From the NCBI GenBank assembly GCA_021234155.1, contig JAJEKV010000160.1:1095196-1159195 (forward strand): 64,000 bases of DNA, read 5' to 3'. A program made the position numbers and the translations under genes. Positions 1 through 64,000 of this stretch are shown here, in pieces (the first letter of the stretch is position 1; each line of letters opens with the position of its first letter). The DNA comes from Isoetes taiwanensis. Its lineage: Eukaryota > Streptophyta > Lycopodiopsida > Isoetales > Isoetaceae. The notes below the pieces were generated by a model. The model saw nothing but the letters and a program-made list of their open reading frames with translations. It made no database searches and had not been told where the DNA came from.

Positions 1-2434
1 TCGACTTGCACCACAATAAGCCATGTTAGAAAGAGTCTGCTCTGAAATACAAAGATGTGATTATTTCTTCCTTCACTGAGCCACTGCTTCTGAGATTCAG
101 CGTATTGCAAGGAAGCATTTGCACACTAAAACATCGTAATCTGAAGAAAAAGAAAAGAAAAGCTTGCAAGAGAATCAAGGACTTCGAGCAAAAAGACAAC
201 AAAATCAAAGATAGTGTTACCAGAGGCGCCATTAAATTGTTATAAAAGAAACCGAAGCGCAAAAAGCGGACATAAAATTTGGAAGCCGCAGAAGCCAGAC
301 GCAATCTGAAGCTCTGCAACCTATGAGGGTTTGATATAAAAGTGATTTTCATTCATGCAAATGAGGAAGCAACGCAAGAATCCTTTTATTAATCCATACC
401 TATAAGTTGGAAGAAGCATCTACAGCAGAACCCACTAACACACCCAATGTGCGAGAGAGCGTGATCTCTTTTTTCTCCTTCCCATCCCTCTTCGAACTTT
501 TATCTTATATTTACATTCAAGATCTGCTGTCTTTTAATGACCTTCCTTATTCCGTTGGACTGCAGGAAGGACCTCATCCACAGTTCTTTCAACTGAAACC
601 CTGCCAATAAGCTTGTTAAGAGACAAGAAAATAGAGCAAAAATACATATATAAACAATAGATGGTGCCCACGGTCTTCCGGGCATAGCATTACAACTTCT
701 AGACCCTTTCTTACGCCAATAGAGGACGATTTTGCAAAGGATTTTCCAATCTTACTTACGGTTTTATGCCCGGTTCGAAAGCGAGAAAAAATGTGGGCAT
801 TGTGGGTCTCTTGGGACTGCTCAAAAAAACACGCAGCGAGAATCAGCAAAAATATGAGAAAAACATTACCACAATGCCAATTTTGAACGAAATAGAGATT
901 CTTATTACGACCGTAGTTTTCTTGGCACAACAGGTAGCTCCTCCATCTTGACTCACCAATCCGCTATGTTCCATTTCACGCTTACGTGATCTTGGCATAA
1001 AAGGCGGATATGCTTACCCGAGAATGCTCACTGTTGGCGACATACCTTTCGACTCTGCTTTCGGCTCATTTCGACGACTGCAGGCGGCCTGTGGGTTTGA
1101 AAGACTATCGATTGGTTTGCAAAGCGGCGAAGGGGGAAAGGGTAACGTGGAAACAACTGGCCAATGGGAAGATAAGACCGAGATCAAAATCTGGGCCCTT
1201 CATCTTAGTTCATCTCAGCCGTTGGATCGGAAGAAGTAGCTTATATTGGCTTAGCCCATAAAACGCCAACACTGGACCATTAAATATCCATTACGCATCC
1301 TAGCGCACTGATTTTAGCTTGTTGAATACCTAGGCAAGCTATTCCTTAAGAGAAAACTGGACTGGAATGTTCCATCTTGTAATTTCATATGGAGATATGG
1401 TAATGTAGGCCTTAACCTATAAAATTTGCCAAACCATAGTGAAGCTCAAGACCTTTAGATATAGCAAACCATATGAATACCGTCGAATTTGATTTAAAAA
1501 GGAACTCAACAGTTTAAATCAAATTTCATGGTTTGCTACCAACCAACTATTCCTTAATCATAACTATTCATGGTTCAAAAATTCGGAGCATTCACCTGAA
1601 AAATTCAGCCATCCTTGAAAAGTTCCGACAAAAAATAGCGTGATATGATTTTTTCTAACATCAAACGGAGGGCGGCATTTGTCACAGTTGGGTGTGCACC
1701 TAAATTCGACCCCTGCGGATACACCGATATCATGCGTGATAAAACCATAATTTCACTTTCACGCGTGTGACAAATCTTTAACTTTTTATTTTGCCACGTG
1801 ACAAAACTTAATGTTTGTAACCAGTGATGTGTGTGCCAATAAGTTGCCAGGATGTAGTGATGACATGGCAAAAATGGCATCATGATCTGACAAATGTTAT
1901 TTTTGCAATCTTCACGAGATGAGTGGGAAAAGTGGAAATTTGCAAATGTTGACATGGAACATGATGATGCGGCACTCCAAGTGGTGACATGTCATGCCAA
2001 GTAAACAAGGCCAACCAAAAAAGTACAACCTTGGACTTTCATGGGTGGTGTAGCAACGTTTGGACGATAGCAAAGGATATGGATGATTGTGGACATGGTG
2101 ATTAAGCATTTTTGTTAGAAATATGACCACTTTTAATGTCTCGTAAAAGAATTGGCATGAGAATTTACGGGCACTAAAAAAAACTACTTGTCTCACTAAA
2201 AAAAAACCCTTTTTTCAAAAAAATTGGCCCAATCATTTTCTTAATAATCATGTGGCATGCCACAACATCCAAAGAAAATCCATGTCACCACGGAGAAATA
2301 TCTTTTCTTAAAAGTTGCGAAACTGTCGAAGCAAATTGTTCATTTTTACACCCCTTCATATTTTGCCACCTCGCCACTCATCTTTGCCCCCTAACCATAC
2401 TCATGCCATGTCATCTCCTACAATTTTTGCAAAT
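1..2434. other. Left flank, no gene seen
   Basis: AT-rich sequence without a supportable gene. Short frames on both strands show no recognisable domain. The part from about 1840 to 2420 repeats words such as ATGTGGCATGCCAC and CCATGTCAT, loosely like the satellite at 14870, so it is probably decayed repeat DNA. It forms the left flank of element E1; the last four bases (AAAT) are its target duplication. Confidence 0.5.
1462..1538. repeat. 77-bp fold-back (MITE-like hairpin)
   Basis: The outer arms TAGCAAACCAT (1462-1472) and ATGGTTTGCTA (1528-1538) are exact inverted repeats. The inner arms around 1485-1498 and 1513-1527 (GAATTTGATTTAAA / TTTAAATCAAATTTC) also pair. This is a compact palindromic unit of the size of a small fold-back element. 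No function can be assigned. Confidence 0.55.
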
Positions 2435-2459
2435 AAGTCGTATTTAATTAAAGTGGGAC
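2435..2459 (+). repeat. E1 left terminal inverted repeat
   Basis: Exact reverse complement of 14524-14548 over 25 bp. It is preceded by AAAT (2431-2434), repeated after the right end. It shares the pattern AA...TTAATTAAA..GGGA with the ends of E2-E4. Confidence 0.85.
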
Positions 2460-2748
2460 TCATTCCATTCCCATTTTTTTTCGGAACCCGGTTAATTTAC
2501 ATAAAAAGTAGCACCCCGACCCGAAAACTATCCTTAATTCGAATTTTTGAATAAAACTCTGAATCCGAGCTGTGCTGCAGTTTTCCCAGGTTCGCGAGTC
2601 GAGAACAAAAACAATGCAACTGAAACAAAGGAAATTCATTAAAGTTTGAAACCAAAGATGTAGTTGAAAAAGAATTTTTATTAATAAATTGAACAGATAC
2701 AATGTATTTTACATGGGACGCAGAGACCATGGCGGGTCTTGCTTGTGT

Positions 2749-3140
2749 CTACTGATCCACATCATCTTGGTAGGTGGTCCACCTTAGGGGATTAACTTGT
2801 GGCGCTTCTTCATGCCGTCTGTAAGCCTTGGGGGCAACCTGAAGAGTGTGGAATGCCTCACGTGGAGGTGCCTCTGGAGCTACCGGCCGACCTCCCACCC
2901 ACCCGACTTCTCCACTCGCCTCCCGCAGCCTTTCATCGAATATGCTCCTTCCCCAACCTCCGTGGATGTTATGCAATGCTTGCAATATGCCTTGAGCTTC
3001 CTGGACTTTCTCTTTGTTCTTCGCCTGTTCTTTATTCCCAGGGTGTAGCGAGCAACCTCTCGGTCGCGAGCAACCTTGTCCCAAAGGTAGGGCAAGAGTG
3101 TAGCGCGGACCGGGGGATCCGTGCTGAACGGTATTTCTTC
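2749..3140 (-). CDS. C1 last exon (unrecognised C-terminal tail)
   Basis: An open frame reading toward the left end and stopping at 2749, about 290 bp from the element tip. The tail is helical and charged (GILQALHNIHGGWGR, IFDERLREAS) and ends WTTYQDDVDQ. An overlapping frame at 2880-3254 keeps SKAEEIPFSTDPP and NRRRTKRKSRKLK, so one frame break is likely inside the exon. No domain recognised. Confidence 0.4.
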
Positions 3141-3357
3141 CGCCTTTGAGCGGGATCCGTGCCGCTGGAGCGGTCTACGTGATGCCCGGCGGGATGCGTG
3201 GCCGGTGTCGGATCGTGCCTCGAACCACTGGAGCAAGGAGAGTATGATTAACAATTACGGTGTCATTAGTCAAAACGAGAAAAGAGCGTTGAAATCAAAT
3301 TACAACGGAGAACATTCATTCCATACAACCGCATCCAATGGCGTGGGAAGTAGTGTC

Positions 3358-3604
3358 TTTTCGACCGCGAGTCGAGAAAGGCCATAAAAGTCAAAGTACA
3401 ACCATTCTCATTAGAATATGGTTGCATCCAATCACACGGAAGCATACAAATGCTTTTGTCAACGAGACAACTAGCATGCCTTTCTCGACTCGCGAAGTCG
3501 AGAAAGTCCCAGAAACCCAATGTACAAGCATTATCATAATAGATTGTACAAGCATTTCATCAACACGACAAGCATGCCTTTCTCGACTCATGAGTCGAGA
3601 AAGG
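3358..3604. repeat. E1 palindromes, cluster 1
   Basis: Three copies of the word TCTCGACTCGCGAGTCGAGA or close variants (about 3358-3379, 3480-3503, 3581-3604), about 100 bp apart in non-coding sequence between the C-terminal exon and the FCP1 exon. The copies differ by single-base gains or losses at the centre (CGCGAAGTCG, CATGAGTCG). Confidence 0.85.
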
Positions 3605-3849
3605 CATCAAAACTCAATATACAAGTATATTCATTACAAAATGGTCAATACATGTGTTCACGTTCGATTACAATATTCACACAATTTGACTATCAAAGCG
3701 GGGGTCACTCTTCTTGTTCACCAAAGTATTTGTCGTCCATAGCTTTCATGATCGGCTTGCTCTCTGGATCGGGTTCCGTGAGGCTCGGATAGTTCGTAAG
3801 CACATCGGCGACAAGAATGGCAAAGAGGGATTCCGCCAAGACAGGACAG

Positions 3850-4602
3850 AGTCCGAAGGACAACCACCTATCGTCTCATATTCTTGGTCGATATGGCTTA
3901 GCAATGATTGTATTTTTGGCGTTATGATAGCACTTGTAGGAGAGTCGTCTATGATCAGCGTGTTGTGTTTGCCAAAGTCCCGAATTGCTCAAAAACACGT
4001 CCCGGCCTTTTCACCATTATAGGCTTCCCCTTTGTGATGGCTGGATCGAGGTCCTTCACATGCTCGACCCTTTCGTTTCCCCAAACGAACTTGAACTTCA
4101 AAACTGAAATGCCGAGAACACCAAGAACATTGACAATATTTTTCTTTGCCATACAAGACCATATGCCCACTTCGAATCCCCGTGCCAGGCACCAGTCAAT
4201 AATTTCCTTAGCTCTGGGCCTCGGATACACTATTTTATGCTCTGTTTTCACTGGGATCTGCGAGGTGTTAATCTCGGGGACGTCTTTGTCGTGGTATACT
4301 GCAGCTAATACTCCATTGACGTCAAATATTACAAGCTTGGTGGGACCAGCTGGATCCCAGTTGGAGTTTGGCTCTGACCATATTTCCGGTTCATCGGGAT
4401 CCAAATGCGGGATCATTAACTTTTCAGGTTCTTTCTGGCTGTGAGCAGTGTCTTGCTCTGGATTTTCATTCTCATTCTCGCGCGGCGTGAACCGTTGGAA
4501 TCCATTGACAATGATCCCGACTTCGTTGAGCTCGAATTCCCCGAAATGATGACATCCGCCGAAAGGAACGAAGTTTTTCGACTCGCGAGTCGAGAATGAC
4601 AA
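3850..4602 (-). CDS. C1 FCP1/HAD-phosphatase-like domain exon
   Basis: An acidic linker (ENENENPEQDTAHSQKEPEK) precedes a clear FCP1-homology domain: KLVIFDVNGVL at the position of the catalytic DxDGT/V loop, YPRPRAKEIIDWCLARGFEV and GIWSCMAKKNIV (the W-S motif of FCP1/HAD proteins), then VWGNERVEHVKDLDP. After a frame break near 3955 follows MIIDDSPTSAIITP, the conserved DDSP loop. Plant HAD proteins with F/LD(L/V)NG are known; the second Asp of DxD is Asn here, so phosphatase activity is doubtful. E3 carries the same domain (KILVFDLNGVL), so this is a family component and not a one-off capture. Confidence 0.75.
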
Positions 4603-4651
4603 GAAAAGGTATTGAAAGGAAACGAGTTTTCTCGACTCGCGAGTCGAGAAA
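4577..4651. repeat. E1 palindromes inside an intron, cluster 2
   Basis: Two near-perfect copies (about 4577-4596 and 4628-4651) lie in the intron that starts with GTGAGT at about 4676 (minus strand), between the methyltransferase-like and FCP1 exons. Confidence 0.85.
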
Positions 4652-4672
4652 CACCGTTAGAGCAAAGTAAAC

Positions 4673-5470
4673 TCACCTCAATCTCAGGTTTTCAATAATG
4701 TTTTCGGCAGCATTCTGGTCCAATCCTTCGACATCCTCGTCTCCGTCAGGTTTGTCTCCCTCGTCCTCGTCGTCTTTACTGCTTCCATTTGTCTTCCTCC
4801 CCTTGAAATGCTCATGAAGCAGATCCAAGTATGACTGAATGGTTTCAACCATGTCCTTATTTCCAACCACGGATATAGGTTTCATTCCAAACAAAGCATA
4901 GCCCCCTGAGAGAACAGGCCATTCATGTACCACTTTCGCATACAATTTGATCTTCCTCGACCAAAAGCTGGTTATGAAGTACTTGATAACTCTTGGCGGA
5001 TAGGAATTCTATGTATAGGACCGGTCGCACCATCCTTGGCTGACCTTGTCCATCGATGGAACATCCTCCATAAACCTGCCCCTTCCGGGGTTCCATACGC
5101 TCTTGAGAGATCATGAACTTGTCGAGATAATGATGCTCGCTAGACCACCACTTATCCGTGTCGACCGCCCGATCTTGAAATCAAAACCAAAACTATGTTG
5201 GCAAAGCTTGGTGCCTTCGGCAAGCCAAGTCTGCACTCATGATCAAGTTCAGATATGGAGTGCATGATCTTGTTGGTGAAGTTAATATCGGTGCCCATTG
5301 GGAGACAAAGTAGTTGTTTGATTGCCCGGCATGCAAAAGACAAGAAAACCGAAAGTATCCAGGTCGGTCATGTCCGGACACGCCTTGTACCACTGCTCTA
5401 TGTCGGCTTTGTCATAAAAAGGGTGGGGTCTTGATCATATTGATGGCAAATAGTGCCACGGGTCCAGTGC
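4673..5470 (-). CDS. C1 methyltransferase-like block, catalytic motifs replaced
   Basis: Aligned by eye to the E2 methylase and its E3 paralog. The motif-IV region (about 5460-5330) reads VALFAINMIKTPPF then ADIEQWYKACPDM...TFGFLVFCMPG, where E2 has TLVIADLPYGF. The motif-I region (exon 4945-4673) reads HEWPVLSGGYALFGMK then ISVVGNKDMVETIQSYLD, where E2 has DAFSGSGTTIACAL. The spacing and hydrophobic pattern fit a class-beta N6/N4 methyltransferase order (IV before I), but the DPPY and FxGxG residues are lost. The exon ends in an acidic stretch (KDDEDEGDKPDGDEDVE). Frame breaks are present. It could bind DNA or S-adenosylmethionine without catalysis, or be plain decay. Confidence 0.5.
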
Positions 5471-6364
5471 GAGTTCCTGCACCACCAAATCCCTTGTGTC
5501 CCAAAGTAACCAGAAATGGGGAGCTAATACGCGCTTTAAATGGGACCACCCGAATCCAAGCTTCCTTTTAATTGCCATAGCACGTTCAGGGAAAGGAAGG
5601 GTTTTGACGTTACGCTTCAAGCTTGGTGTTGATGTAGGGTTGACATAGGCGGTTCAATTCCTTCATGTCTTCCTCATCAAGGGCAGCCTTTTCCTTGTAA
5701 TAATCAAAATCATGGTATTCATTAGATGCAGCGTTGCGAGAACTCCGTGATGCCTTCTTCTAACGCATTTGCCGCTTTAGGACCGTGGCATAATCCTTTG
5801 CGTCCCCGCAATTTAGAACTCCTAGTCTTCCTCGCAGGATTGTTCCCTCCAAGATTTTGCCTTGTAGGTCAAGCGTTTCTTTGTCCGTGAGGCCCTCGTA
5901 TCCTCTTCTTCATGAACCGCTTGTCAAACAACTTGGGGTCGGGCCTGCTTGGAAATTCTCCATTCTTTGTCCTTCCGGCTTGCCTCTTGTCCATTGAGCC
6001 CATATTTCAGTCCATTTCTCCCGGGCACCGCCTCGATTGCTAAGAATGAGGTCGTATTGGTCCGAGAGAGACTCCTGCCTTTCCTTGGTGTTCTCTTCTT
6101 CTTCTCCTCTTCTTCCTCTCCCTCGTCATCTTCCTGTCCCTCCAGTGAACATATACGCATAGTTTCTCAAAGGTCTTCCACTTATCCAGGGAGCCCTGTT
6201 TCCTTTAGGACGCCGAGGACAACCCAATGCTTTGCTTTGTTGCCTAAGCGTGTATGATCTGGTCGGGGATAAGGGCTGCATTGGACAATGTACCAATGTC
6301 GAGCATGAAAGTATCTACAAACACCCGGGAATAAGCGGTAAAATGTAGCCCGGGTTTTCATTTC

Positions 6365-6732
6365 GCATGAGTCGAGAAAGTCCCTTGAATGTCTAATTTT
6401 CTTTTACTTCTCGGGTTTTCGACTCGCAGAGATCGAAAGCTCTGCATCCTTTGATTTTTTCATTACCACGCCTTTCGACTTCGGCAGTCGAGAAACCCGA
6501 TGATAATCGGCAAATGTTAGGATGGCGGGGTTTTCTCGACTCGCGAAGTCGAGAAAGTCCCATTCAATGTCTAATTTTCTTTCGCGGCTAAGGGTTTCTC
6601 GATTTCGCGAGTCGAGAAAGCTCCACATCCTTTGATTTTACCGTGTTTGGGGCTTTCGACTCGCGGTCGAGAAACCCGATGATAATCGGCAAATGTTAGG
6701 ATGGTAGGGCTTTCGACTTCGCGAGTCGAAAT
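6365..6732. repeat. E1 palindromes, cluster 3, within a ~170-bp tandem duplication
   Basis: Seven full or partial copies at about 6365, 6415, 6474, 6533, 6597, 6654 and 6710. The spacers repeat too: AGTCCC(AT)T(C/G)AATGTCTAATTTT follows the first and fourth copies and ACCCGATGATAATCGGCAAA follows the third and sixth, so the cluster grew by tandem duplication. CCGATGATAATCGG is itself nearly palindromic. Confidence 0.8.
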
Positions 6733-6749
6733 GGAAAGACCAGAGAGTT

Positions 6750-7240
6750 ATTTACCTTCGTGGTGGCACTTTCGCTGCTATTGTGTTCGCGATTGGCTAA
6801 TGCTGGCCCGGTTCGGTTGTCGGCGTCTCCGCCCGAAAGAACTCTGCACTCTCGCAAACGGCATATCTATCCTTGATCCTTTCGCGGCACCTCCTTCTCC
6901 GTCTCGCAATACTTGAGCCGCCCTAATGAATGCTGACCGTCTACAACCCGTAACGGATTCTCTTTTCCGCCAGATCTTCCTCGGACTTCCGGTTAACAAC
7001 TCACTGCCGATCGCTAAAAGGTATGACATCAGCAGGCATTGGATCTGCAGCGGGATGTCGCACCATCAGGTTCGAGAATCTCCGGCATGTGTCTTTGGAT
7101 TAAATTCCCCGTGGTTGAACAAGGCGGCATCTCCCGTGCAAACCCACCGTCTAATGTCAAAGCAGCAGCTTTGTGTGATATTCCCAACGGATAATACCGA
7201 GCTAGACGCTCCATTTTACGTGCCCCTCTCGAGAAATCCT
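6750..7240 (-). CDS. C1 ParB-like block
   Basis: The segment reading ARKMERLARYYPLGIS then ALTLDGGFAREMPP and IQRHMPEILEPDG aligns with E3 residues LKKYADKYPLGLS...IHVDRLFRSTKAMFVSRRF...EIVDSMIENPG, the N-terminal half of a ParB/Srx-like domain. The following frame (7029-6778) has VTGCRRSAFIRAAQVL where E2 has VLGGNHSFKARRQL. Weak on its own; supported by the identical order in E2, E3 and E4. Confidence 0.45.
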
Positions 7241-7319
7241 GATCTGATCATACGGATCGAGGTTTGGGGAGTCGACCATATCTTCGTCTCCTTAGTCATC
7301 GACTCCTCCGTGTGGTGTC

Positions 7320-8050
7320 ATCATCCCCATCTTTGTTTTTTGGTGGACTTTTTTTTGTATGAACCACAACATTCCCCAGCTGCAGAGTGTTGTAGACTCT
7401 TCAAACGATGAGAAGTGAAGCTCCCGTATTGAGCAGGTTTTTCCCCGACTCGGAAATCTCCATACCAAGCTCCCCGGATGTTAGGGTTCCGGCCTCCTTC
7501 ATCCCTTCGAGATCCTTCCACCCAAGGTTTCGACAATTTAAAGCGCCCGGCCTTTTTGGTGCCCTTAGCCTTGCTCATGGAAGAGTGAGAATAATTTGAA
7601 ACCGCCAATTTTTTTGCGCGATAGAACTTACTCTTCCGGCGGTCCTCGACATGTAGTGTTAAATGCTTGAATCTGGCGCAGGGCGGAGAGCACAACACCG
7701 ATTTTCTTGTACTTGTCTCCAGGAGCTCTTCTTGTCCCTTTGGTGTAGAAACAGATCTTTCTCCTTCCCACTTGTCGATACCTCGACATACCACCAAGAA
7801 TCTGCCGCTGTTTCAAGAAGCTCTGTCTCCAGTCCCTCGATGACGAAGAATGGAGTTCGGCCAGTGATCACCAGTGAGTCCGAGGTGAATGCTGCAAAGA
7901 AGAACGGATGGATCGGGTTAAGGTATTCCGACAAAAGAAAAAGCTCGAGCTCACTGGGGTGTTTGTCTTCTTCTTCTTCTTTGCGCTGGCGAAAGCATCC
8001 CTCCGGCGCCTCGCTTCTTGGGCCGGAGTCATTTCTATATGCCCTCTCAT
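7320..8050 (-). CDS. C1 N-terminal WYV block
   Basis: Reads MRGHIEMTPAQEARRRRDAF and a poly-lysine segment, then SLVITGRTPFFVIEG and DSWWYVEVSTSGKEKDLFLH. The WYVEV-STSGK-DL pattern matches E3 (SEWYVEIFKTSGKTDLIFMS), fixing homology between the elements. Two or three frames are used in succession, so indels interrupt it. No named domain recognised; the basic N-terminus suits a nuclear or DNA-binding protein. Confidence 0.5.
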
Positions 8051-8170
8051 CCTCTTGGACTGACTCAGAAATTAAGTTTCCTCAGCGTTGTGAGTTTTAG
8101 GACTGCATGTAAAAAGACGGGCGTGTTCTTTAATTTGAAGTTAAGGACATGCAATCATTTATGAAAAAAA

Positions 8171-8207
8171 GCGGGCTAAGGGTACAGCACGGTCGGCTTT
8201 AGCCCGC
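8171..8207. repeat. Short imperfect hairpin upstream of C1
   Basis: GCGGGCTAA near 8171 and TTAGCCCGC near 8199 form inverted arms around a loop of about 20 nt, in the AT-rich spacer upstream of the C1 start near 8050. It differs from the E1 palindrome word. Confidence 0.4.
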
Positions 8208-8929
8208 CCAAACACTATTTCGAAATTGAATCACATCAAGGGACTAAGTGAGTGGAGCGTAGTTTATCTTCCCTGCGGCATTGGGGAACTTCGAGGTCCG
8301 GAGGGGATCATCGGATCGTGGCGACTTCGAATGGCGCCGCGACGCTGTAAGCTGCTGGCGCTTTGCATATGTGTGTTTTTCCTGACCGCGCGTCCTATTG
8401 CAAGCAGTTGAATTGATCGATGAGCACGGAGCTAAGGTAGGAAGCGGAGAGGAGCTGCCAGACACCGGAACTCTACACTGCGGGCGCCATGGAAAGGGGA
8501 TACTGAGAATCGCAGGTGATACGAGTAATAGATCGCGAATACACTCTTGAAGCCAAACCGGCCGAAGAAGCAAAGACTCGGGTGAGGCTGCGGGATCCGT
8601 GATCAAATGGCCCCAAGGAATTACTGCGTGAAGAGGTGAGTTTGAGAGATGCCTATGTTATTTCGCTTGTAGAACATGCCGTATGTGTTTAAATAATGGA
8701 ACTGCCGATAAGCTCGGCGGATTGGTGTTTTCCTTGTCCGGCATTCGGCGAGAGATGATTTACTCTCTAGGTTGAGAGATGCTCGGCAAGGAAACATTGG
8801 ATCGGGGGTAAAGAACAGTTCCGTTTTAGGTCTGTTTTTCCATGGACTGTTTACTTGGAATGTTGTACATAGATCAGGCTAGGACTAAGGCCCAGGAGAT
8901 GCGGTTCAAATGCATCCTCTTGTAGTTAG

Positions 8930-9935
8930 TCGGAGGGGCCTCCACTGCATAGAACCACTCCTCTTCGCAATATTCGGGGAAGATGGTTGAAGGAGAGTGG
9001 CTCGCATGGGCTAGAGGCACTTGGGACTAAAAAAGGAGAATAGAAAGTCACGACTTGTAGAGAATGCAAGCCTTGGCTTCCCTCGTGGTTTCCCCGTGGT
9101 TAGTTGTAGAGGCCTCCCACCCGGTCAGCCCCTCCCCTTCGCACTATTCGACGAAGATGGTTCGAAGGAGAGTGACTCTGACTGGGTCGAGGCCACTGCT
9201 ACCAGACACAGGAGAATTGGCTGGCTAAGGGATTCTCGACTTGCGAGTCGAGAATGCTTGGCTTCCTGTCTACATTCTCGACTCGCAAGTCGAGAATGCC
9301 TTGGCCATCCAGAACTCCGGTTAGTACATGGAGTGCCGGTTGGGTAAGGCATTCCCGACTCGCTCAGCCGAGAATGCATACAGGCCTTCCTCGTGGAATG
9401 CATGCGTCGCAACCACTGGCCACGTGAGAATTGGGTTGTTAAGAGTTGGCTGCGGCAGACAAGAAAAAACACTTCCCTTCGCAATGTCCGGGAAGATAGA
9501 AGGAGAGTGTTTAAGATTTGTCGCAGCCGCCTCTAGAGTGCACTTTGAGCTCGCTGCGACTCACGAGTCGAAAGCAACAAGAACTCGCGGGTTAGTCACG
9601 CAGGCCTCCACCCAATCGAGCCCATCCTTCGGGCAATATTCCTGAAGATGGTTCAAGGAGACGGCCTTTGATTGCAGAGGCTGCCCACCGCAGGGGGAGA
9701 ATGGGTTGCTAGAGTTGGTGCAGATACCAAAACCACTTCCTTCGCAATGTCCGAATGAGGAAGATAAAAGGAGAGTGGTTGAGACCGCTCTAGCCAGTCA
9801 TGCGTTTTCACTCCACGAGTCGCAGAAAGCGGCCAGACACCTCGGTGGTTGTCGCCGAGCCTTCCACCTACCGAGCCAGTCCCCTCTTCATAACATTCGG
9901 CGAGCATGGTTCAAGGAGAGTGGCTCGCATCGGGT
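8930..9935. repeat. Diverged tandem repeats in the E1 spacer
   Basis: The phrase CTTCGCAATATTCGGGGAAG...GGTTCAAGGAGAGTGGCTCGCAT recurs about six times (near 8960, 9135, 9475, 9625, 9745 and 9890) with irregular spacing of roughly 120-340 bp, together with CCTCCAC(C)C and GAGGCACT. The units sit in the divergent spacer between C1 and T1, interleaved with palindrome copies. Confidence 0.65.
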
Positions 9936-10155
9936 GGAGAGGCACTCGCGATCGCACAAAGAGCCATTGGCGAGAGGTATCACATTTCACTCACGAGTCG
10001 GAGAAGGCTGCAAAGCAGGTTCTAAAGAATGTGAAGACATTGGGTAGCTGTGCAATCGATCGGAAGTCGAGAATCCTCAACTCGCCAACAGTCCAGAGTG
10101 TACACTCCCTCTTCTCGCCATGAAGTCGAGAAGTTCTCGACTCGCGAGTCGAAGA
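9228..10155. repeat. E1 palindromes, cluster 4 (divergent spacer)
   Basis: Clear copies are at about 9229-9255 (flanked ATTCTCGAC...GTCGAGAATGC), 9271-9298 and 10133-10155; degraded copies are at 9350-9375, 9555-9570, 9990-10002 and 10110-10130. The outer bases differ here (ATTCTCGA..TCGAGAAT) from clusters 1-3, so subfamilies exist within one element. Confidence 0.75.
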
Positions 10156-10607
10156 AGGAACAGATTTCCTTGTTGTTGGCAAGCTGAAGTATTCTCAACT
10201 CGCCACTCCCTACGCATGTCTCCCCGCATTGGATTTGCCGTGAGTTAGAAATGGAGATTCGTGAAGCAATTCCTATTACGAATTCTTCCGGGAGAAAGAC
10301 ATTCCTAGTTATTTTTCTGTTAATGCTCGCAATATCTTACTTCCTAACACCAGTCTCGATGATTTTCTCTCGGTTGCTTGCTACTATAACCACTATTCTC
10401 ACTTGTGCATGTACAATGTATTCAATTCAACCACAAGCAAGAAAAAAGATAACAAAAACAGTAAAACAATACAAAGATTATTAAGATTAATGAGAAAACA
10501 GAGAAAAGTGGAGAACGGTCGAGGAGAAAAGTGGAGAAACAAAGAAAAAATGAGATTAAAAAGGGTATGATATTACAAAACATACCGGAAGATTTGCTGG
10601 ATGAGGA

Positions 10608-10736
10608 GGAGGCTTCCACTTCGATTCCATGTGGGTATAGTCGTTGACAAAGCGTGAATAAGGATTTGTCGGGCCGTAAATTGTATCGTGGATTAATAAG
10701 AGCCTCTAACAAATGTAATATAAGAAAAAAATGCAC
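10608..10736 (-). CDS. Possible upstream exon of C1
   Basis: On the minus strand a T-rich tract ending in AG (TTTGTTAG) is followed by an open segment ALINPRYNLRPDKSLFTLCQ...YPHGIEVEASSSSSKSSG, then GTATGT, a good donor. The low-complexity serine end resembles a linker. Whether it joins C1 at 8050 or is its own gene cannot be told. Confidence 0.35.
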
Positions 10737-11162
10737 TAAAAGACTTACGTAAAACTAAAAAGCAGCACAAAAAAGGGCCTCACACTTTCTTCTCACCGCG
10801 TAACGCCAACAATGAACAATGAACGCTGGAGAATCCTATTTGGAAGGCCCCCGATCAGTCGACCAAGCTGCTGTCATAAGATGGCGCTGGAATCGCTTCG
10901 GCTTGATCGATCGCCTCGACGTAAAGCTGGCCCTAAGGGTTCGCGGGAGCTCAAGACTGATCCGAGAAAAATGGGGGAGGAAGAATGGTCGGGGGAGAGG
11001 AAGAGGGTGCAATTAATTACGCACCCTCAACCTCGTAAAAAGTGCAATAATATACTGCCACGTGTGGGCCATGCCCTCCATGGCGTGGCGGTCGCGGATT
11101 CTTGGCGGTAGCCGGGCGGTTTCAGCCTGAAGAGGCGCCACGTGGGCCATGCCAAGATATGA

Positions 11163-11410
11163 AAAGGGTTAGTTATATGTTTATATATGTTGTCTTATGT
11201 ATTTAATAAGGTTTCAATGGTTGAATAGTATCAATGGTATATATGGTTACAATGTTCACATATGGTTTAGAATGAGTGTGGTTGTATGCTTTAATATGGT
11301 TATATGATTTTAGTTAATATGGTTGTATGATTTAATATGGTTATATTTAATATGTTTGTATGGTTTTATATGGTTCATATGGTCATATTTGTGGTGTTTG
11401 GGGCTATATG
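11163..11410 (+). repeat. TATGGTT-rich simple repeat before T1
   Basis: Many irregular copies of TATATGGTT(A/T), just upstream of the first T1 coding segment. It ends in a T-rich acceptor-like sequence (CATTCAG) at about 11436. It may be leader or intron sequence of T1. Confidence 0.55.
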
Positions 11411-11448
11411 GTTTTAATGTGAGCTTTTTCATTCAGGGAGCATGTGAG

Positions 11449-14352
11449 ATGAGTAAAATGGAGCCAGGGAAGTCCAAAGGAGGCCATTGCCCTAGGCTCC
11501 AATGGAGGAGGATGGGTTGCCTTTTGTTGCACCCTTGCAACCAGATGGTATTTGCAGAGGGCATAATAACTGCAGTTGATCCATTTGATAGTGTGAATGA
11601 TGAGAGGCTGGGAGATGAACATCTTGGAGTTGGCATTGTGAAGCTTCTTATCGAAGTTGATACTATCATGTCCCAGGGAAGCTCTAGTGATTGCATTGTG
11701 TGCTCAGGGCTGCCGGAGTCCCAAGCTCGGGATTGAGATGGCCAATTAGATTTATTACACACAAGAATGGTGATACTCTAGAATGCCCCTTGAACTACAC
11801 ACCCCAAGGCCCACCCAAGGCCATGTGGAAGATTTGGTGGTCGATGAGCATCCTTTGATCACAAGGAAGAGACGCTATGTCTTTCATAAAAGGCAGCCAA
11901 AGGTGCCCAAGAGGCCTAGAAGTGACAAATATTTAGAAAGGATGGAAAGTATGGCACCAACCAAAGAAAACCTGGAGGCAATTAGGGGACAAGAGTGTTG
12001 CAACCTAGATTGCCAAGTGCATTACAATATGGATGACCTCGTGCGATATAAGGTCCCAATACATTGGACAGACTTCAAAAGATAGGATTAATTTCATTTA
12101 CTCCTTGTGTAGGAATTCAGCTATGATGAAAACACGGGGCGGCCGCTATATCAATTGAGGGGAATGAAGGTATGTATGAGAGCATTGAGATGGATTCTTG
12201 GGGTGAGCAAGTCTTCATTTTCTGAATCTTGGGGAGCAGGTTAGAAAAGGGCACACTTTGTTCCAACATGGTAATGCACTCACTTTGAAACCTAGAGCAA
12301 ATACTCTAAAGGCCATTGCGGTCTTCGAGAGCTTTGTGAGATACATGTCTCAATCTATGCCCCACAAGTCGAAGGTGAGCGAGCCTGCGGTGTGCGAGTG
12401 GTGCAAGTGTTGCCACAACACTATATCCAAAAGGAGTGCCTTAAGGAGGTCAACTCCATCCTAGAAACTACTTGGAGGTAGGCCTCTTTCTCAATCACAT
12501 TTCAGCAAGTTATGGAGCACTCACTTCTCGGGACGTGAGTGTCCTACAACACATGCCATTCTCAAAGTGCAACACTTGCATTCAACTCAAGGATACACTT
12601 GCATCAACTGCAATAGAGAAAGAAAGAATGGCAATTAGGGAGCAATTTGCAGATCACCAAAGAGACCAAATATCATGTAGGCAGTTGTATTGGCAAAGTG
12701 GAGAACATTTTCTCGAGATGCGGCCAGGACAAATTTTTGTGTATAATTCATGATAAGATGGACCAACACAAGACTTTCTTGCCAAAGCTAGATCCTTTAC
12801 CCAAGCGTTGTCAAAACGCTTTTCAGATGAAAGTAAGTCTGGCGGGTGTATTAACACATGGTCATGGAACTGGAACATATGGTCATTTTGTGCTTGATCT
12901 ATGGGAGATGATCCAAACTTCCATGTGAGCTCTATTTTCAAGTGCTTGAGAACACTAGAGAAAGGATCGATAGAAGGGAGGAGGTATTCCCCTTCAAGCA
13001 CCCATTTTGAGGCTTTGATGGATGATCAACCGCTTTGTTACCAAAGGCGGGGATAAAAAAGCTCACATCCAAGGTGCCTAGTGAATCAAGGAGGACTTGG
13101 GATGATTTCCCCTTACTAGAGAAATCTTGCACGAGGAGCTATGTTGTTCGGGTTGGACAAGCTGTTGGAAAGAAAACAAGAATAGATGGATGTTTGGGGC
13201 AATGTCATACTTGACAGCAGTGGGAGTATTCAAAGTTGTGAAAGTGGGATTCATGATGGTTGGGCATACGCATGATGATATTGATGGATTCTTTGGAACT
13301 TTCTCCACCAAGCTCAAGAGAGAAAACGTGACCACTCTCCCTGAACTAATGGATGTGTTTGAGAGCTGCATTGACCCCAACCCAATGGCTTTCTTGATGG
13401 ATGAGGTTGCAGATTGGAAATCATTTGTAGAAGGATACTTGCTAGATGGCAAGGACCAGTTATTGAGGACACACAAAGCCACTTCAATTCAAGTTTTGGG
13501 TTAGGGATGGAATACCAATCATGCAATATAAGTGGAGACCAGGTGACAAGTTGTGGATGCCTGTACAAGGTATCGAGTTGTGGCAAAGGGGTGCTGCTGG
13601 TGAAGTTCTCATTCCTAAAGGGCAGCCAAAACCACTACCTCCCTTCAAGACAGTCAAAGACTCTAGCCAACTGGTGAAGGGCATCAAGGATTACATAACG
13701 CACTGGGATGATGTTCGAAATGGAAAGCACACCTCCACTCTTAAGAAAAATCAAATGGACTCCCCTAATCAAATCTTGGGAGAAAGTTGTAACATGCTTA
13801 GAAACCCGAACGACCATGTGGGAGGGAGCTAAGAGGCGGGTTCTTGCCGAGTCAAGATGGGAGGGTTCTCAAGGTGCAAGCACGTCTCGGGAATGCTCAC
13901 TTGGGTCCCAAGTGGTTTGTGGGAAGTAAGGCCTCAAAGCCGAAGTGGTTTGATCTTCCTGAGTGGGATCCCTTTGAGGGACATCAAGGAAGGATACTTT
14001 GTGCTAGTAAGGCGATGATGAGGACTGTCCAATATGGTTAGGGGTGGCACTCTCGATGTGACCACCACTATGCCGATGGAGAGGAGTTAAGATCCCTGGA
14101 TTCCAAATTCAATATTGGGAGCCCATTGGGAGGCACAAGAAGGGCAACTTGAAGGAGCAATACACTGACTTTGGGAGAAGAAGTGGAGGCCAAATTATCT
14201 TTGACCCTCAAAGGAGGGAATTGGTGGAGTGTGTGGTATGGTCATATCCAAGTTCTCACATTGCAAAAGACAACACACACAAGATCCCAAGAAAGGAGAT
14301 GGACAAGGCCATGAGCAACCTCCATGCTATATCATTGTATGAGGGTGCATAA
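11449..14352 (+). pseudogene. T1: DUF7869-like transposase gene of E1, frame-broken
   Basis: Successive frames match T3 in order: VNDERLGDEHLGVGIVKLL (about 11600), GQECCNLDC (about 11990), HGNALTLKPRANT...MPHKSK (12264-12380), FSKCNTCIQLKDTL (12560), CIIHDKMDQHKTFLP (first acidic motif, about 12750), GVLTHGHGTGTYGHF (12850), KENKNRWMFGAMSYLTAVGVF (13165; the LDN just before it needs an indel) and FMMVGHTHDDIDGFFGTF (third motif, about 13260). A C-terminal region follows to 14352. The motif series has the look of an RNase-H-like transposase core; residue roles are inferred. At least five frame shifts make this copy unlikely to be translated whole. It reads toward the right TIR, divergent from C1. 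Confidence 0.7.
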
Positions 14353-14523
14353 TATTGAGAAGTTTGAAAACTTTCTCAACTAGTGGTTTGTAAAATTTAT
14401 GAGGAAAACAAGTAACCCAATTCTATGTGTGTCATGTGTAATTCTATTCAAGCAATCAATTCAGAAATTTCTTTTATGGTGTGTGAGTCCCATTTTCAGT
14501 CCGAGTCCCAAAATTCAAGATTT

Positions 14524-14548
14524 GTCCCACTTTAATTAAATACGACTT
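14524..14548 (-). repeat. E1 right terminal inverted repeat
   Basis: Exact inverted copy of 2435-2459, followed by AAAT (14549-14552), the second copy of the target duplication. Confidence 0.85.
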
Positions 14549-14552
14549 AAAT

Positions 14553-14869
14553 AGTCACCTTCTCAAAAGGAAAGAAGTTTGTACGTGTGCTGCACTTCCT
14601 TTTTTGGGTCCCATAGGTCGTTGGTCTTCGTGGACGATAAAAATCATTCAATTCAATTCGATTCTTTCGATGCCACCTCATTATTTCTAGAGGGGCATTA
14701 GTGTACGGCCTCATAGAGAGGGGCCATTAGCGTATGACCTCATGGAGGTATGCAACCGGGATGCTGTATATCCCTTTTTGTTTGAATGTTATGAAGCACT
14801 ACAAGATGATGAACTACTAAAAGATGCAAATCCGAGACTTGAACCAGAGTATCAATGAAGACAGCGTAT
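14553..14869. other. Intergenic sequence, right of E1
   Basis: No gene seen. Contains a two-fold repeat of about 36 bp (GGGGC(C)ATTAG(T/C)GTA(C/T)G(G/A)CCTCAT, about 14693-14745). Confidence 0.4.
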
Positions 14870-15680
14870 GATGAGGAGCATATATTGTTGGAGCCTAGGT
14901 GGCATGTTGGAGCCTGCATGGCATGTTTGAGCCACCTTGGCATGTTGGAGCCTAGGTGGCGTGTTGGAGCCCATGTGGCATGTTTGAGCCACCTTGGCAT
15001 GTTTGAGCATAGGTGGCATGTTGGAGCCTAGGTGGCATGTTTGAGCCACCTTGGCATGTTGGAGCCTAGGTGGCATGTTGGAGCCCATGTGGCATGTTTG
15101 AGCCACCTTGGCATGTTGGAGCCCGTGTGGCATGATTGATCCATCTTGGCATGTTGGAGCCTAGGTGGCATGTTTGAGCCACCTTGGCATGTTGGAGCCT
15201 AGGTGGCATGTTTGAGCCACCTTGGCATGTTGGGGCCCGTGGCATGTTTGAGCCACCTTGGCATGTTGGACCTAGGTGGCATGTTGAACCAGCGTGGCAT
15301 GTTTGAGCCACTTTGGCATGTTTGAGTCTAGGTGGCATGTTGGTGCCCTGGGTGGCATGCTTGAGCCACCTTGGCATGTTTGAGCCTAGGTGGCATGTTG
15401 GAGCCTAGGTGGCATGTTTGAGCCACCTTGACATGTTGGAGCCTAGGCGGCATGTAGGAAAATTGACTTGGCATGTTTGAGCCTAAGTGGCATGTTGGAG
15501 CTTATGTGGCATGTTTGAGGCACGTTGGCATGTTGGGGCCTAGGAGGCATATTGGAGACCACGTGGCATGTTTGAGCTAGGTGGCATGTAGGAACCCGCA
15601 TGGCATGTTTGAGCCACCTCGTGTTTGGGCCTAAGTGGCATGTTGGTGCCTAGGTGGCATGCTTGAGTCGAAGGTGGGCA
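14870..15680 (+). repeat. Satellite: 19-bp unit in 38-bp dimers
   Basis: About forty copies of a 19-mer of the type TGGCATGTT(G/T)GAGCC plus a 4-bp variable end. Two variants alternate (GAGCCTAGG and GAGCCACCT), giving a 38-bp higher-order unit. The long open frames on the minus strand (MPRWLKHA, LGSNMPR repeats) are artefacts of a repeat not interrupted by stops. It lies between E1 and the CACTA fragment. Confidence 0.9.
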
Positions 15681-15741
15681 GGAGGTCGAAGGTGGCAAGA
15701 AAAACATTACAACACATGCCTATCATTCTCGTTTACGTCAT

Positions 15742-16258
15742 ATGTTTCGATCTCCATACCTTGCCTCATTTATGGATTATCATGCAAAGAACCGTAGTAA
15801 CGATGGAAAAATGAGGATGCATGCAGATGGACAGTCATGGAAAAATATTGAGGAAAGGTGGCCACAATTTAAATTGGAGTCTCGCAACATTAGACTTGGA
15901 CTAGGACTAGATGGAATATGCCCCTTGGGATCTATGTCGTCAAAACATAGTGTGTGGCCAATAGCTGTTGTGAACTGCAATATTCCACCGTGGATGGCTA
16001 CCAAACCTGGTCATATCATGTTGACGTTGATTGTTCCAGGTATTTATTTTACTTTTTACGCAATATCTATATATAAATATGAATTGAATTGAATCGACTT
16101 GACTTGTATTGAATGGAGAAGATGCAGTAGCCTATATCACTAAGTGTGTGTGCATGATGCAGGAAAATACCAAGTTAAAAATATGGATGTTTACATGGAA
16201 CCTTTGATAGAGGAATTGAAACTGTTATGGAAGGGGATTCATATGTATGATATTTCAA
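15742..16258 (+). pseudogene. CACTA (En/Spm) TNP2-type transposase fragment, two exons
   Basis: Exon 1 reads FRSPYLASFMDYHAKNRS, MRMHADGQSWKNIEERWP, SRNIRLGLGLDGICPLGSMS and WPIAVVNCNIPPWMATKPGH, the conserved middle of the TNP2-like transposase of plant CACTA elements. A GT-AG intron (about 16038-16162) separates it from exon 2: GKYQVKNMDVYMEPLIEELK, LLWKGIHMYDIS. Both ends of the protein are missing. The fragment is cut off at about 16260 by GAATA repeats and then the tRNA-Gln-like array. Good evidence for a land-plant type host; certainly not functional. Confidence 0.85.
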
Positions 16259-16542
16259 GAATAGAATAGAATAGAATAGATTTTTTAGCGTCCATGGAGA
16301 CCGATTGGCCCGTCACAGAGATGTAGGCAAGGACCTCGCCTGTCAAGCATAATCATAGACAATCTCATGCTCCAAATTTACTTGGGAAGCAGGCAAGGAA
16401 CTCACGCTTCAAACATAAGCATATGGGGTCTTGGATTTCAAAGTCCTCTAGCATGAGCATAGGAGATCTCAATTTTCTGCAAGGCTTTGCAAATTACGAA
16501 CTCGGCTTTTTCTAAAAATTATCTACACAAGCTACTCGAATG

Positions 16543-16614
16543 AGGTCCTATCGAGATTTGAACTCGAGCTATTGGATTCAGAGTCCAATGTCCTAACCAC
16601 TAGACCATAGAACC
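16543..16614 (-). tRNA. tRNA-Gln(CTG)-like
   Basis: 72 nt folding as a full cloverleaf: 7-bp acceptor stem (GGTTCTA/TAGGACC, one G-T pair), D arm GTC/GAC, anticodon stem TTGGA/TCCAA with loop CTCTGAA (anticodon CTG), T arm TCGAG/CTCGA. Internal promoter boxes A (TGGTCTAGTGG) and B (AGTTCAAATCT) are intact, and a TTTTT terminator lies about 25 nt downstream. Could be a real gene or the head of a tRNA-derived repeat; no CCA is encoded. Confidence 0.6.
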
Positions 16615-17069
16615 CATAGGAAAAAAAAGAGCAGTTAAATTAACATGGTTTATGCACAATCCCTCAAGTGCTTTCACTTTCGTTCACAAGCCATTGAGTG
16701 CCTTCATTTGTCTATAATTCAAATGAGGTCCTATCGAGATTTGAACTCGAGCTATTGGATTGAAAGCCCAATATTATAACTCAATTTTAGATATAACACA
16801 GTGGTCAAATTGAGTTGCGGTTCAATATACAACATGTCAACCTTCTACATTTATTTGAGAAGTAGGCAAGGACCTCGCCTGTCAAGCATAATCATAGACA
16901 ATCTCATGCTCCAAATTTACTTGGGAAGCAGGCAAGGAACATAAGCATGTGGGGTCTTGGATTTCAAAGTCCTCTGGCATGAGCGTAGGGAGATCTCAAT
17001 TTTCTGCAAGGCTTTGCAAATTACGAACTCAGCTTTTTCTAAAAATTATCTACACAAGCTACTCGAACG

Positions 17070-17141
17070 AGGTCCCATCGAGATTTGAACTCGAGCTATT
17101 GGATTCAGAGTCCAATGTCCTAACCACTAGACCATAGAACC
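17070..17141 (-). tRNA. tRNA-Gln(CTG)-like
   Basis: Same structure as the copy at 16543, with one acceptor-stem change (TGGGACC, giving a further G-T pair). Anticodon CTG. Confidence 0.6.
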
Positions 17142-17341
17142 CATAGAAAAAAAGAGAGCAGTTAAATTAACATGCTTTATGCACAATCCCTCAAGTGCTT
17201 TCACTTTCGTTCACAAGCCATCGAGCACCTTCATTTGTCTACAATTCAATGAGGTCCTATCGAGATTTGAACTCGAGCTATTGGATTCAAAGTCCAACAT
17301 CCTGACTCACTTTTAGACAAGCTACACAAGCTACTCGAACG

Positions 17342-17413
17342 AGGTCCTATTGAGATTTGAACTCGAGCTATTGGATTCAAAGTCCAATGTCCTAACCACT
17401 AGACCATAGAACC
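17342..17413 (-). tRNA. tRNA-Gln(TTG)-like
   Basis: Same cloverleaf, but the anticodon loop is CTTTGAA, giving anticodon TTG, the other Gln isoacceptor. One T-stem position is a mismatch or wobble (CTCAA). Confidence 0.55.
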
Positions 17414-17879
17414 CATAGGAAAAAAGAGAGCAGTTAAATTAACATGGTTATGCACAATCCATCGAGTGCTTTCACTTTCGTTCACAAGCCATTGACCGCC
17501 TTCATTTGTCTACAATTCAATGAGGTCCTATCGAGATTTGAACTGGAGCTATTAGATTGAAATTCCAACATTATAACTCAATTTTAGATATAATACAGCG
17601 GTCAAATTGAGTTGCGGTTCGATATACAACATGTCAACCTTCTACATTTATTTGAGAAGTAGGCAAGAACCTCGCCTGTCAAGCATACTCATAGACAATC
17701 TCATGCTCCAAATTTACTTGGGAACCAGGCAAGGAACTCACGCTTCAAACATAAGCATATGGGGTCTTGGATTTCAAAGTCCTCTGGCATGAGCATAGGG
17801 AGATCTCAATTTTTTGCAAGGCTTTGTAAATTACGAACTCGATTTTTTCTAAAAATTATCTACACAAGCTACTCGAACG

Positions 17880-17951
17880 AGGTCCTATCGAGATTTGAAC
17901 TCAAGCTATTGGATTCAGAGTCCAATGTCCTAACCACTAGACCATAGAACC
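17880..17951 (-). tRNA. tRNA-Gln(CTG)-like
   Basis: As at 16543; the T stem has one G-T pair (TTGAG/CTCGA). Anticodon CTG. Confidence 0.6.
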
Positions 17952-18235
17952 CATAGGAAGAAAGAGAGCAGTTAAATTAATATGGTTATGCACAATCCAT
18001 CGAGTGCTTTCACTTTCGTTCACAAGCCATTGAGCGCCTTCATTTGTCTACAATTCAATGAGGTCCTATCGAGATTTGAACTCGAGCTATTGGATTGAAA
18101 GTCCAACATTATAACTCAACTAGTAATGGTACCCAGCATTCTTTGAGCATAAGTTAAGGAACTTGTGTGGGCCGGAGCACATTCGACTCTAACTCCTTTT
18201 CATAAATCTAGAAACCAACCCCAGTGCTGGTAACA

Positions 18236-18256
18236 AAGTTGCGTATTAAACGGGAG
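18236..18256 (+). repeat. E2 left terminal inverted repeat
   Basis: AAGTTGCGTATTAAACGGGAG-type end. It aligns with the E1, E3 and E4 ends around ATTAAA-GGGA and with the inverted right end at 26672-26693. Confidence 0.5.
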
Positions 18257-18606
18257 CAAATCATTGAAACGAGAGCGAAAGGAATATTCCTTAAAGATTC
18301 CCCTTTTTTTTACAAAAGGGGGTAAAACGAGGTTAAAAAAAAAAAAAGATGCATGAAATTCTATTTTGACCCCCCCAAAAGTGACTAATTTTTTTGTGCA
18401 ACGAAAGAATTGACTGTTTGAAAGTGTCATTTTTCTTAGCAAATAGAATGTTCTTGAAGTATATTTTACGTGAGAAACCCTAATTTCAGAGGATAAAATA
18501 TTTAACAAAAAATTGAAGTTAGTCCGTAACTGAAACTGTAGTATTCTCAAAATTTGAAGATACAATCTTCATATTCACAACAAAATTTACAGTTTTTTTC
18601 TAAGAC

Positions 18607-21002
18607 TCAGTTATGTGCAAAAGTGTGAGGAGTGATGAAGGAGGGATCCAAGACGTCATCATGTTCATTTATACCATCCTCATCACCTTCACTTTTTTCA
18701 CTGTCACTAGAGGAAGTGCTTGAGTTATCTTCCTCATCACTATCAACAGATGGTGTAGCATTGCCACCACCTTCTTCATCCTCTTCTTCGTAATTACAAG
18801 CTTTTTTAAGCAAATTGATAGTCCTCTGGCGTAGACGATTGTCAGATTTCAATTTAAAATCATAGCACAATATAGTCACGTCATTAAGGATCAACTCATC
18901 CCTACAACCCACCTTCTTGGACTTTCTTCCTTTTCCTTGGCTTCTCATTTCTAACTCATATCTACCTTCAAAAGCATTTTCTGATCGTGTTGCAAGCCAA
19001 TGAATCTTGAGTTTAGTGACTAAGCCTTCCTCCTTGACGGTATCAAGCACTTTTGCTATCCAGAAAGGTCGACCTTTGTCATCCTCCTCAGTTGGAAGAG
19101 CAATTAGCATACCCTTGCAAATTTCTGTGATATTACCTTGAGGTTCATTCCTGCGTCTTGGTCCGAGGTACATGACTCGATCCTCATCTTCTTCTAATGC
19201 AGGTGCTAATGTAGCATTGCTTGGACTGCTTAGGTTTGGGGTTGATGGAAGGTGTTAGGCCATCGAAATGGTTCTTGCAACTGTCTTAGAGCTATATTTT
19301 TCACAACAATTTTCTGTTCGAGAAAGAAATTACTCCACCACATCCGATCTTCTTCTAAGAAGTACTTAAAGCCTGAGGAAATTCCATTTTCAATGGCTTT
19401 TAAGGATGACTCTGGGGTACTTTTCTTCTGCTTGGACTCCTTAGGATTTTTGAGAGGAAGTTGTTCAGCACGTTCTATGAAGGAAGTGTAATGCGGAATA
19501 TATTTAAGGAAGCGTAATCCCTCTTGTGGACTCCAGTCCTTAGTTGTGGTATACTTTTTCCCCTGTAAGAAACTCTGGCCATCCTTCAAGTAGAACTTGA
19601 TGTGATGTTGAAAGGTGAGATCATTCAACTTGTTCACAGCTTGTTCTCTGTCTGAACGTTGAGAGAAAACAAACTCTCTGAAATCAGCAGTCTCTTTAAG
19701 AAGATCGATCACTGGGGTGGGAGTGTAAGAATCTTCAATAATTGAACTAATGTAGGAAGGGAGAAAGCCTTCTTCCTTCTAAGGCGCGCCTGAGAAAATC
19801 TGCTGAACATCCGGTCAATCGATCATGAGTGTGGCCTACAAGTAAAAACCGAGCTTCACTTTTCTAAAGATCCCTAGCTCCACTAACATAGCACAGTATG
19901 CAAAGAGTGTTTGATTCTTGTTCTCCCTTGTAGTATTGTCAAGTTGCGAGGTAAAAAGCGGTGGTAATTGCTCTTGCTCGCCACGGGACTGGTTAAGAAT
20001 TGTAATTGTGAGGTTGGTCACCATGCAAGTTTGGATATGTCAAAAATACTTTGCACTTTAGACTTCCTTTGAAGACCATAGCTCCTACAAGGTGGACCTT
20101 AACAAAACATTCCTCGGCACATCTTTAGGAATGTTCAAGAAATGTGGTAGAGTAGTTTTTGGTCCATTCCATCAATCATGAGACATATATTGCGTGGGAC
20201 GTTCAAGAGCTTTTTTTACGTGTTTGGCAAGCTTTCTTCTCTCTGGCGCTTGTTGTTCACGATGTGCGGCAAGGTTACGTTGCACAATATCTGTAGAAGA
20301 AATAAGGTCAAAGCATTTTTTTTAAAACAAGTGAGAGTTTGAAGAACATGAGCTTACTTCTTTCGACTTCTGTCTTTGCAGTTTCTCTTTGACTTTTTAA
20401 TTCTGCACACCTTGAGCAAACAGACATTCTGTGTCTCCTCGGAATTTTCACTAAACCGAATTCACTTTTCCACAATCTGGTGAAGTGTGAGTAAGAGATG
20501 TGCTGAAGTTGAGTGCAAGTCTCTTTGTACTCATTAAAAACATCTTTTTTGGTGATGTTATCAGTTAAATGATACATGTTCTTTGTTGGGGACTTCTCAC
20601 ATGTTTCTCTAAAATATTTCTCCATCCATGACCAAAGCAGACAAGGGCATGCATGGTTACAACTCTTCTTGGTCCACAATGATCATCAATTGCTGGATTT
20701 TTGTCCGATCTTTTGTGTATTCTAGACATTACGGTAGTCCCTAAGCGGTGGACAACCATAAAGCATTTCGGCAAACTTCTTGGCCGGTTAATGTAGTGCA
20801 AGAAGATGTTGCGGTCTGGCCTTACATGATAGGCCAAGTAGGCATTACGGTCAGCCAATGTCATTGAACTGTAGTTGTCTCTAATTGCTCGTAATTTAGA
20901 CATGTTAAATTTGTTGATGCAACCCAATGAGCAGCATTTACTTCTTAAAAGTCTTCTCATTTTATGCTCGTCCATAAGGTTTCTTCTTCTTCTGAGGAGC
21001 AT
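18607..21002 (-). pseudogene. T2: DUF7869-like transposase gene of E2
   Basis: In order on the minus strand: LRSKCCSLGCINKFN (about 20940), YSHFTRLWKSEFGLVKIPRR then MSVCSRCAELKSQ (20500-20390), CLMIDGMDQK (first acidic motif, about 20180), LVGAMVFKG (about 20070), SQLDNTTRENKNQTLFAYCAMLVELGIF (second motif, 19950-19870), then GHTHD with the following D in a shifted frame (third motif, about 19835). Next comes a domain with FREFVFSQRSDREQ and WSPQEGLRFLKYIP (19712-19230), and a C-terminal domain 19173-18607 (KGMLIALPTEEDDKGRPFWI, WLATRSENAFEGRYELEM) ending in a long acidic serine tail. The last two exon-sized frames are clean. The most diverged of the four T genes. Confidence 0.65.
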
Positions 21003-22127
21003 GCTCTCACACCATAATCCACCTTAAATTTTTTGGTGGGTGGCTAGAAGAACATGTAATCTCGTTGCACGCCGTTGGTGTCTTCATCTTGAAGAGAGTT
21101 CTACCAGGGGTGACCTCCCTCGCCCTTAGTGGTGTGCTTGTAGAGGAGAACAAACCACGTGAAGCTGTGCGGAAAAGGCGGAGGTGCGGTGTTGAATGAA
21201 GGAGATGGGCCAGCATATGATGTGCCGGCGAAAGTTGTTGTAAGCGTCTTCGAGGGGAGTTCGATCGAACATCTCTCTTATAGCGGACTGAAATTACGCA
21301 AACCCATGTGTCCTGCGTTTGTGTGAAGAGGAGTAGATGCTGCGGGGGTCGTCTTCATTTGTAGTGAAATCGTGGTGGGAGAAAGCGATGGAGAATCTCG
21401 CTTGATCTTGAGCGTCGAGCTGTATTCTGGCATGTGTAAGTGAAGATGGAGAAACAACAAGCTGGCGGAGGTAGTCTGTTCGAAAAATTTCTTTGAGGTC
21501 GAGCCATTGTAGTGTCGGGGGATGGAACAAATGGTGGTGGAAGATTGCTACGTGCAGCGGTGAGGGTTGGAAAGTGGTGGCGGCCGGTTTCCTATTGGAC
21601 TTGGAGAGGGTTGGAAAGGTGGTGGCGGTCTACTAATTCTTTGGACTCGGAGTTTCTTCTAGAAGTAACAAAGACCTTGTCGAGGTAGGTGTTGAAGAAG
21701 CATCTCCGTCTTGTGTTCCATCCAGTAGAGGTACTTGGGCAAACAAATGGTGGTGGAAGTTTGTTCTGGCGGTTAACCATTTCAAACAAGCTGCAAAAAA
21801 TTGTGGGCTGGTTACTAACTCACAAGTCGATTGGACTAATGCTATTCGAGAATACAAATGCTATTACGGAATAGTATTACGTAATGCGACATTTTTTGTG
21901 TGTGTGCAAGAATGCTATTCGAATACACTTATCAGTGTTTGGACAAGGCGTATTCCGCATCACATAGAAAAACACAAGCGGCGGTTGCCTACCTTTAAAA
22001 AGGAAAATTCGAGCACCTGGAGTTGCGTATTCCGCTTTCGGAGATTTAGTCGCCCTTGGCCCAAGCGCGCCTTTAGATTAATATATATTTCGCGTATTCC
22101 GATTCACATAGCGAAAACAATGGGCAG
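21003..22127. other. Divergent spacer of E2
   Basis: Separates T2 (minus) from C2 (plus). Several short minus-strand frames (for example 21633-21857) have no recognisable domain. Fragments of the E2 palindrome appear near 21846 and 21912 (CTATTCGAATACACT). A donor-like CAG|GTAAGC at 22127/22128 suggests that the first C2 exon ends here; its start was not identified. Confidence 0.4.
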
Positions 22128-22189
22128 GTAAGCATGTAAAAAAGTACATAGCACGTCTTTTCTTTTGTTTTCTGATTTGTTTTGTAGGC

Positions 22190-22502
22190 CAAAGTGTATT
22201 CGAATACACTTTGCCCATCGAGCGAAAAGAGCAAAGTGTGATACGGAATACACTTTGCTTTCAACATCGAAGTGCAAAGTGTATTCGAATACACTTTGCC
22301 CTTTTGGTGAAGAGTAAAGTGTATTCGAATACATTTTACTCTCGCTGAAAGGGCAAAGTGTATTCCGGGAATACACTTTGCTAAATCTCCGATAGGCAAA
22401 GTGTATTAGGAATACACTTTGCGCCGCCGATGAGCAAAGTGTATTCGAATACACTTTGCTCTTTCGCTGATAACAAAAAGTGTATTCGGAATACATTTTG
22501 CT
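22190..22502. repeat. E2 palindrome array 1
   Basis: Eight copies of GCAAAGTGTATTC-(CG/G)-GAATACACTTTGC-type palindromes with a period of about 40-45 bp. The spacers are also palindrome-like (CCCTTTTGGTGAAGAG, CTCTCGCTGAAAGGG). The centres vary: TTCGAA, TTCCGGGAA, TTAGGAA, TACGGAA. The array lies downstream of GTAAGC at 22128, inside the presumed first intron of C2. Confidence 0.9.
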
Positions 22503-23516
22503 TGTAGTTTTGAGAGCAGCTTGCTTTTTTTACTAAAATCACACACTTTTTTAGCTGCAATGAGACAACATTTTATGTTAAAAATTACTCTCATTAAGTC
22601 TAATTTAGGTACCACGAAATTGACTTAGGCCCGACAACATTTTAGCTTGTTTTCTTGTCTTTTTCGGCCTTTAGGGCATAAGATTAGCAAATGTTATTCG
22701 GAATACAAATTTCTTTTGCATTTACGTCTTAACATGGTTGTTTTAAAGCGTTTGGTGGCGGGGAAGAAGGAAGCAAAGAGGGCATCAAAAGAAATCTCAT
22801 AAGCCTAAGCGTCCACACCCACAAAAGCACACCGTGACGGACCCGAACACGCTATTTCACGAAAACTTTCAAGCGCGGTGGTTCGTAACTAGGGGGCGGA
22901 TGGAAAATACAAACCTGCACATCGGCGTTTTTATGCGTCTGCAAAAAGTCTTTGGTAACAAAAGGCACGCCCGACTCCATGTTTGTTAACCTTGGGACAA
23001 TAAAAGATGTCTCCAGGGTTGCGGACAAGGAGGTCAAAGCGGGGAGGCTATCCTTCAAGACCTCCCAAGGCTTCATTGTTGTGGACCTTGCATTCTTTAA
23101 AATTGTCGGTGTGCAACCACCCAAGCCTTTGTACAAATTTTTTCACACTACCGGCTAAAAGCGAAGCACTGTGTTCATTAATTAAGCAGGTTTTTCCGGC
23201 CTGGCGAGGACTTTCTGTCGGTGAGTCCGAGCAATCGGATGGAGAAAGATCGCAATCACCACCTTCTCCTAGTTTACGCTGGTTCTTCGGGGAGGTCATC
23301 GGATAAAGGTTTTGAGGAAGAAGAGGAGGAAGACCCCCTTGCGGCCAAAGAAACTTAGCACGCTAAGAGAGACCATAGCTGCTAAAGAACCAAAGAAGCG
23401 GAAAACACAGCAGCTTGAAATCATAGAAGTCCCCGAGGAACCTAAGAAGAAGAAGGGAAAGGGTAAAGCACCGGTGTTGCTATTAAAAAAAAAAAGTTGA
23501 TAAAACATCTGAAAAA

Positions 23517-24150
23517 ATGGAAGAGATTAACTTTGCACAAGTTTGTGCAAGGTGTCATTATTTGCCGATCACTTCAATGAAGCTTCCTCCAAAAAATGAA
23601 GCTGGTGAAAGGCCACCGGAGGGTTCGCAAAATTTATGCCGATCACTTGAGGAACACGAAAAGGCGAGAATAAGGAGCAATCAAATGCTCATGTGGCCCC
23701 AATAGTTGTCCTTGTTGGCGGGGGACGATTGCACAACCCAGGAGTATATGAGGAAAAAATCGACACCTACACTCACTACGTCTTGGGAGGGAATCATAGC
23801 TTCAAGGCAAGAAGGCAACTTTACAAAGAAAAGAAGAACCGAGGTACCTCTCCGATCCTCTGCTTGTCTCTTGTGGTCTTCTGGGATGAAGAAGCAAAAA
23901 TCGTTGCCAACACCCACAATCGCGACAACGAGTACAAACTAAAGATGAGCTTGTCGACAAGATCCGGTTTATGCACGGGGAGTGCGTAATTTTCAAGGAA
24001 AAGTCACGGTGAGGACTGAAGAAACCCGGCGTTTTCCTTGGAGCTTAAGGGCGTGTGCCATTGAATCTTTGCACGAAATATGGCGAGGCCAACAAAAAGG
24101 CGGTCTCTTATTCCCCGACAACCGGTTCCGATTAGCTTTTAGAGATGGCA
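23517..24150 (+). CDS. C2 ParB/Srx-like domain
   Basis: HYLPITSMKLPP starts the domain. After a frame change follow APIVVLVGGGRLHNPGVYEE, HYVLGGNHSFKARRQLYKEK and LVVFWDEEAKIVANTHNRDN. VLGGNHSFKARRQL corresponds to the V-x-DG-x-HR-xx-A segment of ParB/Srx-like domains, and the NTHNRDN segment to the R/N box after it. In bacteria and phages such a domain is often fused to N6/N4 DNA methylases, as it appears to be here. Binding partner unknown. Confidence 0.6.
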
Positions 24151-24505
24151 AGGTAAGCACAAAATGTATTCCGAATAGCAAACCAACTATTTGACCGTGA
24201 AATCTGCTTGAACAGATTTGGGAACTCAGGACGGATATTCACAATGTTCGGCGAGGGAGTTAAAGAGCAAGGGCAAGGAGATGACCAAGAAAAAACCTGG
24301 GGACGTGCCCAAAAAGAAATGACCATTACCGTCTGGAGGGAAATGCACGGGGCTTCTCCGAGCCAGAGATTTTGGAAAGGCTTCTCCAAAAGTTGTTGAC
24401 AAGGAGTTTAGCCTAGAAGAAATGTCAAAGGAATTGCACAAGTAAGATCTACGCCACAAACTTTACTCTTTAGGCGTTAGAGTCCCAAAAACATCGTGGT
24501 AGATA

Positions 24506-24790
24506 GTGTATTCCGAATACACATACCTTTCTTCACTTGGGCCTTTGTGTATTCGAATACACAATGCTTCTCTAGAGACAAGCAATGTGTTTTCGAGGAA
24601 TACACATTGCCCATGTAAAGGAAGCCATGTGTATTACGGAATACACATGTCCTCTTCTAAAAAGTATTGTGTATTCCAGAATACACATTGCTTTCTTCAG
24701 AGAAGCAATGTGTATTCCGGAATACACAATGCATTTTGTTTCGAGGTAACATCACCCGGTTAACCCAGTTTGTATTCCAGAATACATTTA
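24506..24790. repeat. E2 palindrome array 2, inside an intron
   Basis: Seven copies of TGTGTATTCCGGAATACACA-type palindromes, period about 40-45 bp, wholly within the GT-AG intron 24442-24867. The flanking bases are AATG..CATT here, against AAAGTG..CACTTT in array 1, so the word has diverged between introns but kept its GTGTATTC-GAATACAC core. Confidence 0.9.
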
Positions 24791-25199
24791 GCTTGACTTT
24801 TATTTGTTTTTCTTTTCTTTGCCTTGTTTCTTACTTTTTTACTCATTGTTTCCTTAACGTCTTGCAGCCAAAAGAACGTCATAACATGTCAAACATGTTT
24901 GATGGAGCAGCTAAACGTAGAGACATGGGAAAGGTGCAAGGAACTCTACCCTGTAGCCACTTCTGACGAGCGAATTGTGCAATATGCACCAAATTTTGAG
25001 GGCTGGGTAAGTACTCTATACATTACTCGCCTTTGCACACACGATCTCCTTACAGTTGTTGTCATGTTTTTTCTCAGAGCAAAAAGAAAAACAAAGACCT
25101 TCCCGAGGGCTTCATGCATTTGGTTAGAACAGCACGGGAAGAGAGGTCGTTAGCTGAAAGAAGAACTGTTGAGTTAGAACCATCCGATTACGAGAGATT

Positions 25200-26040
25200 C
25201 AACATGTTTGATCAAAACAATTTATATTCAGTCATTCATGGTGATTGCACGAACCTAGTCGGAACGGTTAAGCCACAGGACTTCACTTTGGTTATTGCTG
25301 ATCTTCCCTACGGGTTTAAGCTTAAAGACAATGAGATATGACGACCAGCCCTTCAAATTTTCAGAGTTTAATGCTTTTATTGATGGAATCAAGCAGATCC
25401 TGCGGCTAAACATTGGCGTTTAGTTACTTTCCATTCGAGCATGCGGTCGGCTTGGTAGAATCGACTTTTCAAAAACCACTTTGGTTCTCCGGTTCAGGGG
25501 GGATATGAAAAACCTTGTGCGGTAAGTCTTATTCCGAATCTGGTTACTTTTCTCTTTGATTCGTAGTGTATTCGGAATAGTATTTCACCTTACGGATTTC
25601 GAAGTGTGTTCTTGTTTTTGCTAAGTAAACATCACTTTATATGTTTTACTAGGTACAAAGCGAACATCAACTACCATGGTGGAGGACCAAGGTTGCTTAG
25701 CAAGGTAGAGTACCTTCATGTAGCTTATTGGAGTTTTGATGGGAAGAGGACCATGGAACACTTTAACCTTTGCTGCTTTGTCAAAACTTCTCAAACGCGT
25801 CCTTGAGTTTCCAGCGATTATTACGAGAAATTGAGGACCCAACCTGCACAAAGGCGGGGATTGTGAATCACTACCCCGAAACCACAAAAGCTCATCAACC
25901 ATCTCACGGACATGTTTCGCGTCCGAGAGACCGGGGTGTGATGCTTTCTCCGGTTCTGGTACTACTATCGCATGTGCACTTAAGAAGGGCGCAGAATGTG
26001 TAGCCGTGGATATTGATAAGGATCTTTGTTAATTTTGTGA
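25200..26040 (+). CDS. C2 DNA methyltransferase domain (N6-adenine/N4-cytosine, class beta order)
   Basis: VIHGDCTNLVGTVKPQDFTL then VIADLPYGF gives motif IV (DPPY-type, here DLPY). RYDDQPFKFSEFNAFIDGIK follows after a one-base frame change. After an intron come NYHGGGPRLLSKVEY and YWSFDGKRTMEHFNL. Then at about 25940-26030 DAFSGSGTTIACALKKGAEC, VAVDIDKDLC gives motif I (FxGSGTT, the SAM-binding loop). Motif IV before motif I is the class-beta arrangement. Such enzymes methylate the amino group of A or C in DNA and are prokaryotic in origin. The target is unknown; the repeated E2 palindrome is a candidate. Frame breaks at about 25340 and 25930 cast doubt on activity. Confidence 0.7.
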
Positions 26041-26671
26041 AGATGAGGACCTGGCTCATGATTTTACCTACTTTACCGGATGAACATCAAGAGCTAGGGG
26101 CCAAGTCTTCATCGATTATGCTAAACTAACATCCTCGGAGATCTGACCTCCATTCTCCAGCTCACTAGGCGATGAGGCAACCTTTGCAGAGCTTAAAGAA
26201 GTAGCTTTAGCTACCATTCCAGGAAGGACAAGGAGGATACAAAACTCAAGTCTCCAAAGGGCAAAGGAGCAGATAGAGAACGAGAAGGGACGAGATGGCG
26301 AGAGAGCAAAAAAGAATGAGGAGGACTATGATGTAGATCTTTGACTACTGCATATTAAAATTATCATTATTTATTACAATGAATCTTCAATATTGATGTA
26401 CAACAATTTATTAAAAACATAGTACTTTTTTTTCCTTTCTATTCTGGTGCTTGTTTTTTGTAATGCTTTCAGTCTCTTCAAGTCTATGCCTAAATTTCGC
26501 TATTTTTATGATTTCTGTTTCATAAGTACAAAGTTTTCGTCTAATAATGGGCCAAAATGGCATGAAAAAAAATGCAAACCTCTAGAAATTCTTAACAACT
26601 ATCAAAAAAGGCTTATTTTAGAAACTTGGTGTTTTTTTAAAGGGAATCTTTGAAACGGGAGTGATGCAACA

Positions 26672-26693
26672 CTCCCGTTTAATTTGCAATCGT
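26672..26693 (-). repeat. E2 right terminal inverted repeat
   Basis: CTCCCGTTTAATTTGCAATC-type end, inverse of the left end. Just inside, AAACGGGAGTGATGCAACAC and ACTCCCGTTT form a tight hairpin (26654-26680). Confidence 0.5.
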
Positions 26694-26729
26694 GTTTGGT
26701 GAGCTATAAGAAGTTTTTATGCATTAGAA

Positions 26730-28573
26730 ATTACTTTCCTTTGCCTTTTTCTCTATCCCCTGTTTCCACTTTTTCTTTCCCATTTTCATTTTCCTCCACA
26801 CTTTCCTTTTTCCTTTTCCCATTTCCCCTACACATTTTCTGTTTCCTTTTTTTCTTTTTTAACCGTCCCTTCTCTCCCTCGCCTCACTTTCCCATTCCCT
26901 TTTCTCTCTTTTTCTTTTATTGATGGACTTTTTCCCTTCCCTTTTCATCATTTCCCTGCTCTCCCCCTTCTTTTCTTTTTTCTCTTTCGCCTTCGCTTTT
27001 TCCATGCCTTTTTTTTCATTCCCAATTTCTCACATTTTTCATGTGCCTATTTTTCTCCTTTCTCCACCCTCTTCTCCTTTTCCCCTTGCCCATTCCTTCA
27101 TCATTTTTTTCCTTTTCCATGCTCTTTCTCTCTTCCGTTTTCCCCTCTTCCCCTTTTTTTCATGCCCTTTTCCCTTTCTCTTATGTCATTTCCCACTATC
27201 ATATTTCTCGTGCCCTTATTCCATTCCCTTCCCCCTTTTTCGCCTTCTTTTTTTTCCTTTCCCTTTCCTTTTTATCCGATCCCCACACTTCCCCTTTTCC
27301 TTTGTTCTTTTTCCCTTTTCTTTCCCCCTTCTTTTTCATTTTTCTCTTTCCCAGTCTCGTTTCCTTTTTTCCCCCTTTTTCATGTGCCCTTTTTCCTCCT
27401 TTTCCCGATCTCTTCCCTTTTCTACATGCCCATTCCTCCTCCTTTTTTCTTTTTTCTTTCCTCACGCTCTTTTTTGCCTCATTTTTGCTGGTTCCTCACC
27501 CTTCATACCTTTTCCTCATCCTAATTCCCTTCTCTTCTCCCCTTGTTGCCTCTCTTTTTCTTTTTCTTTGTCCTTTCCTTTTATAACAGATTTGTGCAGT
27601 TTCTCCACTTCCCCCTTTCTTCTTTTCCTTTTTTCTTTTCGTTTTCCCTCCTACTTTTTTTTCATTTTTTTCCCTCCCTCCTCCCTTTTCCCCTTTTTTT
27701 TCTTTCTTTTTTCCCTTCCCTTTCCCCCTTTCTTTTTCTTCTTTCTTTTCGTTTCCCTTTCCTTTTTTTCCCTTCCTTTCTTCTCATCCTTTTTTTGTTC
27801 CCCTTTTTCCTTCCCTTTTCCTCATTTTCCCAACCTTTCACTCTTCCCCTTTTTTCGGTGCCCTTATCCCATGCCATTTTTTCTTCCCTTTTCTTCTTTC
27901 CTCATCCTTTCTCTTTTCTCCTTTTTCCCTTCCATTTTTTCATACCCTTTTCCCCTTTATTCACCCTTTTCCTCTTCCCCGTTTTCCCGTGCCTTTCACC
28001 TTTTTCCTTTCCCTTTCCCTTTCCCTTTCCCTTTCCCTTTCCCTTTCCCTTTTCCCGATGGCCCTTTTTCCATTCCATTTTCCTCCTTTCCCAACACTTT
28101 CTCTCTTCCCTTTTTTTCCCTTTCATTTTCCCCCCTCCCTTGCCTTTTTCCTTTTCCCTTTCCCTTTCCCTTTTTTCTACCTTTTTTTTTCCTTCCTTTT
28201 TTCTCCACTTTTTTTTCCTTTCCTTTCCCCTTCCCTTTTCCTTCGGCCCTTTTGCCTTCCCTTTTTTCATTTTCTCCTTCCCTTTCCCTTTTTCACTTCC
28301 CCATTTTTTCTTTTCTTTTTCCCACTTTCCCCTTTCCTTTTTCTATTTTTGTCTATCTATATATGCCATTTTCTCTACCCTTTTCTTCTTTCCTCATCCT
28401 TTCTCTTTTCTCCCTTTTCCCTTCCATTTTTTCATACCCTTTTTCCCTCTCTTTTCCCCTTTATTCACCCTTTTCCTCTTCCCCTTTTTCCCATGCCTTT
28501 CACCTTTTTCCTTTCCCTTTCCCTTTTCCCGATGGCCCTTTTTCCATTCCATTTTCCGCCTCTCCCAACACTT
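26730..28573. repeat. CT-rich tract of Helitron H1 (purine strand = Helitron sense strand), left part
   Basis: About 1.85 kb of almost pure pyrimidine on the plus strand, built on CCCTTT with irregular insertions. A regular (CCCTTT)n run lies at 28005-28050. The long open frames (F, P, S, L only) are artefacts. The tract is broken after ACTT at 28573 by E3 and resumes at 45059. An empty-site-like copy (CCCAACACTTTCTCTCTTCC) is present within the tract at about 28093. Confidence 0.85.
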
Positions 28574-28605
28574 AACCATCATTCAATTAAATTGGGATTA
28601 TGTCT
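28574..28605 (+). repeat. E3 left terminal inverted repeat
   Basis: Exact inverse of 45027-45058 (32 bp), with TSD ACTT just outside. Its ATTCAATTAAATTGGGATT part resembles the ends of E1, E2 and E4. Confidence 0.88.
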
Positions 28606-29500
28606 ATTCCAAAATCGCGCCGTATAAGCTATTTATTGACCATTATATTGAATTAACCACACTTTTGCACTGAGTTCATTTTCGGGCTAGGAAGATGCAT
28701 TTTATGTTGAAATGCAAGGGCATCCAAATATTCGGTCCAAATGACCCATATTATGAAAGAATGTTGGCAATATAAAAAGTAGGAAATTGCTTATTAATTC
28801 GTACAATCACCGACGACAACGAAATCTAAACATTGAAATTGTAGTGTTTTACGAATAAATAACAGACAAAGCAAGTTGCTACTGAGTAACGTAGATTTTC
28901 AAGGGTCAAATCGCGTGGCGCTTTTATTCCCATAAATAGCGTATTATAGTGGAACATAAACTTTAAAAACTAATCCGAATCATCGTCGACGGTATTGCGC
29001 AGCGGTCTTGAGATCCTTTTCGATCATGAACAAACCATGCTCGGATTCCATATAAGATGGATTACAACATCAAAGGGATCGGGATAGAAGCGGGGCCGGG
29101 ATTCATAGCAGCGACATCAAGCCAGTCCCCGAAGTTCTATTTCTAGCTTCGCGGCACGCAGCAGAGGTCTGCGTGGTTCATCTGGCAGGTAATAGAATGT
29201 GCCATAATAACAAGCAGAAGGCGGAAGCCGAAGCCGATGGTTTGCCAATTTCATGCATACGTATTTATAGACACCTAAATTATTGACGGTATATACATAC
29301 AAATTATTGCAAGTATAGCAAACCATACACGTAATATAAAAGAACAATACGTACACAGAACCAATAATGCTGATATAAGAACACAATATATATTCGAAAG
29401 AGTTTGGTGTAAAGTATATTTCATATTCAAAACTTATTGGAAAGTGTATTTCCTGTATACATATATATATATATCAAAAAAGTTCCCTTTCTAGAACGAT
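28606..29500. other. E3 left subterminal region
   Basis: No gene is supportable. It probably holds the 3' end of C3: short minus-strand frames near 29000 read MESEHGLFMIEKDLKTAAQY. TATATA simple repeat at about 29459-29474. Confidence 0.35.
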
Positions 29501-29599
29501 CTTCTCTAGGTCCCCATCAATTTCCCGTCCGATTAAGTTCTTGGGTATAGTGTTTGTATCTCTTGACCTTTTTTTCCTGTAGCTATTTTCGTGCAAGAT

Positions 29600-30110
29600 G
29601 CCGACAAAACGAAGCAGGAAGTCATCTTTTTTCAAAATCCTCGGGATGATAGGATGGTGGATTTAGTGATCGCGGATGATTGAAGCAACACTTCAAAGCG
29701 TCATCATCAACTATAATGATGTCTTCCTTCTCCGAACGCCCAAGTCATCCATCATGTCGCTCAAGCATTTCACAAATATTTTTTTACCTGTAGGATCCTT
29801 TGGGTTATTGAATGACTTACATTTGCTCTGATCCCAAACAGATGCCCAATCTCTATGTAACTCAGGAACTACTCTCAAAACTTCCTGTGATATTTCTATT
29901 CTCCATCGGCGACCAAATTGCTGTGAAAAAAAAGAAAGCTTGGTCTAACATCTCCTTCAGATCTGACGCGGATATACCCATTTCGTATATGTCTCAAATG
30001 GTTTCTGTGCATACCATGATAAAGGAAATTGTGCTTTAGGTAACGTTTTGCAGAGCACTCCATTCAAATCGAACACCAGAATTTTGGAGGAAACTGGATT
30101 AGGTCTGTAA
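29600..30110 (-). CDS. C3 FCP1/HAD-like block
   Basis: Reads SKILVFDLNGVLCKTLPKAQ then FETYTKWVYPR and, further on, DIIIVDDDALKCCFNHPRSL. FDLNGVL...VYPR and the V-D-D loop match the E1 domain (FDVNGVL...VYPRPR, IIDDSP). The middle is frame-shifted. The second catalytic Asp is Asn, as in E1. Confidence 0.6.
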
Positions 30111-30146
30111 TAATAAAGCACACACTTGTGAGACAAGGAAAAAGAA

Positions 30147-30260
30147 AATTGAAATCGCGCTTGGCGCGATTTTCAATTCTGTTGGAATAATTGAAATCGC
30201 TTTGGCGATTTTTTCAATTGTTTGAAGAATTGAAATGGCGCTGGCGCCGATTTTCATTGT
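30147..30260. repeat. E3 palindromes, cluster 1
   Basis: Three hairpin-forming copies at about 30147-30180, 30188-30220 and 30228-30260 (TTGAAATCGCGCTTGGCGCG..., AATCGC-TTTGG-CGATT, AATGGCGCTGGCGCCGATT), in non-coding sequence between the FCP1 block and the linker exon. Confidence 0.85.
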
Positions 30261-30396
30261 TTGAATAACATACCTTTACGGTTCCCTGTTCAACATCCGC
30301 AATGATGAGCTTACTCTCATTTGTCTTGGTTGCGCGGAAGTGTCGACCACATCACTTAGTGTTTGAACTATGGTTGATACTTCATTACTCTTTATG

Positions 30397-30579
30397 CTAA
30401 CGACTCGAGCTTTCCGAATCCACTGTATCATCTAGGATTTTGTCTTCTTCGTTTGCGTTACCTACATCCACTTCTGTCGGATTTTCCAATGTGATTGGAA
30501 GGATAGGCACGCTCTCGGCCGCATAGTTAAGCTGTTGCTTGTCGATATTCTTCTTTATGCCCTCTATATGCTTTCTCAT
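30397..30579 (-). CDS. C3 linker exon
   Basis: Short charged segment (KHIEGIKKNIDKQQLNYAAE, ANEEDKILDDTVDSESSSR) joining the methyltransferase-like and FCP1-like blocks. It overlaps the end of the preceding frame by 4 nt (ATGA), more likely a frame break than a new start. Confidence 0.4.
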   Translation of the reverse strand: MRKHIEGIKKNIDKQQLNYAAESVPILPITLENPTEVDVGNANEEDKILDDTVDSESSSR

Positions 30580-31205
30580 TTTTTCAGCTCTGCGGCCGGA
30601 TCTGTGAGGTAAAATTTGGACTTAGAGCTGGAAGCTTTATTTTTTGCACTACCTAGCGGACCCCTAGGTGCCACCTCTAGCACTTTCTCGAAAAAAATAT
30701 CGAGGAAGTCCTTGGCTTGACCATCAGAGACCACACTTTGGCATTTCCTAGCTAGCTTCAGAGCTTCCCGCCCGACATAACCTCCAACATGAAACTCCCA
30801 ACACGTAGACTCTAACGGGCAGAAGGCTTCAATCAGAAAACTCGAAAGGGCCAAAGAAAACCCGTACTTATTCAGCCTCCCCTTATGCGCCGTCAGTAGC
30901 TCATACTTGATTGGTGAATTAAGGACAGGGTCGACCCAGTTTTCTTCTTCCTCTTCCTCTTCCTCTTCGTCCAGGTCCACATCCACATCTGCAGTCCCTT
31001 TCCCTTTGTCTTCGCAATTGGATTCGACATAAAAAACATTCTTCAATAGGGGTTCATCTAGCCGATAGCACTGCCAAGCAATCTTCTCACCTTCTGGTTT
31101 CCCCTTGAGTCTTTCATATTCTTTATCATCCATAATGGCTATCATAAGGACTAGCACATGTGAGATCTTACTTTTCGGTACTAAACTCACTATCTTTGTT
31201 TTCAT
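30576..31205 (-). CDS. C3 methyltransferase-like block, motif-I region
   Basis: 209 clean codons. A DVDVDLDEEEEEEEEEN acidic insert is followed by KYELLTAHKGRLNKYGFSLA, ESTCWEFHVGGYVGREALKL and ARKCQSVVSDGQAKDFLDIF. WEFHVGGYVGREALKLA lines up with E2 DAFSGSGTTIACAL and E1 WPVLSGGYALFGMK. The FxG-x-G spacing is partly kept (F-H-V-G-G), the rest replaced. Ends in KNKASSSKSKFYLTDPAAEL. Confidence 0.55.
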   Translation of the reverse strand: MKTKIVSLVPKSKISHVLVLMIAIMDDKEYERLKGKPEGEKIAWQCYRLDEPLLKNVFYVESNCEDKGKGTADVDVDLDEEEEEEEEENWVDPVLNSPIKYELLTAHKGRLNKYGFSLALSSFLIEAFCPLESTCWEFHVGGYVGREALKLARKCQSVVSDGQAKDFLDIFFEKVLEVAPRGPLGSAKNKASSSKSKFYLTDPAAELKK

Positions 31206-31247
31206 CTATCATTCTTTGCTTGCCTCATCACTTTAATGCATTTGACA

Positions 31248-32024
31248 TCATTTTGCAGCAGCTAGTGCATATGCGTAGGAAATGTCGGAGTGGCAAACTG
31301 TCACGATAGTATAATGCATCTCAGTCGTCAAACCACTGCATGTGTTGAAGAAGGTGCTGTAATCATCCTGTGTCCATCTCGTGCCACGGCTATCAAGAAC
31401 AAATAGAGTGATGTCGGTTGGCCCTTCACCTACCTCTGGCATGGCACACTTATAACCAGTGGACACCTTATAGAAAAAGGAGACTCGATCCTTGCCCGTC
31501 TTCTTCACCAAAGCAACTTTTCTTTTTAGGTCGGGCGCCAACTTTCGTGTGAATCCCCTTAAGAGTTGCCACATTCTTAGCCTTTTTTGTGCTTCACAAA
31601 ATCTTTTGACCAAAATACATATTTCTTAATGTCATCATTAGATCGTTGTACTTTTGCATTAAGCCTATCTCTGATAACATCATGTCTCCTGAGAGCCTTT
31701 GCAGTTCTTCACCAACAGCTTTTTTCAGGACTTTCATATTCTTTATCGATTCGCATGCATCTTCGAAAGATGTCAAGTGCTTTGCTGCAGACGTTTTCTT
31801 GTAGATAACTTCCTTTCTGATGCAACTATCTAGAACGAGAGATTAATTCTCGCATCATCCAATCCTTGTGCCTTTCTCATTTTCGTGATACCTATATCAA
31901 AAATAGACGATCTTGCGGAGGAAAACCCGCCATACCGAATCGGCAACTTCTTTTCGAATAGGCGTCCCAAAATTCGTTCCACTTTTTCCCATACGGGAGG
32001 AAGAAAAAATAATCTTGCAGGCAT
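31248..32024 (-). CDS. C3 methyltransferase-like block, motif-IV region
   Basis: Frames 32024-31830 and 31776-31594, then a clean one 31613-31248: FTRKLAPDLKRKVALVKKTG, FYKVSTGYKCAMPEVGEG, TDITLFVLDSRGTRWTQDDY, STFFNTCSGLTTEMHYTIVT and CHSDISYAYALAAAK. ITLFVLDSRG sits where E2 has FTLVIADLPYG; the DPPY residues are gone. The following STFFNTC...YTIVTVCHSD matches the E2 strand-helix pattern. Confidence 0.5.
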
Positions 32025-32299
32025 CCTTTGGCACCGCTTTGCTCTTCCATTGCCGGCTTATTGCATCCCTTTTTTTTCTTCTTTGATCTAGTGGCCTTGT
32101 TCTTGTCCTGTATTATGGTTTGGGCAATGTGTCCTTTCTAGTAATTTGAATTCGCACTCTTAGATTGCCCTTTGTCCGGTCGGCATTGGTTTTCCATATT
32201 CGATCCATTGGTTCTGGCGTGCATAAGCTGCTCCACATCTGATTTGCAAAATATGGGCCGTTAGATAAAAAAAATAAGCAGTCGTGAAAGTAACAATAT

Positions 32300-32550
32300 C
32301 AAAGCAGCGCCCAGCGTTTTAGATTAATCGCGTATTTACAAAGAAGCGGCGCTTTGGCGCGATTTCTTCATGATGAAAGAATGGCGCCCGGTGGCGTTTC
32401 TTGTAAATCCGTCACACAAATAACAACATAAAAGCAGCGCCCGGTGGCGTTTTGCTAATCCGTATTTAGAAAATCGCAGCCATATGAAGAAATCGCGCCG
32501 GGGCGTTTCTTGTAAATCGTGATTAAAAGCGCTTTGGCGTATTTTGCATA
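32300..32550. repeat. E3 palindromes, cluster 2 (intron)
   Basis: Five or six copies or remnants (near 32306, 32345, 32385, 32432, 32490 and 32528) of the GAAATCGCGCC-GGCGCGATTTC word, several with the core eroded to GCGCCCGGTGGCG. They lie between the ParB and methyltransferase-like exons. Confidence 0.75.
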
Positions 32551-32739
32551 TGTGTGGAACATAAAATACCTTTTATGCGGGGAATGTCTTTCCCATGTCA
32601 TTGATTGTTAAGCTGATTTCGGCTAATTCTGCTGGCATTGTTGTGGAGCCAGCGAGGAATCGGCAATTTCGATTTGAATACGATCTATAGAATAAGCCCG
32701 ATTTCCGGTTTTTTGTGCTGATCGATCAAAACCTTCTGC

Positions 32740-33711
32740 GCCTCCATCGAATCTTTGGCCATCTATTATCATGAAGTGAATATCGAGGTTGCGGTTAAAT
32801 CTTCAAGTTTATTCCATATCAACACCTTCTTCGTCTTCATATCAAAAGGCACCACATCTGCTTAGGCATTGGCACTTGTCCTGGGTTTTCTATCATGCTG
32901 TCGACTATTTCCATTGCGTGCTGCTTGTCAAATCTTCTGCTGACAAACATAGCCTTCGTGGACCTGAAAAGCCTGTCGACATGGATAGGATGCGTGAAGC
33001 TAAGGCCCAGTGGATACTTGTCAGCATATTTCTTGAGTTTGCTCATGGCCTCTAACTGTCTCGCCTTGTCATCATCACTAGTCATATCTGTAATGCCTAG
33101 AACGTCTGGTGTTTCCCTGGCTCTAGAACTTGCATCTTCCTTCTCTTTTAAAGCTTGTAGGTGCTGGACTAGCGGCGGCCTTGTACTGATTGCTCTTCTC
33201 ACAGCTGAGAGACCTTCACATATTTTTTTTGGTGTCAATAGATCACCACCTGACCAGCCAAATTTGAAGAGGTTATCTGCGGCCTCATCCGTTCTTAGGG
33301 CAGTCTCTTTAAAGGAACTAGCACTGCAGTAATTTAACTTCTTCAATACTTTTTTATTTTTCTGACCCGCTTCAAGTAATACGGAACAGTAAGAATCGTC
33401 CTGTTCTTCGCATGTGATCAGAATACCTTGTTTCTTCATTTGATCTGTTTCCTTAACTCTAGACATGAAAATCAGATCTGTCTTTCCGCTAGTCTTGAAG
33501 ATCTCCACATACCATTCTGAGCCCTCTGGTAGATCTTCTTCTGGACATGGAGGCTCTACCTGAGCCTTCATTATTTCGGTCGTATCGTCAATGGTCACAA
33601 CGTGTGCCAAATCTGCAACTGATACATCTTCATCCGTTCTTGGTTTTTTCTGTGCAGATGTCCCTGGACCCTGCGCAGGCTTTGCTTTTCTTTTCACATT
33701 TTTAGAAGATC
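32740..33711 (-). CDS. C3 exon 2: basic N-terminus, WYV block and ParB-like N-terminal half
   Basis: After the acceptor (TTTCAG) the frame runs SSKNVKRKAKPAQGPGTSAQ, KKPRTDEDVS (nuclear-signal-like), then GSEWYVEIFKTSGKTDLIFM and NLFKFGWSGGDLLTPKKICE, then YADKYPLGLSFTHPIHVDRL, TKAMFVSRRFDKQHAMEIVD and SMIENPGQVPMPKQM. The last part is ParB-like (a target strand, then R-R-F-D and a helix before the core). The frame then changes and the core IIDGQRF / SMEAQKVLIDQHKKP appears at about 32790-32690. It is the longest clean coding segment of any C gene here. Confidence 0.6.
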
Positions 33712-33734
33712 CTGAAAGTTACAATCATGTGGTG

Positions 33735-33865
33735 AGTAATGAAATCGCGCCGAGCGCGTTTTCATAGACGCCTTACTTTCAAAAACATAAATTGTACACA
33801 GGGAAAGTAGCAGAGACAACCAAAACCACTCATAATTATAAATCGCGCCCGAAGCCGCTTCTTAA
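33735..33865. repeat. E3 palindromes in intron 1 of C3
   Basis: Two copies (about 33738-33766 and 33838-33864) inside the GT-AG intron 33712-34208. Confidence 0.75.
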
Positions 33866-34208
33866 GAGGGGACCTATGACACTTCTCTTTTATAAGAGAC
33901 ATACTAGGCTACAAAAAAGACTTGTCAAAAGAACTGGAGAATACAGAAGTAAAGACTTACACGGTCTACATTATACAAAATGGATAATTGTTCCAACAAA
34001 AAACATATCGGAGTAAAGGAGAAGATTATAACAAAAAACACACAAAACAAGGTAGTAAAAGCAGTAGAAATGACACGTAAAACAATATGAAAGGTAGACA
34101 ATACACGAGACACGCATACACGAGAAAATACACCGGTTGAAAACATCCTAGAAACCTAACAATAAAAGGGACACGTAAATCAATTACAAAACAAAACAGA
34201 TCAATTAC

Positions 34209-34333
34209 CCGAGGCGCTTTGTTGGATCAAAACTTTTCGCTTGTTCAGCAGCCTCCGGGCTTGGGATTTGTGCTTTTTGGGCTAAGCCCACCTCTACCGG
34301 CGCCTCGGCAGCGGCAGATCCTCTAGACGCCAT
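34209..34333 (-). CDS. C3 first exon
   Basis: ATG at 34333-34331, then MASRGSAAAEAPVEVGLAQK, an alanine/glutamate-rich N-terminus, ending at a GT donor. Too short to stand out as a frame. It is supported by the acceptor at 33712 and by the MASR start of C4. Confidence 0.6.
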
Positions 34334-35144
34334 AGAACGCGCAAGTGCGGATAGTATGAGATGGGGTTTTGGTTTAAACTTATATGTATCGCGTTCATAA
34401 TCTAGGGCGCCGATTTACAACCCAGAATTCAAATTAGCGTCCTTTTAAATTTATACCGCTTTAATTAACCGCCCCGATCCGCTCATTTACAAATTTAAAT
34501 TGTGTTTTTCTTTTTAGTGCAATTTCAAGATAACAATTAATTATTAATTTCAAGAAACGCATATGTGGCAATCTACTACCACCTAATCGGCCACCTACTA
34601 TCGAGAGCCCAAGATCATTCCTAGTATCGAAGGCCCAAGAACAATCGACTATCGAAGCCCAAGATCCGTTCGATCCCATTCGATCGATCGAGCCGCCTTC
34701 AATCCATTCGATCGAGCCGCCTTCAATTCCCATTCGATGTCTGCTGAACTATGGTGAATTCGAATGCATTCTCTTGTTCTCAATTTTTCGTCCTCTATTT
34801 TTTACAATGCATTACGGTTCTTTATCGTTGTGGGAGAAGAATGCTATCTTTAACAAAGAAACTTGAAGCCGAGTAGGATTGTGTAAAATCGAAGATTTGA
34901 ATCCAAGTTCTATGTGTCATGGTGTTCCTCTTGGAACAAGTTTCTGTAAGATTTCTATTCTAAACTGCAATTATGAAGATGAGGCTCTTCCAAGAAGACA
35001 TCCCGGTGGCATATACAACAGGAAAGCGTGGGCACATTTGTAGCATGGCCAAAAGAACGTCTGAAAAAGGTATGTATATTTGGATATTCAAAAAAAAAGA
35101 ATATATCATATCATCTGCGTGATGTTGTGAACTTTGTATTCTTT

Positions 35145-35238
35145 GATGCTCTTTAGCCAGTCATATCAACCCCATGAAACTACACATTAATGAAAATATG
35201 TAGTTTCTTGGGGTTGGTCATACTGGCTGGAGGGCATC
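35145..35238. ncRNA. Candidate miRNA-like hairpin in the E3 spacer
   Basis: Two 40-nt arms (35145-35184 and 35199-35238) around a 14-nt loop. Thirty-one Watson-Crick pairs, most other positions G-U, and a small internal bulge at arm positions 18-20. This is the size and pairing quality of a plant miRNA precursor, but a solo palindromic insertion would look the same. It lies upstream of C3, among the E3 palindromes but unrelated to them. Confidence 0.4.
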
Positions 35239-35310
35239 ACAGGATTCAATGTTTTCGACATTGCATATAAAAAAAAAATAAACTAATGACAGAAAAGTAT
35301 AGTGCAAAAT

Positions 35311-35975
35311 TGCGCCAGGCGCGAGTTTGTATTCATATTCCAAAAAAGTTATGTACATTTCTTCTTCTCCAAAAATGCGCCAGGCGCGAATTCTTTCTAT
35401 CTCTACAATATGTCAGACAGGCCCACTTCATCTGCCCAATCCCGCAAGAAGTCCCACCTGAACCACCCTGATATGACAGGATCCTCATCTTTCCTGAGGA
35501 TGTCGAGTCTCCAAACCAGAGTGTTGTATCGATCCCTGATACTATAAATCAAATCCTTGTACTTATTTGTTGGCATGAGCCTTACTAAGAGCATGAGGAG
35601 TCTGATATGTCCATAGATGCGATGGAAGTGTACCCATGGCCCCTGATACAGGCTGTCTAATGGATTCTCCAACTCTCTTTGAACGTTTTGAACAGCACAC
35701 TCAAGTAATATCTTGTACAGGGTCCAGAGTTGATGGTCGTCCAGGGAACTAGAACCAGCCAGTGTATTTGAACCAGCCAGTGTCCATGCATAAGGAAAAT
35801 CCATGGCACTAGAACGAGAGAGAGTAATTAGCACAGATCTATTTCACACGCGCCTGGCGCGATTTGTATAGAGCCGTATGAAATTGAAATGCCAAACTAA
35901 AAACGCGCCTGGCGCGATTTGATTAACCTAGTGGAAAACGTAACCCAAAAATAGAAATGCGCCAAGCGCGATTTC
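35311..35975. repeat. E3 palindromes, cluster 3 (spacer)
   Basis: Five good copies at about 35311-35328, 35372-35391, 35845-35866, 35900-35921 and 35955-35977 (TGCGCCAGGCGCGA and CGCGCCTGGCGCGA cores), on both sides of the frame at 35403-35834. Confidence 0.85.
35403..35834 (-). CDS. Unrecognised 143-residue frame, E3
   Basis: Clean frame with helical, aromatic-rich content (DDHQLWTLYKILLECAVQNV, HFHRIYGHIRLLMLLVRLMP, YNTLVWRLDILRKDEDPVIS) ending WADEVGLSDIL at a stop just beside palindrome copies. Direct repeat GSNTLAGS near the start. Same strand as C3 and upstream of its first exon, so a separate small gene or captured exon. Function unknown. Confidence 0.45.
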   Translation of the reverse strand: MLITLSRSSAMDFPYAWTLAGSNTLAGSSSLDDHQLWTLYKILLECAVQNVQRELENPLDSLYQGPWVHFHRIYGHIRLLMLLVRLMPTNKYKDLIYSIRDRYNTLVWRLDILRKDEDPVISGWFRWDFLRDWADEVGLSDIL

Positions 35976-36080
35976 TCCCATTCCAACATATTATTCTAAC
36001 AAAATGCATAATGCAGAATGCAGAATGCAGAATTCAAAATATAAAGCCAGTTAGAGCAGATCTTATATTATAATGTTATT

Positions 36081-36212
36081 GTGTAAGTGTTGGACCCAGC
36101 CCTAATTTGGGCGGCCCAGATTTGATCTTCGATTTGACGGTCGAGGGTGTAAGTGTTGGACCCAGCCCTAATTTGGGCGGCCCAGATTTGATCTTCGATT
36201 TGACGGTCGAGG
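36081..36212 (+). repeat. 66-bp tandem duplication
   Basis: Two copies (36081-36146, 36147-36212) of a unit containing AATTTGGGCGGCCCAGATTT, which is one base from the E4 palindrome AAATTGGGCGGCCCAATTT although it lies in E3. Confidence 0.85.
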
Positions 36213-36316
36213 TCAAGCCCTCGATCGGGGGTTTTGCTTCCTCCCCAATTCATTCCAATCCAGCAGCTTCGTCACGAATAGGAAGGACAATTTATCTCCA
36301 GATCGATGAAGGTGAT

Positions 36317-36598
36317 TTATTCCCCAGAGCTAAGCGGCCTGCTCTTCAAGCTCACACTCAAAGATGATTTAGTGCGAATAAGCAGATTTGGCGTTTGACT
36401 ATAGAAGTAGAGAAATGATCGAAAAAGTGGATCGCACATCAAGATCCCGCAAAGAACTTGATCTTGGGCTTCATTCTTTTTAGCATTATGGCCCGTGTCG
36501 ATTACCCTAAAAACTTTCTTTTCGTTTATGATTACCCGCAATTCATGCGAAGTCATCCAGACAGCTTCCAAGGATGAACTCCTTGCTAGGTCATCCAT
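36317..36598 (-). CDS. Unrecognised frame, possible exon
   Basis: MDDLARSSSLEAVWMTSHEL, VIINEKKVFRVIDTGHNAKK, LCGILMCDPLFRSFLYFYSQ. Coherent codon use, same strand as C3, no family recognised. Confidence 0.3.
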   Translation of the reverse strand: MDDLARSSSLEAVWMTSHELRVIINEKKVFRVIDTGHNAKKNEAQDQVLCGILMCDPLFRSFLYFYSQTPNLLIRTKSSLSVSLKSRPLSSGE

Positions 36599-36619
36599 CT
36601 CAAATACATGATTCTCGGG

Positions 36620-38620
36620 TTAAATAGCCATGTACAAGGTCGCAAGGCCTACACTCTTGGCCGAAGTTAGTAGCATCAAAAGCGGGACACCATTTGCTCT
36701 TGATTTTTATTATTTGTGGTATGCTTAAATGGTACGAGGAGATGGTCGTGGCATTTTAGAAAATATTTTTGTGCTTTTGGTGCTTTTGTTCATCATAAGT
36801 TATTGAGCCAATTCTTCAAGACATGCAAGGTATGGTTTCTTCGTCCCTTTGTTGTAATTTTGTTTTTTGAACTTCTCGTTATTTTAGAAGATGGTCGTGG
36901 TCCTAAGAATAATTGCTGGAGCAGATCGACACCGATATGGCATCCGCCATTGCAAAGAAGAGCTCGGTGTGGCAAGTAAGACCAAATACAATTTTTTAAA
37001 GTATCTACTTTTTCTCAGATTCCTTCATGGCCTACCTAAACGAGCCGTCATTGCATTAGGCAGTTTCAAGAATGTGAATGCAGGCCTTTTAAGAGAGGGT
37101 GCATTGCTAAAACTGTGTTTCCTTCTTGCACATGAATTTACAAGGTTAGCATTAAACTGGATTCTATTTTGCAATGGAGCTTCATGCAGTCGCGAGATCC
37201 GGATTATGGCGTAAGACGCCCTACATTGCAAAGTTTAAGGTGACCCAGATTTAACAATGTGTTGAGACAGCCAAGATTGATCCCGAAAAGAAGGCCCCGA
37301 ACCCTAGCTTTCCATGACGGATATGGCTCCCTCAAGCCTCTTATGGGTTAGGCCCAAAATTACATAATAAACTTCTCCATGATAATATCTAAACACCGCC
37401 GCTTTGGAAGCATAAGGCTAATATATTGTTGAAACATCCATGAAAGGAGCTTTGGCAGCTAGCATTTCGCCTATCCCCGTGATAATTAATGCCCGCAAAT
37501 TGTTGTAAAAAGTGTCATTGTGGAGTTAAAGAATGTACCATTTGCCGGACATTGGTATCATTATTTCTATCTGCAATATACCCCCCTCACAATCCACAAT
37601 TAGCTACTACATTCCTCCCTTTAAAGCAACTACATTCTTTCTGCATTGCTCGCCCTTTACTCTCCAGCTTTGTTTCTTCTTGGTTTCTCATATTTAACTT
37701 TTTCCTTCTCAATACTTATGCTCTTATTTGTTGTTTGCAGGATATAGGCACAATGGATGACAACACATGGACAGAGCCTTGCTATACAATACACACAAAC
37801 ACTACACATAACACTAACTCATCATTTCACATTTCCAGTTGCCTTAGTTGGTTCTTTTCCGACCGCTTTTGCAGCCCTCCTTTTTGCTTGCAGTCTCCTA
37901 TCATGCTTCACCATAGTAATGGCAAAGATTTATGGAGACAAAGGATCGAGTGGCCACCAGCCATCATGTGAAACAATCCCATAGCAATTCTTCCAATGAG
38001 TGTTTTGGATTGATTTGCAATATTCCTGCTTTGGACTTGCGTGATCTCTTCACATTTTGGGGCTGCTAGATTTCTACTATGGTGAATCTCCGAGAGCCTA
38101 CACAACATTCCCCTGGCCACGTCATGGTTGTGTCTAATTCTCTAGGCTATTTTAAGCGGTGCCATTGGTTCTTTGTCAATGGAATAATCAAGCATGGTTC
38201 CAATCCGGAATGATTGCCAAGCAACTTCTAACTGGCTCCTTGCGGTTATAGGTTTTATCAATTTCGTGGTGGCAGATTATACAGTCAATTATTCTCGCCT
38301 CCAAGGATCACAAGAAGACTCTTCAAGCTTTTGTCTAGATACCAACTCCAATATTAATGTATGTTTAAAACTCACTTTCTTTTTCCTTTTAAAGGTCCGC
38401 CAAGTAGATCGAGCTATGAAATCATGTGGAACGGGGCCATTAAATGAAGGCATCGCCACGTTCTTTATCTTTTCTATGTTTTGGAAGTGTTCTTTTAGTG
38501 CTTTTGTTATGTTACGTGAGGATCCCTTGACGACGCTTTTAAACCGAGGTCTACGAAACCTCTATATCTAAGGCACAACTTACAACTTGCCTAACAGAAT
38601 CGAAAAGAAATTCAAGATAA
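36620..38620. other. Exon-like fragments, unrecognised
   Basis: Plus-strand frames separated by T-rich, intron-like stretches (for example AGGTATG at 36828 and TTTTAG at 36889; a TTTGCAG at 37740). Parts read RIIAGADRHRYGIRHCKEEL, KRAVIALGSFKNVNAGLLRE and LLKLCFLLAHEFTRLALNWI. The pattern suits fragments of a host gene carried by a transposable element, possibly the Helitron that ends at 40425. I do not recognise the gene. Confidence 0.3.
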
Positions 38621-39009
38621 CTACTTGGAGCATGCTCGATAATATGCACTATATATGTGCAAATAAATATAGAGGTACTTGAAGGTACTCACTTGAATAT
38701 GAACATGGATTAAAGAAATGGAGATTCCAACTTGAATATGAATCAAAGAATAAGGATCCCTTTGAACATGGATTAAAGAAATAGGGACTTACATGTTTGT
38801 TTAATTTATGTTTGTTTTTGAGGTGCAAAATATTGGGATAAGGCACCACTGATCACAATTTGTTTAAATTGCTTTATGTGTGATTTTGTGATTGTGTATT
38901 TTGTAATTGTGCTACTTTGTGTAACTTATTGAAGATGAGTTGCTTTATAGACAACAAACTACTTAGTATGTACTATTATTTGTCATGTATTAGGGAATGG
39001 AAAGGGGGA

Positions 39010-39085
39010 GCCTCTTTCCAGTTTGGAAGGGGGGCCCCCCGACCGGCGGCAGCCGGGGGGGGTCCCTTCCAAACCGGAAAGGGGC
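39010..39085. repeat. GC-rich hairpin
   Basis: CCTCTTTCCAGTTTGGAAGG...GGGG(CC)CCCC then CCCTTCCAAACCGGAAAGGG: inverted arms of about 30 bp with a GC-rich centre. Strong secondary structure at the edge of the small element at 39105. Confidence 0.6.
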
Positions 39086-39104
39086 GACCCCCTTTCATTC
39101 CCCA

Positions 39105-39674
39105 ACAAAATGGAAGTTGGGGAAACCAATTTTGACGACGTTTTTTTCAATGGAGCTGGGCTATGGCACAGGGGTTCGCCCTCAGGTAACCAAGCAACGA
39201 AAAGATTGAAGCAGATATGAGCTCCAGCTCTGAAACCACCAGGATCTTTTCGCTTTGCTTTTCAAAGCTTCGATCCGCTTAATCCCCTTCTCGCTCGCAG
39301 AGCCCCATTCCGCTCTTCTTTTCAAAGCTTTGAAGGTTTTTTTTCAGAAGGGGAGCGCTACCAAGAGCTCGCTTTTTTCGTAAAGGGGAGCCCCCGGCTT
39401 TTCAAAACTCTCGCCTGTTTTATATCCGATAAGGAGCTGCCCGATCAAGATTGTATAGTTGCAGGATCGCAGTTATGTAGTTGCAAGATCGCGGTTACAG
39501 GAAAAAACAGGGGAAGATGAACAACCGGGAACAGGGGAGGGCGAACCTGTAAAACAGGTCAAATTTGCTGTTGCCGGAATGTTTGGACCCAACTTCCATT
39601 CCGTCGTGGAAAGATGCCAGGTGGCATCATGAGGTTGATCCTCAGACAAAATAGTGACCCCAACTTCCATTTTG
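39105..39674. mobile_element. ~570-bp inverted-repeat element (MITE-like)
   Basis: ACAAAATGGAAGTTGGGG at 39105-39122 is repeated inverted at 39657-39673 (one extra partial copy near 39590). Beyond a 2-bp difference the similarity continues (AC-A-TTTTG). No coding capacity. A target duplication was not found. Confidence 0.5.
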
Positions 39675-40397
39675 TGAATCTTCAAGTATCTAGATATAAC
39701 ATTCCATCACTATTACAAAACATGGGATAACATTCCAAGTCATAAATGGTGACTTGATTTTATCATTAACATATTTCCAACTTCGCCTAGGCAAACAATG
39801 CTCGAATTGAACCATAATATCCAAATGTAAGGCAACTTGGTTCTATATTAAGTGGTTTCCAACTTTTTCTAGGTAAACAAAGCTAGAAAAAATTGGACCA
39901 TAACATCCAAATGTAAGAGGACATTACACTTTGCTATAGTAATATCATAATAGTAGCCGCACTATAACATTGACATTATTAACGTTCAACTTCATAACAA
40001 TCCCACAGGATTCACATGTTATATTTCGACATTAGTGTTTCACCACAACATTTTGATACGATCTCTATGCATACTGAGGATGATAATTCCGGTTAATCAT
40101 TTACAATGTCCCACCATATGCCAAGCCTCATAAAGAGTGATACACTCTTACTATAGCCTCACCCCAAAACCTGCACAGATTAACACTTTACTCACACTCA
40201 GGCTTGCTATGAACAAGGATTATTTTGTTCTACTCAAAGCTCTCAAAGATAATGATGCAACATTATCTAACGTGAAGGAGCTAAGTTTCTTTTAAATGTT
40301 AAATCTTTGGATATTTTTGTTAAAATAAAAAGTTATAAAATTTGAATTATTACTGCAGACTTTTTGTGGTCAAAACATTTACACAATCCCAACTTAT
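39675..40397. other. AT-rich non-coding sequence in the E3 spacer
   Basis: No gene seen. It contains a diverged direct repeat (TTTCCAACTT(C/T)...AGG(C/T)AAACAA(T/A)GCT, near 39773 and 39859). Probably the interior of the Helitron that ends at 40425. Confidence 0.35.
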
Positions 40398-40425
40398 GCC
40401 CAGCAAGGCTGGGCACCCTTACTAG
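40398..40425 (+). mobile_element. Helitron H4 3' terminus
   Basis: A perfect 7-bp hairpin GCCCAGC-AAG-GCTGGGC (40398-40414), 7 nt, then CTAG (40422-40425) followed by T: a textbook Helitron 3' end, related to the ends at 18120 and 61154. Its 5' end lies to the left but was not identified. Confidence 0.75.
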
Positions 40426-40679
40426 TATATAATAATAATACTCCTTGTTTAGTTCAATATTTAGTTCATTGTTTTAGTTCATTATTTAGAACAGATAGAG
40501 GAAGAGCTAGTGAAGATCTGTGATCTATGATCTATGATCTAGATCATAGAGCAAGATCATAGATCAGATATGAAATAGAACAGATAGAGTAATATGATAT
40601 GATAGAGAACAGATATGATATGAAATAGAACTGATGCATGTAAAAGTAAATAACATGCTTTATGGAAAATAACTACTTT

Positions 40680-41330
40680 ATGTAAATAACAGTAAATACT
40701 AACCCGAGAAACCTTAAGAAGTGATTCGAGAAGCCTTAAGAAGCCGAGAAAAAGCAATAGCAGCTAATTTGGAGAAAAAGCAATAGCAGCCGAGAAGCTT
40801 TAACACAAAAAACCAAAGTTATTCAAAGTCAGAAAAGCCAAAAAAACCAGAAAACCTTGTATAGAGCCTACAAACCTTGTATAGAACCTTGTATTGAGCC
40901 GAAAAAGCATATAGAAGCCGAAAAGCATATAGAAGCCGAGTTTAAAGCAGAAAAGCAGAAAAGCCGAGTAGAAACCTTTTAGAAATAAAAACCTTTGAGC
41001 CGAAAAACCCTAAAGCGTAAGATTGTAGAAGCGTAAAAAACTCGAAAAGCGCCAGATAAAAAACAGATAAAAACAGATTGTAGAAGCCGAAAGCGCAGAT
41101 AAAAACAGATAAAAAGCAGATAGAAGCCGAGTTCAAAGCAGATAGACGCCGAGAAGCCGAGATTGAAGCAGAAGCCAAGTTTGAAGCGTATAATAGAAGC
41201 CGAGAAGCGATTGAAGCAAATAGAAGCCGAGAAGAAATTGGAAGCGTAAAGTTTAGAAATTGGAAGCGCCTGGAATGCCTGGAATTGGAAGCGAAAAGTG
41301 AGAGAGAAAAGTTCGAAAACGAATGCTAAC
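40680..41330. repeat. GAAGCCGAGAAAAGC-type low-complexity repeats
   Basis: About 600 bp of irregular AGAAGCCGAGAA, AAAAGCAGA and CATATAGAAGCC repeats upstream of T3. The reading frames here are repeat artefacts. Confidence 0.75.
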
Positions 41331-41394
41331 TTGAAATAATAACTGCTTTCAAAATTTCGTACCGCGCCATTATAACTTCCGCGAAAATTTATTG

Positions 41395-41650
41395 CACGGG
41401 TTAATTGTTTTAAGGACCGCGATTTTATCCCTTGTAATAACAATGTTAAATTTATTATAAGGGTTATTATAGGATACCAAGGTTATCCCTTGTAATAATA
41501 AGGTTAAATTTATTATAAGGGTTATTATAGGATACCAAGGTTATCCCTTTAATGGTTAAGTTAACCTTTTAAGCTTAACCCTCATAAGGGTTATCCCTTT
41601 TACAAGGTTAAAATTTATTACAAAGGTTATTATAGGATACAAGTTATAAG
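41395..41650. repeat. Tandem repeat before T3
   Basis: Three copies of a unit of about 70-90 bp (AAGGGTTATTATAGGATACC, AAGGTTATCCCTTGTAATAA), which contains inverted TTATTA(C)AAGGG / CCCTTGTAATAA arms. Probably near the T3 promoter or within its 5' leader. Confidence 0.7.
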
Positions 41651-41814
41651 GCTAATAAGTAGAGGGTTTTATTTATATATAATGTTGAGGAAAATAACTT
41701 GGGGAATCCCATTATATAAATAGAATGATCAAATAGAATAAGACATATGAGGCTTTCATTTATGAACATGTTATTGAGAGGTTATTTGGATATGCTAACT
41801 TACTATATATTTTT

Positions 41815-44808
41815 ATGCATTCTAGGTCAATGGCATGCAAAATGCTAAAAATAAAGCCCCTAATGATGCTGATCAAGGCAAGGAAAAATCCCCAACTAAT
41901 GAACATGATGGCCAAGGAAAGGAAAATACCTCAAATGATGTTCATGATGGCAAAGGAAAGGAAAAGACTCCAAATGATGTTGATGATGGCAAAGGAAAGG
42001 AAAAGGCCTCAAATGAAAAGGATGATGCCAAAGGAAAGGAAATTGTACTTTATACTGGGTCGATTGGAAAACAAAAGGTCAAGATCCCGCATGCATGCAA
42101 TGAGAGAGGCAAGAGGGAGAAGGGATTATTGTTCTAGCAGATCCTATCAATGCAAAGTTGAATGATGAAAGATTAGGGAGGACAGGTTAGGTGTGGCAAT
42201 CTCAAAATTATATGACAATTGGAAGGAAAAGGGTTCAGGCAAACAAGAATGCCTAGCTTGTGTGAAGCAACTAGAGGTTCCAACTATTGTTGCATGGCCT
42301 AGGGACAGTGATTCAACTGGAGGGGAACTACACGTTTCCTATAGATGTAGAACCATTGTCAACAATGTTCACACAGTGTAGCAAGAGGCCACTTCCAACT
42401 TTCAAACATTATCCCACCAAAAGATGCAAGTCAGATTATGATTGTTCTCCTGAAGCTATGATGAAGGTTAGAGGAGGTGAATGTTGTTGGGCTTCTTGTG
42501 TTAGAATGTTCACAATAGAGGAGTTGGTGGGAGCAAGAGCTACATATCAGGAACATAAGTGTGATAGCAGGAGGAATTTCATGTACACCATATTTGGCTA
42601 TGCAATTCAGGATGAAAGATCAAAGAAGAAAAGATTCCCATTGAATGGAAAGTGGATATGTTCAAAAGCATGGATGGCTATACATGGAATTCCAACCTCT
42701 TCTTGGCACAACTGGCAAAAGAGACATGAAAATGGTAGTAAAATTGCATTGCATGGGAACACTGGCCTGGTAAGGCCTACCTCAAGAACTATAGCTGCAA
42801 AGGAAATATTTGAAAGATATGTGGATTTCAATGCAGAAAACATGCCACATAAGAGTAAGAAGGATGAACAGGGTAGAGTTATTGTTGAAAAGAGATTGCC
42901 ATCCCATTGTACCCAGAAGAGCATATTAGAGGAAATAAATGCATTGCTTCGGGAACTTGGAGTGGCCTCTATATCCCAGCCCAGTTTTAGTAGGCTATGG
43001 AATAAGCATTTCAAGCATGTGACCATAGCAACTTCAAACAACTTTGCCAAGTGCAATTTATGTGCTAAGCTGAAGGAGACACTAGATAAGACTGTGCAAC
43101 CAAGTCTAAGGGCAAAGATAAGGGAACATATGAAGGACCATATGATGATCAACTATCATGTAGATCAACTTATTGGATGTGGAGGACCTTATCTGCAATG
43201 GAACCTAATAACTATCTATGTATTATACATGATAAAATGGACCAACAGAAGACTTGTCTTCCACAATTCAAGTACATTCCTAAGTCATGTGGAAGATCAT
43301 ACCCTTTGCAGATTTCAATGATCGGGGCAATATTGCATGGGCAGCCTCGCACCTATTATGGCCATTTCAGGTTTAGAGTTGTGGAGTGATGGTCCAGATT
43401 TTCACATTGGGAGTATCATGAGGTGTTTAAGAAACTATGAGAAGGGTTACAATGGTCACCACAGGATCCTACAACTAGCCAAAGGCACTACATAGTGCAT
43501 TGTTGGATGGAACCCCTAATAGTATTGAAAAGTTTAGCAAGGCAAGATTTAGGAGGAATGGACCTAATGAACATGTTGGAGCTTCAACATCTCGTGCTAA
43601 ACCTCGAGATCTGCCTTAAAGCTCCTCTTGCAACTAGATAATTGTGCTGGTCAAAATAAGAATAGGTGGATGTTTTCTTTCCTATCCTACTTAACAGCTG
43701 TGGGTATTTTTGAAAGAGTCAATTTGGGGTTCCTAATGCCCGGACATACTCATGAGGATGTGGATGCATTGTTTGGAAAATATAGTCATGTATTGAGACA
43801 CAGACAGCTACCAACTTTCCCGTGCTATTGGAAATATTTCATGGATGTACAAATCCATCTCCTATAGGATCTATCATAGAAGAAGTGCCCGATTGGAAGA
43901 GTTTTGTGGATGGTTATGCTCTCGACATGGAAGGTCATTCTAGACCTCTTCAATTCACTTTTTGGGTGAGAGAAGGGATTCCAATCATGCAATGGAAAAT
44001 GAGACCTTCAGAGGAGAAGTGGAGAGGTGGGGCAGAAATTTGGCGCAGGGATGCAAATGGCAAGCCTATGATACCCCCCCGTCAACCAAAAGCTCTAAAA
44101 CTAATCAAGAAGTCAAGCAATTGGGCTTGACTAAGGATGGCATCAATGACTACATCAAGCATTGGCAAACTAATTCAGGATGAGACTAATCGCATTGATA
44201 GATTATTGGAAGAAGGTGATCAACTTGTTGGATGAGGTAGACACATCCTCGTAACAATTTCTTTGGAAGGGTGGTTCCCTAAAAGTAAGTGGAAAACATT
44301 AGTCGGTGCCGACGAAGATGATGGTACCATTAGTAGCATTGTGAAGGCATATGCTCCTCCTCAACTGATAAACACTATGTTGGTCCTAAGAAGGATAGGC
44401 CAAAATATCTAGGCATGGATTGTTATGAACCTTCTAATCGACGGAGTGCCACCAATTTGTAGTAGTAAAACCAAAGCAGATCTAGAGACCTATCCAAAGG
44501 TGGTTGGGATGGACTATCTCAGATATTTGCAAAGAAGAAGGTGATGTTAACTTCAATAAGGTGCGCTGTGGAATGGTGGTGTCCAAAGACATCGCTTGAG
44601 TAATGTCACCGATAAAGAAAGATATTCAGATTGTTGGACAAAGAGGTGGAGGAGAAATCCTAGTGATCCTGATCTTTGGCTAGACATTGAAACCGTATTG
44701 TACTCATGGACTCCAAAAACTATTCCTAGTAAAACAGCGAGAGTTACAATACCTCAGGATGTAAGGAATAAGGTTCTCATATCCTTGGGGATGTTGGTGG
44801 AAAAATGA
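41815..44808 (+). CDS. T3: DUF7869-like transposase gene of E3, best-preserved copy (frame-broken)
   Basis: N-terminal tandem repeats (GKGKEKTPNDVDDGKGKEKA). Then LADPINAKLNDERLGR and LGVAISKLYDNW, then a 344-codon frame (42287-43321): a Cys motif GGECCWASCVRMFTIEEL, KWICSKAWMAIHGIPTSSWH (HTH-like), AENMPHKSKKDEQ, FAKCNLCAKLKETL (second CxxC). After a frame change come CIIHDKMDQQKTCLPQ (acidic motif 1, about 43220), LQLDNCAGQNKNRWMFSFLS (motif 2, about 43630) and GFLMPGHTHEDVDALFGKYS (motif 3, about 43730), then VPDWKSFVDGYALDMEGH and a C-terminal CWTKRWRRNPSDPDL / VTIPQDVRNKVLISL tail. Only a few frame breaks separate the pieces. The likely start follows an acceptor (TTCTAG) at about 41824. 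Confidence 0.72.
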
Positions 44809-45026
44809 TAAACAGTTACTATGTATCAATCACTTTTAATAAAAGTTGTGTACTACTTGAGTTTCATGATATATGATTTTGTAATTTGAAGTTAAGGTGT
44901 GAATTTATATTCCCGTGTGTGATTATATGTTAACGTCTATTCTAGTCTAAGGGCAACAAAGTTACTAAAAAAGTGAATTTAACAAAGTTACTAAAAAAGT
45001 GCAATATAAAATTTATCCCAAAATTA

Positions 45027-45058
45027 AGACATAATCCCAATTTAATTGAATGATGGTT
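45027..45058 (-). repeat. E3 right terminal inverted repeat
   Basis: Inverse of 28574-28605; followed by ACTT (45059-45062), the second target-duplication copy, and then the CT tract resumes. Confidence 0.88.
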
Positions 45059-45419
45059 ACTTTCTCTCTTCCTTTTTTTTTTCCCTTTCATTTTTCCCCC
45101 TCCCTCGCCTTTTTTCGTTTCCCTTTCCCTTTCCCTTTTTCTATGCCCTTTTTTCCTTCCCTTTTTCTCCACTTTTTTTTCCTTTCCTTTTCCCCTTCCC
45201 TTTTCCTTCGGCCCTTTTGCCTTCCCTTTTTTCATTTTCTCCTTCCCTTTCCCTTTTTCACTTCCCCACCTTTTTTTTTTTTTTTATTTTCCCACTTTCG
45301 CCTTTCTTATTTTTCCCCCTTTCCCTTTCTCCCTTTCCTTTTGCCTTTTCCCCTCCCTTTTCATTTTTTCTTCATTTTTCCTCTCTTTTCCCTTTTTCCT
45401 TTCCCCTTTTACCCCTTCA
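45059..45419. repeat. CT-rich tract of H1, right part
   Basis: Continuation of the tract broken at 28573. Its start (CTTTCTCTCTTCC, TTTCATTTTTCCCCCTCCC) matches the tract copy at 28098 onward. Followed by the H1 5' region with ATCGGATTGAGTGAATC. Confidence 0.85.
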
Positions 45420-45857
45420 CTATCGGATTGAGTGAATCTTATTGAAGCAACAGTCAAGATGAAATTTTGGTTGAAGTCACGCACATGTCATCTTCACCGT
45501 TGGTCGATCAAATCCTCAACCATTGGATCTAGGTCTCCATGGAAGACACACGCTATATTTTTATAATATAAGAAGATTTTAGATATAATAACACAACGGT
45601 CAAATTGAGTTGCGGTTTGATATATATACAACATGTCAACCTTCTACATTTATTTGAGAAGTAGGCAAGGACCTCGCATGTCAAGCATAATCATAGACAA
45701 TCTCATGCTCCAAATTTACTTGGGAAGCAGGCAAGGAACTCACGCTTCAAACATAAGCATATGGGGTCTTGGATTTCAAAGTCCTCTAGCATGAGCATAG
45801 GGAGATCTCAATTTCTACGAATTTTTCTAAAAATTGTCTACGCAAGCTACTTGAACA

Positions 45858-45929
45858 AGGTCCTATCGAGATTTGAACTCGAGCTATTGGATTCAAAGTC
45901 CAATGTCCTAACCACTAGACCATAGAACC
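45858..45929 (-). tRNA. tRNA-Gln(TTG)-like
   Basis: Full 72-nt cloverleaf as in the left part of the array, anticodon loop CTTTGAA (TTG); A and B boxes intact. Confidence 0.55.
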
Positions 45930-46369
45930 AAGAGAGCAGTTAAATTAACATGGTTATGCACAATCCATCGAGTGCTTTCACTTTCGTTCACAAGCCATTG
46001 AACGCCTTCATTTTCAATGAGGTCCTATCAAGATTTGAACTCGAGCTATTGGATTGAAAGTCCAACATTATAACTCAATTTTAGATATAACACAACAGTC
46101 AAATTGAGTTGTGGTTCGATATACAACATGTCAACCTTCTACATTTATTTGAGAAGTAGGCAAGGACCTCGCCTGTCAAGCATAATCATAGACAATCCCA
46201 AATTTACTTGGGAAGCAGGCAAGGAACTCACGCTTCAAACATAAGCATATGGGGTCTTGGATTTCAAAGTCCTCTGGCATGAACATAGGGAGATCTCAAT
46301 TTTCTGTAAGGCTTTGCAAATTACGAACTCGGCTTTTTCTAAAAATTATCTACACAAGCTACTCGAACA

Positions 46370-46441
46370 AGGTCCTATCGAGATTTGAACTTGAGCTATT
46401 GGATTCAGAGTCCAATGTCCTAACCACTAGACCATAGAACC
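46370..46441 (-). tRNA. tRNA-Gln(CTG)-like
   Basis: Full 72-nt cloverleaf, anticodon CTG. The T stem carries one substitution (CTCAA), weakening a pair. Confidence 0.55.
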
Positions 46442-46775
46442 CATAGGAAAAAAGAGAGCAGTTAAATTAACATGGTTTATGCACAATCCCTCAAGTGCTT
46501 TCACTTTCGTTCACAAGCCATCGAGCACCTTCATTTGTCTACAATTGAATGAGTTCCTATCGAGATTTGAAGTCGAGCTATTGGACTCAAAGTCCAACAT
46601 CCTGACTCACTTTTAGATATAACATAGAGATCAAATTGAGTAGCGGTTCGATATACAACATGTCAACCTTCTACATTTATTTGAGACGTAGGCAAGTACC
46701 TCACAACATCTTATATTATCTTTTTTAGTAATGGAGACTTGGCCGAGGATTTGAATGACCAATGGTGGAGATTTT

Positions 46776-46800
46776 CAGCACAATTTCATTAATTTGACAT
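46776..46800 (+). repeat. E4 left terminal inverted repeat
   Basis: Shares AATTTCATTAATT with the inverted right end (59221-59245). Confidence 0.55.
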
Positions 46801-46929
46801 ACCTGAATTTATGGACCATTTTTAGTAGACTTGGATGAATGCCATTTTCATACACTAGTTGACAAAGATGCACGGTATCTTAATAGTATTAGGTATCTTC
46901 TTCTTGTTTGATGGCTCCTGTTTAGTCGA

Positions 46930-49900
46930 TAGTCTCCACTTCTATGCGGTCACTTGCGCCGTTGGCCTCCATCTCTTCTTCCAACAATTGGCATAATTAG
47001 TCGGGTAGACTTGGTTCCTCATCGGGATTGGCTCCCACCAAGTCACCGTAATAGTCTCAAAGTTCTCCTTCTTATCATCCATTTGTGGGTCCTCAAGAGC
47101 TAGGCCCACCCAAGTTGGGCACAAAGACATCATCGTATGCGCATAATAAACATACCTTTCTTCAAATCTTTGTATGGGTTGAATTCAAGACAGTTTGTCC
47201 TTCCAGGGGCCGACATAAGGAGGAGTGATAGTAGCAATTGGCTCTACCACTACAGCCTACATGAGGTGGAGCTTGTGCTTGCCTAGTACATGGGCCGAAG
47301 TCATTATAAGTGCCTTCACCACGCTGATGTTCCCGAAGTTCTTGCAAGAGTTTCATCCAATATTCAATCGCGGGCCGCGGAACTGCGCCGAAAGTAGTTG
47401 GCGCTTCGAGCACCTTTGTTAGACGTTGAACAAGCAACCCAATGCAATATATGCTTGTGGATACTGCTTTCGCAAAGAAAGCCAAGGTCCTTCACCGATT
47501 TCTTGGGAGGAAGCAATTTTAGGATATCCAACGGCATCATGGGCTTCCCCGCCCCTTTTTCTTTCCACATTTTTATTCCACCAAACCAGAAAACCAATCC
47601 GTAAGTGGGTCTAGTTTTGTAATACATGATGGCCAATCACCATTCATAGCTTAACCTGAAAGTTAGAGGGGTGGTATGACCCGCCAATCTATCATCCCCA
47701 TCGGGTATGTAGCCTTCTATAAAACCCTTCCAATCCGAACTTTGTCAACAACATAGGGACGGTGTATTCAAGTTGCATTTGTGGAATTCATACAAGAGTT
47801 CTCGCATTGTGAGCACCTCGCCTTCTTTTAAAGATGTAGAGAAGTTACCAAACAAGGCATCGATATCATCATGTGTGTGACGGGCATCATGAACCCTAGC
47901 TCAATCTCTTCAAACACACCAAGATATACTAGGTAAGAAAGATAGGAGAAGACATACCTATTCTTGTTCTGTCTGCATGCGTTGTCCACCGCAAATAAAG
48001 TATCTTGGGCAGAGGCTTCAATGATGGTCCCCGTGCTCGCGGGCAAAATTAGCGTGTATGCCGGTATTGGATAGTGACAACTTTGACTCCAAGGCCGCTT
48101 GTGTCTCGCAGAATGAGGAGACCCATTTTGAGCAGATGATTCAGTGACCCGACTGTGTGGCCTCCCGCATACCAGGCCCCATCTCTAATCTCTTCAAGAT
48201 GCTATTCAAAGAACCTACATGGAAGTTGGAGTCATCCGCCCATAAGTCCGTGGCAAAGTTTCCATAAGATCCATTCCCATGACCATGAGTCAATGCACCG
48301 GGCCAATGTCGTTTTAGCTTGTCAAGTCTCCGTGAGAGACTTTACGATTGTTGCAATTTTGGAATCATTGTTTTGGCTTGATCCATTTTGTCGCGGAATA
48401 ATACAAAGATATTGGCCGGATACCGTGGGAGTATAATCTCCACGACCAAGATCGCGGCAGCGACACGAGGCCCGCTCGAAGTCTATGCGCTCTTCTTTCA
48501 TCATGCAATGTACCTCTCTCTCTCCTTCATCTTTGGTCTTCAAGAACTTCAGACGGATCACCTCACATGTATCGATTTGAGAATGCAATTTTTTTGCGAC
48601 ATCGACGCCCCTGAACCTCCTCCCTCCCACGCTTCTATGAAAACCCGCCGGTGATACCTTCTTGCCGGGCCAATGCCACAACCTCTCGTGATTAACCTCT
48701 TCTAGAATGCCGGACTGTAAACATTGCGTGCAACTTCCCGACATTCTCTTATCCCTCCTCGCTTCTCTTGCTACGGTGGGGCAAGGATTCACCGTTTCTC
48801 CCTCACTTAACATGGAAAACACTACCTCACATGCCAACGCCGAGGAGCGAGGCTTCAAGGTGCCACAGCTACCATGTTCGGCTTTTGCGGCACCCTCAAG
48901 AAATTGGGCCTTCCATTTCAGATACGCCGACTTTGAGATCCCGAGACCAAGGTACCACGCCTTTCGCAAACGAGATTCCCCCGCAGACCACTGGGCCGTC
49001 CCACTCTTTCGACCTTTCATGTTGTTGGCTTAACATGTCATAAACAAAAGTAACCCTATCACTTGATTTCATGGCAAGGAATTCCTTTCGTGATGTTAAC
49101 AACTTGATTCCTAGAGAACCCGACACAACACCTATTCTTGCAACACAAGGTCCTCCCCGTAAGTGAGGATAGCATTCTCGAGTGGTGAGACGAAAGCAAG
49201 TTTTGGTGGCCTAACAACCTTCCCCGGGTTGTCGGGAATGAAAAGTGTAATGTCGCTTTCATAATTTGGGTGCTTCGATGCTCGAAGCCCCCGGCCGGAC
49301 ACAATATTCGCTCAAGGCGGCGGTGTCGCTGCGGTCAATATCTCCGGAGACCTTTACTCCGGCCAACACAGACGCAGGTCATTGCTCCATCTCACGAGCA
49401 TGCCCGGCTTCGCACCGCAAGCAACCCCCGCAACGGATGTTCACTTCGTAAAGGGGAGGGAAACCTTCGCCATGTGATACTCCCACAAACTTGAAACCCG
49501 TAAACCGGTCACAAACCGCATCATCGGGGCCTGAAAGATATGAATCCCTTTTCCGCAATAATGGAGTCGCATGAGTGCCATATCTCACAATCCTTTTCTA
49601 GAAGGGTATATCTTGTCACGGGTTGTGTCTCCTTCCCCACCGCCGTCCGGCCGCCTTTTGCCGGGACGCCATTAGCGCATCTACTCACGAGCATCTTCAC
49701 TTCTCCACGAACTAATGAGCCCCCGGCTTCGCTATTGTGGTTGCATCCGAGTTGGCTGTGGAAGGGTGTGGTGGCCTTCAACACTTCCTCCACACCCACG
49801 CCAAGAGTCCTTTTTCGCATCTCCTTGAAGTGGCATTGTGTCATTTGCCCCACAACTCCCTTTGCTACTAGATGTTCATTAAGGAAGAGATACACAACCC

Positions 49901-50000
49901 GCACAAGGATTTCAGTAGTGTTAAAATCGAGTAAGGAAGACGAGAAAGCAATGCAAATGACCCGGGGACTCCCATTCAATGGTTACAAGGACAATAAAAT
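46930..50000 (-). pseudogene. T4: DUF7869-like transposase gene of E4, frame-broken
   Basis: Minus-strand segments in T3 order: FKEMRKRTLGVGVEEVL (about 49840), RTLCCKNRCCVGFSRNQVV (Cys motif, about 49120), KAWYLGLGISKSAYLKWKAQ (about 48960), CTQCLQSGILEEVNHE, YLCIIPRQNGSSQ (motif 1 out of frame, about 48410), HGHGNGSYGNFATDLW (about 48280), LFAVDNACRQNKNRYVFSYL (motif 2, about 47990) and GFMMP-THMMISMP, the frame-shifted GHTHDDID (about 47880). C-terminal VTWWEPI and NYANCWKKRWRP match the other copies. Heavily broken by single-base indels. Located next to the left TIR and pointing toward it. Confidence 0.65.
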
Positions 50001-50128
50001 TGGGCGGGTGCCCTTTTTTACGTATGAGGTGTTTAGATTCCCCTTGTATAAGGTTAGTATTGGATGCAGTGAGTCTCACAATGGGTAGAAAAGAAGGTTC
50101 TCACTGAAGAGGTTATATTCACAAGACA

Positions 50129-50520
50129 AATTGGGCCCGCCCAATTTGTTCGTGGTGGTGGAGGAGCCGTAAAGTAGGCACACACACCGGGCCCGCCCAA
50201 TTTAGCCGCCACCAAGAGAAAACACATTCGAGATACAAACTGGCCCACCCGGACAGCCACCTATCTGGTCATGTACGTAAGGGACAATATGGGCGACCGC
50301 CCAATTTGTCCCATTGTTGCAAATTGGGGCCGCCCAATTTGAACCGAATCAGCGCTTATATAAGGGTATTATTGATGCAAATGGGCCTCACAATGGGTAC
50401 AAAAGAAGGTTGTCGCTCGAAAGCAGACATATCCACAAGACAAATTGGGGCCCGCCCCTATTTGTTCGTGGTGGTTAAAGACCGTGAAGTAGGCAGAGAC
50501 TCCTACCGCCCAATTTAGTT
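50129..50520. repeat. E4 palindromes, cluster 1 (divergent spacer)
   Basis: At least six copies of CAAATTGGGC-GGC-GCCCAATTTG-type words (about 50129, 50198, 50290, 50317, 50441 and 50500), embedded in a roughly 350-bp direct duplication (TGGGCCTCACAATGGGTA.AAAAGAAGGTT at about 50070 and 50382). Confidence 0.85.
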
Positions 50521-51722
50521 GTCACCAAGATAAAACACCTTCGAGATACGCTTTTGCCCATCCGGCCACCTACCGTCACCTACACATACACACTAAGAGA
50601 ACTAAGGAGGCGCATTACACTAACCGAATTTATCATTGAGCTCCCAAAACAAATACAATCGAAAGCATTGGAAGGGCCCCGACTACAAACAAGGGTTAAT
50701 GGAGAAAATAGCAGTGCACACAAATCCCCGCATGACAATTTCGTGAAAAGGGCGGACCGTGATCGAAATTTAGAGTTTATGTAAATGTGACAAGAACCGC
50801 TGAACGAGGAGGAGTAAATCAAGGGTCAAGCCATCGAAAAGGCGTGGAATGGAAAGGTGTGAATGAACAAAGCGCGGTTTGAAGAGGTGCGTAATGAACA
50901 ACCGCGGAATGGAAAGGCGTGATTGATAAAATCGGTAACATCACATTTGCAAAAGAATTACACATCGAGGTATGGTGAATTTAACTGTGGAGCAAAGACA
51001 AACCTTTGGAGATCTCGCGGGCCATGAATATGAATCGCTGAAGATGTTTGCGCCTTTGTAGAAAAGATAGTAGCCAAACAAGGCAATCGCTAAAAAAAAC
51101 AACAGTTTGAAGCGCATTTACATTTAAACATGAATTCCCCCAAAATTTGAATGTAATTTCCCCCAATTTTTAAAGTTAAATGTCCCACCTAATTTCGAAA
51201 TAATGTGTCCGTCTCCGAACTTTGAAAAACGAAGTTCTCGCTTAAAGCACGCGGCGACACACGCATGACTCAATTAATTTTGGGCTGGCTTTAAATGACA
51301 GATTTGAAATTCAAAAATCCACAAGACTCATTATTAAGGTCCACAATTAATTCCTCACGCCAAGCCATCAACGGTCCATTTTATTTCAAAGGGCCAAGCG
51401 CTTTACATGCACGACAATTTGTCTTCGCCCCAAGAGAGGTCCATAACCCTTTAAAAGCCCCTCATTCTCCTCGACCGCAGATTTAGAAAAATTGCGGCTT
51501 TTTTACGCTTTGTGCACCGCTAAACACCGCCGCCTTCATATTTCTTAGCCACGAAAGTCGTTTTCACCAAGACTATACTCCCGAACCAAATTGCCGGCTT
51601 CGATCGAGCTCTTTGGCCTTTGTGTCTCTCGGCCGCTTGTCGCCATCCCGCTGGGCCTTTCTCTCTCAGATTGACCTATCGCCCGGGTACCCCCGCATAC
51701 ACCAAGGAATTCTAGCAGCTTG
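50521..51722. other. E4 divergent spacer
   Basis: Between T4 and C4. Short tandem repeats of GCGTGGAATGGAAAGG(C/T)GTG at about 50841-50925. Otherwise no recognisable coding sequence. Confidence 0.45.
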
Positions 51723-52059
51723 ATGGCATCTCGCCACCACCACCGTGGCAAAGGTAAGGTGGACTACTTTCTAAATATAAACTTGAGCTTTGCCTCGATT
51801 AAGTATCCCGCTATAACATCTGGACATATGAACATCTTCTAGATGCCTCACTAGTCCCCACGATGCATACCGTATGCGTAATCAATAGGGCACCCAATTG
51901 CTTCCCTTAGAGTGTTTCATTTTGCAAAACATTGGACATTTTTCCAATGTGGGCGGCGGGCTTCAGCTTGTTTATTTCTTATCCTTCGACAATGTGGGAT
52001 GGACGCCAGCTTGTTTATTTCGAGAGCACGATTATTTCAGATGGTAGATTTGGTCGACT

Positions 52060-52400
52060 AAATTGGGGCAAATTACCAATTTAGTCGGACCAAGTCTACC
52101 ATCCAAGGTAGTCGTGTTTCTCGATAGGCAAACCGGGGCCCGCCCACTTTGGTGTGAGGGATAAGTAAATTGGGCGGCTTCATTTTAGTATGCGTAGGAT
52201 TCTGGCAAAATTGGGCTGCTTCAATTTAGTATGCGCGAGGGATCGGCAAAATTGGGCGGGCTCAATTTGGCCCCCGTGGATACAATCGCCTCCCTCGCAC
52301 TCAAGGCTCACCATGAGTTGAGGCGAGGAAATTGGGGCGGCGCCCAATTTGGTGTGCGGGGATCGTGGCAAATTGGGGGGCCTCAATTTGCCTCCATCGC
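52060..52400. repeat. E4 palindromes, cluster 2 (first intron of C4)
   Basis: Seven copies or remnants (near 52060, 52130, 52158, 52205, 52248, 52329 and 52368), spaced about 40-70 bp, between the GTAAGG donor at 51754 and the next coding-like segment. The spacers also repeat (TGTG(C)GGGGATCGTGGCAAA). Confidence 0.8.
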
Positions 52401-53519
52401 ACAAAGCCTCTTCAGCCCCAAGTCTCCCAAGTACTAACACTACTTTCCGCTCGGCAGAATTAATATGGGCTAACAAAGCAGATCGCCGTTCCCTGCATCG
52501 ACCCAAATTTGCAGAGGCTATTGCAATAGAGAATGCAAGAACGTAAGAAGAGAAAGATCCGCTTGTCGGCATCCGTGTTGTGCCCCATGAAGTTTTGACG
52601 GCTGTCGATTTAATGGGTCCGTGCATAGAGATAGGGAATATTCATCCCGGGTCCCGCATAAAACCACCTCAAGGATCTTCGCTTTTCTTTGGCAAGATAG
52701 GGGCGTGAAAAATGAATTGGCGGTATCGCCATCGACATGGAGGTGTCGTCGCGAACAATGATGACTTCCTCATCGACGCTGAAGACACCGTAGAGATCGG
52801 ACTTTGTCCGCTATAAAGTTCCACTATCTAAGCACGAGCCATGTATGATGAACGCAAGTATAAAGGAAAGCCCACATTCTTGCGCCGTAAAGGATGGGCG
52901 CCGGACTCATATGAAAGTTTAGAGCCGGGCATCAAATCAAGAACCGATATTTTGATGGCTACTACGCCGCCGACAAAGGGATATTAGAGCACAAAACGTA
53001 ACAGGTCGAAAAGCATCGCTCACTGAGTATCGTGGCAAAACCAACCTAAAGTGTACGATACTAAGTGGCTTAAGTCTAGATACAAGAAAGGTGAGATAAA
53101 GACAAGCGCCGGGGGCCGCGAAATGGAGCCCGATACAGCTAGCCAAGAAGGCGAGGACACCGCTAAGGCTATTCACCGTAAAGTCGCCACTAAACTTATA
53201 TTCGTGGAATGAAGAGAACATCAAGGTCGCCCGATGCGAAAAGCGTAAGAGGACCAGCCGCCTCAAGAGGAACCCCTAAGCCGCATGGGAAAAGATTTAG
53301 GTGGTCCGTCGAAGAGGCGCAAGCGGACGGTTATCACAGAGCCCAAAAACTTCTGGAGAGGGAGTCCTTGTCTTCTTCTTCATCCAACAACCGGAGAGTA
53401 GCCGCAGATCGCGGAAGTTCACTCCATCCGGGTGGCGACGCCACCGTGAGAGCGTATATGAGTTGTCACAAAGCCATAGCAAGCATCAAGCTATGTGGAG
53501 AGAATCTACCCCTCCGGGG

Positions 53520-53900
53520 TGGGCTTCGGAGATTGAAGTCGATGTGTTCAAGATGCATAAAGCCCCCGCAAATATGACTTGTAGGGTCATAAGTCCAGAG
53601 CACTTGGACACTCTCTACTAATCGCTTATCAGCCATCGATGCACCCTCCCCGCGGCCGATGTCGCGGCCGCTCGATCCACGCATTGCATGCAGCAATAAA
53701 GTGGAAGAAGTCGAGGATCCGCAAAATGCGTAACCCGATTGTTAATGGCAACCATACGACCACGCTGCTCAACCGCTTGTCACACAAGCTTTGGCATGGC
53801 CTCCCGAAAGGAAGCACTTGGCGTAACCGGATATTCTTTTCTATGCCAAAAGGAAATGCCGAAGTCCCCGCGCAGAAATCTCACAAAGAATCGAAAGCAC
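53520..53900 (+). CDS. C4 ParB-like domain
   Basis: Reads GWASEIEVDVFKMHKAPANM, TCRVISPEHLDTL (counterpart of E3 IHVDRLFRSTKAMFVSRRFD), then after a frame change RKMRNPIVNGNHTTTLLNRL (counterpart of E2 HYVLGGNHSFKARRQL) and RIFFSMPKGNAEVPAQKSHK. The V-x-GNH motif is kept. Confidence 0.55.
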
Positions 53901-54099
53901 GCTCGTAAGCCGTGAGAATAATGACATAACAAAGAAGACTATACACCAGGAAGTATTTTTCAAGAAATTCAGCAGCCTTTCGCGAACCAATGGGCATTCT
54001 ACTGAAGCCACGTAAGGGCAAACGCGGCACTGGCCGGTGGAGCCGTGATTCTCGTAAGTGCACTACCACCATTACTAGTTCCTCGCTATCCATTAAGTT

Positions 54100-54275
54100 C
54101 AAATTGGGCCGCCCAATTTCAGCCTGTTGGCACTTTTTCAAATTGGGGCTTCAATTTCCTGAACGGCCGCAAATAGGGCGCCGCCCAATTTCAAAAACGT
54201 TTCGGGAAATTGGGCGCCAGCTTTAACCTCGAAAGTGTCTGATGATCCGAAATTAAGGCGCTCAATTTGCGCCGC
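54100..54275. repeat. E4 palindromes, cluster 3
   Basis: Five copies or remnants (about 54103-54121, 54140-54160, 54172-54192, 54205-54222, 54255-54270) between the ParB-like block and the next coding-like segment of C4. Single copies also occur near 55420, 56447, 56532, 57097, 57155, 58085, 58205 and 58235. Confidence 0.8.
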
Positions 54276-56775
54276 CATCGCAAGCAAATTAAGATGATGT
54301 GTATGCCTTTATCCGTGCCTTCTTTGTCATGCGTGATTGGAAAGTCAGAAGGCCCGAAAACCATTAAGAAGTCAACTATGCGTGATCACGACTACTTTGT
54401 ATATCTTGACGACGAAGTCGCGGAATATGTGCACCCGGGTTGCCCAGCTTATTCTACCTAAGACCGGTTGAAGGACGAGAAGGGAGAAAAAATTGAGGTG
54501 AAGGATAGGCTTAGACTTTTCACCAATAATACCCCGCCGCCCATTAAAGTCCATGCATCCTCTAGATCCGCAAAGGTCGCCAAGGAGATCAAGGATGGCA
54601 CCACATTCCCCTCAAGGGAAGCAAGGATTATACGGGAGACACACTATGAAAGTCGAGCCTGGGTGAGTCAAGAAGATTGGAACAATGGAGCGGGCCCTTG
54701 TCGATACATGAAGGAGTGTTAAGAAACTTCCTTTTCAAGACATGGCTGCCTTGAGGCAAGCTCACCCCATATTCACGGAGAGAATCTGATGCTTATGTTC
54801 GCAAGTAGCATCGCTGGATGGGCGTAAGGACGCAAAGAGATGGAGAAGGAAAGCTTTCCGAGTCCCTCTACAAAGAAAGTAGACCTAATATCTTCTAGGG
54901 CCGCTTGAGGAGGGTGGCAAACCTTTCAAGTGTTTCCACGCTAGTCCGGGAGGTTTGTGCGCGGACGGGTAAACACTTCGCCCGCTTCATTGGATGCTTA
55001 ATTTCAGATATAATGTAAGAAATGGCCAAAGGAAGATTATGAAAATTCCTTGACCAGCTAAGCACGATGACGGACCAGCAGCCTTTATCGGTAGCTATAT
55101 TTATTACCCCTGCATCTGCTTCAATGAGTGCCTATCCGCCATGAAGACAATAGACGGTGGCAGCCGTGGTTTGGGTTGGTTCCTACCAGACCCCCGCCGT
55201 AATCGCGACTACCTCTAGAGTTCGAGAGTTGCAATGTCTTGTCCCCGCTAATGTATGTTGCCGAGACGCAATGGCCACGCCATCAAGACAGAAATAAATA
55301 TTTGCTTCGCCAATTCACCATCCAAAGCAATATGCTAAGTTTCCCAAGCATTTACGAGAAAAACAGACATCGAAAAGAATTTGCCCGACACGTGTGCAGC
55401 AAAAGCAGTATGCATTTTAAATTGGGCTCGCCAATTTGCTTGTTGACTATCAATGTTTCTAACATTTGTTTTTCCGGCACCTTATTGGTCAGACGACCTT
55501 GGTGCATAAGGGTGCAAAGCAGTGGGGAGGAGTACCGGTGCGTAATCGCTTGAAAGTAGGACGGCACCTATCTAGTACGGTTGATGCCGGAAGGTTGCAA
55601 TCGTTTCGACTTCTTTTCCGGGTGGTGCTTTTAGCCGAGCGGCAAGCAGCGAGGGCTATAAAACATTGTCTTTGAGACAGACGCAGAAGCTGGAAATTAA
55701 GCTTGTACGTGATATTCGAGCAACTCGATGTCATGTTAGACGAGAAAAATCAAGAGCTCTGCACTACGTAAGATAAAAGAGGGAAAGAAGAAGGCCTCTA
55801 CTTCCAAAACCCGCCCGCCTTCCCCGCCTCCCCGAGACACCTTTGTCCGCTCTCGCCTACAACTATAAACGGCGCAATCAGCCCGGAGACAGACAAGAGC
55901 GCGATTCAAGTACAAAGCCAAAAGGGGCACGCCCTAGGCTCTCCGGATTTGGAACTATTTAGGAGAAGAAAAACAACATCAACGACCGGCAGTGGACTCG
56001 GACCGGGTGAATACTGTGACATGATTGAGGCTTAACCTCAAAGTTCGAGGAAGAGGTTGCTAGGGAGCCCGACTGCCGCTGTCATGGAAACACGTGAAGG
56101 GGACAATCAGATGGAGAGGATGTGGTCCCCAACACGATGAGCCAAGATGTAGAGGAAGAGGTGGCGAACACGTAAGACAATCAAGGTGCACATGATGAGA
56201 ATGAGGAACTGGGGCCCAAGATTTTATGCAAAGAATGGAATTGATCAAAGAGGCAAAGACAACAACCTCAGCCCAAAGATGGAGAACCCAGGGGATCATT
56301 CGGAAGATGTGCCTCCGCATCTAATGAGCAACTTATGAGTTGAAAATACGGAAATATGTTAATAACAATTGTTCATACTTCTTTTTCAGAAATGATAACG
56401 CTTGCACTCATTTCCTTGTCTTAAATTTCTAGTTTATTTTGCTAACCAAATTGGGGCCTAACTAATTTGGCTAACCCTTACAAACTATAGCCTTTTATTA
56501 AATTTATTTGATTCTCGCTTATTCTCCGCAAGAAATTGGGCTGGGCGCCAACCCCATCGCGCAGTAGTAAGCCATCAAACATGAAGTGAAGTGGAGCCGC
56601 AGTAAAAAAGTGGAGATCAAAGAGCGCACCTCGTGAATTACTCGTGCACGCTACATTATATAATATTGACTATGCTTATTACATCCTTACAACATTATTA
56701 TATCCTTGTCAAGATTAACATATCCGAAAGTGTACAAAGAGTCACTCGTCGTCAACGCCGCCAAGGCGATGCCAT

Positions 56776-57144
56776 TCACTCAAAGATCCGGCCGATCAGA
56801 AGCCAATACTGTGTGGACCTCAACACGAAAGTGAGCTTCCCGCAATTACCGCAGTCCATCCGCTTTGACCGGAGCCATGGATCAAGACTAACACCACCAT
56901 ATAGCACCGGGCAAATATCGTTGTAACTCAAGTAGCACTTGAAGGATCGGATGTTCTCCTGACGATCCGCAAGGAAGCCATGAGAGATGAATGCAAAGGA
57001 GCTGCTTTTATAGGCGGAGAAATTATTGATGTCAATTATTGGCGCATATACTAGCGCAATGTAACCGTGATAAGGTACACCTATAGTAGCCACGCCGAAA
57101 TTGGGGCCGCCCAATTTCGCGCGATCATAATGACATATGAGCAT
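56776..57144 (-). CDS. Unrecognised minus-strand frame, E4
   Basis: INNFSAYKSSSFAFISHGFL, ADRQENIRSFKCYLSYNDIC and KRMDCGNCGKLTFVLRSTQY look like exon sequence (CxxC present). Opposite in direction to C4. It may form one gene with 58490-58849. Confidence 0.3.
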   Translation of the reverse strand: MLICHYDRAKLGGPNFGVATIGVPYHGYIALVYAPIIDINNFSAYKSSSFAFISHGFLADRQENIRSFKCYLSYNDICPVLYGGVSLDPWLRSKRMDCGNCGKLTFVLRSTQYWLLIGRIFE

Positions 57145-57557
57145 TCAAGGGCAAAGTGGGCGGGGCTTCAATTTCACTGACATGTTGGACAAGTTGCACA
57201 TATAGAAGACAAGTTGTACTAATACTTTATCTCATAGATGATTACAACCGATTACAACAAGATGACAAGCTGCTCATTTAGGGGACTCTTCCGAAGTCAT
57301 TTTCACCGTGCACCCCAAACATCTTCTATCATGTACATTTGATGCTCTCTATTCCATATCGATGGATGATAACGCCAAGGGATCGTGATAATGGCGAGGA
57401 TTTAGTTTTAATCGCGGGTCATCCGGGCCTTCCATGGGTATCTCGCCAGCGCAATCGCTTGAAGTTTTCGCGGATTCATCTTGCGCTTGATGGAATCACG
57501 CTCAGACCGTGATCGAGACCACATGGCTAGATCTAAGGCCAAATTTGATGGTCAAAA

Positions 57558-57806
57558 TTGTTTGAGATATATTTATACCCACAATCATTATTGAAGGTAT
57601 TGTACGCGAAAGATTATTGGATGTACACCGATATACAACCAATAATGCCGCTACAAAGAGTCATCAATAATTCCTTGGCTATAAATATAGCCGATTCGAC
57701 GCCACAAAGACATTCCGCCGCCATGTCTCGCCATCTTCACAGCCCCATGTTGACACCCCTTACTTGCCTTATGACCTATGACGCATCTTTATGCTCGCGA
57801 AGTTGA
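57558..57806 (+). CDS. Unrecognised short frame, E4
   Basis: 82 codons, FEIYLYPQSLLKVLYAKDYW, DIQPIMPLQRVINNSLAINI. No family recognised; could be chance. Confidence 0.2.
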   Translation: MFEIYLYPQSLLKVLYAKDYWMYTDIQPIMPLQRVINNSLAINIADSTPQRHSAAMSRHLHSPMLTPLTCLMTYDASLCSRS

Positions 57807-58489
57807 AAGGGATCTCTCGATCCCCGGCCGTATGGTATAGCTACCGGTCGAAAAGAAAGACTCCCCGCGAAAGTATCATGTTACTATCCATATTTGTGGG
57901 TTCCGAGCGAGGCTTTTTTGAGATTAATAGAATCACCAATAATTACAATCTATGACTCATGTATTTCATAACTTTATATGATATGATGATGTAACCTGTT
58001 GTGCATGATTCTCGTTGTTATGTTTCAGCTTGTTATCTTCGGGTTCTCGATCTACGCTTTCTCGCTTTCCTTTTGCTCAAGAAGAAGGAAAGTGGGCTGG
58101 CTTCAATTTTCCCCGAAAGTGGAAGCCTTCATGAAACTACCTTCGTGCCATCTCAAGGCAAAAGTCGGGCGTCGCCAGCTCGGAGGAGACTATTCCCGAA
58201 AGAAAATGGGCGGTTTCAATTTCCTCCCGAAGGAAAGTGGGCGGGCCCAATTTCCCTCGTGAGGCCTCCATGAAATAAGATATTACGCTCGTAAATTGCA
58301 CGCCATTGGGATGTTCTCAATGTAGACAAAAACATTCTATTCACATAGGAATGGAGTACATGGATGGATTACGAGATAATAATATCAACTAAACAACATG
58401 CGCCGAAAAGCATAGGTTGAAACGTAATGACAATAGATAATAATAGATAATATTAAACATGGACGCTTCAACCAATATCCGCCCAACCG

Positions 58490-58849
58490 CTAATTAGATC
58501 CCCCCGCTTGAACTCGATATGTCTTGTCGGCAAAGATGATCCAGCCTGGGCCATCCACTCGCCATCGGATAGGGAGGCCGAGGATGAGTTTGATTACCAA
58601 AGCCACACGCTTCTTTTCCTTCTTTTGTAAAGCTTTAAACAACGACCGAAAGTGTTGTGCAGCCAAACATCCTCCATTTTCAGCAACCTCTTCGTGAGCT
58701 TTCGCCTCAGAATATGGCGCTTCAAGGAAATCAAGCGCCCTTCCTTCCAGCTCTACCCTCGCTAAGGTCATCCGCCATCGCCATCCTTCATCAACTCTCC
58801 ACGATTTAATGAGCTTCCCGAGTTGGCTTCTCATTTCTTTCCGTGCCAT
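58490..58849 (-). CDS. Unrecognised 119-residue frame near the E4 right end
   Basis: MARKEMRSQLGKLIKSWRVD, RWRMTLARVELEGRALDFLE and FRSLFKALQKKEKKRVALVI: helical and basic, clean from Met to stop, about 400 bp inside the right TIR. Reads away from the tip, against C4. Possibly a cargo gene of E4. Function unknown. Confidence 0.4.
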   Translation of the reverse strand: MARKEMRSQLGKLIKSWRVDEGWRWRMTLARVELEGRALDFLEAPYSEAKAHEEVAENGGCLAAQHFRSLFKALQKKEKKRVALVIKLILGLPIRWRVDGPGWIIFADKTYRVQAGGSN

Positions 58850-59220
58850 TTTGGTTTATCTCGCTCGCGACCTCAACCCGAAGCTGATTCGCATGAGCTA
58901 ATATTGGCTCACCGATATGGCACCGTGATTTCGCCATTGTGAATCCATAGTCGCTACCGGTTCTGACCATTCCCGACCGGGCACTAATATGAATCTACAC
59001 TATGCGATTTGCGAATGCCGGCCGCCGTGGCGCAGACCACGCCTACGTATGCGCTTTGGGGCAGACACAAACTCGGTTGGCACTTTTTGTGCTTTATAGA
59101 TACAAGGCCTGCCATCCCACCTACCTGCACACATTTCGAAAATGTGCATCATTCTACTAAATAAAACCCTTATTTTCTAAAAAATCGGGTACATTTGGGA
59201 GTCATATGGACTCGGCCAAA

Positions 59221-59245
59221 GTCCACAATTAATGAAATTATGCTT
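59221..59245 (-). repeat. E4 right terminal inverted repeat
   Basis: Inverse of the left end over AATTTCATTAATT; the H2 sequence (GTGCATGTCTTCAAC, TTTCATCTTGAC) resumes directly after it. Confidence 0.55.
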
Positions 59246-59284
59246 GTGCATGTCTTCAACTAAAATTTCATCTTGACTATGGCT

Positions 59285-61120
59285 TCAATATGAAAGGGAA
59301 AAGGAAAAAGTAATAGGAAAAGGGAAAGGGAAAGGGAAAGGGAAAGGGAAAGGAAAAGGGAAAGGGAAAAGGAAAAGGGAAAGGGAAAAGGCAAAGGAAA
59401 GGGAAAGGGAAAAGGAAAGGGAAAGGAAAGGGTAAGGGAAAGGGAAAAGGGAAAAGGAAAAAGGGGAAGGGGAAGGAAGGGAAAAGGGAAAACGATGAAA
59501 GGGAAAAAAGGGAAAAGGGGAAAAGGGGAAGGAAAAAGGAAAAACGATGAAAGGGAAAAGGGAAAAGGGAAAACGATGAAAGGGAAAAGGAAAAGGGGAA
59601 GGGAAAAGGAAAAAGATGAAAGGAAAAGGGAAAACTAAAAAAGGGAAATGGAAAGGGAAAGGGAAAAGGGAAAAGGAAAAGGGGACGGGAAAAGGAAAAC
59701 GATGAAAGGGAAAAAAGGGAAAAGGGAAACGGGGAAGGGAAAAAAAAATGATGAAAGGGAAAAGGGAAAAGGGAAAAGGAAAAGGGGAAGGGAAACGAAA
59801 AACGATGAAAGGGAAAAGGGAAAAGGGAAAAGGAAAAGGAAAAAGGGAAGGGAAAAGGAAAACGATGAAAGGAAAAAAGGAAAAGGAAAAGGGAAAAGGG
59901 AAAAGGAAGAGGGGAAGGGAAAAGGAAAAACGATGAAAGGGAAAAGGGAAAAGGGAAAAGGGAAAAGGGAAAAGGGAAAGGGAAAGGGAAAAGGGAAAAG
60001 GAATAAAAGAAAGGTAAGAGGAAAAATGAAAGAGAAGGAGAAAAGAAAAATGGAAAGATAAAAGAAAATAGAAAAAGGAATAGAATAGGCGAGGGGGAAA
60101 GGGAACGGAAAAAGAGCACCGCGAGAAGGGTAAGAAGTAAAGGTGAGAAAAGGAGAAAAAGGTAAGGGAAAATAAGAAAAGGTTGCAAAGTCTATGGGAA
60201 AAAGAAAAGTAAAAAGGAAAAGAGAAAGGGAAAGGGAAAGGGAAAAGGGAAAAGAGAAAGGGTGAAGAAAGAGAAAAAGGAAAGCAAAAAGAGCATCGAG
60301 AAAAAGGAAGAGGGAAAGAATGGAAAAATGAGGAAAAAGGTGGGGGGAAAGTAGAATAGACAAAGGGTAGGGAGCAAGGAATAGGAAAAGAGGAAAAGAG
60401 GAAGGAGAAAAGGGCACGCGAAAAAAGGGAAGAGGGAAAGGGTGAGGAAATAGAAAAAAGAAAGGGAAAAAGAGTATGGGAAAGGGAAAAGAAAAAAGAA
60501 ACAAGAAAGGAGAAAGTGGAAAGGGGAAAAAGGGGAAGAGGATGGGGAAAGAAGGAAAAAGGTTGAGAAAAGGGAATGGAAAGAGGCATATGAAAAGTTT
60601 AAAGGAACGGAAAGGGAAAATGTAAAGGAAGGGAAAAGAGAAAGGAAAGGGAAAAAGGGAACATCGCAAAGCAAAAAGGGTGGGGAATGTATGAAAAGGG
60701 AATGGAAAGTTGAAAGGAAAAGGGAAGGAAAAAGGAGAAGGGAAAGCAAAAAAAGAGCATGAGGAAAAAGAGGAGAGAGAAATGGGAAAAGAGATGGGGA
60801 AAAGGGCACGTGATCAAGAGGAAGAGGGTGGGGAAAGGAAGAAAAAAGGCACATGAAAAGGTAAGCAAAAGAGAACTAAAAATTGCATGAGAAACCCGAA
60901 AGAGAAAAGGAAAAGGAAAAGGAAGAGAAAGGGGAAAAGGAAAGGGAAAGAGAGTAGTGGAAAAATGGGAAGAGCGGGGGAAAGATAAAAAGGAAGGAAA
61001 AAGTGATAAGAAAAAAAAAAAGAAAAAAAAAGGGAAGGGAAAGGGAAGGCAAAGGGAGGGAGAAGGGGTTAGAAAAAAAAAAGGAGAATAAAAAAAAGAA
61101 AGAAATTAAAGGTTCCTTAA
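59285..61120. repeat. GA-rich tract of Helitron H2
   Basis: About 1.8 kb of nearly pure purine on the plus strand, regular (GGGAAA)n at 59315-59345 and irregular after. A subrepeat GAAAACGATGAAAGGGAAAA recurs about every 60-80 bp from 59490 to 59940. The long frames on both strands are composition artefacts. Confidence 0.88.
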
Positions 61121-61154
61121 TTTATGCCCAAGAAGGCCTGGGTACCATTACTAG

Positions 61155-61897
61155 TAATGTTATAGCGCAGTGTCTCAATGGAGCCCTAGATCTGACGTAT
61201 CAAGGATTTGATTGACCAACGGTGGAGAGATGATGTGTGCATGTTCAACTAAATTTTCATCTTGACCATGGCTCCAATATGATTCACTCAATCCGACAAA
61301 TAATCCATGAAAGGGAAAAGGGAAAAGGAAAAGGGGAAGGGAAAAGGAGAGAAGGAAAAGTAAAAGTAAGAGAGAAAGGACAAAAGGAAAAAAGGAAAAG
61401 GGAAAAGGGAAAAGGAGAAATAAAAATATGAAAAAATAAAAAACAGAAAAGGAAAAATAGAAAACAAAAAAGGGGAAGAAGGAAAAGGAACAAAAAAGGG
61501 TAAGGAAGGGAAAAACAAAAAGAGAAGGAGAAAAGGGAAAAAGGGAAGATAAAATGACCGATGGCCAAAATTCACTCAATCCGATAGTCAAAAAGGGAAA
61601 TGGGAAAAGGAAAAAGGAAAAGGGGAAGGGAAAAAAGGAAGAGGGAAATAAAGATAAAGGGAAACAAAAACAAGAAAAAAAATGGAAAAGGAAAAAAAAG
61701 AAAAGGAAAGAGGGAAAAGTGAAAAAGAAGGAAAGAAGGAAAAAGGTAAGAAGGGTAAAAGTGAAAAAGAAATGAAGTGAAAAGAAGTAAAGGAAAAAAT
61801 AAATAAACTAGGAAGGATGAAAAAGGAATTAGAAAGGATGAAAAAAGAAAGATTGGAAAAGGAAAGGAAAGGAAATAGAAAAGGGGACAGAAAAGGA
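61155..61897 (+). mobile_element. Helitron H3 5' part, cut by H2
   Basis: Directly after the H2 end the sequence TTATAGCGCAGTGTCTCAAT, GGAGCCCTAGATCTG matches the H1 5' region (TATAGCGTGTGTCTTCCATG, GAGACCTAGATCC). The missing first bases may be TCACAACA at 46701-46708, left of H2, so H2 would sit inside the tip of H3. A GA tract follows (61310-61890) with an internal CACTCAATCCGATAGTC repeat at about 61572. The 3' end was not seen. Confidence 0.5.
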
Positions 61898-62165
61898 GAG
61901 TTGCCTGCTTCCCAAGAAAATTTGGAGCATGAGATTGTCTATGATTATGCTTGACAGGCGAGGTCCTTGCCTACTTCTCAAATAAATGTAGAAGATTGAC
62001 ATGTCGTATATCGAACCGCAACTCAATTTGACCGTTGTGTTATATCTAAAATTGAGTTATAATGTTGTACTTTCAATCCAATAGCTCGAGTTCAAATCTC
62101 GATAGGACCTCATTGAAAATGAAGGCGCTCAATGGCTTGTGAACGAAAGTGAAAGCACTCGATGG
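61898..62165 (+). repeat. tRNA-Gln repeat unit, inverted, partial
   Basis: Inverted copy of the array spacer (GCCTGCTTCCCAAGAAAATT, GGCGAGGTCCTTGCCTAC) with one 3'-half tRNA-Gln-like sequence (about 62055-62110). No full tRNA. Orientation is opposite to the other array parts. Confidence 0.8.
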
Positions 62166-62199
62166 ATATCACAACAAGAAAAGGGTCATTTAGCGACGT

Positions 62200-62600
62200 C
62201 TATAGCGACATCTGAGCGATGTCTATGCGACGCCCGACGGCCGCCGTGACGCCGTTGCGCATTATCGCCGCGACGCGGCGCCGCGATGCGACGCGGCAAG
62301 CAGCGTCAGCAGACGCCGCGCAGACGCGACACGACGCCGGCAGACGCCGTGATGCGCGGACACGGAAATATACACGCGGGAATAAACACGGAATATACAC
62401 GGAACATTAATCAAAATCCACGCTGCCCGCAAAGCCACGCGGTATACGCCAGATGCTTAACGCGGACACGTGGATTACACGCGGAATATACACGCGGAAT
62501 ATACACGCGCGTAAAAGCCACGCGGTATACCGCCGCATGCGACGCGGACACGGAATATACACGCGGAAAATTCAAAAATCACAGATAGAAAGCCACGCAA
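62200..62600. repeat. GC-rich ACGCGGAATATAC repeats
   Basis: A GC-rich, CGACGC-rich part (62220-62350), then imperfect repeats of AAGCCACGCGGTATACGCC and ACACGCGGAATATACACGCG. The latter, with ATATAC and GTATAC palindromic centres, resembles in style the element-specific palindromes elsewhere in this window. Confidence 0.65.
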
Positions 62601-62637
62601 AAAAAAGCCATCGGATACGCCGCATGCTTAATGTAGG

Positions 62638-62830
62638 GGAAAAAAAAAAAAAAATAAAAATATATTTATATAAAAATATAAATATAAAATATTTTTAAAT
62701 AATCACAAAAGTGTTTTATATTTATATTTTTAAATAGTCACAAAATTATTTTTATATTTATATATTTTAAATAATCACAAAAGTGAATTGTATTTATATT
62801 TTTAAATAATCACAAAAGACTCAAGTTAAG
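62638..62830. repeat. AT-rich ~45-bp tandem repeat
   Basis: Four diverged units of AATCACAAAAGTG plus TATATTTATATTTTTAAAT. Confidence 0.75.
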
Positions 62831-62858
62831 AGGAGTATCCAAACCTTTTAGCCTAGAG

Positions 62859-64000
62859 CTAATCTCTCGCGATTCTGGAGAAGTCATCCGAAAGTACGTA
62901 GTTTGAGGACGCCGAACCGCCACCGCATCTGGCTATATTGGATGGCTCTCCAAAGAATGTTTGCAGATCCTCACGAACCCCCCGCCCCATGTCATGCTCT
63001 AGACCTTCATTCATATCCGCCATCGCTCCTATAAAACCAAAAAGAATATGGTGTTAATGTAGTTCATAGAATTATAATAATTTTCTACAACGCACCCTCG
63101 CGATTCCCGCTGGCGGGGACAGCTCGTCATTATAACTGATACAGATAAACAACTTTCCACGCCCGTGGCTACTTGGTAATGCCGCTTGTTAGGGGAAACC
63201 CGTGATAGATGTTCCTATGATGACAATATAACGAGTATTAGCTAGTGACATTTAAAGTTCTTATTAAAATTAATGTGAACTAATATAGCTCTTACGAATC
63301 TATGGAAAACCCTTTTTCGATCACGTGAGCCCAAATGAGACGGCCACTTTTAGTTGCTTTGTTTGGTCCGAAATTCTATGTTTGTTTTTCGATCCTTTGC
63401 ACGCTCAATGCAACGATGACAAAAGGCACACAACATTATCACAAGTTAAAGTGAACTAATGACAAAAAAAATAAGAAATACCTTGATATCTTCCTTGTGG
63501 AGATTAAGTGGTTTAGGACCGCTGACCAATCGCTTCCTTCTTTTCGCGCAAGTCCGCTTCAGCCTTTGACCACATGGTGCCTTCAAATGACATAAATCGA
63601 TAGATCAACGCATATCAAAATAATAAAAACAAGACTATGACTAGGTCATGTACCTCCTTTTTCAGATAAGTCAGCCCCATCATCGGCGAGCTTCTTCCAG
63701 CTTAAATGCCTTTGCTTTTCTATCTCCGGGAAACTCGCTTCATTTTATTTTTGACGCTTCTATTCTCAAGGCTGGTCATAAGCGCCAGCCACTCCCCCTA
63801 TACCGCTGGGAGGCCATAAACCAGAGATATTATTTGTGACCCTGGCCCCTCAGTGTAGTATAAAAGACACTTCCCCCATCATCCTTCTTAGGAAGAGCGC
63901 CCCCAAGCATAAATGGTGGGTATATAAAAGCTTGTTTATGTCTACCACAATATACATATCCCGGCCCCGATTAAGAACTTTTGAGCACTTTTACAATGTA
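62859..64000 (-). CDS. 3' exons of an unrecognised gene, partial at the window end
   Basis: Last exon 62859-63028: after an acceptor (TTATAG) it reads GAMADMNEGLEHDMGRGVRE, DLQTFFGEPSNIARCGGGSA, SSNYVLSDDFSRIARD and stops. Upstream exon-like pieces with GT donors: about 63482-63580 (SKAEADLREKKEAI / LNLHKEDIK, frame uncertain) and about 63654-63770 (EASFPEIEKQRHLSWKKLAD, DGADLSEKGG). The rest runs past the window. It may be the C gene of a fifth element, given the neighbouring GC-rich palindromic repeats, but nothing decisive is seen. Confidence 0.4.

Follow-up and report, generated by a model that had tools for sequence, protein, structure and literature searches.

Lineage-specific palindromic words in four paralogous Isoetes taiwanensis transposons as probable self-recognition sites of their accessory proteins

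A 64-kb stretch of Isoetes taiwanensis DNA, analysed here at its full length of 64,000 nucleotides and called the window, contains four paralogous transposons (E1–E4) and raises the question of why each of them carries a different short palindrome in and around one of its genes. The window is eukaryotic nuclear DNA, as read from its spliced genes, and was compared with an assembly of 1.658 Gb (~1.66 Gb) in 1,110 contigs. Each element combined a transposase-like gene (T) with a divergently oriented second gene (C), an arrangement that was clear in E1, E2 and E3; the exons of C in E4 were not delimited. The reading frames of T and C were broken in the window copies, and many copies elsewhere were open. 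The elements and their genes are as follows.

2435–14548, no strand: E1 element, with 25-bp perfect terminal inverted repeats (2435–2459, 14524–14548) and AAAT on both flanks as a 4-bp target-site duplication
11774–13829, plus strand: E1 T region, DUF7869 (PF25273, 3.5e-29), frames broken
3721–8081, minus strand: E1 C region, frames broken, with a ParB-like motif VVDGQH near 6940, a degenerate methyltransferase-like region and a NIF/FCP1-like C-terminus at ~3900–4380
18239–26689, no strand: E2 element, ends approximate, terminal repeat short and imperfect, no clear duplication found
19839–21023, minus strand: E2 T region, without a DUF7869 match of its own, related to the other T genes through the similar stretch 19839–19946
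23500–26100, plus strand: E2 C region, frames broken, with a ParB-like motif YVLGGNHSFKARR at ~23800 and an N6/N4 methyltransferase region (DLPYGF at ~25300, FSGSGTT at ~25930)
28574–45058, no strand: E3 element, terminal inverted repeats of ~32 bp, ACTT on both flanks
42275–44127, plus strand: E3 T region, DUF7869-like (1.7e-4 on one piece, below the cut-off), with relatives that carry PF25273
29625–33718, minus strand: E3 C region, frames broken, with an N-terminal exon containing IIDGQR, a methyltransferase-like region without DPPY and a NIF/FCP1-like end
46777–59244, no strand: E4 element, ends approximate, repeat imperfect, no duplication seen
47367–49029, minus strand: E4 T region, DUF7869 (2.3e-10)

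The boundaries of E1 and E3 recurred elsewhere in the assembly: the alignments of two E1 relatives (L049 and L050) to the window started at 2434 and 2435, which is the E1 end, and the E3 boundary was found identically in L036. Sola1 transposons produce a 4-bp target-site duplication, which was matched by E1 (AAAT) and E3 (ACTT); none was seen in E2 or E4. DUF7869 exceeded the Pfam cut-off in the T pieces of E1 and E4 and stayed below it in E3. A composite E3 T query retrieved 39 relatives, all with PF25273, and the organism-named ones came from amphioxus and the liverwort Riccia. No Mutator-type transposase was matched in Pfam, the T pieces giving DUF7869 or nothing above the cut-off.

It had been predicted from the letters of the window that each element has a palindromic word of its own. 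The window held 42 palindromes with a score of at least 8 and 19 with a score of at least 10, compared with 4–12 and 0–2 in twelve dinucleotide shuffles. The words accounted for 16 of the 19 top palindromes (four in E1, ten in E2, two in E4 and none in E3). As originally printed, the words of E1 and E2 were found exactly (E1 once, E2a three times, E2b once), and those of E3 and E4 were slightly off, with no exact copy in the window. The workable half-sites were TTCTCGACTC (E1), GTGTATTC (E2), AATCGCGCC (E3) and AATTGGGC (E4). With at most one mismatch, 29 E1 half-sites occurred in the window, 24 of them in the C arm of E1, against a shuffle mean of 3.2. The corresponding counts were 49, 31 and 11.8 for E2 (TGTGTATTC) and 56, 37 and 29.4 for E4 (AAATTGGGC). 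The E3 half-sites with at most two mismatches were not above the shuffles (53 against 47.9), with 20 in the C arm of E3; the E3 signal sat in exact words, AATCGCGC occurring ten times where 0.24 was expected. When strict palindromes were tabulated by word and element, the table was diagonal: E1, E2, E3 and E4 contained 8, 13, 2 and 8 palindromes of their own word and none of the others' words. The prediction of a private word was thus confirmed, and its estimate of 15–25 copies per element agreed with the half-sites (20–37) rather than with the full palindromes (2–13).

The words were located in the C arms, at the following positions (no strand assigned).

3480–3603: E1 words downstream of C (3482–3504, 3580–3601)
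4575–4651: E1 words in an intron (4575–4596, 4629–4650)
6369–6620: E1 words in an intron (6533–6555, 6596–6618) with additional half-sites
9232–10156: E1 words in the C–T spacer (9233, 9275, 9352, 10134)
22190–22503: E2 words in the T–C spacer, seven palindromes in steps of ~40 bp
24506–24787: E2 words in the C intron 24443–24867, seven palindromes in steps of ~40 bp
30153–30171: E3 word in an intron
32356–32508: E3 words in an intron
33743–33848: E3 words in the intron upstream of the N-terminal exon
35308–35973: E3 words upstream of C (35308, 35373, 35846, 35901, 35955)
49998–50518: E4 words in the T–C spacer
52167–54190: E4 words in the C arm (52167–52388, 54102–54190), where the C exons are not delimited
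55420–58252: E4 words within and after the C arm (55420, 57099, 58235)

The intron clusters predicted for the four elements were placed correctly, and further words were present in the spacer towards T and on the downstream side of C. No strict word was found outside the elements in the stretches 14550–18238, 26690–28573, 45059–46776 and 59245–64000 (the segment 1–2433 was outside this count). The T arms of the window contained no word palindrome, in agreement with the predicted absence from T genes; single half-sites inside T genes were present at 48901 and 20714. The predicted absence from exons was very nearly observed. Of the 87 half-sites that ten C arms of the E3 and sister lineages have for their own word, a single one fell in coding sequence; homology marks 33% of these 71.9 kb as coding. 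Independent sites would give this result with a chance of the order of 1e-14, but the sites are not independent, because the arrays duplicate.

The two half-sites of a palindrome were separated by one dominant gap in 30 of 37 cases for E1, 81 of 103 for E2, 26 of 28 for E3 and 14 of 16 for the sister lineage in the loci used. The gaps of E4 ranged from 0 to 4 in the window and L047, with five each of the 13 at 2 and at 4, and a gap of 4 was found in 39 of the first 50 genome-wide sites listed. The sub-lineages of E2 had gaps of 0–2. We then compared the two arms at the eight core positions, using gap-2 sites with at most three mismatches. In groups of 44, 38 and 38 palindromes, there were 19, 25 and 30 changes in one arm and 1, 0 and 2 matched changes in both arms. 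A mostly fixed gap together with independent changes of the core arms favours two protein contacts on DNA over a stem that is kept by pairing. The base just outside the E2 core showed a tendency of the arms to change together, being mostly T in L052–L057 and mostly A in L058–L065. In the E2 copy of the window, the two arrays differ at this base, one having A and the other mostly T, so the co-change looks like array homogenisation. A helical phasing of the sites was considered and dropped, since the E2 sites step by ~41 bp and the other families disagree.

The words of E1 and E4 were abundant in the genome. The E1 word (20 bases, at most two mismatches) gave 10,606 sites in the assembly, compared with 3 for its reversed control; the pattern is self-complementary, so that the counts on both strands were equal. 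The E4 word, AATTGGGC-N0-4-GCCCAATT, gave 3,959 sites and its control 0. These genome-wide counts cover E1 and E4. Copies of E1 and E4 elsewhere were found through their word only, and such loci test only whether the surroundings match. All seven word-selected E1 loci that were fetched were relatives of E1, through a subterminal block (L001–L004) or the C arm (L049–L051). The block resembled the C-side end of E1 over ~100–170 bases from window position 2503 at 73–81%, and the E1 inverted end itself was present in L001–L003. From the element end, L049 and L050 aligned to the C arm of E1 at 91% and 84%, and L051 aligned with the part at 8.1–9.3 kb. The overlapping loci L047 and L048 aligned to the C arm of E4 at 83%.

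The link between word and C lineage was evaluated in loci whose choice did not depend on the word. A T query across the assembly gave 150 scored matches out of 10,815 first-look candidates, and 12 stretches upstream of T matches were taken from these 150. Nine of these contained a C gene, and in all nine the word type fitted the C lineage. The C genes close to that of E3 (L035, L036, L037, L041 and L042) were accompanied by CGCGCC palindromes, in six of six cases when the window is included, and those of a sister lineage (L038, L039, L044 and L045) by CACGCC palindromes in four of four. The sister word is thus the E3 word altered by one or two bases. No locus of this sample combined CGCGCC and CACGCC palindromes. 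The E3-lineage loci, again with the window, held 49 half-sites of the CGCGCC type and none of the CACGCC type; the sister-lineage loci held 38 of the CACGCC type and 3 of the CGCGCC type. The three T-linked stretches without a C match (L040, L043 and L046) contained no word. A query with the C exon of E2 gave 2,493 first-look candidates; from the 150 that were scored, 14 loci were selected, the six best and eight of lower identity (70–90% overall). In 14 of 14, three to seven E2 palindromes adjoined the exon, and the other four words were absent. Altogether, word and C lineage agreed in all 23 C-bearing loci that were not word-selected (nine through T homology and 14 through the C exon). Around 30 T genes, all E3-like, only one word site was found in 104.7 kb. 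Neither an equal occurrence in unrelated sequence nor a lack of association with lineage, either of which would speak against the words as private sites, was observed.

The lineages of T and C were congruent in the sample, so that the correlation with lineage does not by itself show whether C or T would be the binder. The two genes differed in their rate of change: the T core of L044 (169 residues) was 84% identical to that of E3 and its C exon 42%, and the intact C exons of L042 and L044 shared 45% identity over 388 residues. The position of the words in and around C and the faster change of C are the reasons why C was chosen over T.

The C proteins were then characterised by their domains. 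The E2 C composite, which bridges frameshifts, matched the N6/N4 methyltransferase family PF01555 above the Pfam cut-off (3.1e-8); single unbridged DLPYGF exons of two relatives gave no match to it. DLPYGF precedes FSGSGTT in this protein, which is the motif order of beta-class methyltransferases. The DPPY-like motif D(L/I)PYGF was intact in all 14 E2 C-exon loci. No protein homolog of the composite was found at E 0.001 among 5,688 candidates, and solved structures gave weak matches only, the best being MboIIA (E 0.04). In the C of E3 and the sister lineage, VLDSRG stood in place of the DPPY-like motif. The methyltransferase likeness of this region was recognised by eye, and a profile search of the E3 and sister-lineage C found no methyltransferase domain. 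For the C-terminus of E1, NIF/FCP1 (PF03031) was matched at 5.8e-6 on a frameshift-bridging piece and at 9.8e-4, just below the cut-off, on the unbridged one; the NIF/FCP1-like end of its relative L049 reached 4e-4, also just below the cut-off. The ParB-like domain of the original prediction was suggested at most. DGQH or GNH motifs were present in the C of E1, E2, E3 and their relatives. The PHROGs ParB-like partition protein matched below threshold in L044 (E 0.011) and E2 (0.017) and not in L042, the Pfam family DndB matched at 0.0083, below the cut-off, and the ParB families of Pfam gave no match in scans of C. The motifs and the sub-threshold matches suggested a ParB-like region in C. An AlphaFold model of one intact N-terminal C exon, built with five sequences, had a pLDDT of 35, too low to show a fold. 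No DNA-binding domain could be assigned to C confidently.

We read the privacy, location and spacing of the words, the independent changes of their arms, their copy number in E1 and E4 and their link to C lineage in the sample as signs of self-recognition. With a probability of roughly 70%, and judged from sequence, each word serves as the DNA site that the C protein of the same element recognises, and C would work in a VANC-like manner in unrelated transposons. A dimer of C would contact two half-sites at a mostly fixed spacing. By binding the clusters in the introns, the C–T spacer and the C-side end, it would mark only DNA of its own lineage, and the likely outcome would be that chromatin or DNA modification is altered locally and the element stays active. 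The E2 lineage may achieve this through its methyltransferase domain, whose catalytic motif is retained; in E3 and the sister lineage, where the motif is lost, binding alone may suffice, as is supposed for VANC in the VANDAL elements of Arabidopsis. An E3-type C that lacks the catalytic motif and yet keeps its words indicates that recognition would be the shared function and methylation one possible output. New specificities could arise as the arrays duplicate and homogenise, with C evolving at a far higher rate than T. Of the original proposal that the words are binding sites evolving together with their protein, the link between word and lineage held in the sample; C as the binder, its dimeric binding and the effect of binding are what we infer.

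Other explanations were weighed against the same data. The words might be the substrate of the C methyltransferase and serve self-methylation rather than anti-silencing, a possibility that overlaps with self-recognition, since C is the binder in both. PF01555 in the E2 C composite and the intact DPPY-like motif in its 14 copies agree with it, but the C lineages with VLDSRG have private words as well, which rules methylation out as the function shared by all lineages; we consider a primary role in methylation rather unlikely. It is less likely still that the words are bound by T or by a T–C complex and serve transposition. En/Spm TnpA is a transposon-encoded protein with repeated subterminal sites at both ends of its own element, which serve transposition, and the words studied here are likewise element-specific, some of them lying near the C-side terminus (L001–L004); T is lineage-specific too. 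However, they are one-sided, lie in the introns and flanks of C, and leave the T arms without a palindrome, single half-sites excepted, in line with the near absence of sites around the E3-like T genes. Moreover, where the word changed, the T core remained 80–84% identical to that of E3, whereas C fell to ~40–45%.

The words could also be by-products, either of tandem duplication or as sites of a host factor, without a role for C and with common descent as the cause of the lineage link. The steps of ~41 bp in the E2 arrays do resemble tandem repeats, and the flanking bases vary by array. Nevertheless, the same core recurs in several separate clusters of an element, is kept in E2 copies whose C exon is only 70% identical and is nearly absent from exons, and four unrelated cores occupy equivalent places in four paralogs; we regard this origin as improbable. 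Hairpins in the C transcript, acting in splicing or RNA stability, or cruciforms would account for near-perfect palindromes, many of them intronic, and for the few matched two-arm changes in the flank (five at position −1 of E2, where 2.3 were expected). This account is disfavoured and in our view very improbable, because the core changes were overwhelmingly one-armed, the mostly fixed gap is not loop-like and many sites are outside C, on either side of it.

Two known transposon systems resemble the one described here. Two reports on VANDAL and VANC in Arabidopsis describe short motifs that are specific to an element, lie in its introns and in its intergenic and terminal non-coding DNA, form tandem arrays and differ among related families; the accessory protein there changes faster than the transposase does (PMC5735166, PMC10398659). 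The words of E1–E4 are likewise element-specific, enriched in non-coding DNA and arrayed, with C diverging faster than T. In contrast to the palindromes of E1–E4, the VANDAL motifs are short, form same-orientation arrays and are non-palindromic as printed (PMC5735166, PMC10398659). The proteins also differ: VANC contains DUF1985/DUF287 and VANDALs are Mutator-like, whereas here T is DUF7869 transposase-like and C carries methyltransferase-like and phosphatase-like domains; neither DUF1985 nor DUF287 was found in Pfam scans of the C pieces, among which the C of E4 was not included as a gene. The second system is Sola1-1_Ec32 of Ectocarpus, in which, according to the main text of the report, an accessory gene on the strand opposite to the transposase encodes a ParB-like and N4/N6 methyltransferase protein proposed to bind and modify its own element (PMC12477816). 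The terms 'palindrom' and 'binding site' are absent from that main text, which names no target site (PMC12477816). The likeness lies in a C gene opposite to T in a large transposon and in the N6/N4 methyltransferase domain of the E2 C, the ParB-likeness being sub-threshold here. The difference is that candidate targets are available and lineage-specific in the present elements, and that the catalytic motif is gone from some C lineages, which have a NIF/FCP1-like end. Fusions of a ParB-like fold to an N6_N4 methyltransferase are known and frequent in phages (PMC12704722). As distinct from these fusions and from bacterial ParB/parS, C is a protein of a eukaryotic transposon. The bacterial site parS is itself a palindrome. 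No publication on private palindromic targets for transposon proteins of the ParB-methyltransferase type turned up in a literature search. Such proteins were already known; the present elements contribute a candidate target that changes from lineage to lineage.

We put at about even odds the broader claim that self-recognition evolved in eukaryotic transposons a second time, independently, through fast-evolving proteins with bacterial-type ParB-like and DNA-methyltransferase parts, each with a palindromic word of its own. Many mutually blind pairs would then coexist in one genome and mark thousands of copies, and, since lineages without catalysis retain the word, recognition rather than methylation would be the core. 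If so, accessory proteins that target their own element evolved on more than one occasion in eukaryotic transposons, and the natural protein–word pairs would form a set of orthogonal DNA readers, a few of which might also act as methyltransferases. The self-binding that was guessed for the algal element becomes directly testable, with candidate targets for several lineages and a change of word visible between sisters.

One locus of the T-homology sample, L036, also held E2 palindromes. They were located past the end of its E3 element, in a piece that resembled the T–C spacer of E2.

We found that the terminal repeats of the four paralogous transposons (E1-E4) had an ATTAAA/ATTAAT core in common, which was mostly followed by a G-rich run:

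2435-2459, terminal repeat of E1
18239-18256, terminal repeat of E2
28574-28606, terminal repeat of E3
46777-46795, terminal repeat of E4

This common core may point to a shared origin. E2 carried a further, almost perfect stem, AACGGGAGTG-6-CACTCCCGTT, at its C-side end (26654-26679); this second stem was distinct from all of the palindromic words and was present in all six close E2 relatives elsewhere in the genome (L052-L057). In an E3 relative (L036, 2750-2830), the end of the element abutted exactly on a piece resembling the T-C spacer of E2, and the junction looked like the insertion of one element into another.

The proteins of the fast-evolving C gene in E1 (3900-4380) and E3 (29625-30100) ended at the C-terminus in a NIF/FCP1-like domain. 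The usual motif of this domain is DxD; because DVN or DLN stood at that position, the domain was perhaps non-catalytic.

Long, degenerate CT-rich (or GA-rich) simple repeats were located at or close to element borders (26703-28570, 44950-45430 and 59260-61800). Arrays of tRNA-Gln genes (anticodons CTG and TTG), which also held tRNA-like pieces and whose repeat units were related to one another, lay between the T ends of adjacent elements and at the right edge of the window (16319-18133, 45625-46705 and 61850-62180). Between the T-side end of E1 and the tRNA array, a 19-bp unit was tandemly repeated in 41 copies (14886-15661).
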